A stretch of 64,000 bases of DNA from Rugalucina vietnamica (taxonomy: Eukaryota; Mollusca; Bivalvia; Lucinida; Lucinidae): positions 25,863,456-25,927,455 of the forward strand of contig OZ024875.1 of assembly GCA_964017185.1 (NCBI GenBank), given 5' to 3'. Below the pieces are notes generated by a model, which ran no database searches, was not told the DNA's origin, and saw only the letters and a program-made list of their open reading frames with translations. Both the position numbers and the translations under genes were made by a program. Shown here in pieces: positions 1-64,000 of the stretch; position 1 is the first letter of the stretch; each line of letters begins with the position of its first letter.

Positions 1-1033
1 CAGAAAAGCCTGGGCTAAAACCACATATAAAAAACTCCTATTTGGAGAAAAATTCGTGGAAACCGTGGTTTTACTGCCAGTAATGGGAAACAAATCATTT
101 TACTGATGTACGAATATAACTATGACAGTGAAGACAGAAATCATTGTCCCTAATTTAACAGTAAATTATAAGTTTGAAACAAAGTTCTGAAGTAAATGCC
201 CATTTCTTTGTTTGTTGTTTTGAGGTTTAACATCCCAGTCATGTTGGCAGGAGCCAACCCTAACTTTGTGTTATCCAGACGAGACATGAGAACAAATTGT
301 TAACAAGGTTCAAGCAGGACATTACTCTAGCTGATGATGGGATGTAAATCCTCAGTGTACACACTTTGAAAGGTTGGTGACTATCAAATAGAGGCATTTT
401 GAAAGACAAAATCCAATACATTATTAAAGGGTCCTCTGTTCGATCCACTCATAAGCTGTTTGATCCTAATGTAAGTTGATGTGATTTAACGTGGTTGTCA
501 ACATTTTTTTCGATGTTTCCTTGTATATTTACCATTAGACACAACCCGGCACCAGTAGAAGTAGGATATCATGGTGCGGATATGAGACAATATTATAACC
601 CAACACTAAAGCAGGTCAAGCAAATAACTCACTTACTTACTTAATATATGAATTATGAAATAAACTATATTCAGCTTGGTATGACTAGCCATTGGTGGGA
701 CCCAACAGTCTTAAACTTAACTTAAGGTGCATCTTAAGATGACAAATAAAGAAGGCTGACTTTAATTCCTTTTAACTAGTTGGTTTCAGTTTGATTCCAC
801 CATGTGTTTAACATCTATTACTATGTATGAAAGCTGAAGGTGCACCTATTGTCGTAAGAAAACATAACATTAGAAAGTCAAACCTAACACCATCATAACC
901 TGCCCCTGTATAACCTATTGCACATCATATAAATATATGTATATAGCCCAACTTTCAACTTGAAATTGAAGACTACATATCTGATCTAATAGACAAGTAA
1001 CTATTTTTCAGGAGAGCGCTAGAAATCATTTTA
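1..1033. other. AT-rich non-coding stretch, no gene seen
   Basis: No long open frame, exon-like segment or RNA gene is recognisable. Around 222-247 there is a short remnant resembling the 3' part of the tRNA-derived SINE seen at 19181-19355 (GGTTTAACATCCCAGTC-like). Confidence 0.5.
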
Positions 1034-1285
1034 GGGAGGCCGGAATAGTAATGCAAAGTTATATGGTGGAAACTGTTCATCAACCTTTTCGAAACAATTC
1101 CTTCCTTGTCTGCACTCCAGGAAATGACTTTTATGTAAATTACAGAGGTCAAATGTCATCAAGTGCATTTTTTAATTTTGAGCATAAGGTGTACATAAAA
1201 GATTGGTCATATCTCAAATGTTACTTATCCTAGACCACTAAACATGGTCTTATTCAAAAGCACAGGCATAGCCCTTATATGATAT

Positions 1286-1322
1286 ACTTACCATATGATA
1301 TAAGTTATATCATATGGTAAGT
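1286..1322. repeat. Perfect palindrome, 18-bp arms
   Basis: ACTTACCATATGATATAA is followed by one G and then its exact reverse complement. It lies in the left arm of the large foldback. Confidence 0.85.
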
Positions 1323-3272
1323 AATACAAGTTATCTAATTTGCATATTCATGAATTATAATGAAAACATTAAAAATTACAGAAAATTATTAAAATCCACA
1401 ATTAAATTAGTTTCAAACCCAAACTATATAATTGTGACTTTTTGTTATTGAACCAGTAATATCATAACACAAATTTATTGATGTCATGGGCCTAAATGAA
1501 AATTATCTCATTTGCAAATTCATGAATATTAATAAAAATGTCGCAAATCAACGAAAAGGAGGGAAAAAACTATATCCATAGCAAGGTGTTGGATGGGTTA
1601 TAAGAACTATCTTCCATCCCTGAAACCAATTCTCATGGCTGTGAGTGTGTTTTAGGGACCACCTAAATGCCATAAAATATTGTCCCCAACAATGAACACA
1701 TGTGCATGATGTTGATTAACATTGTTTCCACACCAACACCTAGTGTGATTCTAGAGAAAAGGGTATACACACAAAAATACACATATACCAACAATAGCAT
1801 GCTCTGGAGTACTATAATTGGTTTGATAGTGATACATGGACATAGCAATTAAATCTTAATACCTATTATTCAAATCATCGAATTTACTTATTCATGAAAA
1901 TTCATAAAACACATAAAAAATCGGAGGAAAATCTTAAAAAGAAAAATAGAAAACAAAAAAAATATATATACAAAATCACTTGTAGCACAGCTGTTAACAA
2001 ACCAAGGATGCTGAGTGCTGAGAGTAGTATAAAATGAATGCTTTGGCAAACAACTATGACCCTAAAGTCTGATATTAGTATGAGTCGAGTTTCAATTTCA
2101 TGAATTTTAATGAAAACTTCATAAATAAAAATAAAAAAACTGGAAAAAATTAAACGAATAAACCTACAAAATGACTTGTCTCTTGACAACCAAAAGCCCT
2201 AACATGCTGAAAATGTCATCAAATAGTTGCTATGGCAACCTTATACCATCATGTTTTACAATAGATAAGTCCATAGATTTTTTGTTATATGAATATTAAC
2301 AAAACTATTCAAATTGTGATGAAAATTTCAGTAAAATTTAGGCGGTGTACATGGAAAATCACATATATCTTGGCTACTGATAGAAAGCTATAATTGGTAC
2401 CAAATGATTATTAGGACAATGTTCTAAAACCATAAAATCTGATTTATAAATCATCATTGATTTTTAATGTATGTGTATTAATGAGATCTTTATAAATAAG
2501 AGAAAAATCAATGAAAAATGAAGGTGTGTACCAACCAAATCGCTTATATCTCAGCTGCAAATTTCCTTAGAGTACCGAATATGGCACCAATAGAATGCTA
2601 GGGTAATGTACTATTACCATTGAGTCTGATAGTCTAACCATATATTTCTAAATTTTGTGAATGTTACATAAAAGTTCCCAAATTTGTAATATTAACGGAA
2701 AATTGAAGCTTGTTCTCCAACAAAATTGATTGAATCTTGGTTGCTAACTAGCATGCCTTGTATATCTTAATAAATGACAATAAAACATTGTCCTAGCTAT
2801 AAATTGGTGTCATTTTGAGTTCTCAATAGCTATTGGTAGTCGAGATATAAGCCGTTTTGTTGGTATACCCCCTTCATTTTTCGTTGATTATTCAATATTT
2901 CTATACATCTGATTCTCATCAATATCCATACTACAGACATAGCTGAAGATTTATATATTAGATTATATGGTTATAGGACATTGTCCTAGCAATTATTTGA
3001 TACAAATTGTAGCTCTCTAGGTCTATCAATAGCCAAGACAGGTGTGATTTTCTATGTATTCAACCTTAAACATTCCGTAAAATTCCTCTTAATTCCAAAG
3101 GTTTACTTAATATTCATAAAACAAAAACAAAAAAAAACAAAAAAAAAAACAAAAAAAACGAATGACTTATATACATTGTAGTACAGAATACATATATTTT
3201 AATTTGGTGCCATTCTCGCCATGTTAGGGCTTTGGTTGTCGCAATTCAAGTCATTTTGTAGGTTTACCTGTT

Positions 3273-3315
<43 letters not shown>
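3273..3315. repeat. Poly-T tract
   Basis: More than 40 consecutive T residues inside the right arm of the foldback. Open frames across it encode only poly-F or poly-K and are not genes. Confidence 0.9.
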
Positions 3316-3467
3316 CATTTTTTCATTCCTATTTATGAAGTTTTCATTAAAAGGTATGAAATTGAAACTCGTATCATGCAAGTATCAGACAAGGATTACA
3401 GTTAATTGCTATAGCACTCGTTTGATACTTGATTCAGCAATCTTGGTTTGTTAACAGCTCTGATATG

Positions 3468-3802
3468 AGGGCGGTCGGGTTGGAATATGGGCCTCACCCA
3501 TTGGCCCTTAAAAATAGATGGGCTGCTTGTGCCCCCAGGCAAAGCTTATACACTTCTGATTGACCATCTGAATAATGGTTAATCGCTCAGGTCTGAGCCT
3601 GTCCAGGAAACGTAGTTTCAAGACATACCATCAATACATATAAGACGGTATTGATTTAGTTAGGTGGTTATATTTTAAGCACATGTTGGATGTCATGACA
3701 TCCTCATTTTGGGTAAAAGTCCCATAAAATGGAGGCAACGTCCCGACATGACCTTGGCAACTGGGACCTTAAGCATCAATTCAAACAAACAAACATAACA
3801 CA
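3468..3802 (+). repeat. SINE-like dispersed repeat, copy 1
   Basis: A roughly 335-bp segment ending in an A/C-rich tail (CAAACAAACAAAC). Its inverted counterpart is at 22800-23118. Shared landmarks include GGATGTCATGACATCC, CATTTTGGGTAAAAGTCC and ATGGAGGCAACGTCCC. No clear pol III box was identified, so the class is uncertain. It is embedded in the right arm of the foldback. Confidence 0.6.
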
Positions 3803-4887
3803 TGATTTTGTACGTTTACCTCTTTTTTTTTTTCCAAGACTTTTCTCCAATTTATCAGTTATGCGTTTGGTTAATTTTAATGAATAAGCAAATTCAACGA
3901 TTTGAATAAATGTGTATTAAGGTAGAATTGCTAGGTTCATGCATCACTATCAGACCAATTATAGTATTCTAGAGCATGCTTATGTTGGTATATGAATATT
4001 ATGAGTACACTCTCTTCTTTAGAGCCACACTAGGGGTGCGCATGGAACCTATGTAATTTTACATCATGCAAATGTGTGCATTGTGGAGGACAATATTTCA
4101 TGGCAGTTAGGTCGTCCCTTTGACCACAATGGCAGACATGAGATTGGTTTCACGGATGCAAGAGAGATCTTATAACCCATACTAAGCCTTACATTCGCTG
4201 TAGTTTTCCCTCGTTTTTCCTTGATCTTCGACCTTTTTATTTTTAAATATTTATGAATATGCAAATGTGATAATTGTCATTTAGGCCCATGACACCAATG
4301 AATTTGTCTTATGATATTTCAGGTGCAATAATAAAATGTCACAATGATAGTTTGGGTCTGGAATTTATCTTTTATGGATTTTAACGATTTTCTGTCATTT
4401 TAACGAATTCATTAAAATTCATGAAAATATGCATCAATGCAAGTTAATCTCAAAGGTTGAAATATATGTTTTATAAGCATATAAGCAATAAATGACACCA
4501 AACCTTTTGAAAGAAATTTGCCAGAATATGTTAATTTGTGCCAACTTGTACCTTTTCTCACTGAAGCACTCATGCAATTGGGGTACTTTTAGTACTTTAA
4601 TTATAATTGTGACTTATTTGTTGCCATTTGGCAAGTATATAATCATTTAAAATGTTATTTGCACATGTATTCATTAAAACTACCAAAAATCTGGTTTTAG
4701 CTTGAACATACCACCAATAATAGGGTACATTATTAAGATTTTTACTTTTTTGCACTCCATGACCTTTGACCTCTGTACTGACCTACAAAACGGATTGTGA
4801 CTTTGCAGACAAGGCAAGCGCTGTTCCGCAGATATTGGGCAAGCAAAATATCCTTGTCTGCATCCATTACAATGCCGGCCTCCCTGG

Positions 4888-5229
4888 TCTCGAAATTTGA
4901 GATTGGATCACTAGTCTATAAGTCAATGCATCTGGTTAATGGGTAGAAAATGTGGTACATGCCCTACCCATTATCATAAAAACTTCATGGTCTTCAATTG
5001 AAAATGAATCTGAACTTCTACAAGATTGTTCATGTGATCTCTAAATGTCAAATATAAGACATGCATCCTATGATACCTGCCATGACCAGAACTTAGACAC
5101 TCTAATATCTATGCATTGTTTGCTTATCTGAGACTTCCCCAAACTCATGAGATTGCACACCCAAGCTGTAGGTTCAAATTCATTATACTGTAGTAGGTTT
5201 GTCCTGAGGTGTTTCATGGGCCCATGATC
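4888..5229. other. Non-coding stretch, nothing recognised
   Basis: No exon-like, RNA-like or repeat structure was recognised between the foldback and the GGCATGAA-rich region. Confidence 0.5.
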
Positions 5230-6070
5230 CTATCCAGCCAATGAAGAATGTATGAAGCCCTGAGAGGAAGCATGAAATAAGTTTGAATTGAATGAAAATC
5301 AGAAATTTGAGGCATGAAAGTGCAATCTCTTGATAGGTATGACCCCTGAAAGTCAGAGGAGAATATGAGGTATGACGGGCTATCTCTTGACTTGAGTATG
5401 AAATATGTCAGAGGAGACTTCAGGCATGACGGGCTATGTCTCTTGACATGTTGCTGGGGGAATATAATGGGTCTGAGACATGAGGCATGAACGGTGCGTC
5501 TCATGACCAAAGGCCAAGCGTCGGGTATGAAGTGCCTTGGAGCCTTGGATTCAGGCATGAAACGGTGCAGATAGGATTCCACCCAGAGGCTGAGACTTGA
5601 GGCATGAACGGTGCTATCTCGAGCCTAATCAGGCATGAAACGGAGCATGAAATGGGGTCATACCTCTTGAGGTTTAAAATTCATCAGGCATGAACAGTGC
5701 TGTCTTTATGGAATGTGAGTATCAGGCAAGATTAGAGCTGTCTCACCTTCTTAGATTCAGGCATGAATGGTGCAAATTTTTCCACACAGAGGCTTGAGAT
5801 TCAGGCATGAACGGTGCTATCTCATAACTGATCAGTGTACTTTGAGCATGAAATAGAATATTTTGCACTTGAGACACAATGCTGTAGAATGTGTGAAGAA
5901 ATCATGGCTTAGTTAGGATCATTTATAGGTTATAAGCTGTGCTGTATACATCCTAGACATCCGGCATGAAATGGTGCAGATTATATTCCACCCAGAGTCG
6001 TAAAAGTGAGGCATGAACGAAGCTATCTCTTAGTGCGAACAACATGAAATGGAGCATGATTCAGACTATC
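5230..6070. repeat. Irregular tandem region built on GGCATGAACGGTGC
   Basis: The motif GGCATGAA(A)CGGTGC and variants recur about ten times (near 5485, 5560, 5600, 5630, 5685, 5757, 5800, 5964, 6008), often followed by TATCTC or by CAGATxxxATTCCACCCAGAG. Spacing is irregular at 30-80 bp, so this is a decayed higher-order array. Open frames here are by-products of the repeats. Confidence 0.7.
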
Positions 6071-6344
6071 AGACCATTTGGAGTTTAGACATAGCGAGAC
6101 GCGAACATGTGCAGAATAAGGGTCATGAAACCTCGCAGAGACAATTCTTGACAATTGGTAACAGTCAGGAATGCAAATTAAGCCTGGAATGTTCATGAGC
6201 TTCGGCAGTCTGATATTGGTTCAGCCATAAATATAGCAAATTTATGCTGTTCCCTTTTTCAAAGGATGTAAACCAGTATGGTGTCAAGACATTAGATCAA
6301 GCACTGAAATTTCGTAAATGTTAAATGTTGTTACCCTAAAAGAA

Positions 6345-6373
6345 ATAAAATACTTACTTATTTACCTACTTAA

Positions 6374-6426
<53 letters not shown>

Positions 6427-6427
6427 A
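6345..6427. repeat. (ACTT)n microsatellite
   Basis: About twenty nearly perfect ACTT units. Confidence 0.95.
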
Positions 6428-8694
6428 AAATTGCAAACATGATATTCAGAACATGACAGCTGAATGTCTTAAGTAGAGACCCCACATGTATTTCCAGCAG
6501 TATTAGAATTGTCGCCAGTGATAGTATTAAGAATTAGACCAATTGCATTGTCAGCTGAATGAAGTCATCTTTAGTTTAACTTCTTACTTCATCCAACTCA
6601 CAAGAAAATAAATTTCTACCTGTGATACAGATTGTTTGACTGAAATACTTCTCCAGACTGACAAAATAGCTATTCTGATCATTATCTATGATACATTTCT
6701 TCACATGCAATTTGATATGTAACGTCTAAACATTTCTATGACTGAATCAGTTCTTTGGAGGCTTGATGAGCTATCCAAATAAACTATATCTTATTACATG
6801 TATACTCGATTCTTAATAAAATAACCATATACACTCTCATTTGCGGGCTTACAGCAAACAAACAATAAACATACTAAGCAACCAACAAAACCCCCTCAGC
6901 CAGCCAACCGACAATATCTGAAGGTGTATCTAATACTGCCCAATTGACGAACTGAGAGGGTCCATCCCAGTTATTTGCCTGTCCCCAATATCAAAAATAA
7001 AAAAATTGGGAACCAGCAAATCAATGCGTATTTGGCAATACAACCTTCTTTCTGCTTTTGCAGCCACGGAACATGATTGGTGGCACTGGCTCATTACTGC
7101 TAGAATACCTTTTCTTGCTGAATTTCTATAACACAAATACTCTGCTTTCTGAAAGCATATAGCTTTCCACACCACTGATATTGATGAAGAACACTGGCAC
7201 TAATTTTTCACAGATGCTATACACTTTCTCTTTTTAACTCCACCAAAGGAATTGAACTAAACTTATTCCACCAAAAGAATACTTTTAAACCCTTAAGGAA
7301 TAAACTTATTCCACCAAAAGAATACTTTTAAACACCTTAAAGACTAAACTTATTCCACCATCCACCAATGGAATACTTTTTACCACTTTAATAGAGAAAA
7401 ACACGGACCTTAAGATGCTGACACAAGAAGGATTCCTTCCTTTAAACACACTACACAGAATAGATATATCTGCTGAATAATAATAATAATAATAATAAAA
7501 AATGCTCTGCTTTTATATAAACACAACACTTTGAAAACACATAATGACACAATATATTTTGACACTTGATTCCACCACAAAGACTTGAATGCTGTGACTG
7601 CATGGAAATTAAACCAATCTGTACCGGCTAGTTGTAGACCTGAGTGCCTGCATGTGGCACTGGCACTGTTGATTCAATCTTTATGACATGAATGTATATA
7701 TATTGGTATGTTTCTCAACAACTTCATACTGTTAATGCTTTGGAATGTAATAATACTGAATTAACCATTCTTTGCCGCATAAGTATCCAAAGAATAGTAA
7801 TTTTCTTCTGCCATGCATAGCTGTAGTATAAAGAGCTCTGCTCAGTTGTCATGCTATGAATCTTAGGTTGATGATAAGTTCTTCTGTTGATTTCTGCCAT
7901 CACATCTTTAAACTATATGTTTATTTTTGATATCTATTTCGAACATAAATGTCTGAATATTACATTTTTTGAAGCAATTTCCAACAGTTATTAGATCGCC
8001 TGTATGAAAGTACAGAAAGAGTTACACAGTCACCCTATTGTTGGCGTCCACATTGGATAAATTCCCGACATTCAAATGAATCCATGATTATTATAACACT
8101 TCTTATAATATAAATTCAATTTCTCAATTATCCTTACAACACAGTTTATTATGTAACTTTATAATGATAATTATTCATCTCATCTTAGGACTAAATTATT
8201 GATATTAGAAGTAAAAGTTATTTTATTCCTAAAATAATTCAATCCTAAATAATTCCACATGAATAATAATAGCTTAAACAGACATGTTTATTAAACAGCT
8301 GCAATTTGAACACTGAAAGAAGAACTGCTTATCAGTTAAAAACTGGATACACACCCACTTTAAGCCAGACAGTTATAAGTAATTTCATAACCGAACTTGT
8401 TTGATGTAGAATCAGCATTGCACTGGCCAGACAATTATAGATAATTACATAACAGAAACTATTGAAGTAGAATCATAATTACATAACACCACTAAGAGGC
8501 TATCCAACTTGATGAAGGTGAGATGCAGGTGCAGTCACCATATTTAACTATGTTAATCTGATCAAGATGCCTATTGGGCCAAAAAGAACTTATCAATATT
8601 ATAGAAAACCTTAAACAATATATAAACATGAACCTGAGAAAAAGAGAGATAAAACAAAATGTGTATAAACTGTAAATAAAATTATTCTCATTAC
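6428..8694. other. Non-coding stretch
   Basis: No gene recognised. It holds a small (AAT)n tract near 7477-7498 and the short array at 7240-7385. Confidence 0.45.
7240..7385. repeat. Short tandem repeat, about 3 units of 55-60 bp
   Basis: AAACTTATTCCACCAAAAGA followed by ATACTTTTAAAC recurs three times, the last unit carrying a small CCATCCACC expansion. Confidence 0.8.
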
Positions 8695-11600
8695 TTTAGC
8701 CATCGATGCTTCACTCCAAAGTTCATGGAAATTTGTCAAATGGTTCAGAGAAGAAGATTTATATGGGCATGGCGGCCATCTTGGTAATGTGACCTAGATT
8801 ATTAATAAACACATTGGTTCCCCCATCCTATAGAATGATGCTTCAGATAAAATTTGGCTTTAATTGGCCAAGTGGTTTCAGAGGAGAAGAAGTTTGAATA
8901 TTATGGTATTATACATGTATATTGCCCCAGGGTGGGGGCATATGAGCCCTTGGGTCCATTTGTTTTTTTTTTTTTTTTTTTTTTTTCAGAATCATTAATA
9001 TTTAATCCTTCTGCCCATTTCCTGCAAGATTTTCACCTCAAATGACTTTTTAAAAGTTTTCCCCATTTAAATGCATTGGCAACCTATGTTGACCTTGTCG
9101 TAAAATAGGTCAAGGTCACCACAGTGTCATGATTTATATATACATTGTAGTGCTTGAGCCATATATACTTCATGCCAAGTTTCGTTGAAATCGGTCCACC
9201 GGTTCTGGAGAAGATTTTTTAAGGTTTTCCACCATTATTGGTATGGCAGCCATCTTGGTAATGTGAACTAGATTATTATGTCTCCCCCCGACAGGGTCGG
9301 GAGACATATTGTTTTTTCCCGTGCGTCTGTCTGTCCGTCCGTCCGTCTGTCCGTCACAAATCGTGTCCGCTCTATAACTTGAAAACCGTTAAAGATTTTT
9401 CAATGAAACTTGGTACACTTGTAAACCACGACGAGACGATGTGTCATGCACAAGAACCATAACTCTAGCTTGAGTATTTTTAGGAGTTATTTCCCTTTGA
9501 TTATTTTCGATACAATTTCGTGTCCGCTGTTTAACTTGAAAACCGTTAAAGATTTTTCAATGAAACTTGGTACATTTGTAGACCACGACGAGACGATGTG
9601 TCATGCACAAGAACCATAACTCTGGCTTGAGTATTTTTGGAGTTATTTCCCTTTGATTATTTTCGATACAATTTCGTGTCCGCTGTATAACTTGAAAACC
9701 GTTTAAGATTTTTCAATAAAACTCGGTACACTTATTGAGCATGATCAGACGATGTGTCATGCACAAGAACCATAACTCTGGCTTGAGTATTTTATGAGTT
9801 ATTTCCCTTTGATTATTTTTCATACAATTTCGTGTCCGCTTTATAACTCGAAAATCGTAAGAGTTATTTCAATGAAACTTGGTACACTTATAAAGCACGA
9901 TGAGATTACGTGTCGTGCTAAAGAACCATAACTCTTGCTTGCATATCTTTGGAGTAATTTCCCTTTGATTATTTTCCATACAATTTTGTGTCCACCCTTT
10001 AACTTGAAAACTGTAAGAGAAATTTCAGTGAAACTTGGTACACTTATAAAGCATGATGAGACGATGTGTCATGCACAAGAATTATAACTCTTGCTTTCAT
10101 ATCTTTGGAGTTATTTCCCTTTGATTATTTTTCCATACAATTTCATGTCCACTCTATAACTTGAAAACCATAAGAAATATTTCAACGAAACTTGGTACAC
10201 TTATAAAGCACGATGAGATGATGTGTCATGCTAAAGAACCATAACTCTTGCTTGCATATCTTTGGAGTTATTTCCCTTTGATTATTTTTCATTCAATTTC
10301 GTGTCTGCTCTTTAACTCAAAAACCATTAGAGATTTTTCAATGAAACATGGTACACTTATAAAGCATGATGCACAAGAATCATTACTCTTGCTTTCATAT
10401 CTTTGGAGTTATTTCCCTTTGATTATTTTCCAAACACTTTCGTGCCCCCTCTATAACTTGAAAACCGTAAGAGATATTTCAACGAAACTTGGTACACTTA
10501 TAAAACAGAATGACAGGATATGTGATGCACAAGAACTATAACTCTTGCTTGCATATTTTGGACATGCACGTAGAAAGGGGGGAGACATCAGTTTTCACAT
10601 AGAAAACAAATTCTAGTTTACGTATTGATTCCCCAATTCTATAGACGCTTTACATAAAATTTGGCTTTGATTGGCCTAGTGGTTTCAGAGGAGAAGATAT
10701 TTGAATATTATGGTAATTTACATGTATACTGCCCCGGGGTGGGGGAAGATGAGCCCCTGGGGTCCAATTTTTTTTCAGAATCATTAATATTCAGTCCTAC
10801 TGCCCATTTCCTGTAAGACTTTCACTTTATATGACATTTTTAAAGTTCTACCCATTCAAATGCATTGGTGACCTATGTTGACCTTGCCGTAAAAAAGGTC
10901 AATGTCACCACAGTGTCATGTTTTATATACATATTGTAGTGCTTGAGCCATATATACTTCGTGCTAAGTTTCATTGAAATCGGTCCACCGGTTCTGGAGA
11001 AGAAGATTTTTGAAGGTTTTCTACGATTATTGGCATGGCAGCCATCTTGGTAATGTGAACTAGATTATATTTATACACACATTGATTCCCCAATTCTATA
11101 GACGCTTTACATAAAATTTGGCTTTGATTTGCCTAGCGGTTACAGAGGAGAAGATATTTGAATATTATGGTAATTTACATGTATAAGGCCCCGGGGTGGG
11201 GGAAGATGAGCCCCTGGGGTCCATGTTTTTCAGAATCATTAATATCCAGTCCTACTGCCCATTTCCTGTAAGACTTTCACTTTATATGACATTTTTAAAG
11301 TTCTCCCCATTCAAATGCATTGGTGACCTATGTTGACCTTGCCGTAAAAAAGGTCAAGGTCATCACAGGGTCATGATTTATATACACATTGTAGTGCTTG
11401 AGCCATCGATGCTTCATGCCAAGTTTTATTGAAATCGGTCCATCGGTTCTGGAGAAGAAGATTTTTAAAGGGCTTTTACCATATATGGGCATGGCGGCCA
11501 TCTTGGTCATGTGACCTGGATTTCTTATTTACACATTGGTTCTCCCTTCCTATTGATGCTTCACATAAAATTTGGCTTTGATTGGCCAAGCGGCTTCAGG

Positions 11601-12125
11601 GGAGATGATGTTTGAATATTATGGTAATGTACAGGTATATTGCCCCGGGGTGGGGGCAGATGAACCCCTGGGGTCAAATTTTTTTCAGAATCATCAATAT
11701 TCAGTCCTACTGCCCATTTCCTGCAAGATTTTCACTTTAAATGACATTTTAAAATTTTTCCCCATTCAAATGCATTGGCGACCTATGTTGACCTTGCCGT
11801 AAAATAGGTCAAGGTCATCACAGGGTCAAGATTTATATACACATTGTAGTGCTTGAGCCATCGATTCTTCATGCCAAGTTTCGTTGAAATCGGTCCACTG
11901 GTTCTGGAGAAGATTATTGAAGGGTTTTTACCATATATGGGCATGGCGGCCATCTTGGTCATGTGACCTGGATTTCTTATATACAAATTGGTTCCCCCTT
12001 CCTGTTGATGCTTCACATAAAATTTGGCTTTGATTGGCCAAGCGGTTTCAGAGAAGAAGATGGACGGACGCCGGGTGCCTCCCTATCCTATAACCTCACC
12101 TGTGAGCCTTCGGCTCAGGTGATAG
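8695..12125 (+). repeat. F4 satellite-cored element, copy 1, interrupted
   Basis: Tandem units of about 450 bp carry fixed landmarks: GGCATGGCGGCCATCTTGG, TGATTGGCCAAGCGGTTTC, TTGAATATTATGGTAAT, a CCCC-rich GGGGTGGGGG block, CCCATTTCCTGCAAGA and GTTGACCTTGCCGTAAAA. The 3' end carries GGACGGACG, then a hairpin ending CGGCTCAGGTGA. The 5' end module is missing, so this copy is 5'-truncated. An F1 element interrupts it at 9276-10613. Open frames in it repeat from unit to unit and are not genes. Confidence 0.85.
9276..10613 (-). mobile_element. F1 satellite-cored mobile element nested in F4
   Basis: On the plus strand it begins at the hairpin ATGTCTCCCCCC...GGGAGACAT and a GTCC-type microsatellite (9330-9355). 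About eight units of about 156 bp follow (landmarks AACTTGGTACACTT, GAACCATAACTCT, TTATTTCCCTTTGATTA). It ends with GGGGGGAGACAT (10577-10588) and AACAAATTCTAGTT. The inverted repeat ATGTCTCCCCCC is perfect over 12 bp at 9278-9289 and 10577-10588. Read on the minus strand it starts AACTAGAATTTG and ends in a GACGGA microsatellite plus a TA...TA hairpin. Non-autonomous, with no coding sequence. The architecture suggests a Helentron/HINE- or pearl-like element. Confidence 0.8.
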
Positions 12126-13060
12126 TCCAGTAGCCATCAGCATAACCTGGAAGATGGTGCCGCATGAAATTTTATTGTGGTTTCCAGTTCACTGGGCCAT
12201 GCTAGTTCAGAAACTGCATGATGCCACCCTGGCATCATTGAGCGTTTTGAAAAAATCAAGATGGCGTCCAAAATGGTCGCCTTAAACAAGAAAACAGCAC
12301 CCCTGGGTTTAATATACTCATTTCTCTGCGAAAAAAATGCTCGGTTTATGCTGTAAACAATATTAAAAAGATGATTCTGTGTTTTGATCCCTATGTTATT
12401 ATTATGAGGCAAGATGGCGGACAAGATGGCTGCCACAATCATACTAAAAGCAATATTTCGAAATAAAACGGCATTGAAGTGCTGCATAAAACAGTGTATT
12501 GTGCTTGAAAGTCCATTTGTGTTGTACACATTATACTTAAGTGTTTCGTTTTCAATTATGACCCCACATCATAACAACGAAAAAAGACCAAAAATGGCCA
12601 CCATTATTAAAATTTAAAAGATTGTGTTCTCTGATTAAAACACCATTCCGGTGCTGAATAAACTAAATGTAATGCGTTTGAAATGCTCATATAATAATGT
12701 GAGCAGCATGGTTTATTGTTTATTCCCACATTATAAAAATGAGCCAAGACGGTGACCAAGATGGCCGCCATAATCATAATATATGAGTACATAATTTTTG
12801 ATTAAATCAGCATTCCAGTGCTGCATTTGCTCAATGTTTTGTAATTCAAAAGCTCAATTAATGTTGACTTATGAAGTGTTTCTGTATTATATTTGACCAA
12901 ATATGATAACAATAAAACAAGATGGTGACCAAGAGGACCACAATATTCATACTTTAATGTTCTCTGGTTGCAGCAGCATTCCATTGCTGCAAATACTGAA
13001 TGACTTGTATTTGAAATGACCATTTTATGTTGTAAACATCGCAATTTAATGTTCGTGTTT
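12126..13060 (+). repeat. F6 array with CAAGATGGC boxes
   Basis: Degenerate units of about 200 bp, each with paired boxes such as AAGATGGCGTCCAAAATGG, CAAGATGGCGGACAAGATGG and GACCAAGATGGCCGCCATAA, followed by an AATCAT/GCATTCC-G-TGCTGCA segment. Inverted copies lie at 28560-29104. Abuts the end of F4 copy 1 directly. No coding sequence. Confidence 0.75.
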
Positions 13061-14559
13061 TATTTTACACCGAAAAATGATACTGGGGCGTATGTGTCCT
13101 ACGAAATTATATTACGACTAAGATCTTCTATACTGACCAAAACATCAGTTTAATTGATTTAGCAGAATAAAAGGAGGGAAGCAAATCAATCTACACCACT
13201 CAATGGAAGTATTCGTAACATTTACATCTTAAATATATAAAGAAGAAAAGGGGACTGCATTTTTTCTTTAAAGATAATTTAGTGAATCCTTCAATAAAGC
13301 TACAAAACGCTAGACGCTTGGTCTGTAGCATATTTGGAAAGGATGTAACAGACTACAAACGCAGATAAAGCTGTTTCACAAAGAAGAAAGGAAGAGTCGA
13401 ACTGACGCTAATGCTAAGAACAGAAAAGTTTAAAACGTGCATAGAAACTCTGAATATTGAGATATACAACATCACAACTTTATATACAATATTGTTGTTT
13501 TCTTATTTCAAATAAATACATGTGTAAACCTTGGCCCTTCCCTTTCTCATTAATGAGTTCCCTGCTCTTACAGGATCTCAGTTTTATTTTTATTTCTTAG
13601 CGCATGGATTTAACTTGATGGATGAATTTTAAAAAAGTTGGCTGGAAAGTTTCCAAACAATTATCGCTTGATTATTTCTATGGCTATTACAATGGCGGTA
13701 CGCAAAACTCATTTAAGTAAAAGCCACAAACATTTGAAGCAAAAATTATTTATTCAAAACACTTCCAGGTAGATTTACCTTGCCATGGTATACCCTCAAG
13801 AGTTGGCTCCCAGTATTCTTCAATGTTGGGGGGCAGCGGGGACAAGATGATTACGAACACACAATATGTTTGGAAATGTACTAGTTGAGAAATCGACATA
13901 CACTGCGCAGGCCTGATGCAGTCGTCACCGATTGGATGTGCTATTCTGTGGAGGACCCATTGTTACTTTGACTGTAGCATGAAAACATTCCCTAAACTTC
14001 TCTCGCAAGACAAGACGTTTTAAAAAAACACAAGCATTCTCTCAACACTATTCGATCTTCTCAGCAGATGACAGATTTAAAACCACTGTTGAAAAGATAC
14101 AATGATTTAGGTATGTGTTTCATGATTGTGCATGCAACTTTGACCATCTCACATTGAAGAAGGGCTTGTTATATCACAGACTGGTTAAAAGTATACTCGC
14201 TGATCAAGTTCGGACCTAACGCTAACGATGTTCAGATGAGACATAGTGTAAGAGTGGAAAGAAGTGAGATGATTGCCAACCATTGAGGACAATGTGTAAG
14301 CGTTATACACGAACGTCAATGTATTGCTCAAGATTAAATATCTACACTCAATGTAAACCGAAAAGAATAAAAAGTAAAACCAAGTCCCTTTAAGAGCAGA
14401 GAAAGCATTAATGCGAAAGGGGATGGACCAGATAAAAGGGACATTTGAAGGACGCTAAATATTGGGTTAAGTGGTAAAACATCAGACCGTAGTCTGCTTC
14501 CTTCTTGCAGTCCAGTTTGAAATCAATGTCAAAGGGTTTCATACCTGACAAACTTTAAC
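13061..14559. other. Non-coding stretch, no gene recognised
   Basis: Single-copy-looking AT-rich sequence. No exon with supported splice sites and no repeat is visible. Confidence 0.4.
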
Positions 14560-14830
14560 TGAGTAAGCCTTTACCAGATTACAGTCCCGGTAAAGTTTTA
14601 ACAACATATTTCTCGTTTCTCGGAGGACACTAAGCTTTTTTTTCTCGGAGAAAGAACGGTAAATTTCTCTTTTCATTAAAATATTTCGCGTTCCATGTAT
14701 TCCTATTTCTCCGAGAAACACCGCGAAATTTCACCGCGACCGCAGATATTTACCGGAGAAAACAGGTAAGTCCAGATATACCTATTCGCGGAGTTTCTCG
14801 GAGAAATAATGTGCACGATTATGAAAATCG
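14560..14830 (+). repeat. TTTCTCGGAGAAA-rich repeat, copy 1
   Basis: Several TTTCTCGGAGAAA or TCTCCGAGAAACACCGCGAAA segments occur here. The same family is inverted at 27570-27840; for example CATATTTCTCGTTTCTC here matches GAGAAACGAGAAATATG there, and a CCCGGTAAA flank is shared. No coding sequence; class unknown. Confidence 0.65.
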
Positions 14831-14883
14831 ACTTTACCTTTAAGTTATTTTTTTATAATACTTTTAAGTATATAAAATAGAAA

Positions 14884-15026
14884 GAGCGATAAGCGCCTTT
14901 GTTTCCGCTACTCGGATAGTGCTGTTCCCCCTCTTCTTAAATCTAAAATTTCTGGTTCTATCCATCATCAGCGACTGTACAGGCTGGTTTGTGTCAGAAC
15001 TGGTCGGGAACTATGCAGACCGGTAA
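14884..15026 (+). mobile_element. GAGCCG-type MITE, 5'-truncated copy
   Basis: Contains the right half of the family described at 21464-21700: the AAGCGCCTTTGTTTCCGCTA segment, CGGATAGTGC, CGACTGTACAGGCTGG, TTTGTGTCAGAACTGG and CAGACCGG. The left inverted repeat is missing. Confidence 0.75.
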
Positions 15027-15186
15027 TTAAAGTAAAACTGGGATGAACCGGCTTATACATATTTTCTTATTTTTTGCTCTCAACCTAATTAAATTTTATG
15101 GGTACATGTATTTGTTAGAACTACCATTTATTTCCTACTATGAATTTATCCAATTTTGCAGCTGAAAAAAAATCTTTTCTTGCTTG

Positions 15187-15189
15187 TTT

Positions 15190-15225
<36 letters not shown>

Positions 15226-15228
15226 TTC
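15187..15228. repeat. (TTTA)n microsatellite
   Basis: About ten TTTA units. Confidence 0.95.
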
Positions 15229-15710
15229 ATTTATGCAATATTTAGCGAGGGTGACGCTCTCTGTATATCGCATGGGCAATTTTTCGTAACACTACAGCGC
15301 CAGACATCGAATGTAGGGATCCTGGTAGTGGAAGCGGGCTTCTAACATATCATAAGAAAACCAGTCGATCATGTTAGATTACAACGAACCAAGGTAACAA
15401 TCTGCGTTTGAAATTCCGACTCCTGTTTAAATATCCTAAACGAAACCAACATAAAAGGATAATATTGCGATTACGAAAGCTAATTTGCGCTTAAACTTAA
15501 TGTTTGCGTAGAAAGCAGGAAAGGGTACACTCATTTTGCACGAAAACTAATGCATGGCCTTATATTTTGGTGTCGGTTTTAAAAAAATACCGGGACCGTC
15601 TACACAAACTATGTATGTGCATCAATACAAAAATCACTGTGCAATATTGATGTTACTAACGTCCTAGTCCACAGCCACGGTTACGTCGGTACGTTTGACT
15701 TCTTTCTAAG
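15229..15710. other. Non-coding stretch
   Basis: No gene, RNA gene or repeat recognised. Confidence 0.4.
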
Positions 15711-15912
15711 TGTAACGGGATAGTCTCCCTTGTAGAATACGTTGGTGCAACGTATTAGCGGCATATTAGCGGGTAGTAATATGCAAATTAGAAACTCGAA
15801 ACTTTGTGATTAGAGTAAGTGTTAGGTATATAGCGCAGTAAACCACCCTTGGTGGATGAGCATGCTTTTCCACTGACGGGGTTTCTGTGGCTTGGCTCGG
15901 CTGTTCGTTACA
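15711..15912 (+). repeat. 5' LTR of the TRIM-like element
   Basis: Ends TGTAACG...CGTTACA form a perfect 7-bp terminal inverted repeat, the normal TG...CA LTR form. Confidence 0.85.
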
Positions 15913-15914
15913 TT

Positions 15915-15932
15915 TGGTGGCAGCGGTGGGAT
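15915..15932 (+). promoter_or_regulatory. Primer binding site, tRNA-Leu type
   Basis: TGGTGGCAGCGGTGGGAT lies two bases after the LTR. Its complement is TCCCACCGCTGCC plus ACCA, which matches the 3' end of common metazoan tRNA-Leu (family knowledge). Confidence 0.8.
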
Positions 15933-16008
15933 AATGACAACTGCCAGACCGGGGTTGCCTTACCCATGTAGTCCCCAGGCCAAGACTCGGGGCGAGAAGA
16001 AGTCTTCT

Positions 16009-16023
16009 CGGAGGGGGAAGTAA
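16009..16023 (+). other. Polypurine tract
   Basis: CGGAGGGGGAAGTAA immediately precedes the second LTR, the expected plus-strand priming site. Confidence 0.75.
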
Positions 16024-16142
16024 TGTAACGGGATAGTCTCCCTTGTAGAATACGTTGGTGCAACGTATTAGCGGCATATTAGCGGGTAGTAATATGCAAA
16101 TTAGAAACTCGAAACTTTGTGATTAGAGTAAGTGTTAGGTAT
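16024..16142 (+). repeat. 3' LTR, truncated
   Basis: Identical to the first 119 bases of the 5' LTR. The remaining 83 bases are absent here and do not resume beyond the LINE near 18831. Confidence 0.85.
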
Positions 16143-18831
16143 GATAGTTCGTCTCTCACTAATGAGAAAGACCATCATTATTTCTTGAATAGTGCTGATG
16201 TGTGTTGGTGAGTTCTTTGATGGCTGACTAGGCCAATTCTGGCTCTAAACTGTCGGTTGCAAGTAGAGCAAGTCAATGTCATAGAGTCTGCTGGTAGCAC
16301 ATTTGTTTTGGCTTTGCGCTCTCTTCGCTTTCTTTCAGCTTCACAGATTCTCTTCTTTTCATAGAGAGCTGCTCCTTTGTTGATGAGACCTCGCCACTTT
16401 GATCGCTCCTGTGCAGTCTGTTCCCAGGACCCCATTGGTATTTCGAAATCCTTCAGAGAGGCTTTGAGGGTGTCTTTGTAGCGTTTCTTCTGGCCACCTT
16501 GAGAGCGCTTTCCCTCCTGTAGTTCTCCATAGAAGACTTTCTTTGGAAGTCGCGCATCAGGCATTCTTATAACATGGCCAGTCCATCTTAGCTGTGCTAG
16601 CTTTAAGACTGTATGCATGCTTTGCATCCCTGCTTTCCTCAGGACCTCTGTGTCTGGAATTTTGTCCTGCCACTTGATTTTTAACAACTTTCTCAAACAG
16701 CTTAAGTGGAAATGGTTAAGTCTCTTTGCATGGCGTTGGTATACTGTCCAGGTCTCACATGCATACAAGAGGGTTGGCAGTACCACAGCCTTGTAGACTT
16801 TCAGCTTGGTGTCAAGCTTGATTCCATTTCGCTCCCAGACATTTGCACGGAGTCTTCCGAATGCCACACTAGCTTTTGCAATTCTGGCAGTGATCTCATC
16901 ATCAATATGCACTGCTCTGGAGAGAGTGCTTCCCAGGTAGGTGAACTTGTCAACAACTTTCAGTTTTTGCCCATTCACAGTGATGGTTGGTTCATTATAT
17001 GGTTTTCCGGGGGCTGGTTGGTGTACAACCTCTGTCTTTTTTGTGCTGATTGTGAGATCATAGTTATCACATGACTGTGAGACTTGATCCATGGCTCTTT
17101 GCATTTTTGCCTCTGTGTTGGCATTCTTATCCATATCATCTGCATAGAGGAGCTCATCTAGCACATCAGTCTGGACCTTAGTTTTGGCTTGCAACCTTCT
17201 GAGGTTGAATATGTTGCCATCAAAACGGTACCTGATTGGAAAACCAGTGTCACTGTCCTGAAAAGCATCCATAAGCATGGCAGAAAACATCATGCTGAAC
17301 AGTGTTGGTGCCAGAACACAGCCTTGTTTGACCCCATTTGTTACTTCAAATGGTTCAGAGAACTCTCCATCATTTTGCACACGTGCCTGCATGCCATCAT
17401 GAAACTGCCGCACCATAGCTATGAATCTGGGTGGACAGCCAAACTTGGCCATGATTTTCCAGAGTCCATCACGACTAACAGTGTCAAAAGCTTTGGTGAG
17501 GTCAACAAACGTCATGTATAGATCTACATTCTGTTCTTGGCATTTCTCCTGAAGCTGTCTTGCTGTGAAGATCATGTCTATTGTCCCTCTGTCTTTTCTG
17601 AATCCACATTGACTTTCTGGGATAAGTCCCGTCTGATCAAGATGAGCATTCAGACGATTTAACAGAATTTTTGCAAGTATCTTCCCAGCAATTGATAGGA
17701 GGGAGATGCCTCTGTGATTGTCACAGACTTGAGGATTTCCTTTCCGCTTGTATAGGTGGATTATGGATGCATCCTTAAATTCTTGTGGGATAGCCTCCTT
17801 CCTCCACATACAGTGAAACAACTCTGTCAGTTTCTCTGCCATGGGTAGCCCCCCAGCCTTGTAAACTTCGGCAGGAATTGCATCTGCACCTGGGGCTTTG
17901 CCAGATGATAGTTGTTGAACTGCTTTTCTTGTTTCCGTAACGGTAGGAAATTCATCTAACAGAACATTGCACTCTATCTGTGGAAGTCTGTCGATTGCAT
18001 CCTGATTGATGCTTGATGGTCGATTAAGCACACTATTGAAGTGTTCTGCCCACCTTTCCAAGATAGCTTCTTTATCTGTGAGAAGAGTGTTTCCATCTGC
18101 ACTGAGCAATGTGGTGGCTCCAGAACTCTTTGGACCATAAATGGTTTTCAGTGCATCATGAAATTTCTTCATGTCCTTTCTATCCGCAAAAGACTGAATT
18201 TCTTCTGTTTTCTTCCTCAGCCAGGAATCTTGCATGTCCCTAAGCTTGGTCTGGACTGTCTTACAAATGTTGCTGTAGGCTGCTTTCTTTGATACTGAGC
18301 TAGTATCATCTTGATGTGCCTTGAGCAAACGGTGCTTTTCTTCAAGAAGCCTCTGAATTTCATCATCATTCTCATCAAACCAGTCTTGATGTTTGCGAGA
18401 TGGATGGCCTAAGGTGCTTGCAGCTGAAGAAAGAACTGTTTTATGGAAAACTGTCCAGTTTTCTTCGGGGTCCTCTGAACTGAGATTCATTGCATCCAGT
18501 TGGTTGCAAATGTCTGTTAAGAAATCTTGTCTCATGCTGTCTTTATTCAGCTTTGAGACATCCAGTCTCTTAGGAGCTTTCTTGCCTTGAGGTCGCCTCG
18601 CAGGCTGTATTCTTAGGTTGAGTTTGCTGACAACCAGTCTATGATCTGTCCAGCAGTCTGCACCACACATAGTCTTTGTCACTTTAACATCCTGCCTGTC
18701 TGTTCTCCGCACTATGACATAGTCTATGAGATGCCAGTGTTTGGAACGGGGATGCATCCAGGATGTTTTGTTCCTATTAGGTAGACGGAAGACTGTGTTG
18801 GTGATTAGAAGATCATGTTCAGCACATGAGT
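16143..18831 (-). mobile_element. 5'-truncated LINE (non-LTR retrotransposon)
   Basis: Its 3' end abuts the broken LTR at 16142. The 5' truncation falls near 18831, where the endonuclease frame stops matching family expectation. The only coding part is the ORF at 16178-18757. A possible imperfect target duplication (TGTTAGGTA left, TGTTTGGTA right) is weak. Confidence 0.85.
16178..18757 (-). CDS. LINE ORF2 fragment: endonuclease end, reverse transcriptase, C2H2 finger
   Basis: Open for 859 codons with no stop. It begins inside the apurinic endonuclease domain (DYVIVRR, then a TDHRLV motif at about residue 38). It continues into a reverse transcriptase with GKAPGADAIPAEVYK, the FVDLTKAFD catalytic aspartate block, NGVKQGCVLAP and the YADD box (LLYADDMD). 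A C-terminal C2H2 finger follows (CSTCNRQF...HQRTH). In-frame sequence continues upstream of this methionine to about 18826 (CAEHDLLITN), so the start is an artefact of truncation. The residues after YADD (MDKNANTE) differ from the hydrophobic stretch usual there. The family resembles RTE/I-superfamily elements often mis-annotated as craniofacial development protein 2-like; the exact clade is uncertain. Confidence 0.9.
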   Translation of the reverse strand: MHPRSKHWHLIDYVIVRRTDRQDVKVTKTMCGADCWTDHRLVVSKLNLRIQPARRPQGKKAPKRLDVSKLNKDSMRQDFLTDICNQLDAMNLSSEDPEENWTVFHKTVLSSAASTLGHPSRKHQDWFDENDDEIQRLLEEKHRLLKAHQDDTSSVSKKAAYSNICKTVQTKLRDMQDSWLRKKTEEIQSFADRKDMKKFHDALKTIYGPKSSGATTLLSADGNTLLTDKEAILERWAEHFNSVLNRPSSINQDAIDRLPQIECNVLLDEFPTVTETRKAVQQLSSGKAPGADAIPAEVYKAGGLPMAEKLTELFHCMWRKEAIPQEFKDASIIHLYKRKGNPQVCDNHRGISLLSIAGKILAKILLNRLNAHLDQTGLIPESQCGFRKDRGTIDMIFTARQLQEKCQEQNVDLYMTFVDLTKAFDTVSRDGLWKIMAKFGCPPRFIAMVRQFHDGMQARVQNDGEFSEPFEVTNGVKQGCVLAPTLFSMMFSAMLMDAFQDSDTGFPIRYRFDGNIFNLRRLQAKTKVQTDVLDELLYADDMDKNANTEAKMQRAMDQVSQSCDNYDLTISTKKTEVVHQPAPGKPYNEPTITVNGQKLKVVDKFTYLGSTLSRAVHIDDEITARIAKASVAFGRLRANVWERNGIKLDTKLKVYKAVVLPTLLYACETWTVYQRHAKRLNHFHLSCLRKLLKIKWQDKIPDTEVLRKAGMQSMHTVLKLAQLRWTGHVIRMPDARLPKKVFYGELQEGKRSQGGQKKRYKDTLKASLKDFEIPMGSWEQTAQERSKWRGLINKGAALYEKKRICEAERKRRERKAKTNVLPADSMTLTCSTCNRQFRARIGLVSHQRTHQHTSALFKK

Positions 18832-19168
18832 ATGTATGTTTGGTACATCTACATTTATATATCGATGTCGTATTGTAACAAAAAATGGCGGAAAAAATCT
18901 AAGTGATGATTAAAAAAAAGAAAGAATAATCGACATTTTCCCTAATTCATGTACTGTACATGTAAATTTAAGTAATTTTATTTCAGCCTCTTACCTGATG
19001 CACTGTGCGAACTATTTAAACTGGGTGTCCTAAACAAATGTGTCTGGTAGATTTTCTAATTCTTAATGAACTTTTTGACATACAAATAATAAACGAAAAT
19101 GTCTATGTCATTACCAATTGCATTGCAACTCTTGCATTCTGTTTTATGAAAATATGTCTTTTAATTGT
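18832..19168. other. Non-coding stretch
   Basis: AT-rich, no gene or repeat recognised. Confidence 0.4.
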
Positions 19169-19367
19169 ATCATAACGTTAGTTAGAAGCCTCCGTGGCGC
19201 AGTGGTTAAGCCATTTCCGTCGTAAACCAGGGGTCGCAGGTTCGATCCCGGGCTTCTCCAGTCCTTCTGATTGAGACTATAAACCGAGGTCCCGTCTCCA
19301 TTTGACCTTAGCTGTTGGTGGGACGTTAAACCCCAATCAATCAATCAATCAATCAATCATAACGTTA
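19169..19367 (+). mobile_element. tRNA-derived SINE with 12-bp target duplication
   Basis: The target duplication ATCATAACGTTA is perfect at 19169-19180 and 19356-19367. The head folds partly like a tRNA: GAAGCCT pairs with GGGCTTC, box A is TGGCGCAGTGG, box B is GGTTCGATCCC, and CCA follows. The anticodon arm is poor, so this is not a working tRNA. The tail is ACGTTAAACCCCAATCAATC with (CAAT)n. A second copy lies inverted in MCM10 intron 15. The perfect duplication suggests recent insertion. Confidence 0.9.
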
Positions 19368-19915
19368 ATTGTACATGTTTAGGGAGAGGACTTACCAATG
19401 TTGTAATAACTTGTGTCCAATCCTTTTGTTTATTCACAATGAAATACGATTAATCTGAATGTGTCTGTTGCACATAATGCATTTTTCTTGTCTAATAATA
19501 TTATTGAGATTTATAGAAGGAGCGAAATAAAAATTTAATACAATTCAAAATTTTTCGACTGAATATACACACATTGTACATTTACAATGCTCCACACAAA
19601 CCGCAATCCCTCACAAAAAATAACATACATGTAAATGTATTTTTATGGTCAAACTGTCAAATTAATTATCAATCTCAAGTCTAAACGACCAAAACACTTT
19701 TCGTTTCAAAGTACATGTGCATGCATATATACAACTTTACAGTATCGAATTCTTAAGAAATCTTTTGACATGTTAGAAGTGGATGAAACCTCTCCTTCCG
19801 AAAGCGCTTCTGCCATTATTGTCTGTGATGTTGTAAAAAAATTATGACAGATAACTTTCAAATTCGTGGAATAAAATAAAAATGGAAACTAAAAACTTAT
19901 TACTCAAGAATGATT
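19368..19915. other. Non-coding stretch
   Basis: No gene recognised. A short open frame near 19635-19847 has no supporting motif. Confidence 0.4.
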
Positions 19916-20154
19916 TGAGCCGCCTCATAAGAAAAAAATAATCTGCATATGCGAAACCAAAGGCGCTGATCAGCTTCGCCGTATCTGCGAAGCTGATCAG
20001 CGCCCTTGTTTACGCAATACGGAAAGTACAATTCGTCTACTTTCTAAATCCAAAATTTCCAGCCTCTAGCCAACTTCTGTGCTTGAACAGCCTGGTTTGT
20101 GTCGGACCTGTTCGGAAGCCACATTGTTGGTTTTCTCAGTCACGGGACGGCTCA
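19916..20154 (+). mobile_element. GAGCCG-type MITE
   Basis: Starts TGAGCCGCCTCATAAGAAAA and ends CACGGGACGGCTCA. The internal hairpin GGCGCTGATCAGCTTCGC/GCGAAGCTGATCAGCGCC, CGGAAAGTAC and TTTGTGTCGGACCTG are family landmarks. Confidence 0.85.
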
Positions 20155-21207
20155 TTTTTAATGATGAATGTTCGTCAATAAAAATACATGGACAAATTCA
20201 TTCATGTTTAGGTGATTTACAAAGCCGTCAGTTGGGATGAAGTCATATGACAGTGTTCGCTTCACGGTCGGCATTATTTATTTGCTTGATTTTATATTTC
20301 ACTTTACGGCAGATAGTTTTCCAATCATGCGAAGGAGCAGTGTCATCTTCGTGTTTATAAGAGAATACGAAACAAGTACACATGCATGCTGAAACACACC
20401 TCCGTGTGATTCTGTCTCCCCCACTCTACAAGTATGCTACATAAGTCAAAAATAATTTCTGTAAGTTTTGTTGACCATTTTTATAGCCTCAACCCTTCGA
20501 TGTATTATTCTATAGCTATAACTGTAATGGAAAAGGCCCATATAGATATCCATCCGAGAAAAAAAGAAGTCCGGTTTTAAAAGATTGTTTATTCGTCAAT
20601 ATGATTATTTTAGGATGTAAAACTGTAGACATACAAAAAGTAAATCGATTGTTTTTTCAACTGGGACACTTAAAAGTTTGAAAGTTACTAACGTTTCAAA
20701 TTAAAAAGACTGCTTAGAGGTCATGGGTAGATATTCGGTCGGCGGTCATCAGTCTGCGGTCCTTGCAAGCCTTAGGCATATTCGTCCCCAATTATTTCGA
20801 TACAAATTGTTATTTCGGTTTCTAATCTATAAACGACATGCTTAAGGCATGATTTCTATCATTGATTATGCCTGTAGTGCCTGTCTGTTTTTCATAATAA
20901 TAATAGTTCATCGCGGTTTGTATTTAGCGCTACACTGCCGTGGTCACTTCAATAGTTTTTTTTATGATAACCTCGAAGGTACGAATGAAGCCGAGATAGC
21001 CTGATTCTCTTTTCTCTTCTAGTAATCAAGGGCGGGAAAATGATTCGGTATCAATTAAGCATGGCACTGGTTCCCATTCCGAATATATTTACATATAACA
21101 TAAACCTGATAACGGGAAACCAGCCGATAATGGCAACTATTTTTAGATTATTATTTATAGACCATAAATATTAATGATAACATGAGTAATGCCGTTAAAA
21201 GTCTGTC
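20155..21207. other. Non-coding stretch
   Basis: No gene or repeat recognised. Confidence 0.4.
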
Positions 21208-21279
21208 GGCCCCATTAGCTCAGTCTGTTAAGCATCGGTCTTCTAATCAGACTCTTACAGGTTCGAATCTCGCCATGTA
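21208..21279 (+). pseudogene. tRNA-like pseudogene (Arg-TCT-like head)
   Basis: GGCCCCATTAGCTCAGTCTG resembles a tRNA 5' half with box A, GGTCTTCTAATC an anticodon loop with TCT, and AGGTTCGAATCT box B. Anticodon and T-stem pairing are broken and no acceptor partner is visible. A poly-T tract follows at about 21293-21321. Either a dead tRNA or the head of a SINE fragment. Confidence 0.6.
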
Positions 21280-21288
21280 TCCGCTATT

Positions 21289-21321
<33 letters not shown>

Positions 21322-21463
21322 TTATCATAATAAGTTTCTTTTCTTTCTTCATTCGTTTTTATTCTTCCTTTTTTATGGAGTCTATTTAGCAGTACGCTGA
21401 AAAAAGTTGTTCAGTACTGGCGATAACTGGTAGGCCCAGACAGATGAATGTTGCATTATCAAA

Positions 21464-21700
21464 TGAGCCGCGTCACAAGAAAACCGGATTTTTGCCTATG
21501 CGAAAACAAAGGCGCAGATCAGCTTCGCAGTAACTGCGAAGCTGATCAGCGCCTTTGTTTTCGCTACACGGATAGTACACTTTCTCTTCTTATTAAATCC
21601 GAAATTTCAAGCTTCTATGCTGCTTCTGGGACTGTACATGTCGGTTTGTGTCAGACCTGGTTGGAAACCACGAAGACCGGTTTTGTCGCGTCGCGGCTCA
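21464..21700 (+). mobile_element. GAGCCG-type MITE, best complete copy
   Basis: Terminal inverted repeats of about 24 bp: TGAGCCGCGTCACAAGAAAA left and GTCGCGTCGCGGCTCA right. The centre-left hairpin at about 21510-21557 has 20-bp arms (AGGCGCAGATCAGCTTCGCA and complement). No coding sequence, about 237 bp. Seven copies lie in the window. Superfamily not determined; no convincing target duplication was read. Confidence 0.85.
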
Positions 21701-21881
21701 TTAATATTGAATTTTGAAATGATGTTTAACCGTATCTTCAATGGCAAAAAAGATAAATGTATTACATGGGTGTAAATTATGTTAAGTGTATGTTGAGATA
21801 TCTGATGATTTTCACAAGTGATTGATATCAGCCGATATTTTAACTGTAAATTTCTGGTAACTTCTGACGTTTCCATTCACT

Positions 21882-21889
21882 TGACGTCA
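21882..21889. promoter_or_regulatory. CRE palindrome TGACGTCA
   Basis: Perfect CREB/ATF-type site in the left flank of the foldback at 21955-22081. Function not shown. Confidence 0.35.
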
Positions 21890-21954
21890 TTAAAAAGTGT
21901 TTCACGTCAGAAATTCTAACGCCTTTAACTCAGTTATTTAAGAAATGAATTTCA

Positions 21955-22081
21955 TTTTTCTGGTGTTCATGGAGCTATGAACCGCAGTGGGTCGCGTGCA
22001 AAGTGAATGAACCCCGAAGGGGTTCATGTAAGCTTTGCTAGCGACCCACTGCGGTTCATAGCTCCATGAACAACAGAAAAA
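21955..22081. repeat. Foldback, about 60-bp arms with GAAG/TTCG loop
   Basis: The arm TTTTTCTGGTGTTCATGGAG continues through CGCAGTGGGTCGCG to the centre ACCCCGAAGGGGT and returns almost perfectly. On the minus strand the tip reads CCCC-TTCG-GGGG, a stable tetraloop. Confidence 0.85.
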
Positions 22082-22251
22082 TTAAACTCATTGCTTATAT
22101 TTACATTCATTTCTCTCTATCGCTTGTTGAAAAATCACTAAGGCGGTCACATTTACCAGCAAAGAGAGAATCTACACACAGTGTGTGTTCAAACAGCGGA
22201 ACGGCGTCGACGTTTACAACGTCCAATCAGATTGGCGAGATTCATGTTTTT

Positions 22252-22259
22252 TGACGTCA
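22252..22259. promoter_or_regulatory. CRE palindrome TGACGTCA
   Basis: Perfect CRE-like octamer, with further ACGTCACGTCGCGTGAC just downstream. It lies on the right flank of the foldback element. Confidence 0.35.
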
Positions 22260-22344
22260 ACTTTGGATTACGTCACGTCGCGTGACACAATGTTGTTCAT
22301 GGAAGTATGAACACAGATGAACATCTAATGGTTCATCTAAGGAG

Positions 22345-22799
22345 GTTTTAGAAAAATGTAAATATTTAAGAAATAACATAAAGTATTGGTGTTCATGTTC
22401 TTAATTTTTTTTATTTAGAACGTAAGGAAGAGTGTACCATAAATATTTGTGTTTTCAATATTTTTTTTGTTTTGCATTTTCACCGCCTGCCTCTTCAATG
22501 GGAAAATGTACAAAATCAACACACTCGATTAAATATATTTGGTATTCAATTCAAAAAAGTAAAATATCCTCTAAGTATATACCCATACCCATACATACAC
22601 GTCAATCTTGAAAAGTCAGTCGTACATTAACGTACAAGACAAACGCGACCCTGGCGTATGAAAAAAATCTCAACACGCTGAATAAGAAAATTTGCTTCTT
22701 AAACTTTAATTACCTACAGTATAGGACTTACGGCTAATCAATTACTAGAATCTAGTAAAACCACAACATGGAAGTATGGAGAAATCTCCGACCACTTTT
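22345..22799. other. Non-coding stretch
   Basis: AT-rich, nothing recognised. Confidence 0.4.
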
Positions 22800-23118
22800 G
22801 CAACCTCTTGGCGTGATTGATGCTTTACGTCCCAGTCAACAGCTAAGGTCATGTTGGGATGTTGCCTCCATTTTACAGGACTTTTACCCAAAATGAGGAT
22901 GTCATCACATCCAACAAGTGCTTGAAATATAACTATCCAACTAAGACCCAAAAGGCTTATACGTATGGATGGTTTGACTTGAAATGTTTCCTCGGCAGGC
23001 TCAGACAAGCGCGGTTAACCAGTAATCAGACGGTCAGTCAGCAGTGTATTAAGCTTTACCTGAAGGCACAAGTAGCCTATATCTATTTCTTTAGGCCCCA
23101 ATGGGAGGGGGGCCCATA
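22800..23118 (-). repeat. SINE-like dispersed repeat, copy 2 (inverted)
   Basis: Reverse-orientation match of 3468-3802, including CAACAGCTAAGGTCATG, GGATGTTGCCTCCATTTTA and GGATGTCATCACATCC. Confidence 0.6.
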
Positions 23119-24652
23119 GTCTCTATGGTGAAAATAGCAGTCACAAATGATTAGCGTGTGTCTAAGGTGTGTACAGGTCGTATAATAATCTCAGCACGCT
23201 GAAAATTTTGGATTGCATGTACTTTTGTACAGTTATGTTAAGCACACAATACAGTATAGGCGCGTATCAAACGTTTAATGTAACGCGTGTTGAACTTATT
23301 GGTATAAGACACATACCCGAGACACGTCGAGCTTTAAGCATGCTGCATGCTTAAAATACTTTAACGTACACCAAGCGTACAGAACGCACATGTACGAGGT
23401 TTGTGGACACCTTGGCTAGCAGGAAAAGTAAAGTGCTGCTGTTTAAGTTTTTTTGTTTTTGTATAAATATAAGCAGCAATATCTTATGAGCATATTTGAG
23501 GAATTTGTTTCAATTTGAAGTATCAACACGTTAAATATGACATATTTTCTACTTAAGCGTACGTAGGGCCACACGGGACAGGTGCCAAAACGTCAACAAA
23601 ATGTGACGATTTTCATATTGTGTTTTTCCCTGTCAAACGGCACTTAAATATGTTATAACATTAAAATATTTCGTCCTAAAACCATATAACACTGTCTTCA
23701 ATTTCAGAAAGATTCCGACTTGGCGGCAGTGTTGTTTGATTTATCAGAAGCAGACCGAAAAATCTGTTTCAAATAATGGCGTAATTTGACGTCGGAGAAC
23801 AGCCGACGCCGATTGTATGTTTCGTTAAGGAAATCACCCACAGATACGATGAAAATGTTACAAACAACAGAAACGTCATCGGTCTGTCAGTTACTATTTA
23901 GTTCACAGTAGTTGTGGCACAGACGATTTTCAGCTGCTCAGAAGTCCACTCTATGTCTATGGAAATACATTGATTGAATTTGCGGTGTATTTTTCCACAC
24001 GCTCGGTGCGCGGTTTGTCTTATAATTATTGAATGCGATAGAAAATTGAGGCTATTGATATGACACTTGTGTCAGATCTTTTCTTGTTATTGTTTAAACC
24101 ATGCATGGATTAGGGCGAAAGGGTATCAATTTAGGCGATCCCATATGATCAGTTCATGATTTATACGGCTTTGTGGTTTTTCATGGAGAATAACTTTTTT
24201 TACGAAAATTCATTCCTACTACATGTAGATTTGATATAATACGTACCAGTATACATTTACGAGTGGTCAAATCATTTGTGATTTATATTGAGCGATACTC
24301 TTAATATGTGATTACGGTTAGTACGGTAACAGCTTACCAAGTAATGCTGGCGGACGACTAAGGTACGAACATTTTATAAGACTGGTACAGATAGTGTGTT
24401 TGCTTCGCAAAGAAAAGGTTGCGGCCGGTATATTCTTGTCATTTTGATGGCCCGTGTTTATCCTGACATGCATGCAATAAAAGCAAACAGCAAATCATTG
24501 CTACTGTACAGACTTAAATACCTTCGATCAAATGTTATTCATTACCAAAACTTGCCCATGCAATATACATGTTTAGAGAATTTTTTCGAAAGCAAAATTG
24601 AAAATTTCATGGAAATTTTTTGACATCTTAATAATTTTGCTCAAAACAGTGA
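23119..24652. other. Non-coding stretch
   Basis: No exon with supported splice sites, RNA gene or repeat was recognised. Confidence 0.4.
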
Positions 24653-27019
24653 TTGTGGGTACACCTTAGCAAATCTGGGTCATCATTGAGTCAGACGGAG
24701 GGTCAGATTTTGATAGATATCATGAATGACCACGGTTTGGAACAATTAGTCAATTTCCCCACCAGAGAAAGAAATACTTTGGACTTAATTTTGACCTCTC
24801 TTCCTGGTCAGTTTGCAGACATTCATTCCCCGGATAAGCTCAGTGATCATGACATTGTTTCTGGCACTTTGAAAATTGCTATCCCCCCAATAAAGAAACC
24901 TAGGAGAAAAGTGTATCGTTATCAGAAAGGTGATTATGAATCTATGAGAGCAGAAACACTTCAATTTGCAAAGGAAAGATACTTCAACGGTTACTCAGAT
25001 ACTCGGTCGGTCCAGGAAAATTTCAATCTCATTACATCGTTTATTCAGGAATCGGCAGATAAACATATCCCCTCAAAAACTAGTCGCTCAGTTTCCTCTG
25101 TCCCTTGGATAACACCTGAAATAAGGAGGAAGATTCGCAGAAAAAATGCAACTCATGCAAAGGCTAAAAAGACTGGTAGTGCAAAAATTAGATCTAAATT
25201 TGAATCTTTACGGAAAGAGATCAAAGCTGATATCAGGAAGCAGCATGATCTTTACGTGAACAACTTGGTAGGAGATGTTAAGGCTAATCCTAGAGATTTT
25301 TACAGGTACATAAACAGTCAGAAAAAAGATACCCAAGGTATTCCCCCGTTGAAAAAGAGAAATGGAAGTGGAATTGCACAATCCGAATTTGAGAAGGCGG
25401 AAGAATTTAATGGTCAGTTCTCGGATGTTTTCACTAAAAGTGAATACAAACAGGTCCCTCTTATGGATAGATCTGCCCCATTCATGCATGATATTGTGGT
25501 CACAAAGGAAGGGGTGACCAAACTTCTCAAAGGTCTAAACCCGTCTAAAGCCTTAGGGCCTGATGAGCTTCATCCCAGAGTCCTAAAGGAACTGGCTGTG
25601 GAATTAGGGCCGGTATTCGCCCATCTCTTCCAGCAGTCAATTGATACAGGTGAAATTCCTAAAGAATGGTCTCTTGCTAATATTTGCCCCCTGTTTAAGA
25701 AGGGCGACAGGTCACTTGCCCGCAATTACCGCCCTGTTTCTTTGACATGCATTCCTTGTAAGCTTCTTGAACATATTGTATGCTCAAATATTATGGCCCA
25801 TCTTGATGAACATGAACTCTTGTCGGACAGGCAACACGCATTTAGGAAATGGCATAGCTGTGAAACTCAGTTGACTACAGTGATAAATGACTGGGCCAAA
25901 ATCTTAGACAAAAAAGGCCAGGTCGACACTTTTATACTCGATTTTGAAAAGGCTTTTGATACTCCTCCCCATGAACTCCTTAAAAGCAAATTGTTTAGCT
26001 ATGGAATAGGTGGAACAACACTGAATTGGATAAATGCTTTCCTTTGTTTCCGACAACAAAGGGTAGTGGTTAATGGTATTAAATCGGATTGGGCTCCAGT
26101 TGTCTCGGGTGTCCCTCAGGGCACCGTTCTCGGCCCCTTGCTGTTTTCCTTGTACATAAATGACATCTCAGCAGACATTGAGTCTGAAATAAGACTCTTT
26201 GCTGATGATTGTGTTTGCTATCGTGAAATCAAGATTGAAGAGGATACATTGAAACTTCAGAGAGACATTGATCGTTTAGGCAGTTGGGCTAGGAAATGGG
26301 GAATGAGATTTCAACCCGTCAAATGGAACATGATGCAGCTGACAAATAAACGGTCTAGTAAGATACAGGCTAACTACACCCTTGAGGGCACTGTACTGGA
26401 AAACGTTGAAAGCATAAAATACCTGGGTGTAACTATCACAAATGATTTGAAATGGAATACTCATATTTCCAATGTCTGTACAAAGGCTAACAGAACTCTC
26501 GGATTCTTAAGGAGAAATTTGTATTCTTGTCCCCCAGATGTGAAAGAAGCAGCTTATAAAGGACTGGTGCGGCCGGTCTTGGAATATGGAAGCTCAGTTT
26601 GGGACCCTCACACTCATGGCCTCCAGGAAGAACTGGAAAAGGTACAAAATCGTGCGGCAAGGTTTGTGACGGGAAATTATGTTTTTGAAACTGGGAGCAT
26701 GACTGGCATTTTAGGTCAACTGAAATGGGAATCTCTTAAGAAAAGGAGGAAGGATAGTAGACTTATATTGCTATACAAAGGTCTAAAGGGTAAAGCCAGA
26801 ATACCCACAGATGACCTTATCCCAAAGAATAGGCGTTGTAGAAATCAACACTCTTTGGCTTTTCAGATACCTTCAGCTAGCAAAGAAGCGTACAAAAGTA
26901 GTTTCTTTCCACAGACTATCAGGGACTGGAATGACCTCCCTGATTCACTTATCTCCTCTGCTGAAGTGTCGGATGACTGTGTGTCCAAGTTCGCTACACT
27001 CGTGCGTTCAAGGGACTAA
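24653..27019 (+). CDS. LINE ORF2 fragment: endonuclease end and reverse transcriptase
   Basis: About 788 codons without a stop. The first codon is TTG, so the frame simply enters from the truncated side. The end of the endonuclease shows TLDLILTS and the SDHD motif (about residues 60-90). The reverse transcriptase shows CPLFKKGD, NYRPVSLT, FILDFEKAFDT (motif A), VSGVPQGTVLGPLLFSLYIN (motif B) and RLFADD (motif C), then the thumb with YLGVTI and a C-terminal RDWNDLP segment typical of CR1/jockey-type proteins. Minor oddities: HAFRKWHSCETQL where GFRKG is usual, and FDTPPH where FDTVPH is usual. Catalytic aspartates are intact. Confidence 0.92.
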   Translation: MWVHLSKSGSSLSQTEGQILIDIMNDHGLEQLVNFPTRERNTLDLILTSLPGQFADIHSPDKLSDHDIVSGTLKIAIPPIKKPRRKVYRYQKGDYESMRAETLQFAKERYFNGYSDTRSVQENFNLITSFIQESADKHIPSKTSRSVSSVPWITPEIRRKIRRKNATHAKAKKTGSAKIRSKFESLRKEIKADIRKQHDLYVNNLVGDVKANPRDFYRYINSQKKDTQGIPPLKKRNGSGIAQSEFEKAEEFNGQFSDVFTKSEYKQVPLMDRSAPFMHDIVVTKEGVTKLLKGLNPSKALGPDELHPRVLKELAVELGPVFAHLFQQSIDTGEIPKEWSLANICPLFKKGDRSLARNYRPVSLTCIPCKLLEHIVCSNIMAHLDEHELLSDRQHAFRKWHSCETQLTTVINDWAKILDKKGQVDTFILDFEKAFDTPPHELLKSKLFSYGIGGTTLNWINAFLCFRQQRVVVNGIKSDWAPVVSGVPQGTVLGPLLFSLYINDISADIESEIRLFADDCVCYREIKIEEDTLKLQRDIDRLGSWARKWGMRFQPVKWNMMQLTNKRSSKIQANYTLEGTVLENVESIKYLGVTITNDLKWNTHISNVCTKANRTLGFLRRNLYSCPPDVKEAAYKGLVRPVLEYGSSVWDPHTHGLQEELEKVQNRAARFVTGNYVFETGSMTGILGQLKWESLKKRRKDSRLILLYKGLKGKARIPTDDLIPKNRRCRNQHSLAFQIPSASKEAYKSSFFPQTIRDWNDLPDSLISSAEVSDDCVSKFATLVRSRD

Positions 27020-27096
27020 TTTCTCCCCCATCCGAACCCCCTGGTGAAATAATGTCATTTGGCGTGTCACCAGTAAACTATTCAGATTCAGATTCT
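24653..27096 (+). mobile_element. 5'-truncated LINE, CR1/jockey-like
   Basis: Contains the ORF at 24653-27019 and a short 3' UTR that ends in the hexamer-type tail ATTCAGATTCAGATTC (27080-27096), a tail style of CR1-group LINEs. Truncated at the 5' side within the endonuclease. Confidence 0.85.
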
Positions 27097-27569
27097 TAGC
27101 ACCGTATCGCCGAGGCGGTTCTACCGAATACACACAGAATATGTTGATAAAAAATAAGTACAATAGGTATACGTGACCCCTTCAAACCCCAGATTTTGTA
27201 TATGAAAGTGGGGTGTAAGGGGGTACACATTTTACGGACATGTTTTCCTGGATACTGATTATCCATGGAAGTGTGGTTATTTCATTATTTGTCGGAAAGG
27301 ACAATGCTCAAGCTGCGAATATCTAATGACGCCCTTAAATATTAAATGAGTTTCGCATCCATTCTTATGTTTATAGATCAGGTAATCGTAGATGGTGTGA
27401 AACAAAACACAGGTGATAAAGATTATTACAAAAATTTAATGTAAACAAAACATTAAATATGGATTATAAGCCATCTAAAGAAATACGTAATATCCGTAAG
27501 TTACATACTGTACTTGTAAAAACTTAAATTTAAATATTTTATATTTATTCAAAAATTATCATACATGTA
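27097..27569. other. Non-coding stretch
   Basis: No gene recognised. Confidence 0.4.
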
Positions 27570-27840
27570 CTCATTTTCAAAATTCCTCCGAGAAACTCCG
27601 CGAAACCGACTTTGATCGACAAATCAAGGTAATTACCTTTCTCAGAGAAACACCGAGAACTTTCACCGAGAAACACCGAGGAATTTCGCGCAGACGATTT
27701 TGTCTACCTGGCTTATTTCGCGGTGTTTCTCCGAGAAATGAAAATTTTGCGTTTGCCATGGTTGCGGAGAAACGAGAAATATGTTGTTTTTAATTTACCG
27801 GGAGTGTATATCAGGGAATCATCGCATTTGGATGATGTTA
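27570..27840 (-). repeat. TTTCTCGGAGAAA-rich repeat, copy 2 (inverted)
   Basis: Reverse-orientation relative of 14560-14830, with five or more TCTCCGAGAAA or CACCGAGAAA blocks and a shared CGAGAAATATGTTGTT end. Confidence 0.65.
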
Positions 27841-28559
27841 TCGCAGCAGCGTATAATTATTTCTGTAAAATATATGGTTGAATGTAAAACTGGTAAGCAA
27901 AGCTAACAAACGCTCCCAAGCTTAATGCATAAAATCACCATATACACATTCGTTTACCAAAACAATGTGAAACCAACACAAGTCCAGACATCCATTTGAT
28001 AATCCACGCTTGGTCAAGGGTAAGTGGTCTAATATCCAACTTAAGTCAGGTGGTCGAAATAATGTTGAAGGGTTCTGAGCGCTTGCGCCAATTACAACAG
28101 CCGACAGTGTGGCTCCAGCAACAGATAGTATACTTCAAGTAGAATGATTTGCTGCGTGTATGCTTCTGAACAACAATGCACATCATCAAAATACAGGTGC
28201 TTCAGAAATCAAGTAGTCTGTACAGCGTTTTGCAAATGCAATTGAATTAAAGAATCTATTGTTGCAATAGTTTAACAATATAGCTGATGGTTTTGCTAAT
28301 AATTACAATGGTAATGACACAAGCGAATATCTAATCTCAGTTTTAGAATAAAATGCCTATTCTATATTTCATTAAATGATGTTAAACATTTAGATAAGCT
28401 TTTTGAATCAGAGACCATTTTCCCTTATACTAAGATTAAGACGGTTATTTGACCACGATCTTGCATCGTTACGATGTTGGGTCAGAACTGAAATCGAACT
28501 TGAACTGCTAACAAAATAAAGTAAATTCAAAAACAAGACAGTTAAGGCAGTTTATTAAA
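27841..28559. other. Non-coding stretch
   Basis: No gene or repeat recognised. Confidence 0.4.
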
Positions 28560-29104
28560 CATCAAGTTCTCTATATCATTATTTCTGCGGCCATCTTGGA
28601 AATCATCTTGCCTTTTTGTTATGACTGGAGCGTAAAAAACATAAACAAAACTAAATTATGGTGTTTTTGTTAATAAGAACACAAAATGAGCATTTTAAAC
28701 ACAAAACATTGAATATGTGCAACTCTGGGATGCTGTTTTCTTGTTTATGCCAACCATCTTGGACACCATCTTGATTTTTGATTTTTTCAAACAATTCATA
28801 CTATGGTACTTCATACTATCATACCATGGTCTGATGAACCAGAAGAAGACAGTAAGGACAATAAGAGAAGTGAGCTTTTTGCTTCACATACATGTATTAT
28901 GTTGATTTTTCCACTATTTTCCGCCATTTGACGGCCATTTTGAATTTTTTGAATATTTCAAAATGCTCAATGATGCCAAGGTGGCATCACTCGGATTCTT
29001 CATCTGAAAGGTATCAAGAAGTAAAATCCATAAAAACATTTTATGCGGCACACATTTCCAGGTCACAGGCCAAATCCATGTTTGGCAACTGGACTATGAG
29101 CTAA
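28560..29104 (-). repeat. F6 array, inverted copy
   Basis: Carries GGCCATCTTGGAAATCATCTTG, CCAACCATCTTGGACACCATC and ATGCCAAGGTGGCATCA, the reverse complements of boxes in 12126-13060, and ends with the same GCAACTGGACTAT junction. Confidence 0.7.
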
Positions 29105-29806
29105 AAATCCATAGTTTTCACTTTTCCCATGTAAAAGCCCATGTGACCTAGATTTCGCGATCAAACTTTCGTCTCCCCTACCCATGAATGCTTCACATAC
29201 AATTTCACTTTGATTGGCCAAGCGGTTTCAGAGAAGAAGATCTTTGAAAAGTGTGTATGGACGACAGACACATACCTTCATCTACTCCATTAGTTGTTTG
29301 CATCTACCACTTTTCAGGCCTCAGGCTGCAAAAGTTTTCAAAAAATCCATAGTTTTCACTTTTTCCCATGTAAAAGCCTATGTTTCCAAAATTGACATTG
29401 CCGTAAAATAGGTCAAGGTCATCCAATGATCATCATTTGATCAAACTATGATGGGCTGGAGTCCCAAATGCTACATACCAAGTTTCATGAAAATCGGCCT
29501 GCCGGTTCTGGAGAAGATTTTTGAGTGGTTTTTACCATATATGGGCGTGGCGGCCATCTTGGTCATGTTACTTGGATTTCGCGATCAAACTTTCGTCCCC
29601 CCTACCCATGGATGCTCCACATGTGACCAAGATATCGCGAACAAAATTACAATGCCACTACCCAAGAAGGCTCCACATAAAATTTCAACTAGATCCGCCA
29701 AGCGGTTTCAGAGAAGAAGATCTTTGAATTTGTGGACGACCGACGGACGCCGGATCATGGCCATCCTATAAGCTCACCTTGTGAGCCTTTGGCTCAGGTG
29801 AGCTAA
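29105..29806 (+). repeat. F4 satellite-cored element, copy 2 (short)
   Basis: Two short F4-like units with TTTGATTGGCCAAGCGGTTT, ATAGGTCAAGGTCATC, GGCGGCCATCTTGG, then GACGACCGACGGACGCCGG and the terminal hairpin ending GGCTCAGGTGAGCTAAAA. Confidence 0.75.
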
Positions 29807-30045
29807 AAAGAAAGACGCAATAAAATATTTCTGTATTTAATGAAATTGAACATACATAGAAAACTGTATGGCAGATATGAAACACAGAAGAATTAATAAT
29901 GAAGACATTTTAAAATTAGAATTAAAAATTTGTATTATATTGCACCTAACATTTATATTCAATATTTGATCTGACACATGAAATTACAGAAGCAGCCATC
30001 AAAATGAATGTCGTTCTAAGTAGTGTCATTGCCATTTTTAAATAA

Positions 30046-30279
30046 TCTGCCGCATCATGAGAAAACCAGATTTTTGCCTATGCAAAAACAAAGGCGCAGA
30101 TAACTGCGAAGCTGCTCAGCGCCTTTGTTTTCGCTACCCAGATAGTACAATTCCTCTTCTACTTAAATCCAAAATTTCAAGATTCTAGCTTTCTTCTGTG
30201 ACTGTACTGGCCAGTTTCAGACGGTTGTGTCAGACCTGGTCGGAAACCTCGAAGACCGGTTTTCTCGCATCGCAGCTCA
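30046..30279 (+). mobile_element. GAGCCG-type MITE
   Basis: CTGCCGCATCATGAGAAAACC at the left, CGCATCGCAGCTCA at the right, with the family's AAAGGCGCAGAT hairpin and GACCTGGTCGGAAACC. Lies downstream of the MCM10 stop codon, possibly within or beyond its 3' UTR. Confidence 0.8.
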
Positions 30280-30346
30280 AATGTGAGTGATATAAGAAAA
30301 GGATCAGGAAACTATACAAACACAGCAAGGGCATCTGGTTGCTTCT

Positions 30347-30352
30347 TTTAAT
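30347..30352 (-). terminator. Possible poly(A) signal of MCM10
   Basis: ATTAAA on the minus strand, about 177 nt after the stop. No AATAAA was found before the MITE at 30279, so this is the best candidate but weak. Confidence 0.3.
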
Positions 30353-30528
30353 ATTCCACAGACAAAACATCCAAAGAGGTGATAAATAGCCTTGAAAAAC
30401 TCTTGTCCGTTAGATAAAAATCAATTCAAGTGAAGAGGGTTCTGTGTAAACTCAATCAAGTACATACAACAAAATGGCCATTTGAATACAGTGTAAAGAA
30501 TACAGAGATCATTGGTACGCCATGGAGA

Positions 30529-30630
30529 TCAGAGATTAACAAAGTTTTTCTGATTGAGACTGCCGAGATATTTCTGTTCATTGCCCCGCAGTGATAGTTC
30601 CTCACTCTCCAACTTAGGCCCCTTCCTCTC
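30529..30630 (-). CDS. MCM10: MCM10 exon 22, last coding exon
   Basis: Acceptor GTATGTTTCAG. Encodes ERKGPKLESEELSLRGNEQ and YLGSL, ending FVNL and TGA at 30529-30531. Matches the vertebrate C-terminus KTGPKI...LLPRGEE...FLNSL. Confidence 0.96.
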   Translation of the reverse strand, partial: ERKGPKLESEELSLRGNEQKYLGSLNQKNFVNL

Positions 30631-33600
30631 CTGAAACATACAGCCGGTAAGGTAGAAAACAGAATAAAACAGTCAGTTTTATTGGATTATTTGATCAATT
30701 ATATGACTTGTCCAGTCCATGATATACTTTAATACATGTATTTGATGATAATGAAAACTATTCCTACCCAAATCTAACTCTTCATATAGCTTTTGCAGCT
30801 CTGTGTACACTTTCCATCATTTTTGGAATGAATAATTTTCCCCCATTTCCTATTGATAATTGTATTATATCATTGTCTCAGAAAATTACTGCAGGACAAA
30901 AATCTTACCTTTAACATAGAAACCCTCTCATAGTTTGTTTTACCACAGTCCCTGAAAAAATAGAATACTTCTTTAATGCTATCACCAGAGAACAAACCCC
31001 ACTCCCATCCCAACACAATGAATACAAAGCTGCAACACATACTGACTGATCGGTATCTTTGTTTTCCCCGACTAAATCTGATAATGACCTATTCTCTTTA
31101 ACTGGACATAAAGTCATTACAAAGAGGGTCAATTTGTATTGAAAAATGCATGAGAGGATCAAGCTGTAGTGGCATGCCCAGAAAGTCAATGAAGATATGT
31201 CCGAGTGCATGTTTCCTTGCAACAAAAACTAGCTACTTACTGACAAGGTTTGACAGGAAACTTGAGGCATGTTTCTGTTCTCTTCTTACAGTGTCTACAC
31301 TTGAAGAATTTTTTGATACCCTGTCTGACCTGGTAGTCATGCTGCTCCTTCTTACACTTATCTCCTAGACTGTACGCTGTGTACTGACACTGGAATATGC
31401 AAGATGATAGTTAATCATGTAATTCCCAAATCAAACATCAAAATTATTAGCCTTAATATTTTTCTAATTCAATGGCTGTACACTGACTATTACTGGTTCC
31501 TGTCAAATGTTTTCATGTACCAAATGCCAATCTATTTAAAAAAATTTATATCTTGCATTGTTTACACAATCATTTTACAATTATTTTTCTTGCATTCAGT
31601 TTAGACTTTGAAACCATCTGTTCACAGCTGAAGAAGAGCTAACACAAGAAGAGTTTACATACATCCATTTACACATGAAGAGTTTACACCCACATGTTTA
31701 CACCTGAAGATCTTATATGCACCTGTTTACACCTGAAGAGGCTACATGTACCTGTTTACACCTGAAGAGGCTACATGTACCTGTTAACACTTGAAGAGGC
31801 TGCAAGTACCTGTTTACACCTGAAGAGGTTACATGTACCTGTTAACACCTGAAGAGGCTACATGTACCTGTTTACACCTGAAGAGGCTACATGTACCTGT
31901 TTACACCTGAAGAGGTTACATGTACCTATTTACACTTGAAGAGGGTACATGTACCTGTTTACACCTGAAGAGGCTACATGTTCCTGTTTACAACTGAAGA
32001 ATGTACAACACCTGTTTATACCTGACTGACAAGTTTACACCCACCTGTTTACACCTGAAGAGTTTAACTTCCATCTCCATGACACTATCCATCTTCTCCT
32101 CCATCTTTTCTCTCTTCTCAAGGGCATTGAAATATTTATCTTCATGCTCTGCTTCAGCCTAGTATGTCAATGAAAACAAATCATCATTAATATTTGTATT
32201 TTCTATTTGATGTTTAATGTCCAAAGTTAACAATGAGCTCATTTCTGGTCAGGCACTTTGTGCAGTCAAGCTTAAAATGGTCTAAGAAATATTTTCATTT
32301 CTCAAATCTTTGGAAAGAAATCTGCTAGACTCACGAATTGACCTTGGGTCTGCTTCAATAAATTAGATGCCTTATCAACCAAGTTAAAGTGCCCTATTCC
32401 CATCATTATTGGTCATGATTTCTATTATCTTTACTGATGAATGCCAGCCTCAAAGACACATACATACCATCTTTTTCTGTATTCTTTTCACTGGAGTTTA
32501 GCAATATCCTTGAGAGACGAGAATGCAGCCCTGGTTTCACGAGAATGAGAGGTAGAAAGATGGTCACAATCTTAATGAGTCTTAGGTAAGTTTGACTTTT
32601 CTATAATCTCCTAACTTGAACAGATGGACTAGCCGACCACGCCCAGATATGAATATTAAAGTTGCCGCCTATACAGTAACCTATTTGCCCAATTATACAT
32701 GACATTTTAAAAGAATCTTTAGTAAACCTCTGCCAGAGCTCCTTTATGTTTAGATCTTGACTTCAGCAGTTTCTGGACCTCTGGATCATTGAGATCAACA
32801 TTGCCGAGGAATTTGGAACGCTTCCTAGGTGGTTCTGAACTCTCTAGGTCACTGTCTTTACTCTCAGTGTCTACAATAGATACATGTATATAGTATGTAG
32901 TGGGTTTTGTCAATCTTTTATTAGTATAAAAGGTAAGTTAGGGCAAGCCTTTCAGAGAGGCACTTCTGGGTTTCTTTAAAAATTCTTGACTTGACTTGTC
33001 TACATTGGGTCAGGTATCCTCTCCACTCCTTTTCAAACATTTACCAATCTTTGATAACATTTGACAAACGATATTCTACAATTAGCTGTTATTACCAGGA
33101 TGAAAATTGTAACAATTGTAATGATCATACAAGGTGAACAGGATAAGACTTGATGCCAGTCCGACATACCACACTAAGGTCCCAGGTACCACACATGGCT
33201 ACTACAAACAGACATGATCAGACATACTTTATTCCCAAGTCCTTACCTATATCTTCTGCCACCCTTTTCCTGATTTTCTCCTTCTGTTCAGGTGACATGA
33301 GTTTCTTCCTGACAGCATTAGGGTCTTCCTTCTGTACACCACCCTTCTCCTTTAACTTGGCTATAGCTAGACTCTGAAACATGCATAGTCAATCACATAA
33401 CTTCAAGTTATACAAGAGATATTGAGTAGGGGTTACATGTTTCACAAACAGCTATGATCATACAGAGATGGAAACTCAGTTTAGTCTCATCTCATACAAC
33501 TTGGGAATCCTGGGCCCAGAATTACAATCCTCCCTTAAAGTTAAGGAGGACCTTAGTTAAGGTGACAATTTTTGACTCGATATTTTACCTTTAAAATCAA

Positions 33601-36600
33601 TAACTGTTTTTACAAATTTATACAGGTCTGTGAACTAAATTTGTCATTTACATAATTAATAAAACTGATAAATTTGATTACAGAATGTTTTGGAAGCATC
33701 TTTTTGGATGCTGAAATTCGTAACCTTAACTAAGGTCTTCCTTAACTTTAAGGGAGGATTGTAATTCTGGGCCCTGGTTTACATAGCAACTGGCTTAACC
33801 ACTATGTCACTTAAGCCTTAAGTTCAATTTCATAGCATAAACGCCAGTCTTACATTATTGATATTGAGTTTTATACCTGATAACCTTGGACAGCCTTTGA
33901 AAATAATACAAATGATGTGAAGATTATCTATTAGAGGTGGAGTCTGTGAATCTCCTTTCATTCTGCTATATCTCCTAGGCTTTGTAACATATGAATTACA
34001 TGAATAGCCTTACTTTTGCTAATGCAGCAGATTTTGACACAGTCTTCTTCACTGGTACATCTAGAGATATATCCTGACCCACACTGAAACCTTTCCCAAG
34101 TGTAGGTGTAGCTGCCAGCTTCTTACTCTCTTCTAGACGCTGCTTCATGGCGTTCTGGTGCTGCTTCAACAAGTCTTTAGCTGATATAGACTCTACCTCA
34201 GGTTGACTGGAGCTGCTGGGATCTGTGGTAATGAAAAAGTTCATCATGGATGTTGTAATTGTGTGATTGGACAACCTTGCTGTTGGTTGGTTGGTTGGTT
34301 GATTGGGGTTTAATGTCCCACCAACAGCTAAGGTCATATGGAGACGGGACCTCAGTTTATAGTCCCATCCGACGGACTGGAGAAGCCCGGGATCGAACCT
34401 ACGACCCCTGGTTTACAATGTGAGTGACATAACCACTGCATCATGGAGGCTTCTCAACCTTGTTGTGTACTGTCTTCAAAAAGGCTCATTAGACAAACAG
34501 CAGGGATTCTGTTTTGCTTGATTAAATGCTTTATGTGACATAATGATAAAGTCCATTGTCAATAGCTAAAGACTATTCTTGAGCAAGCGTCCTACATGAC
34601 CAACACTGAGTGCACTTTTCTGCTCTTCTTGAGTCAAAAAAAGAGGGAATATGGCTATAGAGATATTTATATGACCAATCTTCAATAAAGAAAGGTACTG
34701 GATATCAGGATCAATCGCAGATCAGCTTCAATACGAGCGGACATGCAGCTGGTCTGGTTACCCTACTGCTCTAAAAAAACCTATAGGAATAATTGTTCAA
34801 CAGATTACAGTAGCCTGCATAGGTTTCCTTCTTTTACTCTAAGTTATAAATTAACAGTAAATTTTTGCAAACATTTCTGAATTTAGATTAATACCTGTTC
34901 TCTGAGGTTTATCTTTTTTCACCAGATGTTTTACAAGGTTCATAGATCCTGCCGTTGGTACCATTAATTTCTCTAACCTATCAATAAAAATAAAATTTAT
35001 ACAACTAAGGTTTCACCGGCTTCTGAAAACCAGAGGACCAATGGTCCTGTTAGTGTAAATGCTCGTGATCTAGTACCAATAAACATGTTTGAATATACAT
35101 GTAATGTTAATCTCTGAGGTCAATTTTTTTTCAAGATCATAAATATTCTGTCCATTTGCCCATTTCCTGCAAGTTGTTCCCCTCTATGTTAAGTTTTCTG
35201 TATCGGAGACCTAAGTTGACCTTGTCGTAAAACCCGTGGAGGTCATCACCAGGTCACGATCTATAAACACCTTATAGTACTCTAGTCTGCTGGGTAGCTG
35301 CCTATCCCATAAGCTCAAATGTTTTACAATTTATATTTCAAGTTGAAATTTGGTTGATCATTCATCAAAACCCTTATTGTGATTATTAAGTAGATTAAGG
35401 GTTATGTACCACACGACAGCTAAGGTCATATGAAGACCAGACCTTCAAAATCTCTAGTCTGTCTGTGGCTGATGTACAAACTGTTTTGTGCAGGACCAGG
35501 TCAGAAACCATGAACACAGGATTTCTCCTAACTTTGCTCTGAACCTACAGTACAGCATCCTTGTCCTCTAACTTCTTAAACTTCATCTCATCTTCAGGCT
35601 CCAGCTCGTGTAGGGACATTGTTGTAACTTTGGCAGCTCCTTTATTGGCCTCTGCTTGCTTCAGTTTCTTCAGGGTCACCAGGTCTTTGGACGACTTCTC
35701 TTGTGGCCTAGAATAGACAAAACACTCATCAGAGTATGCTCATCATGATAATATACCCATGTATTTTCAACTCCTTCAAAATTCTATTCTGATTTTGTAA
35801 CACTGGCTTATAATGCTTTGTCTTTATTTCAGCACCACAACAGACTCTTTTGTTGAAAACAACAAAAACCATCTGAAAAAAGCAACATTTTTAAGAATCT
35901 TCCACTAGTTTATTGCTTAAAACACAAATTCTTTGATTTGGCTATTTAACTAATTTTTTTCAATAAAGCTACATAAATGAGATTTTTCTCTTTGATATTT
36001 TTGACGTTATCTACAAAATGACATAATCAAAAACCTTGTCATCCAGTCTTGAGAGTCAAAAGATTTTGCAATTAGACTTTCACTTGGATCTAAAATCACT
36101 GCGAATACAGACAGACCTAAAGATTTACAATAGTGTTTATTTCACAACTATTTATTTACCAACCTCATAGATGTAAATGTCTGTCCACCATACACCCAGA
36201 AACTGTCTTTTGATTTCCTTCCCTTCTCACCAAACGCTTTAGGGGCTATGCCAGTGCTAAAACAATAGGAGCATGAATACAAGCCATGTAAGATAAACAA
36301 CTGTCTTCATAGTCTAGGGTTACTAGAACAATAACAAGCACACTCCACTTGAGAGACTTGAGCTTGGTCAGTGATGGTCATTTTATTCATAGATACTGCT
36401 ATACCCTCATTAGGGTTTAGTCTTGGTTTGGTTATGCCTTCTTAAAATCACTGCCAACAATTTTTGGTCATGTCAGGATGAAGTCACAACTTCCTGCCAA
36501 GTTCCTGCGTGTCATAAAGTACTCTCGGGAGCTTAAAAGTGACTTGCTCAAGGAGACTACAAGGCGAAGGTAGGTATCTCAGCCAGGACCTCTCACTCTG

Positions 36601-38042
36601 GAGTCCTATACTCCCAGGACCTCTCACTCTGGAGTCGTGTACTCTACCGCCAGGCCATCACTCTCCCTTTATGGTATGTGCAGGAAGGAGAAAAGCCAGT
36701 GCTCATCTTATGATGCTGAGTGCCAGGCAAGGCAGACACTGGTACTATTGGCCAAGATTCCAGTCTATAACTTTATGAGGCCGAGAGCCAGGCAAAGCAG
36801 ACACTGGTACCATTGGCCAAGATTCCAATCTACAACCTTATGATGCTGAGTGCCAGGCAAGGCAGACACTGGTACCATTGGCCACAATTCCAGTCTACAA
36901 CCTTTTGATGCTGAGTGCCAGGCAAGGCAGACACTGGTACCATTGGCCAAGATTCCAAGATTCCAATCTACAACCTTATGATGCTGAGTGCCAGGCAAGG
37001 CAGACACTGGTACCATTGGCCACAATTCCAGTCTACAACCTTTTGATGCTGAGTGCCAGGCAAGGCAGACAATGGTACTATTGGCCAAGATTCCAGTCTA
37101 CAACCTTACGATGCTGAGTGCCAGGCAAGGCAGACACTGGTACCATTGGCCAAGATTCCAGTCTACAACCTTATGATGCTGAGTGTCAGGCAAGGCAGAC
37201 ACTGGTACTATTGGCCAAGATTCCAGTCTACAACCTTACGATGCTGAGTGCCAGGCAAGGCAGACACTGGTACTATTGGTCAAGATTCCAGTTTACAACC
37301 TTATGATGCTGAGTGCCAGGCAAGGCAGATACTGGTACCATTGGCAAAGATTCCAGTCTACAACCTTATGATGCTGAGTGACAGGCAAGGCAGACACTGG
37401 TACCATTGGCCAAAATTCCAGTCTACAACCTTTTGATGCTGAGTGCCAGGCAAGGCAGACACTGGTACTATTGGCCAAGATTCCAGTCTACAACCTTATG
37501 ATGCTGAGTGCCAGGCAAGGCAGACACTGGTACCATTGGCCAAGATTCCAGTCTACAACTTTATGACGCTGAGAGGCAGGCAAGGCAGACACTGGTACTA
37601 TTGGCCAAGATTCCAGTCTACAACCTTATGATGCTGAGTGCCAGGCAAAGCAGACACTGGTACTATTGGCCAAGATTCCAGTCTACAACTTTATGACGCT
37701 GAGAGCCAGGCAAGGCAGACACTAGTACCATTGGCCAAGATTCCAGTCTACAACCTTATGATGCTGAGTGCCAGGCAAGGCAGACACTGGTACTATTGGC
37801 CAAGATTCCAGTCTACAACCTTATGATGCTGTGTGCCAGGCAAGGCAGACACTGGTACCATTGGCCAAAATTCCAGTCTTCAACCTTTTGATGCTTAGTG
37901 CCAGGCAAGGCAGACACAGGTACCATTGGTCAAGATTCCAGTTTACAACCTTACGATGGCAAAGTAGACATTACACCACTTAAGCTACTGAGACCATCTA
38001 ATGTATATCTTTCATGAAAAATAAATAAGCAGCTTCAAGCTT

Positions 38043-38077
<35 letters not shown>

Positions 38078-41000
38078 CAACAAAAAAAAAAAAACAACAG
38101 AAATTACACTGCAGTGTAAACTAAACTAGTGGTCCGAAACTCTCATATTGTAACTGAATATACCTTGCTTGTAATTCTGTTCGTTTAGCACTGGATTTCT
38201 TATAAGCTGCTGTGACATGGTAGGTACAAAACTCTCCTTGCGACCTGAATAGACATTGAAGTTATAAACACCATATGAATATGTTACTACAATAATTTTT
38301 TTAACTTTCTCACACCTGAACCTGTGTACTAATTAGTTTTACCAGGGTTTGCATTGCTTCAACTGACAAATATGATTGATCAGCCAAACCCTTGGGCACA
38401 TTACAGTACCACCAGAAAGCCCAAAGATATCTTGGCAACACCTGCTAGCACACATAGCCTTAAAAAGTTGTACATAATTTAGGAAGTAATAATAGAGGGA
38501 TCAGGAATCGATGCAATTAAATTTAAAGTCCCAACATAGACACCAGCTGGAAAAGAAAATACATAAAACATGACAAAACATTTTCTGACAACACACTCGA
38601 AGAGCAGAATGGCTAGCTCTTTCCCAACAAGGTAGTCATCCGGCTAAGTTTTAACATGAACGAAAGGCAACGAGCACGACAGAGAGGCAGGCGCAATAAA
38701 CAGTAGTATAATGAAGATAAACCACTTTTCCTGGGACATCGATTATCGTTTTTACTGGGGACAAGTATGATGAAGATGAACCAATTTTCCTGGGACACAA
38801 CTTATCGTTTTTCTGGGGACGCCGAAAACCATTTTTCCTGGGGAAATCCTCGAAATCATAAAGAAAGAAAATTAATGGCAAACACATGAAACAAAAACTT
38901 TTGATGTAACTAGAAATTGGCTGCAAGCAAGGCTTTCAGTATACCCCCCGCAAAATTATCTGAAGCTGGCCAATAACATGCAGAAAATTTGTCAAAGATA
39001 TCTTTTCAGAATTATAATCCTTCATGTACATCCCCAGTATGCCAGTCACATCTATAAGATATTAAAAGAATATATTGAAAGCTTGAGGTTGATTTCACTG
39101 TATGCACTATGATCATTGTTTATCATGAGAAATGGTAAAAATTGGCTAAGTTAAATAAAAGCTGTAAGTTTGTCAAAAATTAAATTTTCAGCATGAAGAT
39201 TATTCATGCACATCTAAAATATATCTGGAACAAATCTACAAAGAATCTAAAAGAAACATTGAAAGCCCTAGGAGGAGTTGATTTCACAAAGTATGCACTA
39301 CCAACCATTATTGTATATAAGCAATGGTCAAGAAATGGCTATGTTGAAAAATGATGTAAATTTGTCAAATATCACTTTTTTCAGTATTATAATTATTCAT
39401 GCACATCTTCAATATGTGTGGAACATGTCTGCAAAGTATTGAAAAGAAATACTGAAAGCCCTAGGAGGAGTTGATTTCACAAACCATCATTGTATATAAG
39501 CAATGGTCAAAAAATGGCTATGTTAAAAAATGCAGTAAATTTGTCAAAAATTAATTTTTCAGTATTATAATTCTTCAAGCACATCTTCAATATGTGAGGA
39601 AGATGTCTGCAAAGTATCAAAAAGAAATACTGAAAGCCCTTGGAGGAGTTGATTTCACAAAATGTGCACTACCAACCATTTTTGTATATAAGCAATGGTC
39701 AAAAAATGGCTATGTTGAAAAATGATGTAAATTTGTCAAAAAATATTTTTTCAGCATTATAATTCTTCATGCACATCTTCAATATGTGTGGAACATGTCT
39801 GCAAAGTATTGAAAAGAAATACTGAAAGCCCTAGGAGGAGTTGATTTCACAAAGTATGCACTACCAACCATTATTGTTTAAGCAATGGTCAAAAAATGGC
39901 TATGTTAAAAAATGCTGTAAATTTGTCAAAAATTATTTTTTCAGCATTATAATTCTTTATGCACATCTTCAATATGTGTGGAACATGTCTGCAAAGTATT
40001 GAAAAGAAATACTGAAAGCCCTAGGAGAAGTTGATTTCACAAACTATGAACTACCAATCATTATTGTATATAAGCAATGGTCAAAAAATGGCTATGTTGA
40101 AAAATGCTGTAAATTTGTCAAAAATTATTTTTTCAGCATTATAATTCTTCATGCACATCTTCAATATGTGTGGAACATGTCTGCAAAGTATTGAAAAGAA
40201 ATACTGAAAGCCCTAGGAGGAGTTGATTACACAAACTATGCACTACCAACCATTATTGAATATGGCAATTATCGAAAATTGGCTAAGTTCAAAATGCTGT
40301 AAATTTGTCAAAATTCATTTTTTTCAGCATAATACTTCTTCATGCATATCTTCAATATCTCTGGCACATATCTGCAAAGTATCAAAAGAGAATATTGAAA
40401 GCTGTAGGAGGAGTTGATTTCACAAAGTATGCACTATTAGCACTATGGCAAACATTCTATGTACAGGTTTAAAAAGTCCCATAACTCTTGCAAAACTGAC
40501 CCTTTGGCCCCTAAATTCATACCACACATGTGTTGTCTTATGGTGCAGGTGTGTTGAAAATTTAAAGAACATCGGGCAAAAACTACTTAAGTTATTCAGC
40601 AAAGATGTCAAAATGTTGACGGAATGACGGAATCACGGAATCACGGAATTACGGACAGACTGAAAACAGTATACCCCCCTAAAACTTCGTTTTGCGGAGG
40701 GTATAATTACGTTAAAATCCCAACCACATACACCAGAAATACAGCGATGATCATTTAATATCATTAATAAAACCATTTTTAATAGGACAGCAAAATTACC
40801 AATCTTTCAGTACAGCGAAAATGTATTAGTGATTATTAAAAACGGACTGGAATAAAAAATAAACCAAGATCTCAACTGGCTAACATGTATTGCAAATAAA
40901 GCCAAAACCTCGACCCAAAGATACTAGGCGGGAAGGAGAGCATTTCCACTGGTTCATCAAGATGTTCATACATGAAACTAAACAAGAGCCCAACAAGAAA

Positions 41001-44000
41001 AGCAGCAACTCGACCATAATAAGTCAAAAACACCCGACGAGCACCCCGACGAGGACCCTATCCCAGCTGTGTACATGGCTAATGAGCATTTTTTTGACTA
41101 GGTAGTGCAATATGCTTTTGCTATAAAAATATCAGCCGACAAAATAAAACATGTTTAGAGCTTCATTGATTAGCTACTAAGTAAGGTTACTTTGTTACGG
41201 ACCTTGGCCCAGTTGTTCGAAATAAACAACATCGTTAGTTAACAATTCGTTAAAATTTCAAATACGAAAATTACAAATATACTGTTATTTATTGTTGATA
41301 AAATGTGAGAATCCTTTGCATAATTATGAATACACTGTTATTTTTTGTAGATAAAATGTGAGAATCCTTTGCAAAGGATTCTCACATTTTATCAACAAAA
41401 AATAACAGTGTATTTGCTTATGTAGTCGGCATTTACTTTACGAGTTGAGGCCTTGATGACGTTAAGCTAACAAAGTTTTGAACAACTGGCCCCTGGTGGA
41501 AATCCAAGACAGATTTTCTGGTGACACTGTTCACATAATAATGCTCTATCTAGCAGATCATTTTAATGGATGCAACATGAATTGAAATATTTCACACCGT
41601 TTACTTAAGGATTGAATTTCAGATTTAAGCTTTCACTGGATGATGAAAAACATCAGGCTGTTTTAATGTCTGTGAAGGCTTCTCGGAGACATTTAAACAA
41701 CTAATGTTTTTCATCATCCGGTGAAAGCTAAAATCCAAATTTCAATACTTATATTTACATTTTAAATTATCAATCAAGTATCAGATTTTTATATGCACAT
41801 ATCATCGCTCATTTTCATGTTATTTAACATTAAATCCGACTTAACGTAATTTTGGAACAGCTCAACGTCATGACGATACGAGACCGATGTCACGCCAACA
41901 AAAGTAAACATACAATGTCACAGGCTGGTTTTGATGTTGCCCCGCCCATAGGCTTGGCCTCTAGATAACTTGATTTAATGTTTTTCATTGGTAAATAATT
42001 CCAACTTTACTAATTTCCTACATTCTGATTGGCTGTTTGGAAGACTTTACACTTCGATAAAAGCAATGCGTAAGAATACTCAGTTTTCACCTTAAAAACG
42101 GCGCGACGTTACGTGATATCGTGACGTTTCTTCACTGAAACGTTGACGTCACCAAATCTAAACGTCATAAAAACAATGGATGAACGCGTTTTGATGGCGT
42201 CGAAATGAATATTTGGAATTTTTATTATTATGGACGCTTTTTCTTTTAACAGAACACCGTACGGTAAGTGTTTTAATCTTCTTGTTGTGTGTTGAAATTT
42301 GACGTTTGTATTTCTAGAATTCCGAGCCCCAGTTCAAAATCGGCATGCCTTTCTAACGGTCCAGACGGCGATAATTTCTCCCAAAAGCACAATTTTGAAT
42401 GAAGGGTTGATGTTTTAAAGCTCCCGCTTTGGCAGCCTGGCTATAGCCAGCCGGTGATAGCCTCTATTTATTGCGAGAAGTGAGTTTCATGCTTTGGAAA
42501 TTTTCAAGATGGCTGCCTCATGAAGATCCGTTTTGCTCTATTTTCCTTCCGCTGGCCATAAAAAATTAAATCAATGTCGACAAATGCAGTTTAATGAGAC
42601 AAAGTTGGAATTATAAGGAATGAATTATTATTTTTGTTGATTTTATCGATGTGTAAACTCAGGCGAATCACTCACAAACTTTTTCATAAAGCCCTTCGGG
42701 CTTTATTTAGTTTGTGAGTGATTCGCCTGAGTTTACACATCGATAAAATCAACAAAAATAAAATTCATTCCTATAATGAAGAATGTCAAGAAAGATACTT
42801 TTTCATCTGGGGCGATTGCAATAAAAATGTAAATATTACGACTTGGTCTTCAACTCTAACTCTTCATCCAATTGTAAGATATCATTCATTTTAAGTCCTA
42901 GAATTTTAGATAAAAAATTTGTGGTAACAAATTTAAATTTGAATAATATCATCTGTAGTATAGTTGCGGCTTAACCCATATTTGACGAATGGATTTTCCC
43001 ATCATTATAAATTGGGTGAGTCCACTTTCATTTTTAGGGGCGTTAGGAGTGATTTTTATATTTTTTTTTATCTCATTTTTAGATGAAATTTCTCTGTGCA
43101 AACAGAATAGCCCCAGATCTGGGGCTATTCTGTTTGCCTATGTCCCGCAAAAAGGACACCAGGCTTAAACTAGAAATTGGCTGCAAGCAAGGCTTTCAGT
43201 ATACCCCCCGCAAAATTATCTGAAGCTGGCCAATAACTTCCTAAGTCAAACATGCAGAAAATTTGTCAAAGATATCTTTTCAGAATTATAATCCTTCATG
43301 TACCGGCATCCCAAGTATGCCAGTCACATCTATAAGATATTAAAAGAATATATTGAAAGCTTGAGGTTGATTTCACTGTATGCACTATGATCATTGTTTA
43401 TCATGAGAAATGGTAAAAATTGGCTAAGTTAAATAAAAGCTGTAAGTTTGTCAAAAATTAAATTTTCAGCATGAAAATTATTCATGCACATCTAAAATAT
43501 ATCTGGAACAAATCTACAAAGAATCTAAAAGAAACATTGAAAGCCCTAGGAGGAGTTGATTTCACAAAGTATGCACTACCAACCATTATTGTATATAAAC
43601 AATGGTCAAGAAATGGCTATGTTGAAAAATGATGTAAATTTGTCAAATATCACTTTTTCAGTATTATAATTATTCATGCACATCTTCAATATGTGTGGAA
43701 CATGTCTGCAAAGTATTGAAAAGAAATACTGGAAGCCCTAGGAGGAGATGATTTCACAAATCATTATTGTATATAAGCAATGGTCAAGAAATGGCTATGT
43801 TAAAAAATGCTGTAAATTTGTCAAAAATTAATTTTTCAGTATTATAATTCTTCATGCACATCTTCAATATGTGAGGAACATGTCTGCAAAGTATCAAAAA
43901 GAAATACTGAAAGCCCTTGGAGGAGTTGATTTCACAAAATGTGCACTACCAACTATTTTTGTATATGAGCAATGGTCAAAAATGGCTATGTTGAAAAATG

Positions 44001-47000
44001 CTGTAAATCTGTCAAAAATTATTTTTTCAGCATTATAATTCTTCATGCACATCTTCAATACGTGTGGAACATATCTGCAAAGTATTGAAAAGAAATACTG
44101 AAAGCCCTAGGAGGAGTTGATTTCACAAAGTATGCACTACCAACCATTATTGTTTAAGCAATGGTCAAAAAATGGCTATGTTAAAAAATGCTGTAAATTT
44201 GTCAAAAATTATTTTTTCAGCATTATAATTTTTCATGCACATCTTCAATATGTGTGGGACATGTCTGCAAAGTATTGAAAAGAAATACTGAAAGCCCTAG
44301 GAGAAGTTGATTTCACAAACTATGAATTACCAATCATTATTGTATATAAGCAATGGTCAAAAAATGGCTATGTTGAAAAATGCTGTAAATTTGTCAAAAA
44401 TTATTTTTTCAGCATTATAATTCTTCATGCACATCTTCAATATGTGTGGAACATGTCTGCAAAGTATTGAAAAGAAATACTGAAAGCCCTAGGAGGAGTT
44501 GATTTCACAAACTATGCACTACCAACCATTATTGAATATGGCAATTATCGAAAATTGGCTAAGTTCAAAATGCTGTAAATTTGTCAAAATTCATTTTTTC
44601 AGCATAATACTTCTTCATGCATATCTTCAATATCTCTGGCACATATCTGCAAAGTATCAAACGAGAATATTGAAAGCTGTAGGAGGAGTTGATTTCACAA
44701 AGTATGCACTATTAGCACTATGGCAAACATTCTATGTATAGGTTTAAAAAGTCCCATAACTCTTGCAAAACTGACCCTTTGGCCCCTAAATTCATACCAC
44801 ACATGTGTTGTCTTATGGTGCAGGTGTGTTGAAAATTTAAAGAACATCGGGCAAAAACTACTTAAGTTATTCAGCAAAGATGTCAAAATGTTGACGGAAT
44901 GATGGAATCACGGAATGACGGAATCACGGAATTACGGACAGACTGAAAACAGTATACCCCCCTAAAACTTCGTTTTGCGGGGGGTATAAAAATGGCTAAG
45001 TTAAATAAAAGCTGTAAATTTGCAGCTTTATGCATTATGACCATTATTGTATATAAGCAATGGTCAAAAATGACTGTGTTGAAAAATGCTGTAAATTTGT
45101 CAAAAATTAATTTTTCATAATAATAATTCTTCATGCACACCTTCAATATGTGTGGAACATGTCTGCTAAGTATTGAAAAGAAATACTGAAAGTCCTAGGA
45201 GGAGATGATTTCACAAAGTATGCACTACCAACCATTATTGCATAAGCAATGGTCAAAAAATGGCTATGTTAAAAATTGCTGTAAATTTGTCAAAAATTAT
45301 TTTTTTCAGTATTATAATTCTTCATGCACATCTTCAATATGTGTGGAACATGTCTGCAAAGTATTGAAAAGAAATACTGAAAGCCCTAGGAGGAGTTGAT
45401 TTTTACAAACTATGAACTACCAACCATTATTGTATATAAGCAATGGTCAAAAAATGGCTATGTTGAAAATTGCTGTAAATTTGTCAAAAATTATTTTTTC
45501 AGCATTATAATTCTTCATGCACATCTTCAATATGTGTGGAACATGTCTGCAAAGTATTGAAAAGAAATACTGAAAGCCCTAGGAGGAGTTGATTTTTACA
45601 AACTATGAACTACCAACCATTATTGTATATAAGCAATGGTCAAAAAATGGCTATGTTGAAAATTGCTGTAAATTTGTCAAAAATTATTTTTTCAGCATTA
45701 TAATTCTTCATGCACATCTTCAATATGTGTGGAACATGTCTGCAAAGTATTGAAAAGAAATACTGAAAGCCCTAGGAGGAGTTGATTACACAAACTATGC
45801 ACTACCAACCATTGTTGAATATGGCAATTATCAAAATTGGCTAAGTTCAAAATACTGTAAATTTGTCAAAATTCATTTTTTCAGCATAATACTTCTTTAT
45901 GCATATTTATAATATCTCTGGCACATATCTGCAAAGTATCAAAAGAGTATACTGAAAGCTGTAGGAGGAGTTGATTTCACAAAGTATGCACTATTGGCAC
46001 TATGGAAAACATTCTATGTATAGGTTTAAAAAGTCCCATAACTCTTGCAAAACTGACCCTTTGGCCCCTAAATTCATATCACACATGTGTTGTCTAATGG
46101 TGCAGGTGTGTTGAAAATTTGAAGAACATCGGACAAAAACTACTTAAGTTATTCAGCAAAGATGTCACAATGTTGACGGAATGACAGAATGACGGAATGA
46201 CAGAATGACGGAATGACGGAATCACGGACAGGCTGAAAACAGTATACCCCCCTAAAACTTCGTTTTGCAGGGGGTATAATGAGTTAACCAAGAAGATATA
46301 AGATTCTGTCAGTGACAATACCTACTTGTTAATGAACTGTGAGCAAGGGTTGCCTGCCTTTGTTGTTCCCTTACATCGTCCCAGATCTTTAGAATGTCCC
46401 ATGATCAACATCTGTTGGGGATGGTTTATTGTAAACGCTATCTCTGACTGCGACTGAAATGAGTATGAGAAATAAAATATTCAGTCTAAACAGCCTCTGT
46501 GCTTCTGAAAATGCCATCAGTTAAAATGTGTATACAAGATTAAAATTAAGGGATAGCTTTATTCAAATTTTTCATTTGGGGCAGAATATCATCTGATATA
46601 CGGTCAGAAACTTTCAGAAAGTATTACCATAATACCACCTCAAATAAAAAAAAAATGAATATTGTTATCCTCATTCAAATGCACTTTTTAACTATATACA
46701 TCGAAAATGTATTCTTTTTCACGAAACAGGAGTGTCACTAGCCACATATAACCACAAAGTTAACCAATCACGGGACAACGCTAATGACATTTTGGTTTCC
46801 GACGGTATATCGCAGTACAGTCACAATTTTTTTGCATTATCCAATCAGACGTCATGTTACATTCTCAAGTGCATTAGAATGATGATTATTCGCTCTCTGT
46901 GATAAGTCTATGCTGAAAAAGGCACACATTAGCAGTCATTTTCAAGAAACTTTTGTATGACAATCTTCAGTGCCATGGGTGACTTTACCTGGTAATACAA

Positions 47001-50000
47001 AAATCAATATATAGTACAGTTTTCCAACTTTTAAATTCCTTACATACATGTGATACCTCCCTGATCATCACATATACTCCAGGAAAATTGGTCAGAATTG
47101 GTTCTACTAAAATGAACCACTTTTTGATAAAAATTCAAAATCTCCCTATAATGAATCAAGAATTTTCTTATGTTTTCTATACATTTTTTTCATAAAAAAA
47201 ACTCCCTGAAGTCAAAGAAAACTCTCCCTGATGCCTATTTCAAGCTCATCACATGTATGTCTTTACCTTCTCTGATTTATCCATCATGGTAGCATTGAGC
47301 AGTCCGATCACGGTCCCTGTGTCATTCTTCCAATGTTCCTTATAGACATTACCAAACAGGAAGAAACTAACAGTCTTATCACAGTCTTTGAGATCACTCA
47401 GTTTCCAGATACAGAATTGCTTCCCCTGAAGGCAGAAAACATACAATCCCTCCGTGACAATTACCTGACCAGGAAAAAAAATGTCAATATCCCTGACTTT
47501 TCCCTTATGCCTGGCAACCCTGGAATTTTAAGAAATTAAAAAAATGCAAATAAATAAACTTTGAAAAAGAACTCTTTAATAGATGTCAGCCTTGTAGATA
47601 ATTTTTCACAATGTGTACAATAAGCATTAAAATGTATAAACAGTGCGTATCAACAATTCAAGTGTGCACTCATTTTCTCAGCAGCATGATTAACAACCCT
47701 GGTCCCCAAAATGATATGGATTTATGTTTTAGAAATATTCAAGTATAGAAGTATTATTGTTGATCATCATGTACGGTAAGTGCATGCTGTTCTTACATGT
47801 GAAAGAACTGTTTAAACAATATGAAAAACAATACAACCTCCATGGCATAAAAGGAAGTTCTGAGGATAAGGTATGAAACTGGTCTGCTGTAGAATGTGCG
47901 ATACATCATGTTATAAAGGAGCATAATGACCAGAATCTAACATAAATATCTGTACTAAACACTGGCACAGAAGTCCAATTGATGCGTCACTTTTATAATT
48001 TTCATATATGACCATTTTGGTAATGATTTGTCTAGTGAGGCCAGACTGGAAATGCACATACTGGTATGATATAATGTTATATGGAATGATCTTAGATTAC
48101 ATTGTAATTCAGGCCATTCCATATGTAATTCTCCGTATACTTGCAACCAGACAAAAACAACTTTAAATCCATTTCAGTCACATATGTAACTGTTTGGAAT
48201 CTTTGAAATAATATGCATGGATTTACACACTATAGTGAAAACTATGTGCGTACCACTGAATTTTATCGCTTACATGGTAGGCATAGATAAGAAATTTCAG
48301 TGTGTACAGATCCAAAAATCATGCATACATACGCAGTACACACACTTATCTATTTTGCTCGGTATAGTCACACACCAGACAAAAACTATTAACTTAGTGT
48401 TCCCTACTGGCTGATACTGATTTTTCATGAATATTTTGCTACTGTTTGAATGTAGATGAAGTATTTTCTTGGCATAATTGAGCAATAAGTTTGTCACAAA
48501 ATGTGCAACAAAAATTTTGATAATCTATTGACAAATAAAAAAAGTTCTGGTGAAAAACATTTTGAATAGGGATTTTCTGTATAAAAATCTCATGGAAAGG
48601 AGGTAAATATTTTCACCTGTAAAAATTTTAAATTCTTTGTATTTAATTATGATTGCTCAAAATCATTATCAAATGACACAAACAGCTTATAATAAGTTAT
48701 TCGAGATGAAATCTTCTTGATCAAGTAAAATTCTTTGAAAAATATCCATTTTCATTGATTATCTCCCTTGCCAATGCAAAATCTCTATACAACATTCATT
48801 TTGGCCATTAAAACTTTATCTGCTGACCCATTTTCAAAATTTTTGCAGGTCCTATTAGGACACACTAAGATCAAGATTTTGACATGAAAATAATTTTCCA
48901 ACCAGCCTCCACACAATAAATTTTCTGCCAAAAACTCTTATCAAAGGCAAGATTTTAAACTATAGTACAATGGTTAAAACCCAATCTGAGTAATATTTAA
49001 AGACAATTAGAAAATCTATGAGCTTGTTTCTCTATAGAAACTGTCTAAACCATACAATTCTTATATGTACCTAAAACTTCTGTTCTGAAGTATAACAAGA
49101 ACTCCGCAGAGGTCGATATCGCACCTGCATCGGGCAAAGTCAATAGACCGTGAAATATAGTTCAAGGGCACAGGGTCAAGGTGCGTACTTGAAGGGCATG
49201 TCAAGGACAATTACTATGCAATGTTTCAGACTTGCAGCTATCTCTGATGTCGAGAAAACCAAACTTCGACGTAAAAATTTTCAAAGTCAGTGGACCGTGA
49301 AATATAGGTCAAGGGCACAGGGTCAAGGTGCGTGCTTGAAGGGTATGTCAAGGACAATTACTATGCAAGGTTTCAGACTTGCAGCTATCTCTGATGTCGA
49401 GAAAACCAAACTTTGACGTAAAAATTATCAAAGTCAGTGGACCGTGAAATATAGGTCAAGGGCACCGGGTTAAGGTGCGTGCTTGAAGGGTATGTCAAGG
49501 ACAATTACTATGCAAGGTTTCAGACTTGCAGCTATCTCTGATGTCGAGAAAACCAAACTTTGACGTAAAAATTATCAAAGTCAGTGGACCGTAAAATATA
49601 GGTCAAGGGCACCGGGTTAAGGTGCGTGCTTGAAGGGTATGTCAAGGACAATTACTATGCAAGGTTTCAGACTCGCAGCTATCTCTGATTTCGAGAAAAC
49701 CAAACTTCGACATAAAAATTGTCAAAGTCAGTGGACAATGAAATATAGGTCAAGGGCACTGGGTTAAGGTGCGTGCTTGAAGGGTATGTCAAGGACAATT
49801 ACTATGCAAGGTTTCAGACTCGCAGCTATCTCTGTTGTCGAGAAAACCAAACTTCGAAGTAAATATTGACAAAACTTCGACGTAAAAATTTTCAAAGTCG
49901 TTGGACCGTGAAATATAGGTCAAGGGCACCGGGTTAAGGTGCGTGCTTAAAGGGTATGTCAGGGACAATTACTATGCAAGGTTTCAGACTCGCAGCTATC

Positions 50001-53000
50001 TCTGATGTCGAGAAAACTAAACTTCGACGTAAATGTTGACGGACGAACGAACGAACGGAGGAACGTATGGACGGACGGAAATTTGAACTCCTATATCGCA
50101 CCCTACTATAAGCAGGTGCGATAATAAAAAAATATCCATCAAGTATATGACTGTTTAGCCACCCTCCAGATAGATAGTCTAATGTTCCTGTTTCACCTAC
50201 TCCCATTTCGCCTATTACTCCCGTTTTCCCTACTCTCAACATTCAACGAATTCCAGTTTCGCCTACTCTGCACTGTTTGTCAGCAAACACTTGTTTCCTT
50301 TTCTTATCATTTATTTCTTTCTATTCTACATGTTTTATAGTGAATATAAGTATGCAAATATTATGCATGCTTTAAATGTTAAAAAAAAAATAATAATAAT
50401 AATTTAGATTAACAATTAATATAATTGCAAGTTTTGTATGTTTGCACAAGCTCATTAAATAACCATTTTCTAAAAAAAAAAATAAAAAATAAATGAATAA
50501 TTAATAAATAAAAACAAATACATAGTTCTTTTTTCTAAGGTAAACTTTACAATGTACATAAGCGCAGATCTGGTAAAAGGTGTCTTTGGGCATTCAAGTA
50601 TATTTTATGCTATTAAAAATTTAAAAACATCTAAATTTGAAATATTTGGCATGCTCTGATATTCATGTCTAACTGCTTTGATATTGTAACACAATCCAAG
50701 ACACATATATTTCTTATGAAACAAAGTTGTGTATATCATGTATGTTTCCATGGCAACCGCTGTGCTATAAGGACTACCCACATTTTAAAATACAGGTACG
50801 CCGTTTGTAATGCATGTTTTATCAAACGGTGTGTGAATTTGTGCCGATAGCATAGTCTATACAGAGGTATAGATGTTGAACTTCAAGAAACACATAAAAT
50901 TTCTTGAATTTTAGTCCTAGCTTCTTTTCACTACAATGAAATAAAGACGTTAACGTCATCAACGTCGAAACGTCATTCACAATTCTCATGGCGTCATGTT
51001 TAGATTGTACCAACTACACATCTTTAATTGCTCATATCTTTGCTGTTTGTTAAGATAATCACTTCAAATTTTCAGGACATACTCAAAGAAACTTGGTCTT
51101 TCACATGTCATAAATATCTTAATTTTGAATTTTTTGCCATAAGACCTCTTTTATCAAATCTTGGCCCACATGTATTTGCATATTTGAATGCATATCATGT
51201 TCTTAGTTTGTTATTCATCCATATTGAATGGGAAGGTGGAACAGGAATATTAAACTTTTCTGGTGTAGGCAAAATGGGAGTGGGCAAAATGGGACAAATC
51301 ATACACACAACGGGAGTAAGCGAAACGGGAGTAGGCAAAATGGGAGTAGGCGAAATGGGAGTAGGCGAAACAGGAACATCCCTACTGGTAAGAGTGGAAA
51401 GATAAACTCGGCTTACAGCAGCTGACTGCCTGGGTTCTGTCTTGTGAACTACAACACCAATTGTGACCCAGTTATCTTTCTGTAGATCATTTCTACTGAC
51501 TTTCTGCTGGATATGGGACACCCTCACCATTGCCCGACCTGACATCTTCGACTTGAATTCAGCCATTGAGATTCTTGGATTTCTGCGAAGAAAATGGACA
51601 AAAGCATTTGGGTGACAAAATCTGACATTTTTAGAGAAAAGCATTTAAATGATTTTGCTAGTGAATAGCGAACTTATTTTTTACTATGAAAACATGATAA
51701 GGACTTCAGGATCATGACATGTCATATGGTGATGAAATAAGTTAACAATAAACTAGAGAGACTTGCCAAAGGAGACAACCGATCCCATAGAGGCACTTTT
51801 TTCATGCTCTGATTCAATCTCTACTTCAGAGACAGTTCTCTATGGTAAGTTAAGATGTATGAATCTTTGTGGGGTTATAGCAAGATCCATGGTGTCCAAA
51901 TCTTATGAGTTAGGCTGTGCTTACATAATTCTGATGCCACAGTAAGGATCTGTTGTACATTCCTGCTCCTCTACCTCAGGTAGTTGTGCTGTGACTGGTT
52001 TAGGTTTATATTCCTCTCGCAGAGTGTATTTCCCACTAACTGTACCAGTCTCGGGATCTACCTGGGGTTTGATTGTCACTGGTTTGGTCTTCCTCACTGG
52101 TTTATTTGCTGTAGAAGTTGAGTGACCTTTCAAGACAAACAGAAGTATGATAAATGCCATGTATAATGCCTTACCCCAAAACCACTTTGGTGTGTGTATG
52201 TATATACATGTAGCTGAAATAAATAAATGTAATTGAGTCACCTGCATATGTACATGCAAATTGGAACAAATCAGTGTGTTTATTCGATAAATTTAGGGCT
52301 TACAGCCCTTCCACAGTGTTTCAGGTAATACTGAGAGTTGACAGCTATCCTAACTCTACTTGATTGGGCAATCCTGACTTAAAGTAATGTGTTATCAGTA
52401 ATAAATTTTGGTACATTCATTCACAATTAACCAACAATTGTGCCAAGTCAGCAGTCAAGTTATCAATACATTTCATCTTGGCACAAGGCCTTGTATCTAA
52501 TACCTGGCCAATTATTAGATACAGTACTTACTAGACCACCTAGCTCGTGGAGATTTCTTGAGGATACTTGGATCATACTTGGGTGTGTGGGCTATCCTCT
52601 GACCGGGACCTTTCTTCAGTAGCTTGTTGATCTGTCTACCTTCATCACTTAGATTGCTCTTCTTCTCTTAATCAATAAAGAAAGTGTATTATTTTGACAT
52701 AAGACTGCTTTGTCATTTTTTATATAGGTAAAATATTCCAAGATACAATGAGGGAAAAAAAATCATAATACGGGCATTTTAACAACATGCTATAGATAGT
52801 TTTCCACATTTCACATAAGAATATATGTATGTAGATATAAAAACAATGTTAACTTTAATGCACTGGTTGCAATGGAAGTCACATCACTTGCTTGTCAACT
52901 TGTATCATAAAATCACATAAAGTTATGTCAATCAAAATGGCTGGCATGAATCCAAACTGGTTGAAGAGCAAACTTGACAATTTATGTGCATGACAAAAGA

Positions 53001-56000
53001 ATTAATCACGACTGAGAGTGGTTCTTTTCTCCATCCAAAACGGGACACAACAAAGCAAAATTGCTTTTAGGAATCTGACTGTCAAGTGGTATAGGAAAGT
53101 CAGTGCAGTCTTCAAAATACAAATCAGTCCTTTCTGCACCTCTGCCCCCAAAAAAAATCTATCATGAGTGTAAGAAGGTACAGACAAATTTGTCCCTTGG
53201 CCACTCGGTCGGAGCATCGTGATGACAGATTTGGGACAGAGTTGCCTATCCATTATCTGACAAGTAAGATTCTTATAATCTGTACCATAGGTCTGTAAGG
53301 TTATCAGCAGTATTACCTCCGTCCAGCTCCTCCCAGTCACTATCATCTGAGTCCCCAAACAAACTCCTCGGGTCAGTAGCCAACACACTGGAGTCCTCAC
53401 TGGTCGGGGTTGCAGCAAAAAATGGATTGTCTTCATCTGAAATCAAGGAATGTATCAACACAACTTCATATGATTAGCCTTTACTGGGAAAGGCTTAAGT
53501 GTGACTTCTTGTCCATTATAATCGACAACAGAAGGCAATAAACTCGCGATAGACCAATCAACAAGGTGATTCTAATGATGTATGAAGACTTTACATCTAC
53601 TAGCAGTCTAGCTCTAGTTTGTTGTTTTTTATTTTAGATCTAAAATTCAATTCGATAAAGAATTAAGAAATTCAGATTTATTGACAGCTACATGTGTACC
53701 CATGGTTGAGCTCATATATTACTGTAACTAACCTTTGGATATGAGATCATCTGTTCTTTTTCTTTTCTTTTCAGGATGACCTACTTTTTCTCTTTCATTA
53801 TGGTGACTCTTTTCTCTCCTATCAGAATGTCCTTTCCTACGTGAGAACCCTTCAGATGTTCTGTCTTTAACTTCTTCTGAACTGTTTGGACTTTTCTTAT
53901 TCTTAGATTCAAATTTTGCTTTCACAGTTTCAGAATCTGTCATCTGAGCCCTTTCTTGCTTCTCCTCTTTTATCTTGAAATTGTCTTTGCCTTTCATCTT
54001 AGATGAAACTTTTGAGCTGTTTATTGATGAACCTTTATCAGAATGATCAAAAACACTTCCTGCAAGTTTCAGTTCACTTTGCCCTTTCTTTTCATGAGAG
54101 TGCAATTTCTTCAAGTTTGCTGTTTTGTGTTTGGAAGGTTTACTAGAGGCTGCAGCATGTGATTTAGAAGATGACTGTGACTTGACCAACATACCCTCCA
54201 GCTGTTTCATTCTCTCCTGCATCTGCTTCATTTCAGCTGTAAAATATGAAAGAAAAATGAACCGCATGGGAAAACCAATAATCTGCATAGGCAAAAACAA
54301 AGGCGCAGATCAGCTTCCCAGTAACTGCGAAGCTGATAAGCGCCTTTGTTTTCGCAATACGGATAGTACAATTCCTCTTCTTTCTAAATCCCAAATTTCC
54401 AGCCTCTAACCATCCATACAGCCCCGTTTGTGTCGAACCTGGTCGGAACCCAAATTGTTGGTTTTCTCACGCACAGGCTCAAAAAAATGGTGTGTGGCTG
54501 CACCAAGAATTTTGGTTCCGACCAGGTCCGACACAAACCGGACTGTACAGTCACAGTCACAGAAGATGGTTAGAGGCTGGAAATTTTGGATTTAGAAAGA
54601 CGAGGAATTGTACTATCCGTGTAGCAAAAACAAAGGCGCTGATCAGCTTCCCAGTTACTGCAAAGCCGATCTGAGCCTTTGTTTTCGCCTATGCAGATTG
54701 TTGGTTTTCGCATGTGGCGGCTCAAATCAGATCATGCCAGAAGCTGACACCAATCAAGCTCAAATTCTGTTTGTTCGGAACAAGTTTTATTTGTTTCAAA
54801 TTATGGTTTTAAAACGTAGCAAGGTTTCGGTTTTGGATCTTGTCAATTCCTATTGTTAGTCACTGCTTATTTTCACAAATTTCTTGCCTGTTATTACATT
54901 AAAATGTAACAGAAAAATCAGAATACCTGGAGACATTTTGTTACTCTGAAACAAAAACACTCAAAAGAAATTTTGACTACCCAGTACAATGTACCTAGTA
55001 TGTCTGCTTGTGATGGTGTGACTGTTGTTTCTTCTTCTTTTTCACTATCACTGTCTTCTACGTCCATGTCTTGCATTGATGTTTCTTCAAACCAGTCTTC
55101 TACACTGTCTGGCCCCTCTGTGTCAGTATTGTTTTCTGTTCTTCTATCACTTTGAGATTTTGTTGCTTTGATTTGCAGAGGTTTCATTGCTTTGTGACAC
55201 TGTGTTTCTTTCTCTAATGACTCTTCCTCTATCTGATCCTCTACAGTTCTCATCATTTCTTCCATTTCTGGATCAAAATCATCTGCAACACCGTAAAATC
55301 ATGTCTTTAATAGAGTGCATAACCATGTTTTTGAAAGGGAATAAAATCATGTTTGTTTGTTTGTTGTTGTTTTTTTTTTGTATATATTGTAGTAGTAAAT
55401 AACAGCTGCAGTTTGTTTGTTGTTGTTGTTTTTTGTTGTTGTTGTTTGTATTTTGTTGTTTTTTTTGTTGTTTTTTGTTGTTGTTTTTTGTTTTTTAAGT
55501 ATTTAGCAATTATTTTCTTATGGTAGACAGATTTTGCAAAAGAAAATGAGGTTGCATTAAAGCTTGAGCTTCTCTTTAAATGACAAAACAGAGTTACTGT
55601 ACCATCGAAACAGCCATATCCCTCTGCACATCCGACTTCCATTTGTTCTCCATAACTTTCAGTTCCATTGTTGGAATTAATATCTACTACATTATCTGTT
55701 TGGACTTGAAATTCAGGGTCAGGAGCTTTTGGGGTATTTAGAGTCTCTTCCATCACTGCATTTCTTTGATCTACATCTATGTTTTTAGTTTGTTCCTTTT
55801 TGTCTTTGTTTTTACAACAGTCAGTCAGTTCTGAGTTCTCTTCACCACTTTTTGACTCAATGGAATTTGCAATATTTCCTATATTTTCATTCACAGGACT
55901 ACCAGCTTCATTGACAGTATTTACTGTCTCCACATTGTCAGAGTTTTCATCACCCACTTTCTTGTTTCCTTTTTCATCTTCAGTTTCTGTATCAGCAACT

Positions 56001-57387
56001 TTTCCATCCCTATTTCCTGGCCAAGTTTCATCGTTGTCATCATCATCTTCATCATCTGACTGTCCAATCATAGCAGCCAACTCCTCAAAAGTACCCTCAG
56101 CTTCTTCAACTGGAAAATAATGCCCCTATCTGTTGCAGAGGAATCAGACAACAAATAAATCACATCACAATTGACCCGATGCAAGACCTGGGGGAGAGTT
56201 AAAACTTTTCATTGCATTATCAAGCAACTGGTGGATAACACATGGGACGAAACAATTTAACTGATGAGTGGAGAATTAGTTTATCAGTTCATCATACATG
56301 TCTAATTCCTACCCCTTTTGCTGCAAGACAAAGCATTCTTATGTGGATAAGGTTTCCACTTCTCAAGAAAAGCTATATAATTTCAAATGAAATATTTTAA
56401 GAAAACACTGGCCATCTGATAATGCAAATGAACTAAAGTTTAATGAGCTTTGTATATTAATTTTGTATATACAATGTATTTCTTTTTGAAATGATGACAT
56501 TTCTTGTTAGTATTAGAAAGACAGGTATTTTCCCAGAATTGAAAGCTGATTACTGCATTGACACTGGCTATTTTACGTAGAAAAAGCCATGAGGAAATTA
56601 TGAGCCAAGAGACTTCCTTTCAGAGTCTATATCATCTTTTGATTTCATCTTTTAATATAAGTTAATTATTCAATGGTAGCTGCATTCTGAACATTTCATG
56701 AAAAAACATGTGTAGACACTAACCTGTCTCTGTGATAGAGGATTTTTCCCCATTACATGTGTGTGCTTTATTATCTTCAGTGGAATCTCCATTGTCTATT
56801 TCAGCCAAGTTCTGGGTTGTTAATGTAGCATCATCAATATCATCATCTTCTTCTAGCAGGGCTGTAAGTTCTTCTAAATCACACTCTGTATCTATAAACA
56901 ACAGTAAATTTTACATAATGGTGACAAGTGGTGGTGGATTTTGGCTTTACATCCTACTCAATGGCTTAAGTCAAACGCAGACAGACCCTTGATTAAAAGT
57001 CTTATTCAAAAGTTTCTTTTATTATCTAAATGCAAATTTCAAAATTTCCAAAACGATACAATATTTGAGCCGCCGCATGGGAAAATCAACAATCTGCATA
57101 TGCAAAAACAAAGGCGCTGATCAGCTTCGCGGTTTTCGCTACAAGGATAGTGCAATCCTTCTTCTTATTAAATCTGAAATTTCAAGCTTCTAGGCTGCTT
57201 CTGTGACTGTATAGGCTGGTTTGTGTTGGACTTGGTCGGAACTCAAATTGTTGGTGTTGTCACGCACAGGCTGATTTGTTCTGCCCACCTTTTACTGCAG
57301 GATGTGTACTCAAACCCCAATACTGAAGCACATATCAATACATATAACCACCAAGCATAAAATGTAACAAGTATACAAACCTGACAT
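30529..57387 (-). CDS. MCM10: MCM10 replication initiation factor, 22 coding exons
   Basis: Mcm10 is a nuclear DNA-binding scaffold that activates the CMG helicase and links it to polymerase alpha. The 22 exons listed below join in phase to 3687 nt, 1228 residues; human is about 875 (family knowledge). Order: N-terminal MSDTECDLEELTALLEE; acidic Ser/Asp/Glu-rich region (about 60-320); coiled coil (AEMKQMQERMKQLEG, about 324-338) matching the self-association segment; Lys/Ser-rich linker; OB fold (about 655-790) with WKLSDLK and DTGTVIGLLNA; CCCH finger (C-x9-C then C-x2-H); SISAKDLLKQ segment; helical region; C-terminal zinc module with CKQC, CRHC and CQDC pairs; tail KGPKLESEELSLRG. All domain landmarks align with vertebrate MCM10. 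The long N-terminal region accounts for the extra length. Confidence 0.96.
30909..30951 (-). CDS. MCM10: MCM10 exon 21 (43 nt)
   Basis: Acceptor ATTTTTTCAG, donor GTAAGA. Encodes DCGKTNYERVSMLK, completing the C-x2-C ribbon pair. Confidence 0.93.
31241..31389 (-). CDS. MCM10: MCM10 exon 20, C-terminal zinc module
   Basis: Acceptor CATATTCCAG, donor GTAAGT, 149 nt. Encodes CQYTAYSLGDKCKKEQHDY, FFKCRHCKKR and FPVKPC: ligands of the CCCH finger and of the zinc ribbon. Confidence 0.96.
31640..32065 (-). repeat. 29-bp minisatellite copied from the exon 19 splice donor
   Basis: About 13 units in intron 19 plus the exon copy itself. On the minus strand each unit contains CTCTTCAGGTGTAAACAG, identical to the last 18 nt of exon 19, mostly followed by GTACATGTAG, i.e. 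a CAG|GTACAT donor-like site. The modal unit is 29 bp. Because the exon sequence encodes a conserved zinc ligand, the exon is the likely source. Confidence 0.9.
32045..32158 (-). CDS. MCM10: MCM10 exon 19; its 3' end is copied in the adjacent array
   Basis: Acceptor GACATACTAG, donor CAG|GTGGGT, 114 nt, phase 0 to 0. Encodes AEAEHEDKYFNALEKREKME and ends VKLFRCKQ, which supplies a zinc-ligand Cys. An earlier GT (AG|GTGTAA) breaks the phase and was not used. The last 18 coding nucleotides are the same as the unit of the intron 19 minisatellite. Confidence 0.93.
32728..32870 (-). CDS. MCM10: MCM10 exon 18
   Basis: Acceptor TCTATTGTAG, donor GTTTAC, 143 nt. Encodes EPPRKRSKFLGNVDLNDPEV and LLKSRSKHKGALAE, aligned with vertebrate ARKKRRE and ILKAKSKHTGIL. 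Confidence 0.94.
33247..33373 (-). CDS. MCM10: MCM10 exon 17
   Basis: Acceptor GCATGTTTCAG, donor GTAAGG, 127 nt. Encodes SLAIAKLKEKGGVQKEDPNA, like the vertebrate AAITKLRAKG...NPNS region. Confidence 0.94.
33511..33775. mobile_element. MITE with about 50-bp inverted ends in MCM10 intron 16
   Basis: GGGCCCAGAATTACAATCCT at the left reappears inverted at the right (AGGATTGTAATTCTGGGCCC), and the match continues through TTAAAGTTAAGGAGGACCTT. Non-coding, about 265 bp. Confidence 0.88.
34014..34222 (-). CDS. MCM10: MCM10 exon 16
   Basis: Acceptor CATTACCACAG, donor GTAAGG, 209 nt. Encodes SISAKDLLKQHQNAMKQRLE and TPTLGKGF, counterparts of vertebrate SISASALLKQ and TPKLGRG. Confidence 0.95.
34284..34454 (-). 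mobile_element. tRNA-derived SINE, inverted copy in intron 15
   Basis: Same family as 19181-19355: tail (GATT/GGTT)n then GGGGTTTAATGTCCCACCAA, CAGCTAAGGTCATATGGAG, box B complement GGGATCGAACCT, and end GGAGGCTTCT. Probable duplication CAACCTTG at both sides. Confidence 0.85.
34895..34977 (-). CDS. MCM10: MCM10 exon 15
   Basis: Acceptor TTATTGATAG, donor GTATTA, 83 nt. Encodes LEKLMVPTAGSMNLVKHLV, aligned with the vertebrate ELMDLPTCGARNLKQHL segment. Confidence 0.93.
35026..35335 (+). repeat. Degenerate F4-like fragment in intron 14
   Basis: Starts ACCAGAGGACCAATGGTCCT, the F4 5' end, and carries CCCATTTCCTGCAAG and GTTGACCTTGTCGTAAAA. Ends with a decayed CCTATCCCATAAGCTCA. Confidence 0.75.
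35549..35707 (-). CDS. MCM10: MCM10 exon 14
   Basis: Acceptor TGTCTATTCTAG, donor GTAGGT, 159 nt. Encodes a charged helical stretch, VTLKKLKQAEANKGAAKV then LHELEPEDEMKFKKLED. Confidence 0.9.
36164..36256 (-). CDS. MCM10: MCM10 exon 13
   Basis: Acceptor TTGTTTTAG, donor GTTGGT, 93 nt. Encodes TGIAPKAFGEKG and FWVYGGQTFTSM, aligned with the vertebrate IPKKFARRG and FYYGG segments. Confidence 0.93.
36480..36690 (+). repeat. Dispersed repeat fragment beside the 65-bp array
   Basis: Shares GACTTGCTCAAGGAGACTAC and TCAGCCAGGA context with 57526-57600 (CTTGCTCAAGGAAACTACAC, AAGCCAGGAG), and contains a local 20-bp duplication GGACCTCTCACTCTGGAGTC. Class unknown. Confidence 0.45.
36705..37965. repeat. 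65-bp minisatellite, about 19 units, MCM10 intron 12
   Basis: Unit landmarks: GATGCTGAGTGCCAGGCAAG, CAGACACTGGTACCATTGGC, CAAGATTCCAGTCTACAACC. Very homogeneous, with variants such as TACTATTGG and CACAATTCC interspersed, and one 8-bp duplication near 36957. Since 65 is not a multiple of 3, open frames of 60-80 codons tile it in all phases; none is a gene. Confidence 0.95.
38045..38093. repeat. Poly-A tract
   Basis: Two long A runs separated by GC and C, next to exon 12. Confidence 0.9.
38164..38244 (-). CDS. MCM10: MCM10 exon 12, zinc finger end
   Basis: Acceptor GTCTATTCAG, donor GTATAT, 81 nt. Encodes FCTYH (C-x2-H, the remaining zinc ligands) and AAYKKSSAKRTELQA, the basic DNA-binding helix region. 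Preceded by the 8.1-kb repeat-filled intron 11. Confidence 0.94.
38909..40705 (+). mobile_element. F2 satellite-cored element, copy A (intron 11)
   Basis: Starts ACTAGAAATTGGCTGCAAGC, then subterminal TATACCCCCCGCAAAA. The core has about seven units of about 191 bp (GCAATGGTCAAAAAATGGCT, GCTGTAAATTTGTCAAAAAT, CATGTCTGCAAAGTATTGAA). Then come TTGACGGAATGACGGAATCA-type repeats and a terminal hairpin TATACCCCCC...GGAGGGTATA. No coding sequence. Confidence 0.88.
40706..41205. other. Intron 11 spacer
   Basis: No gene; the short open frame near 40890-41105 has no supporting feature. Confidence 0.4.
41206..41492. mobile_element. MITE with GGCCCAGTTGTTC ends and inner palindrome
   Basis: The left end GGCCCAGTTGTTCGAA is inverted at the right as TTGAACAACTGGCCC. 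Inside, 41329-41414 is an almost perfect 86-bp palindrome centred on CCTTTGCAAAGG. An extra copy of its left arm lies just upstream. Confidence 0.85.
41614..41745. mobile_element. Short MITE, about 45-bp inverted ends
   Basis: AAGCTTTCACTGGATGATGA and AAAACAT at the left are inverted at the right (ATGTTTTTCATCATCCGGTG, AAAGCT). Flanking ATTGAATTTCAGATTT also matches in inverse. Confidence 0.8.
42144..42151. promoter_or_regulatory. CRE palindrome TGACGTCA
   Basis: Perfect octamer in a CpG-bearing stretch (GCGCGACGTTACGTGATATC just upstream) near the foldback at 42612. Activity unknown. Confidence 0.35.
42612..42774. repeat. Foldback, about 75-bp arms with TTCG tip
   Basis: The left arm, running GGAATGAATT...TGATTTTATCGATGTGTAAA...CTCAGGCGAATCACTCACAA, is mirrored almost perfectly. 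The centre AAAGCCCTTCGGGCTTT places TTCG between GCCC and GGGC. Confidence 0.9.
43098..43137. repeat. Perfect 40-bp loopless palindrome
   Basis: GCAAACAGAATAGCCCCAGA is followed immediately by its exact reverse complement, in MCM10 intron 11. Confidence 0.92.
43169..44988 (+). mobile_element. F2 satellite-cored element, copy B1 (intron 11)
   Basis: Same ends and the same internal variant order as copy A (for example the GAGAAGTTGATTTCACAAAC unit), plus a 13-bp segment CTTCCTAAGTCAA that copy A lacks. The terminal hairpin TATACCCCCC...GGGGGGTATA is intact. Confidence 0.88.
44989..46278 (+). mobile_element. F2 satellite-cored element, copy B2, 5'-truncated
   Basis: Starts mid-unit directly at the end of B1 (AAAATGGCTAAGTTAAATAA), runs through about six units, and has its own GACGGAATGACAGAATGACG microsatellite and terminal hairpin. 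A head-to-tail partial dimer with B1. Ends about 50 bp from exon 11. Confidence 0.85.
46326..46453 (-). CDS. MCM10: MCM10 exon 11, OB fold end and first zinc ligands
   Basis: Acceptor CTCATTTCAG, donor GTAGGT, 128 nt. Encodes INHPQQMLIMGHSKDLGRC and GNPC, i.e. the C-x9-C half of the CCCH finger. Confidence 0.95.
47267..47425 (-). CDS. MCM10: MCM10 exon 10, OB fold
   Basis: Acceptor TTCTGCCTTCAG, donor GTAAAG, 159 nt, phase 0 to 0. Encodes FCIWKLSDLKD, SFFLFGNVYKEHW and DTGTVIGLLNA, the most diagnostic block of the gene. Confidence 0.97.
47426..49094. other. MCM10 intron 9, left part, no repeat recognised
   Basis: AT-rich intronic sequence between exon 10 and the F3 element. No additional exon is needed; exons 9 and 10 join in phase 0. 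Confidence 0.5.
49095..50123 (+). mobile_element. F3 satellite-cored element in intron 9
   Basis: Starts ACAAGAACTCCGCAGAGGTC, then TATCGCACCTGC (49117-49128), perfectly inverted as GCAGGTGCGATA at 50112-50123. The core has six units of about 147 bp (GTGAAATATAGGTCAAGGGC, GTCAAGGACAATTACTATGC, CAGCTATCTCTGATGTCGAG). Then come TTGACGGACGAACGAACG and GGACGGACGG and the terminal hairpin. No coding sequence. Confidence 0.9.
50183..51378. mobile_element. TIR element with minisatellite ends in intron 9
   Basis: TGTTCCTGTTTCACCTACTC and CCATTTCGCCTA at the left are inverted at the right (GGCGAAATGGGAGTAGGCGA, AACAGGAACA). Both ends are made of repeats of about 16 bp (GGGAGTAGGCGAAATG and variants), more numerous on the right. 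The centre is AT-rich and non-coding. Ends only 38 bp from the exon 9 donor. Confidence 0.8.
51417..51582 (-). CDS. MCM10: MCM10 exon 9, OB-fold entry
   Basis: Acceptor TTTTCTTCGCAG, donor GTAAGC, 166 nt. Encodes NPRISMAEFKSKMSGRAMV and DNWVTIGVVVHKTEP, aligned with the vertebrate WVTFGV block. Confidence 0.95.
51925..52126 (-). CDS. MCM10: MCM10 exon 8
   Basis: Acceptor GTCTTGAAAG, donor GTAAGC, 202 nt. Ends with TTDPYCGIRI, which corresponds to the vertebrate segment leading into the OB fold. Confidence 0.92.
52532..52666 (-). CDS. MCM10: MCM10 exon 7
   Basis: Acceptor TATTGATTAAG, donor GTAAGT (strong), 135 nt. Encodes a basic segment ending KYDPSILKKSPRARWS. The acceptor was chosen because only it keeps the phase. 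Confidence 0.87.
53317..53436 (-). CDS. MCM10: MCM10 exon 6
   Basis: Acceptor CTTGATTTCAG, donor GTAATA, 120 nt. Encodes DEDNPFFAATP and DPRSLFGDSDDSDWEELDG. Confidence 0.9.
53733..54236 (-). CDS. MCM10: MCM10 exon 5, coiled coil and basic linker
   Basis: Acceptor CATATTTTACAG, donor GTTAGT, 504 nt. Begins AEMKQMQERMKQLEGMLV, the counterpart of the vertebrate oligomerising coiled coil. Then Lys/Ser-rich sequence ends KKRKRTDDLISK, a plausible nuclear localisation signal. Confidence 0.92.
54258..54481 (+). mobile_element. GAGCCG-type MITE in MCM10 intron 4
   Basis: TGAACCGCATGGGAAAACCA at the left; AAAGGCGCAGATCAGC hairpin; GTGTCGAACCTGGTCGG; right end CACGCACAGGCTC. Confidence 0.8.
54500..54724 (-). 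mobile_element. GAGCCG-type MITE in intron 4, inverted partner
   Basis: Same family in opposite orientation, about 20 bp from its neighbour: GGTTCCGACCAGGTCCGACA, GAGGAATTGTACTATCCGTG, end CGCATGTGGCGGCTCA. The pair could form one long hairpin in the MCM10 transcript. Confidence 0.8.
54995..55282 (-). CDS. MCM10: MCM10 exon 4, acidic
   Basis: Acceptor GTGTTGCAG, donor GTACAT, 288 nt. Encodes DDFDPEMEEMMRTVEDQ and later DSDSEKEEETTVTPSQADIL. The phase joins directly to exon 5 (GCT). Confidence 0.9.
55350..55495. repeat. (TTG)n / T-rich low-complexity tract in intron 3
   Basis: TTGTTGTTGTTTTTT-type sequence. Read on the minus strand it gives Lys/Gln/Thr-rich frames that extend the exon 3 reading frame artificially past its donor at 55602. 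Confidence 0.9.
55603..56109 (-). CDS. MCM10: MCM10 exon 3, acidic
   Basis: Acceptor TTATTTTCCAG, donor GTACAG, 507 nt. Encodes GTFEELAAMIGQSDDEDDDD and a long Glu/Asp/Asn/Ser-rich segment with no known fold. It is one of two exons that lengthen the protein relative to vertebrates. Confidence 0.9.
56724..56891 (-). CDS. MCM10: MCM10 exon 2
   Basis: Acceptor TTGTTTATAG, donor GTTAGT, 168 nt. Encodes the conserved DLEELTALLEE start followed by an Asp/Glu-rich stretch. Confidence 0.92.
57066..57274 (+). mobile_element. GAGCCG-type MITE in MCM10 intron 1
   Basis: TGAGCCGCCGCATGGGAAAA left end; GGCGCTGATCAGCTTCGCGG with the second hairpin arm deleted; TGTGACTGTATAGGCTGG; GTCACGCACAGGCTGA right end. 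Confidence 0.8.
57381..57387 (-). CDS. MCM10: MCM10 coding exon 1 (7 nt, ATGTCAG)
   Basis: ATG TCA G followed by donor GTTTGT. Joined to exon 2 it gives MSDTECDLEELTALLEE, which matches the start of vertebrate MCM10 (MDEE...LTALLEE). The 5' UTR lies above 57387 but its start cannot be read. Confidence 0.8.
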
Positions 57388-58332
57388 AATTTATATCCAC
57401 TTCCAATGTTCAATATGCAGAATCTGTAAATAGGTTAAGACGTAATTTTAGGCAAAGGCTTGTGTTGTTAATGTCGCAGTCAACAATTTTTCAATCATTT
57501 CATAATGGAGCCATTGCTTACTTGGGGTTTGTAGAGTCTTGCTCAAGGAAACTACACAGTAGAGGTAAATTGAATATAGGCCTCTAAGCCAGGAGTTTCT
57601 ATGTAATCCAATACAATTATACCACATGGTCATACCGTTCGTCACTCAAAAGCAAAAGTAGCTCAATGAAATCACTGACTCTTAATGCATATCATTCCAT
57701 TTTAAAGAACTTTTTAAAGAAAAATATCCCTGACCATTATACTTTTCCTGAATTTTTAAAATCATTTGTGGTGTTCTTTTAAATAATCAATAAATTATTC
57801 TAATAAAATTTGTTAATGATTATTTTTGACCACAATTTGCAATCATGTAAACCCATATTGAGACCTTGAAGGCTTCCTGAACCTGAATGGTGGTTGAACA
57901 AATGACTCAAACTTCAAAATAAGAGCAGTACACTTTGATTTGTTAAGAGTCTGCTAATAGCCAAACAATTTTTACCTGTATAATAAAAAAATGACAATGT
58001 TACAGAAGACTGGATGTTCTTGCAACATTCTTGCATGAGTAGATCTAATTCAAACATCACACAGATTATTTTATGCCCAAATACTCAGCTTTAAAGTGCT
58101 AAGCAAAACACTTATCAGCAACTGTCTAGTTTCTTCCTAGTTTGATAATTAATTAAATTGATTCCTTTGGCATCCCTGTGGTATGCTGGATGAAGTTTAG
58201 GAACAGATATTATCATGAACATGATCTACAACTTCCTGACTGCAATCTTTGAAAGTAATTCAAACCTAAATGCAATATTTTGGAAAAAAAAAAAAACATG
58301 CTTTTTACTATATCTGCTGTAACCAATTTTCA
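57388..58332. other. Upstream flank of MCM10
   Basis: Contains the presumed MCM10 5' UTR and promoter, but no TATA box, initiator or CpG cluster stands out. 57526-57650 resembles the dispersed repeat at 36480-36690. Nothing else recognised. Confidence 0.4.
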
Positions 58333-58891
58333 GTAAATACTAGGGGTGCGCGGTAAAACCGGTGCACAAGTAAACCATGGTATTTTTATCCGGTGGTATG
58401 TACCGCTCGTTATGCAGTACATACCAGTACTTTCGGCTGCTTGGCGAAGTCGCTATTTTTTAGACGAGTACTTACAGTAATTCAGTAGTCTAAGTAACTG
58501 TTTAATCCGTTATCGATTATTGACACCTATACTGTGATTGTCAAATTATCGCGCATCATTAGTTATAATACATCAATCGACACATGATCATGATTACGGG
58601 TCATGATACTTTACAACTTGGGCATGCACACCTTGACACCTTAGCTCCGCCCATTCTGCATCCAAATTTTTGCTTCGTCCAATGGCATTGTCAGACCGAT
58701 AGCGACTTACGACCAGAAATATTTCCTAAACTTAGGCTGTGTAATTGTGATTCACCTGCGTGTGTAACAATGTTAGTCGGTCTTTTATTTGATAATTTAC
58801 GGACGCATATTGTATAGGAAACAACAAAGATCATGACGCTGTGTAGTTTGGAAGACGAGGTATTTAATACACATAAACATACTTATTGTGT

Positions 58892-61800
58892 ACCAGAGGA
58901 CCAATGGTCCTGTAAACGCTCACCTGAGTCTGCTGCATATACCAATAAACATGTTTGAATATTATGGTATTTAACCCCAGTGCAGGGGCAGATGAAGCCC
59001 TTGGGCCATTTTCTTTTTTCAGACTAATCAATATTCTGTCCATGGATGCCTCACACCAAGTTTCATTAAAATCAATCTATTGGTTTCAGAGAAGAAGATA
59101 TTTGAAGGGTTTTTACCATATATGGGCATGGTGGGCATCTTGGTCATGTGACCTAGATTTTTAATATACACATTGGTTCCCCCATCCTATAGATGCTTCA
59201 CATTAAATTTGGCTTCAATTGGCCAAGTGGTTTTAGAGGAGAAGATGTTTGAATATTATGGTAATATACATGTATATTGCCCCGGGGTGTGGACATATGA
59301 GCCCTTAGGTCCATTTTTTTTTCAGAATCATTAATATTTAGTCCTACTACCCATTTCCTGCAAGATTTTCACCTCAAATGACTTTTTAAAAGTTTTCCCC
59401 ATTCCAATGCATTGGCGACCTATGTTGACCTTGTCGTAAAATAGGTCAAGGTCACCACAGGGTCATGATTTATATATACATTGTAGTACTTCAGCCATTG
59501 GTGCTTCATACCAAGTTTCTTTGAAATCGATCCTCAAAATTCGGAGAAGATTTTTGAAGGGTTTTTACCATATATGGGCATGGCAGCCATCTTGGTTATG
59601 TGAACTCTAAGCGGCTAAAACACAATCAGGGTGGACATTTCACAAAATACATGTTATACGCCAGTATTTTGCCCTGATGCACTCCTAGAATGACGTTATT
59701 GTCATAGCTCAATAGGAAACTTCTCAAGCTTTCCAGTGATATATAATATGTGTGGGTTATTAGTAGCGGAACAGTTTACTGCCTAGTCAAAAGGCTAAAA
59801 TTTGGCCATTTTTGAGTGTTATAAAGTTTCACTTCAAAATTTCTATTATTTTACAAGACTCCAGCTATTATAATTTCATCTTTAGCCAATAAGTTTATGT
59901 CAGAAATTCAAAAGGAATACCTTAACTCTTATCTGAAGTGATTAATACATTGGTACATGCCTTTGCATTAATTACTAAGAGCTTTTCTTAAAAGTAGCCC
60001 TTTGTTATACATTTTGGCCTTTTAATATCCCCAAATCAGGGGCTTCCAAACTTAATAAACTGCAAAATATATAATCACAAATGCAATATTAAGCATAAGA
60101 TACTTTTTGAATTTCGATGGAAGAGCCCTAATTGAATAGAAAGTGATTATGGAATCTGCCAGATGCAATTTTGTAACATCATGTAAAATGTCGTGTCCGT
60201 AGCCCCCTATTTTCAAGCCCCTGTTAAAGTATGTTATCAGTGCTTTATATAAACATGACCTTCACTTTCCGTTGCGGGTCCAGGGATTTAACGTTTTATA
60301 AGAAAAATTTGTGGCTAGCTAAATGGTTTCATAAGATATCATGGTAACTATGCTGTCCGTAGCCCTGTCGTGTCCGTAGCCCCCCATTTTTGTTGTTTGC
60401 TTAAAATGATCATTTTAAGCTTATCTCATTTTTTTTGGGTTTTAAACAAACAAGAACACAATTAAAAGTCATAAATGTACCAGTAGATATGAATCTTACA
60501 ACTTAAAACTTATGACAAAACTGTATTAAAATAGATAGGGCTACGGACACAACGCATTTTCATATTTGTCCATATGTTGAAAATTTTCAAAGATTTTTCA
60601 GATTAAATCTGTTATCTAACACCAAAAAGTGCCCTAAAAGTAAAAAATATCAATACAAGATAAATTGCATTAGCCAAAATGCATGTTATATTTTCAAATA
60701 TTTAGGCCCTAAAGGCATAGGTATGGTGAAATTTTTGAAAGCCTGAAAACAAAATGAAAATTTCTGCATTTTCGCACCTACAAGATGTCTCTGAAAACAA
60801 AAATGCCATCTAAATATGCCCCACTGAAAATTCATTTTTTGACAAAAGTGAAACCCAAATGTCCACCCTGATTGTGTTTTAGCCGTAGTACTAGATAATT
60901 TATATATACATTAATTCCCCCATTCCATAGATGCTTCACATACAATTTGGCTTTGATTCGCCAAGCGGTTTAAGAGGAGATGTTTGAATATTATGGTAAT
61001 ATACATGTATATTGCCCTGGGGGTGGGGGCCGAAGAGCCCCTGGGGTCCAATTTTTTTCAGAATCATTAATATTCAGTCCTACTGCCCATTTCCTGCAAG
61101 ACTTTCACTTTAAATGACATTTTAAAAGTTTTCCCTATTCAAATGCATTGGCGACCTATGTTGACCTTGCCGTAAAAAAAGGTCAAGGTCATCACAGGGT
61201 CATGATTTATATGCACATTGTAGTACTTCAGCCATCGATGCTTCATGCCAAGTTTCTTTGAAATCGATCCACCTGTTCTGGAGAAGAAGATTTTTGAAGG
61301 GTTTTTACCATATATGGGCATCGCAGCCATCTTGGTCATGTGACCTGGATTATTTATATATACATTGATTACCCCTTCCTATTGATGCTTCACATAAAAT
61401 TTGGCTTTGATTGGCCAAGCCGTTTCAGAGGAGATGATGTTTGAATATTATGGTAATATACATGTATATTGCCCAGGGGTGGGGGCATATGAGCCCCTGG
61501 GGTCCAATTTTTTTCAGAATCATTAATATTCAGTCCTACTGCCCATTTCCTGCAAGACTTTCACTTTAAATGACTTTAAATGACATTTTAAAAGTTTTCC
61601 CCATTCAAATGCATTGGCGACCTATGTTGACCTTGCCGTAAAATAAGTCAAGGTCATCACAGGGTCATGATTTATATACACATTGTAGTGCTTGAGCCAT
61701 CAATGCTTCATGCCAAGTTTCGTTGAAATCAGTCCACCTGTTCTGGAGAAGAAGATTTTTGAAGGGTTTTTACCATATATGGGCATCGCGGCCATCTTGG

Positions 61801-62481
61801 TCATGTGACCTGGATTATTTATTTACACATTGATTACCCCTTCCTATTGATGCTTCACATAAAATTTGGCTTTGATTGGCCAAGCAGTTTCAGAGGAGAT
61901 GATGTTTGAATATTATGGTAATATACATGTATATTGTCCCGGGGGTGGGGGCATATGAGCCCCTGGGGTCCAATTTTTTTCAGAATCATTAATATTCAGT
62001 CCTACTGCTCATTTCCTGCAAGACTTTCACTTTAAATGACTTTAAATGACATTTTAAAAGTTTTCCCCATTCAAATGCATTGGCGACCTATGTTGACCTT
62101 GCCGTAAAATAAGTCAAGGTCATCACAGGGTCATGATTTATATACACATTGTAGTGCTTGAGCCATCAATGCTTCATGCCAAGTTTCGTTGAAATCAATC
62201 CACCGGTTCTGGAGAAGAAGATTTTTGAAGGGTTTTTACCATATATGGGCATGGCGGCCATCTTGGTCATGTGACCTGGATTATTTATATACACATTGGT
62301 TCCCCCTTCCTATAGATGCTTCATATAAAATTTGGCTTTGGTTGGCCAAGCGGTTTCAGAGAAGAAGATCTTTGAAATTGTGAACGGACGGACGGACGGT
62401 TGACGGACGGACGACGGACGGACGCCGGATCATGGCCATCCTATAGGCTCACAAGGTGAGCCTAACGGCTCAGGTGAGCTA
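58892..62481 (+). mobile_element. F4 satellite-cored element, copy 3, complete ends
   Basis: Starts ACCAGAGGACCAATGGTCCT; subterminal GCTCACCTGAG (58918-58928) is inverted as CTCAGGTGAGC (62469-62479). Core units are about 450 bp (GGGCATCGCAGCCATCTTGG, CCTATGTTGACCTTGCCGTA, GGTCAAGGTCATCACAGGGT). The end module is GGACGGACGGACGGTTGACG, then a hairpin TAGGCTCAC...GTGAGCCTA. Interrupted at 59612-60885 by another element. Confidence 0.88.
59612..60885. mobile_element. 1.27-kb TIR element nested inside F4
   Basis: A perfect 29-bp terminal inverted repeat: CGGCTAAAACACAATCAGGG then TGGACATTT at 59612-59640, inverted at 60857-60885. The interior is AT-rich and holds the repeated phrase GTGTCCGTAGCCCC (near 60195 and 60370) and its complement near 60540. 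No long open frame. Superfamily unknown; no clear target duplication (possibly TA). Confidence 0.9.
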
Positions 62482-62988
62482 AAAATGCATACTATCTGGA
62501 TTTGTTTTACAGTATCTATCCCGTTTTTTCCTAAATTTCAAATGAATGTTGACAACTTCAGATGCAGAGCAGTGCTCATCATTGTTGTGTAACAAAGTTT
62601 ACAACATCTTCTTGTGACTATGTTTTGAATTGTAAATTACTGATGACACACCAAAGTAACAAAACTTCGCTACGTGCAGGATCAGACAGGCTAGTATGTT
62701 CGTGGTTGAAACCATGCCGCACAATGCTACAAAATACTCCTTATTATATAGCAGCTAACACGAAGCACCTAAGAGAAACAATTGACTGATGGTAGAGATG
62801 AATGAGGGGTAAAGCCTGTGAACAAGCAGACGGATGGAGAAACATCCGTACGGAATAAAAATGTCATTCTAGTGACGGTGTTACACACGGCAAGGTGTGT
62901 ATGACACTTGGTGTAATGAAGATGGCAATGACTTGTTAAGTTTGCAGTATACCGCGGTACCCAGCCCTAGTAAATACAATACATAATT

Positions 62989-64000
62989 AATAAGAGCTGT
63001 CGCAGGACAGCGTAGCTCGCCTGACTTGTGCTTTGCCACTACATCTGTTAAAATCTATGACCCATGACCTTGACCTCAAGGTCACTCAGGTGGGTCATGG
63101 TGGTACAACATAAAACTTCAGACCAATGCAAAGTATCAACTTGATCAATCTACATGTTCAAGAGATATAGACTTATAAAAAAATTAACCAAAACTTAAAC
63201 ACAATACTTCCAAGCCCGTGACCCTGACCTCAAGGTCATCCAGGTGAGTTGTGATGTACAGAATAAAACCTGAGACCAATATCTATCAACATGCAAGTAT
63301 CAACTTTATCCATCAACATGTTCAAGAGATTTAGACTTTAACCAAAAAATTTAACACATAATTTCTAAGTCTGTGACCTTGACCTCAAGGTCTCCCAGGG
63401 TAGGTCCTGATGGTACTGCATAAAACTTCAGACCAATATCTACCTACATGCAAAGTATCAACTCGATCAATCAACATGGTCAAGAGATATAGACTTACAA
63501 AAACTTAAATCAAAAATTTAAACACAAAATTTCTAAGTCTGTGACCTTGACCTCAAGGTCACAAAGAGTGGGTCATGATGGTACTGCATAAAACTTCAGA
63601 CCAATATCTAGCAACATGCAAAGTATCAACTCAATCCATCAATATGGTCAAGAGATATAGACTTACAAAAACTTTAACCAAAAACTTGAACACAAAATGT
63701 CTAAGTCCGTGACCTTGACCTCAAGGTCACCCAGGGTGGGTCATGATGGTACTGCGTAAAACTTCAGACCAATATCTAGCAACATGTAAAGTATCAACTC
63801 AATCCATCAATATGGTCAAGAGATATAGACTTTCAAAAACTTTAAACAAAAACGTGAACACAAAATTTCAAAGTCCATGACCTTGACCTCAAGGTCACCC
63901 AGGGTGGGTCATGATGGTACTGCGTAAAACTTCAGACCAATATCTAGCAACATGCAAAGTATCAACTCAATCCATCAATATGGTCAAGAGATATAGACTT
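62989..64000 (+). mobile_element. F5 satellite-cored element, 5' part, continues past the window
   Basis: Starts AATAAGAGCTGTCGCAGGAC with a small hairpin (GCTGTCGCAGGACAGC), then TAGCTCGCCTGAC. At least six units follow; the last spacings are exactly 168 bp. Each has TGACCTTGACCTCAAGGTCA or a variant, GGTCATGATGGTACTGC and CAATATGGTCAAGAGATATA. The 3' end is outside the window. Confidence 0.8.

Follow-up and report, generated by a model that had tools for sequence, protein, structure and literature searches.

An autonomous Helentron family as the likely source of the proteins that move a satellite-carrying element in Rugalucina vietnamica

The window analyzed here, a stretch of 64,000 nucleotides from the bivalve Rugalucina vietnamica (contig OZ024875.1, positions 25,863,456 to 25,927,455), contains five tandem arrays, F1 to F5, whose core units all differ, and yet the initial annotation had rightly recognized a single layout around these unrelated satellites. 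This raises the question of which proteins move them: one trans-acting Helentron machinery for all five families, with the satellite cores as interchangeable cargo, as had been proposed, or a different source for different families.

Layout of the elements

The 3′ module of the initial annotation corresponds to the published 5′ end, and its ACNAGAR motif to a Helitron-like 3′ terminus, TCTNGT. The orientation first given is thus the reverse of the published one, and also runs against the coding strand of the F4 partner described below. The strands in Table 1 follow the original orientation, the published one being the reverse for every part.

Compared with shuffled sequence, a comparison that the initial annotation had called for, the shared parts fare unequally. 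A microsatellite opening with TGACGGA and followed by a hairpin that begins and ends with TA occurs at six places (F1, three times in F2, F3 and F4) and in none of 100 dinucleotide shuffles, although the criteria for this count were chosen post hoc, after the sequence had been inspected. TGACGGA itself is found 11 times in the window, as against a mean of 3.16 and a maximum of 6 in the shuffles (n=100). ACNAGAR by itself, conversely, is not enriched, with 68 occurrences in the window against 63.3 expected and at least 68 in 27 of 100 shuffles, and the terminus of F5 (AATAAGAGC), which had been taken to carry this module, departs from the ACNAGAR/TCTNGT form.

All four terminal hairpins fold better than their own shuffles (z from -2.9 to -4.6). 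A hairpin had also been claimed near the ACNAGAR end, and there folding surpasses that of shuffles in F1 (z -3.6) but is no better in F2 (z 0.1), F3 (0.4), F4 (-0.8) or F5 (0.3). As a second palindrome, an inverted repeat can be seen ahead of the terminus in F1, F4 and F5, and none is clear in F2 and F3. Consistent with the earlier description, a subterminal repeat of 11-16 bp is common to both ends in each of F1, F2, F3 and F4, and no stop-to-stop frame of at least 120 aa lies inside these four families; scanning the window for Rfam families and tRNAs gave no matches. A single machinery is favored by the features held in common, namely the T|TA start and the order of parts in all families, the TCTNGT end in all but F5, and the GACGGA-type microsatellite in F1-F4, whereas the subterminal repeats, which are not the same from family to family, argue against it.

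The extents of several elements were also revised. F1 proved to be nested, and the stretch that had been given as one F2 element (43169-46278) is indeed F2 sequence, but comprises one element and a further piece that lacks the other end. The arrangement at locus L013 resembles that of F2b and F2c. F4 stood as an element, although the element nested in it had been overlooked, and three F4-type features had been missed altogether: the host of F1, the other end of which was not found, and the copies near 29175-29805 and 35029-35281.

Table 1. Elements in the window, numbered from its first nucleotide
Element	Position	Strand	Remarks
F1, probable HINE, 156-bp satellite units	9277..10617	-	Ends located; nested in F4-type element; paralogous empty site
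F4-type host of F1	8694..12122	+	Core in two parts (8694-9277, 10624-12062), then microsatellite and a degraded hairpin end reaching 12122
F4-type fragment	29175..29805	+	Hairpin end present
F4-type fragment	35029..35281	+	5′ module of the original orientation (22/22 bp) and partial core unit
F2a, probable HINE, 192-bp satellite units	38909..40705	+	Both ends, hairpin, repeats
F2b, second complete F2 element	43169..44988	+	
F2c, F2 core and hairpin end	44989..46278	+	Other end absent; abuts F2b
F3, probable HINE, 147-bp satellite units	49095..50123	+	
F4, probable HINE, 466-bp satellite units	58892..62481	+	Best read as relative of autonomous Helentron C9:33583142-33596424
Element nested in F4	59612..60885	.	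Perfect 29-bp inverted repeats
F5, satellite units of 168 bp with one end module	62992..64000	+	Runs past the window; far end outside

Boundaries and target site

The true boundaries, which the initial annotation had singled out for checking, are constant for F2 and F3, whose ends are found repeatedly across the genome. In the fetched loci, the F2 hairpin end is followed by A at 20 of 20 distinct ends, and the other end, located in 14 of the 20 loci, reads A|ACTAG in all 14; the F3 hairpin end is likewise followed by A at 7 of 7 distinct ends. When the flanks of F1 are joined, they align to the neighboring F4-type units with a gap of only 1-3 bases, and no target duplication is visible at this paralogous empty site. 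F1-F3 thus use a TT target without target duplication, and by the same ends (those in the window, C9 and C16) F4 would insert at TT likewise. The marks of canonical Helitrons, an AT target and a 5′ TC, are absent, the 5′ ends being T|TA and the target TT.

Pearl and similar bivalve elements were originally called MITEs, according to the available parts of PMC5139131 and PMC7492417, and the elements described here could be regarded in the same way, as MITEs of a cut-and-paste transposon. With asymmetric ends, no target duplication and a partner that encodes Rep, such an origin is scarcely credible.

An autonomous element with the ends of F4

A search of the species' own genome with the Helitron_like_N profile yielded 409 candidates, of which 150 were scored, all above the cut-off, and among which there are many open frames of 1300-3542 aa. 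In two copies of the largest Rep group, C16 and C9, the sequence past the gene ends in the reverse complement of the ACNAGAR-side module of F4, and the flanks differ. The last 38 bp past the gene match between C9 and F4 at 97.4%, and the hairpin end at 26 of 26 bp. Furthermore, the 11-bp subterminal repeat of F4 is found at both C9 ends, and its satellite, at 85-89% in long matches, is located between the C9 5′ end and the gene. Both ends were read in one copy (C9:33583142-33596424), nine further loci being represented by positions alone. Under the rule given in the accessible text of PMC4067079, by which an identical subTIR of at least 11 bp marks one Helentron family, F4 and C9 belong together.

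Since F4-type elements are common, with four in the window, their presence near Rep genes might reflect chance or an insertion preference rather than the ends of an autonomous element. Among 40 scored places matching the C9 3′ end, however, 25 follow a Rep domain in the correct strand orientation, and 20 of these at a constant 6.64-6.75 kb from it. Similarly, at the 39 places kept for the C9 5′ end, a Rep domain lies 5.98-6.76 kb away in 8 and a 3′ end 12.7-17.3 kb away in 7, with both in 5, where the gene is flanked by both ends, and either in 10. With 150 of the 409 Rep candidates scored, 15 of the 40 3′ ends and 29 of the 39 5′ ends are without a scored Rep domain or partner end. The constant spacing and the doubly flanked genes make mere adjacency very improbable, and favor the reading of C9 as an autonomous element that shares its ends with F4.

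The C9 gene terminates in an Exo_endo_phos_2 endonuclease domain (E 2.3e-5, 24.7 bits against the Pfam curated cut-off of 27.4), and over 140 aa this part shares 92% identity with the C-terminal end of P0041, which carries both Rep and PIF1 domains. In L069, a member of the C9 group, the HUH motif of Rep reads RGSPHIHM and REP_ORF2-G2P scores 26.2 bits, under the cut-off of 27.8; the Rep tyrosine motif was not found in L069 by a pattern search that matched 6 of 8 proteins tried. For the helicase domain, the evidence comes from relatives, for example P0001 (92% identity across the portion used as query). The C16 copy, read at one end, possesses a Herpes_teg_N domain towards the N-terminus of its Rep protein, and its gene agrees with that of C9 at 84.6% over just the 175 nt compared. 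Its satellite is only about 70% like that of F4, whereas the C9 array is F4-like, a contrast that would fit faster divergence of the satellite than of the gene.

The C9 family resembles the Helentrons and HINE/DINE-1 elements of insects and mites, for which the available part of PMC4067079 describes Rep/helicase with a C-terminal AP endonuclease, subTIRs, a 3′ stem-loop and a T-rich target. HINEs are presented there as deletion derivatives of Helentrons, with tandem repeats in some. C9 differs in the large satellite array between its 5′ end and gene, and the TCTNGT terminus shared by the window elements was not met in the portion describing those elements. Helentrons with a herpes-tegument-like deubiquitinase domain, molluscs being among their hosts, are comparable to the C16 copy (PMC9741609), although satellites and HINEs are not treated in the accessible part of that paper. 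In the oyster, 257 of 751 Helitrons have subTIRs and a CTAG 3′ terminus, resembling the TCTNGT ends seen here; the same source (PMC7992393, available portion) records AT targets for 86% and found nothing to indicate autonomous copies, in contrast to the TT targets and coding copies found here.

Taken together, F1-F4, and probably F5, can be regarded with considerable confidence as HINEs, that is, non-autonomous Helentrons, with proteins for F4 likely coming from the C9-type autonomous family. The Helentron-like nature suggested earlier was correct, and is now backed by a coding partner for F4. F4 itself is most plausibly a coding-free relative of the C9-type Helentron, and this family, which combines Rep and a C-terminal endonuclease with the ends and satellite of F4, is the likely source of the proteins that move it. 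In the published orientation, each element begins at T|TA with a hairpin in which the subterminal repeat pairs with its complement, and continues through a spacer and a microsatellite of GTCC type into the satellite array, the subterminal repeat again and, F5 apart, the TCTNGT terminus; insertion is at TT without target duplication in F1-F3 and, by its ends, probably also in F4. From what is known of the family, Helentron Rep/helicase/endonuclease proteins would work in trans on the HINE ends, and rolling-circle copying would begin at one end and halt at the other.

Partners of the other families and origin of the satellites

The shared layout had been thought possibly new, but is not, because the same layout with unrelated cores has been published for the Pacific oyster, Crassostrea gigas. 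The available part of PMC7492417 describes one end with a subTIR, a complementary repeat and a GTCY-type microsatellite, another with a subTIR and palindrome, and cores unrelated to each other, in elements that insert at TT and leave the target unduplicated. Its Cg_HINE elements hold satellite cores of 138-181 bp between the same end types as F1-F4, a likeness of description rather than sequence, and the F4 unit is longer (466 bp). No autonomous Helentron could be linked to the oyster HINEs, according to the same text. What is new here is the autonomous partner of F4.

The initial annotation had advised looking for an autonomous Rep element with the same ends; one was found for F4, but no coding partner for F1, F2, F3 or F5 in the searches made. 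Against loci L042-L073, the modules of these four families gave matches of at most 14 bp, which is weak evidence because these loci rarely extend to element ends; the F4 end was found in L073. By eye, none of the F2 and F3 ends among the matches listed lies near a Rep gene on C1. An F2 hairpin end at C1:4987586 was considered as belonging to the Rep gene at C1:5002582 and dropped, the sequence beyond its F2-like core perhaps being, by eye, a retrotransposon. Differing cores behind F3 ends, to which the bases immediately beyond the end in L036-L041 had pointed, were also discarded: the F3 copies examined pair the same ends with one core family of about 147 bp.

At least seven groups emerged from a comparison of 30 Rep loci, with identities of about 20-61% from one group to another. 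The coexistence of such divergent Rep families, the restriction of the partner's matching ends to F4, and the fidelity of F3 ends to one core family make a single machinery with exchangeable cargo improbable, and the notion of cargo is further weakened by the F4 satellite lying inside an autonomous element. Instead, this genome probably contains separate Helentron families that serve F1, F2, F3 and F5.

More tentatively, it is possible, if somewhat doubtful, that the satellites are residents of active autonomous Helentrons and not captured cargo. Rolling-circle copying would then grow or shrink the array, geneless copies would spread it, and the satellite would diverge faster than the gene.

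Oyster genomes abound in HINEs that carry satellites, and yet, in the available part of PMC7492417, these are tied to no source of transposition proteins. With a coding partner that matches in both ends and satellite, and is present in many near-identical copies, it becomes possible to test which protein moves which satellite, and also whether the coding element is where the satellite originates. Should the satellites indeed be resident, every such bivalve satellite family would have its own Helentron.

Layout shared by the satellite-carrying elements

Tandem Repeats Finder reports five tandem arrays in the window, and the array units of the satellite-carrying elements F1 to F5 have only short matches between families (34 bp at most), which bears out the initial annotation in treating their cores as unrelated. 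The proposed common layout of microsatellite and hairpin also stands: a module of TGACGGA, at least two further microsatellite words and a TA...TA hairpin, by criteria fixed after the modules had been read, occurs at six places (F1, three times in F2, F3 and F4), against no occurrence in 100 dinucleotide shuffles. TGACGGA itself is present 11 times, as compared with a mean of 3.16 and a maximum of 6 in shuffles. The ACNAGAR motif assigned to the opposite end is by itself not enriched in the window (68 occurrences versus 63.3 expected, with 68 or more in 27 of 100 shuffles), and is therefore informative only through its position at the element end. In single-strand DNA folding, all four terminal hairpins outperform shuffles (z of -2.9 to -4.6); of the stretches close to ACNAGAR, initially described as often forming a hairpin, that of F1 beats shuffles while the others do not. 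As proposed, F1 to F4 appear to be non-coding, with no frame of at least 120 aa found in them.

Two other frames of the window, with RVT_1 domains, are apparently retrotransposons. The window may also contain an Mcm10 gene whose introns harbour the elements.

Features of the window, and the protein-coding Helentron with F4 ends on contig C9
Feature	Position	Strand	Details
Autonomous Helentron, C9 copy	C9:33583142-33596424		~13.3 kb; stop-free frame of 2580 aa
Frame with weak match to Mcm10 zinc-motif family	33996-34412	minus	21.6 bits, below cut-off of 26.8
Exon-like frames	51921-52292 and 54918-55298		no family match
Long frame with RVT_1 reverse-transcriptase domain	16178-18898	minus
Long frame with RVT_1 reverse-transcriptase domain	24653-27019	plus
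Element nested in F4 satellite array	59612-60885		perfect 29-bp inverted repeats
Additional tandem array	31668-32066		29-bp units
Additional tandem array	36707-37958		65-bp units

Orientation and boundaries

According to the available text of PMC7492417, the HINEs (non-autonomous Helentrons) of C. gigas carry a subTIR, a complementary repeat and a GTCY-type microsatellite on the left, and a subTIR and a palindrome on the right. The layout first given to the window elements is the reverse complement of this arrangement, and the published direction is also that of the coding strand in the autonomous partner described below. The initial orientation is thus inverted with respect to both: the supposed 3' module forms the 5' end, with T|TA, the hairpin and the microsatellite in that order, and the 3' terminus is TCTNGT, the complement of ACNAGAR. 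This terminus reads TCTAGT in F1 and F2, TCTTGT in F3 and TCTGGT in F4; F5, to which the same module had been assigned, ends in TCTTATT, outside this form. By our own comparison, TCTNGT recalls CTRR, in which canonical Helitrons end (PMC4067079, available text).

With the F2 hairpin end as query, 20 loci were retrieved, of which two overlap; an A follows all 20 distinct hairpin ends in them, and the opposite end, located in 14 of the 20 loci, reads A|ACTAGAAATTGG every time. An A likewise follows 7 of 7 distinct F3 hairpin ends; these F2 and F3 loci are all situated in the initial portion of contig C1. F1 sits within an F4-type array, and its flanks, when joined, align to the adjacent F4-type units with gaps of 1-3 bases and no visible target duplication. 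Genome-wide, the F2 pattern has 1469 forward and 768 reverse matches (reversed pattern, 3 and 2) and the F3 pattern 3343 and 1291 (2 and 2), the forward counts being inflated because nested starts were counted.

At 44988-46278 of the window and in locus L013, an F2 element passes directly into extra F2 core that closes with another hairpin end; a second opposite end is missing, the junctions differ, and these structures could reflect self-insertion or be composites formed by read-through. In loci L030-L032, an F3 end with identical flank is present twice, 491 bp apart, which is a local duplication of the satellite-carrying element.

An autonomous partner of F4

A search of the same genome for Helitron_like_N (PF14214) gave 409 candidates, of which 150 were scored; all 150 exceeded the cut-off, and many belong to open frames 1300-3542 aa long. 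Thirty Rep loci form at least seven groups, with mutual identities of about 20-61%. From the group with the most listed places, parts of two copies (C16:32270562 and C9:33589722) were read. In both, the end is marked by the reverse complement of F4's ACNAGAR module, 2.5 to 3.3 kb beyond the gene end, and the DNA outside differs. In the C9 element the gene is preceded by an F4 satellite array, with long matches 85-89% identical, and outward from the array lie an ACGG microsatellite, the F4 hairpin end (26/26 bp) and a T-rich flank. On these sequence matches F4 is a HINE, with the C9-type Helentron as its likely helper. As the satellite lies inside an autonomous element, the initial term "cargo" does not suit F4 well. 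In the C16 copy the satellite-like DNA resembles that of F4 at only about 70%, a hint of rapid divergence of the array; the C16 and C9 genes are 84.6% identical, over 175 nt only. No partner was found for F1, F2, F3 and F5, element ends having been read in the C9/C16 Rep group only.

Pfam places Herpes_teg_N (36.2 bits) and DUF6570 in the N-terminal region of C16, and the C9 gene end matches Exo_endo_phos_2 at 24.7 bits, under the cut-off of 27.4. Locus L069, of the same Rep group, has Helitron_like_N, a weak REP_ORF2-G2P match and an HUH motif; its tyrosine motif gave no match to the pattern used. The protein P0041, with Helitron_like_N and PIF1 among its precomputed domains, is 92% identical at its C-terminus to the C9 endonuclease piece over 140 aa. 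The domain make-up of the C9/C16 group matches that of Helentrons with tegument-like deubiquitinase domains in the available part of PMC9741609.

Among the best 120 of 798 relatives, the animal species named are bivalves throughout, the other names being a few bacterial symbiont bins and one invertebrate metagenome; this makes a bivalve host very likely. Four relatives labelled as symbiont bins of lucinid-type clams (P0056, P0067, P0078 and P0098) are 57-78% identical to this Helentron, and are probably host DNA within bacterial bins.

Genomic copies and published HINEs

With the C9 3' end as query (426 bp; 40 of 451 candidates scored), all 40 places are 100% identical; 25 lie in the proper orientation 6.6-11.3 kb beyond a Rep domain, at 6.64-6.75 kb in 20 of the 25. 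The 5' end (361 bp; 42 rows, with 40 of 385 candidates scored, 39 rows kept) lies 5.98-6.76 kb from a Rep domain in 8/39 and 12.7-17.3 kb from a matching 3' end in 7/39, with both present in 5/39 and at least one in 10/39; the remaining 29 are possibly HINEs, or copies that went unscored. Because the queries derive from C9 itself, these counts show C9-type elements to be numerous and do not give the number of F4 HINEs. Judged from the sequences, the near-identity of the copies points to recent multiplication, though segmental duplication may also be its source.

Autonomous copies were not seen in PMC7992393, as far as its available text goes. Literature searched by title and abstract, outside subscription journals, preprints and Repbase, contained no link between a satellite-carrying bivalve HINE and an autonomous Helentron, an absence that is not proof of novelty. 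The likely helper of F4 is now identified, whereas for C. gigas HINEs the autonomous source is left open in the available part of PMC7492417.
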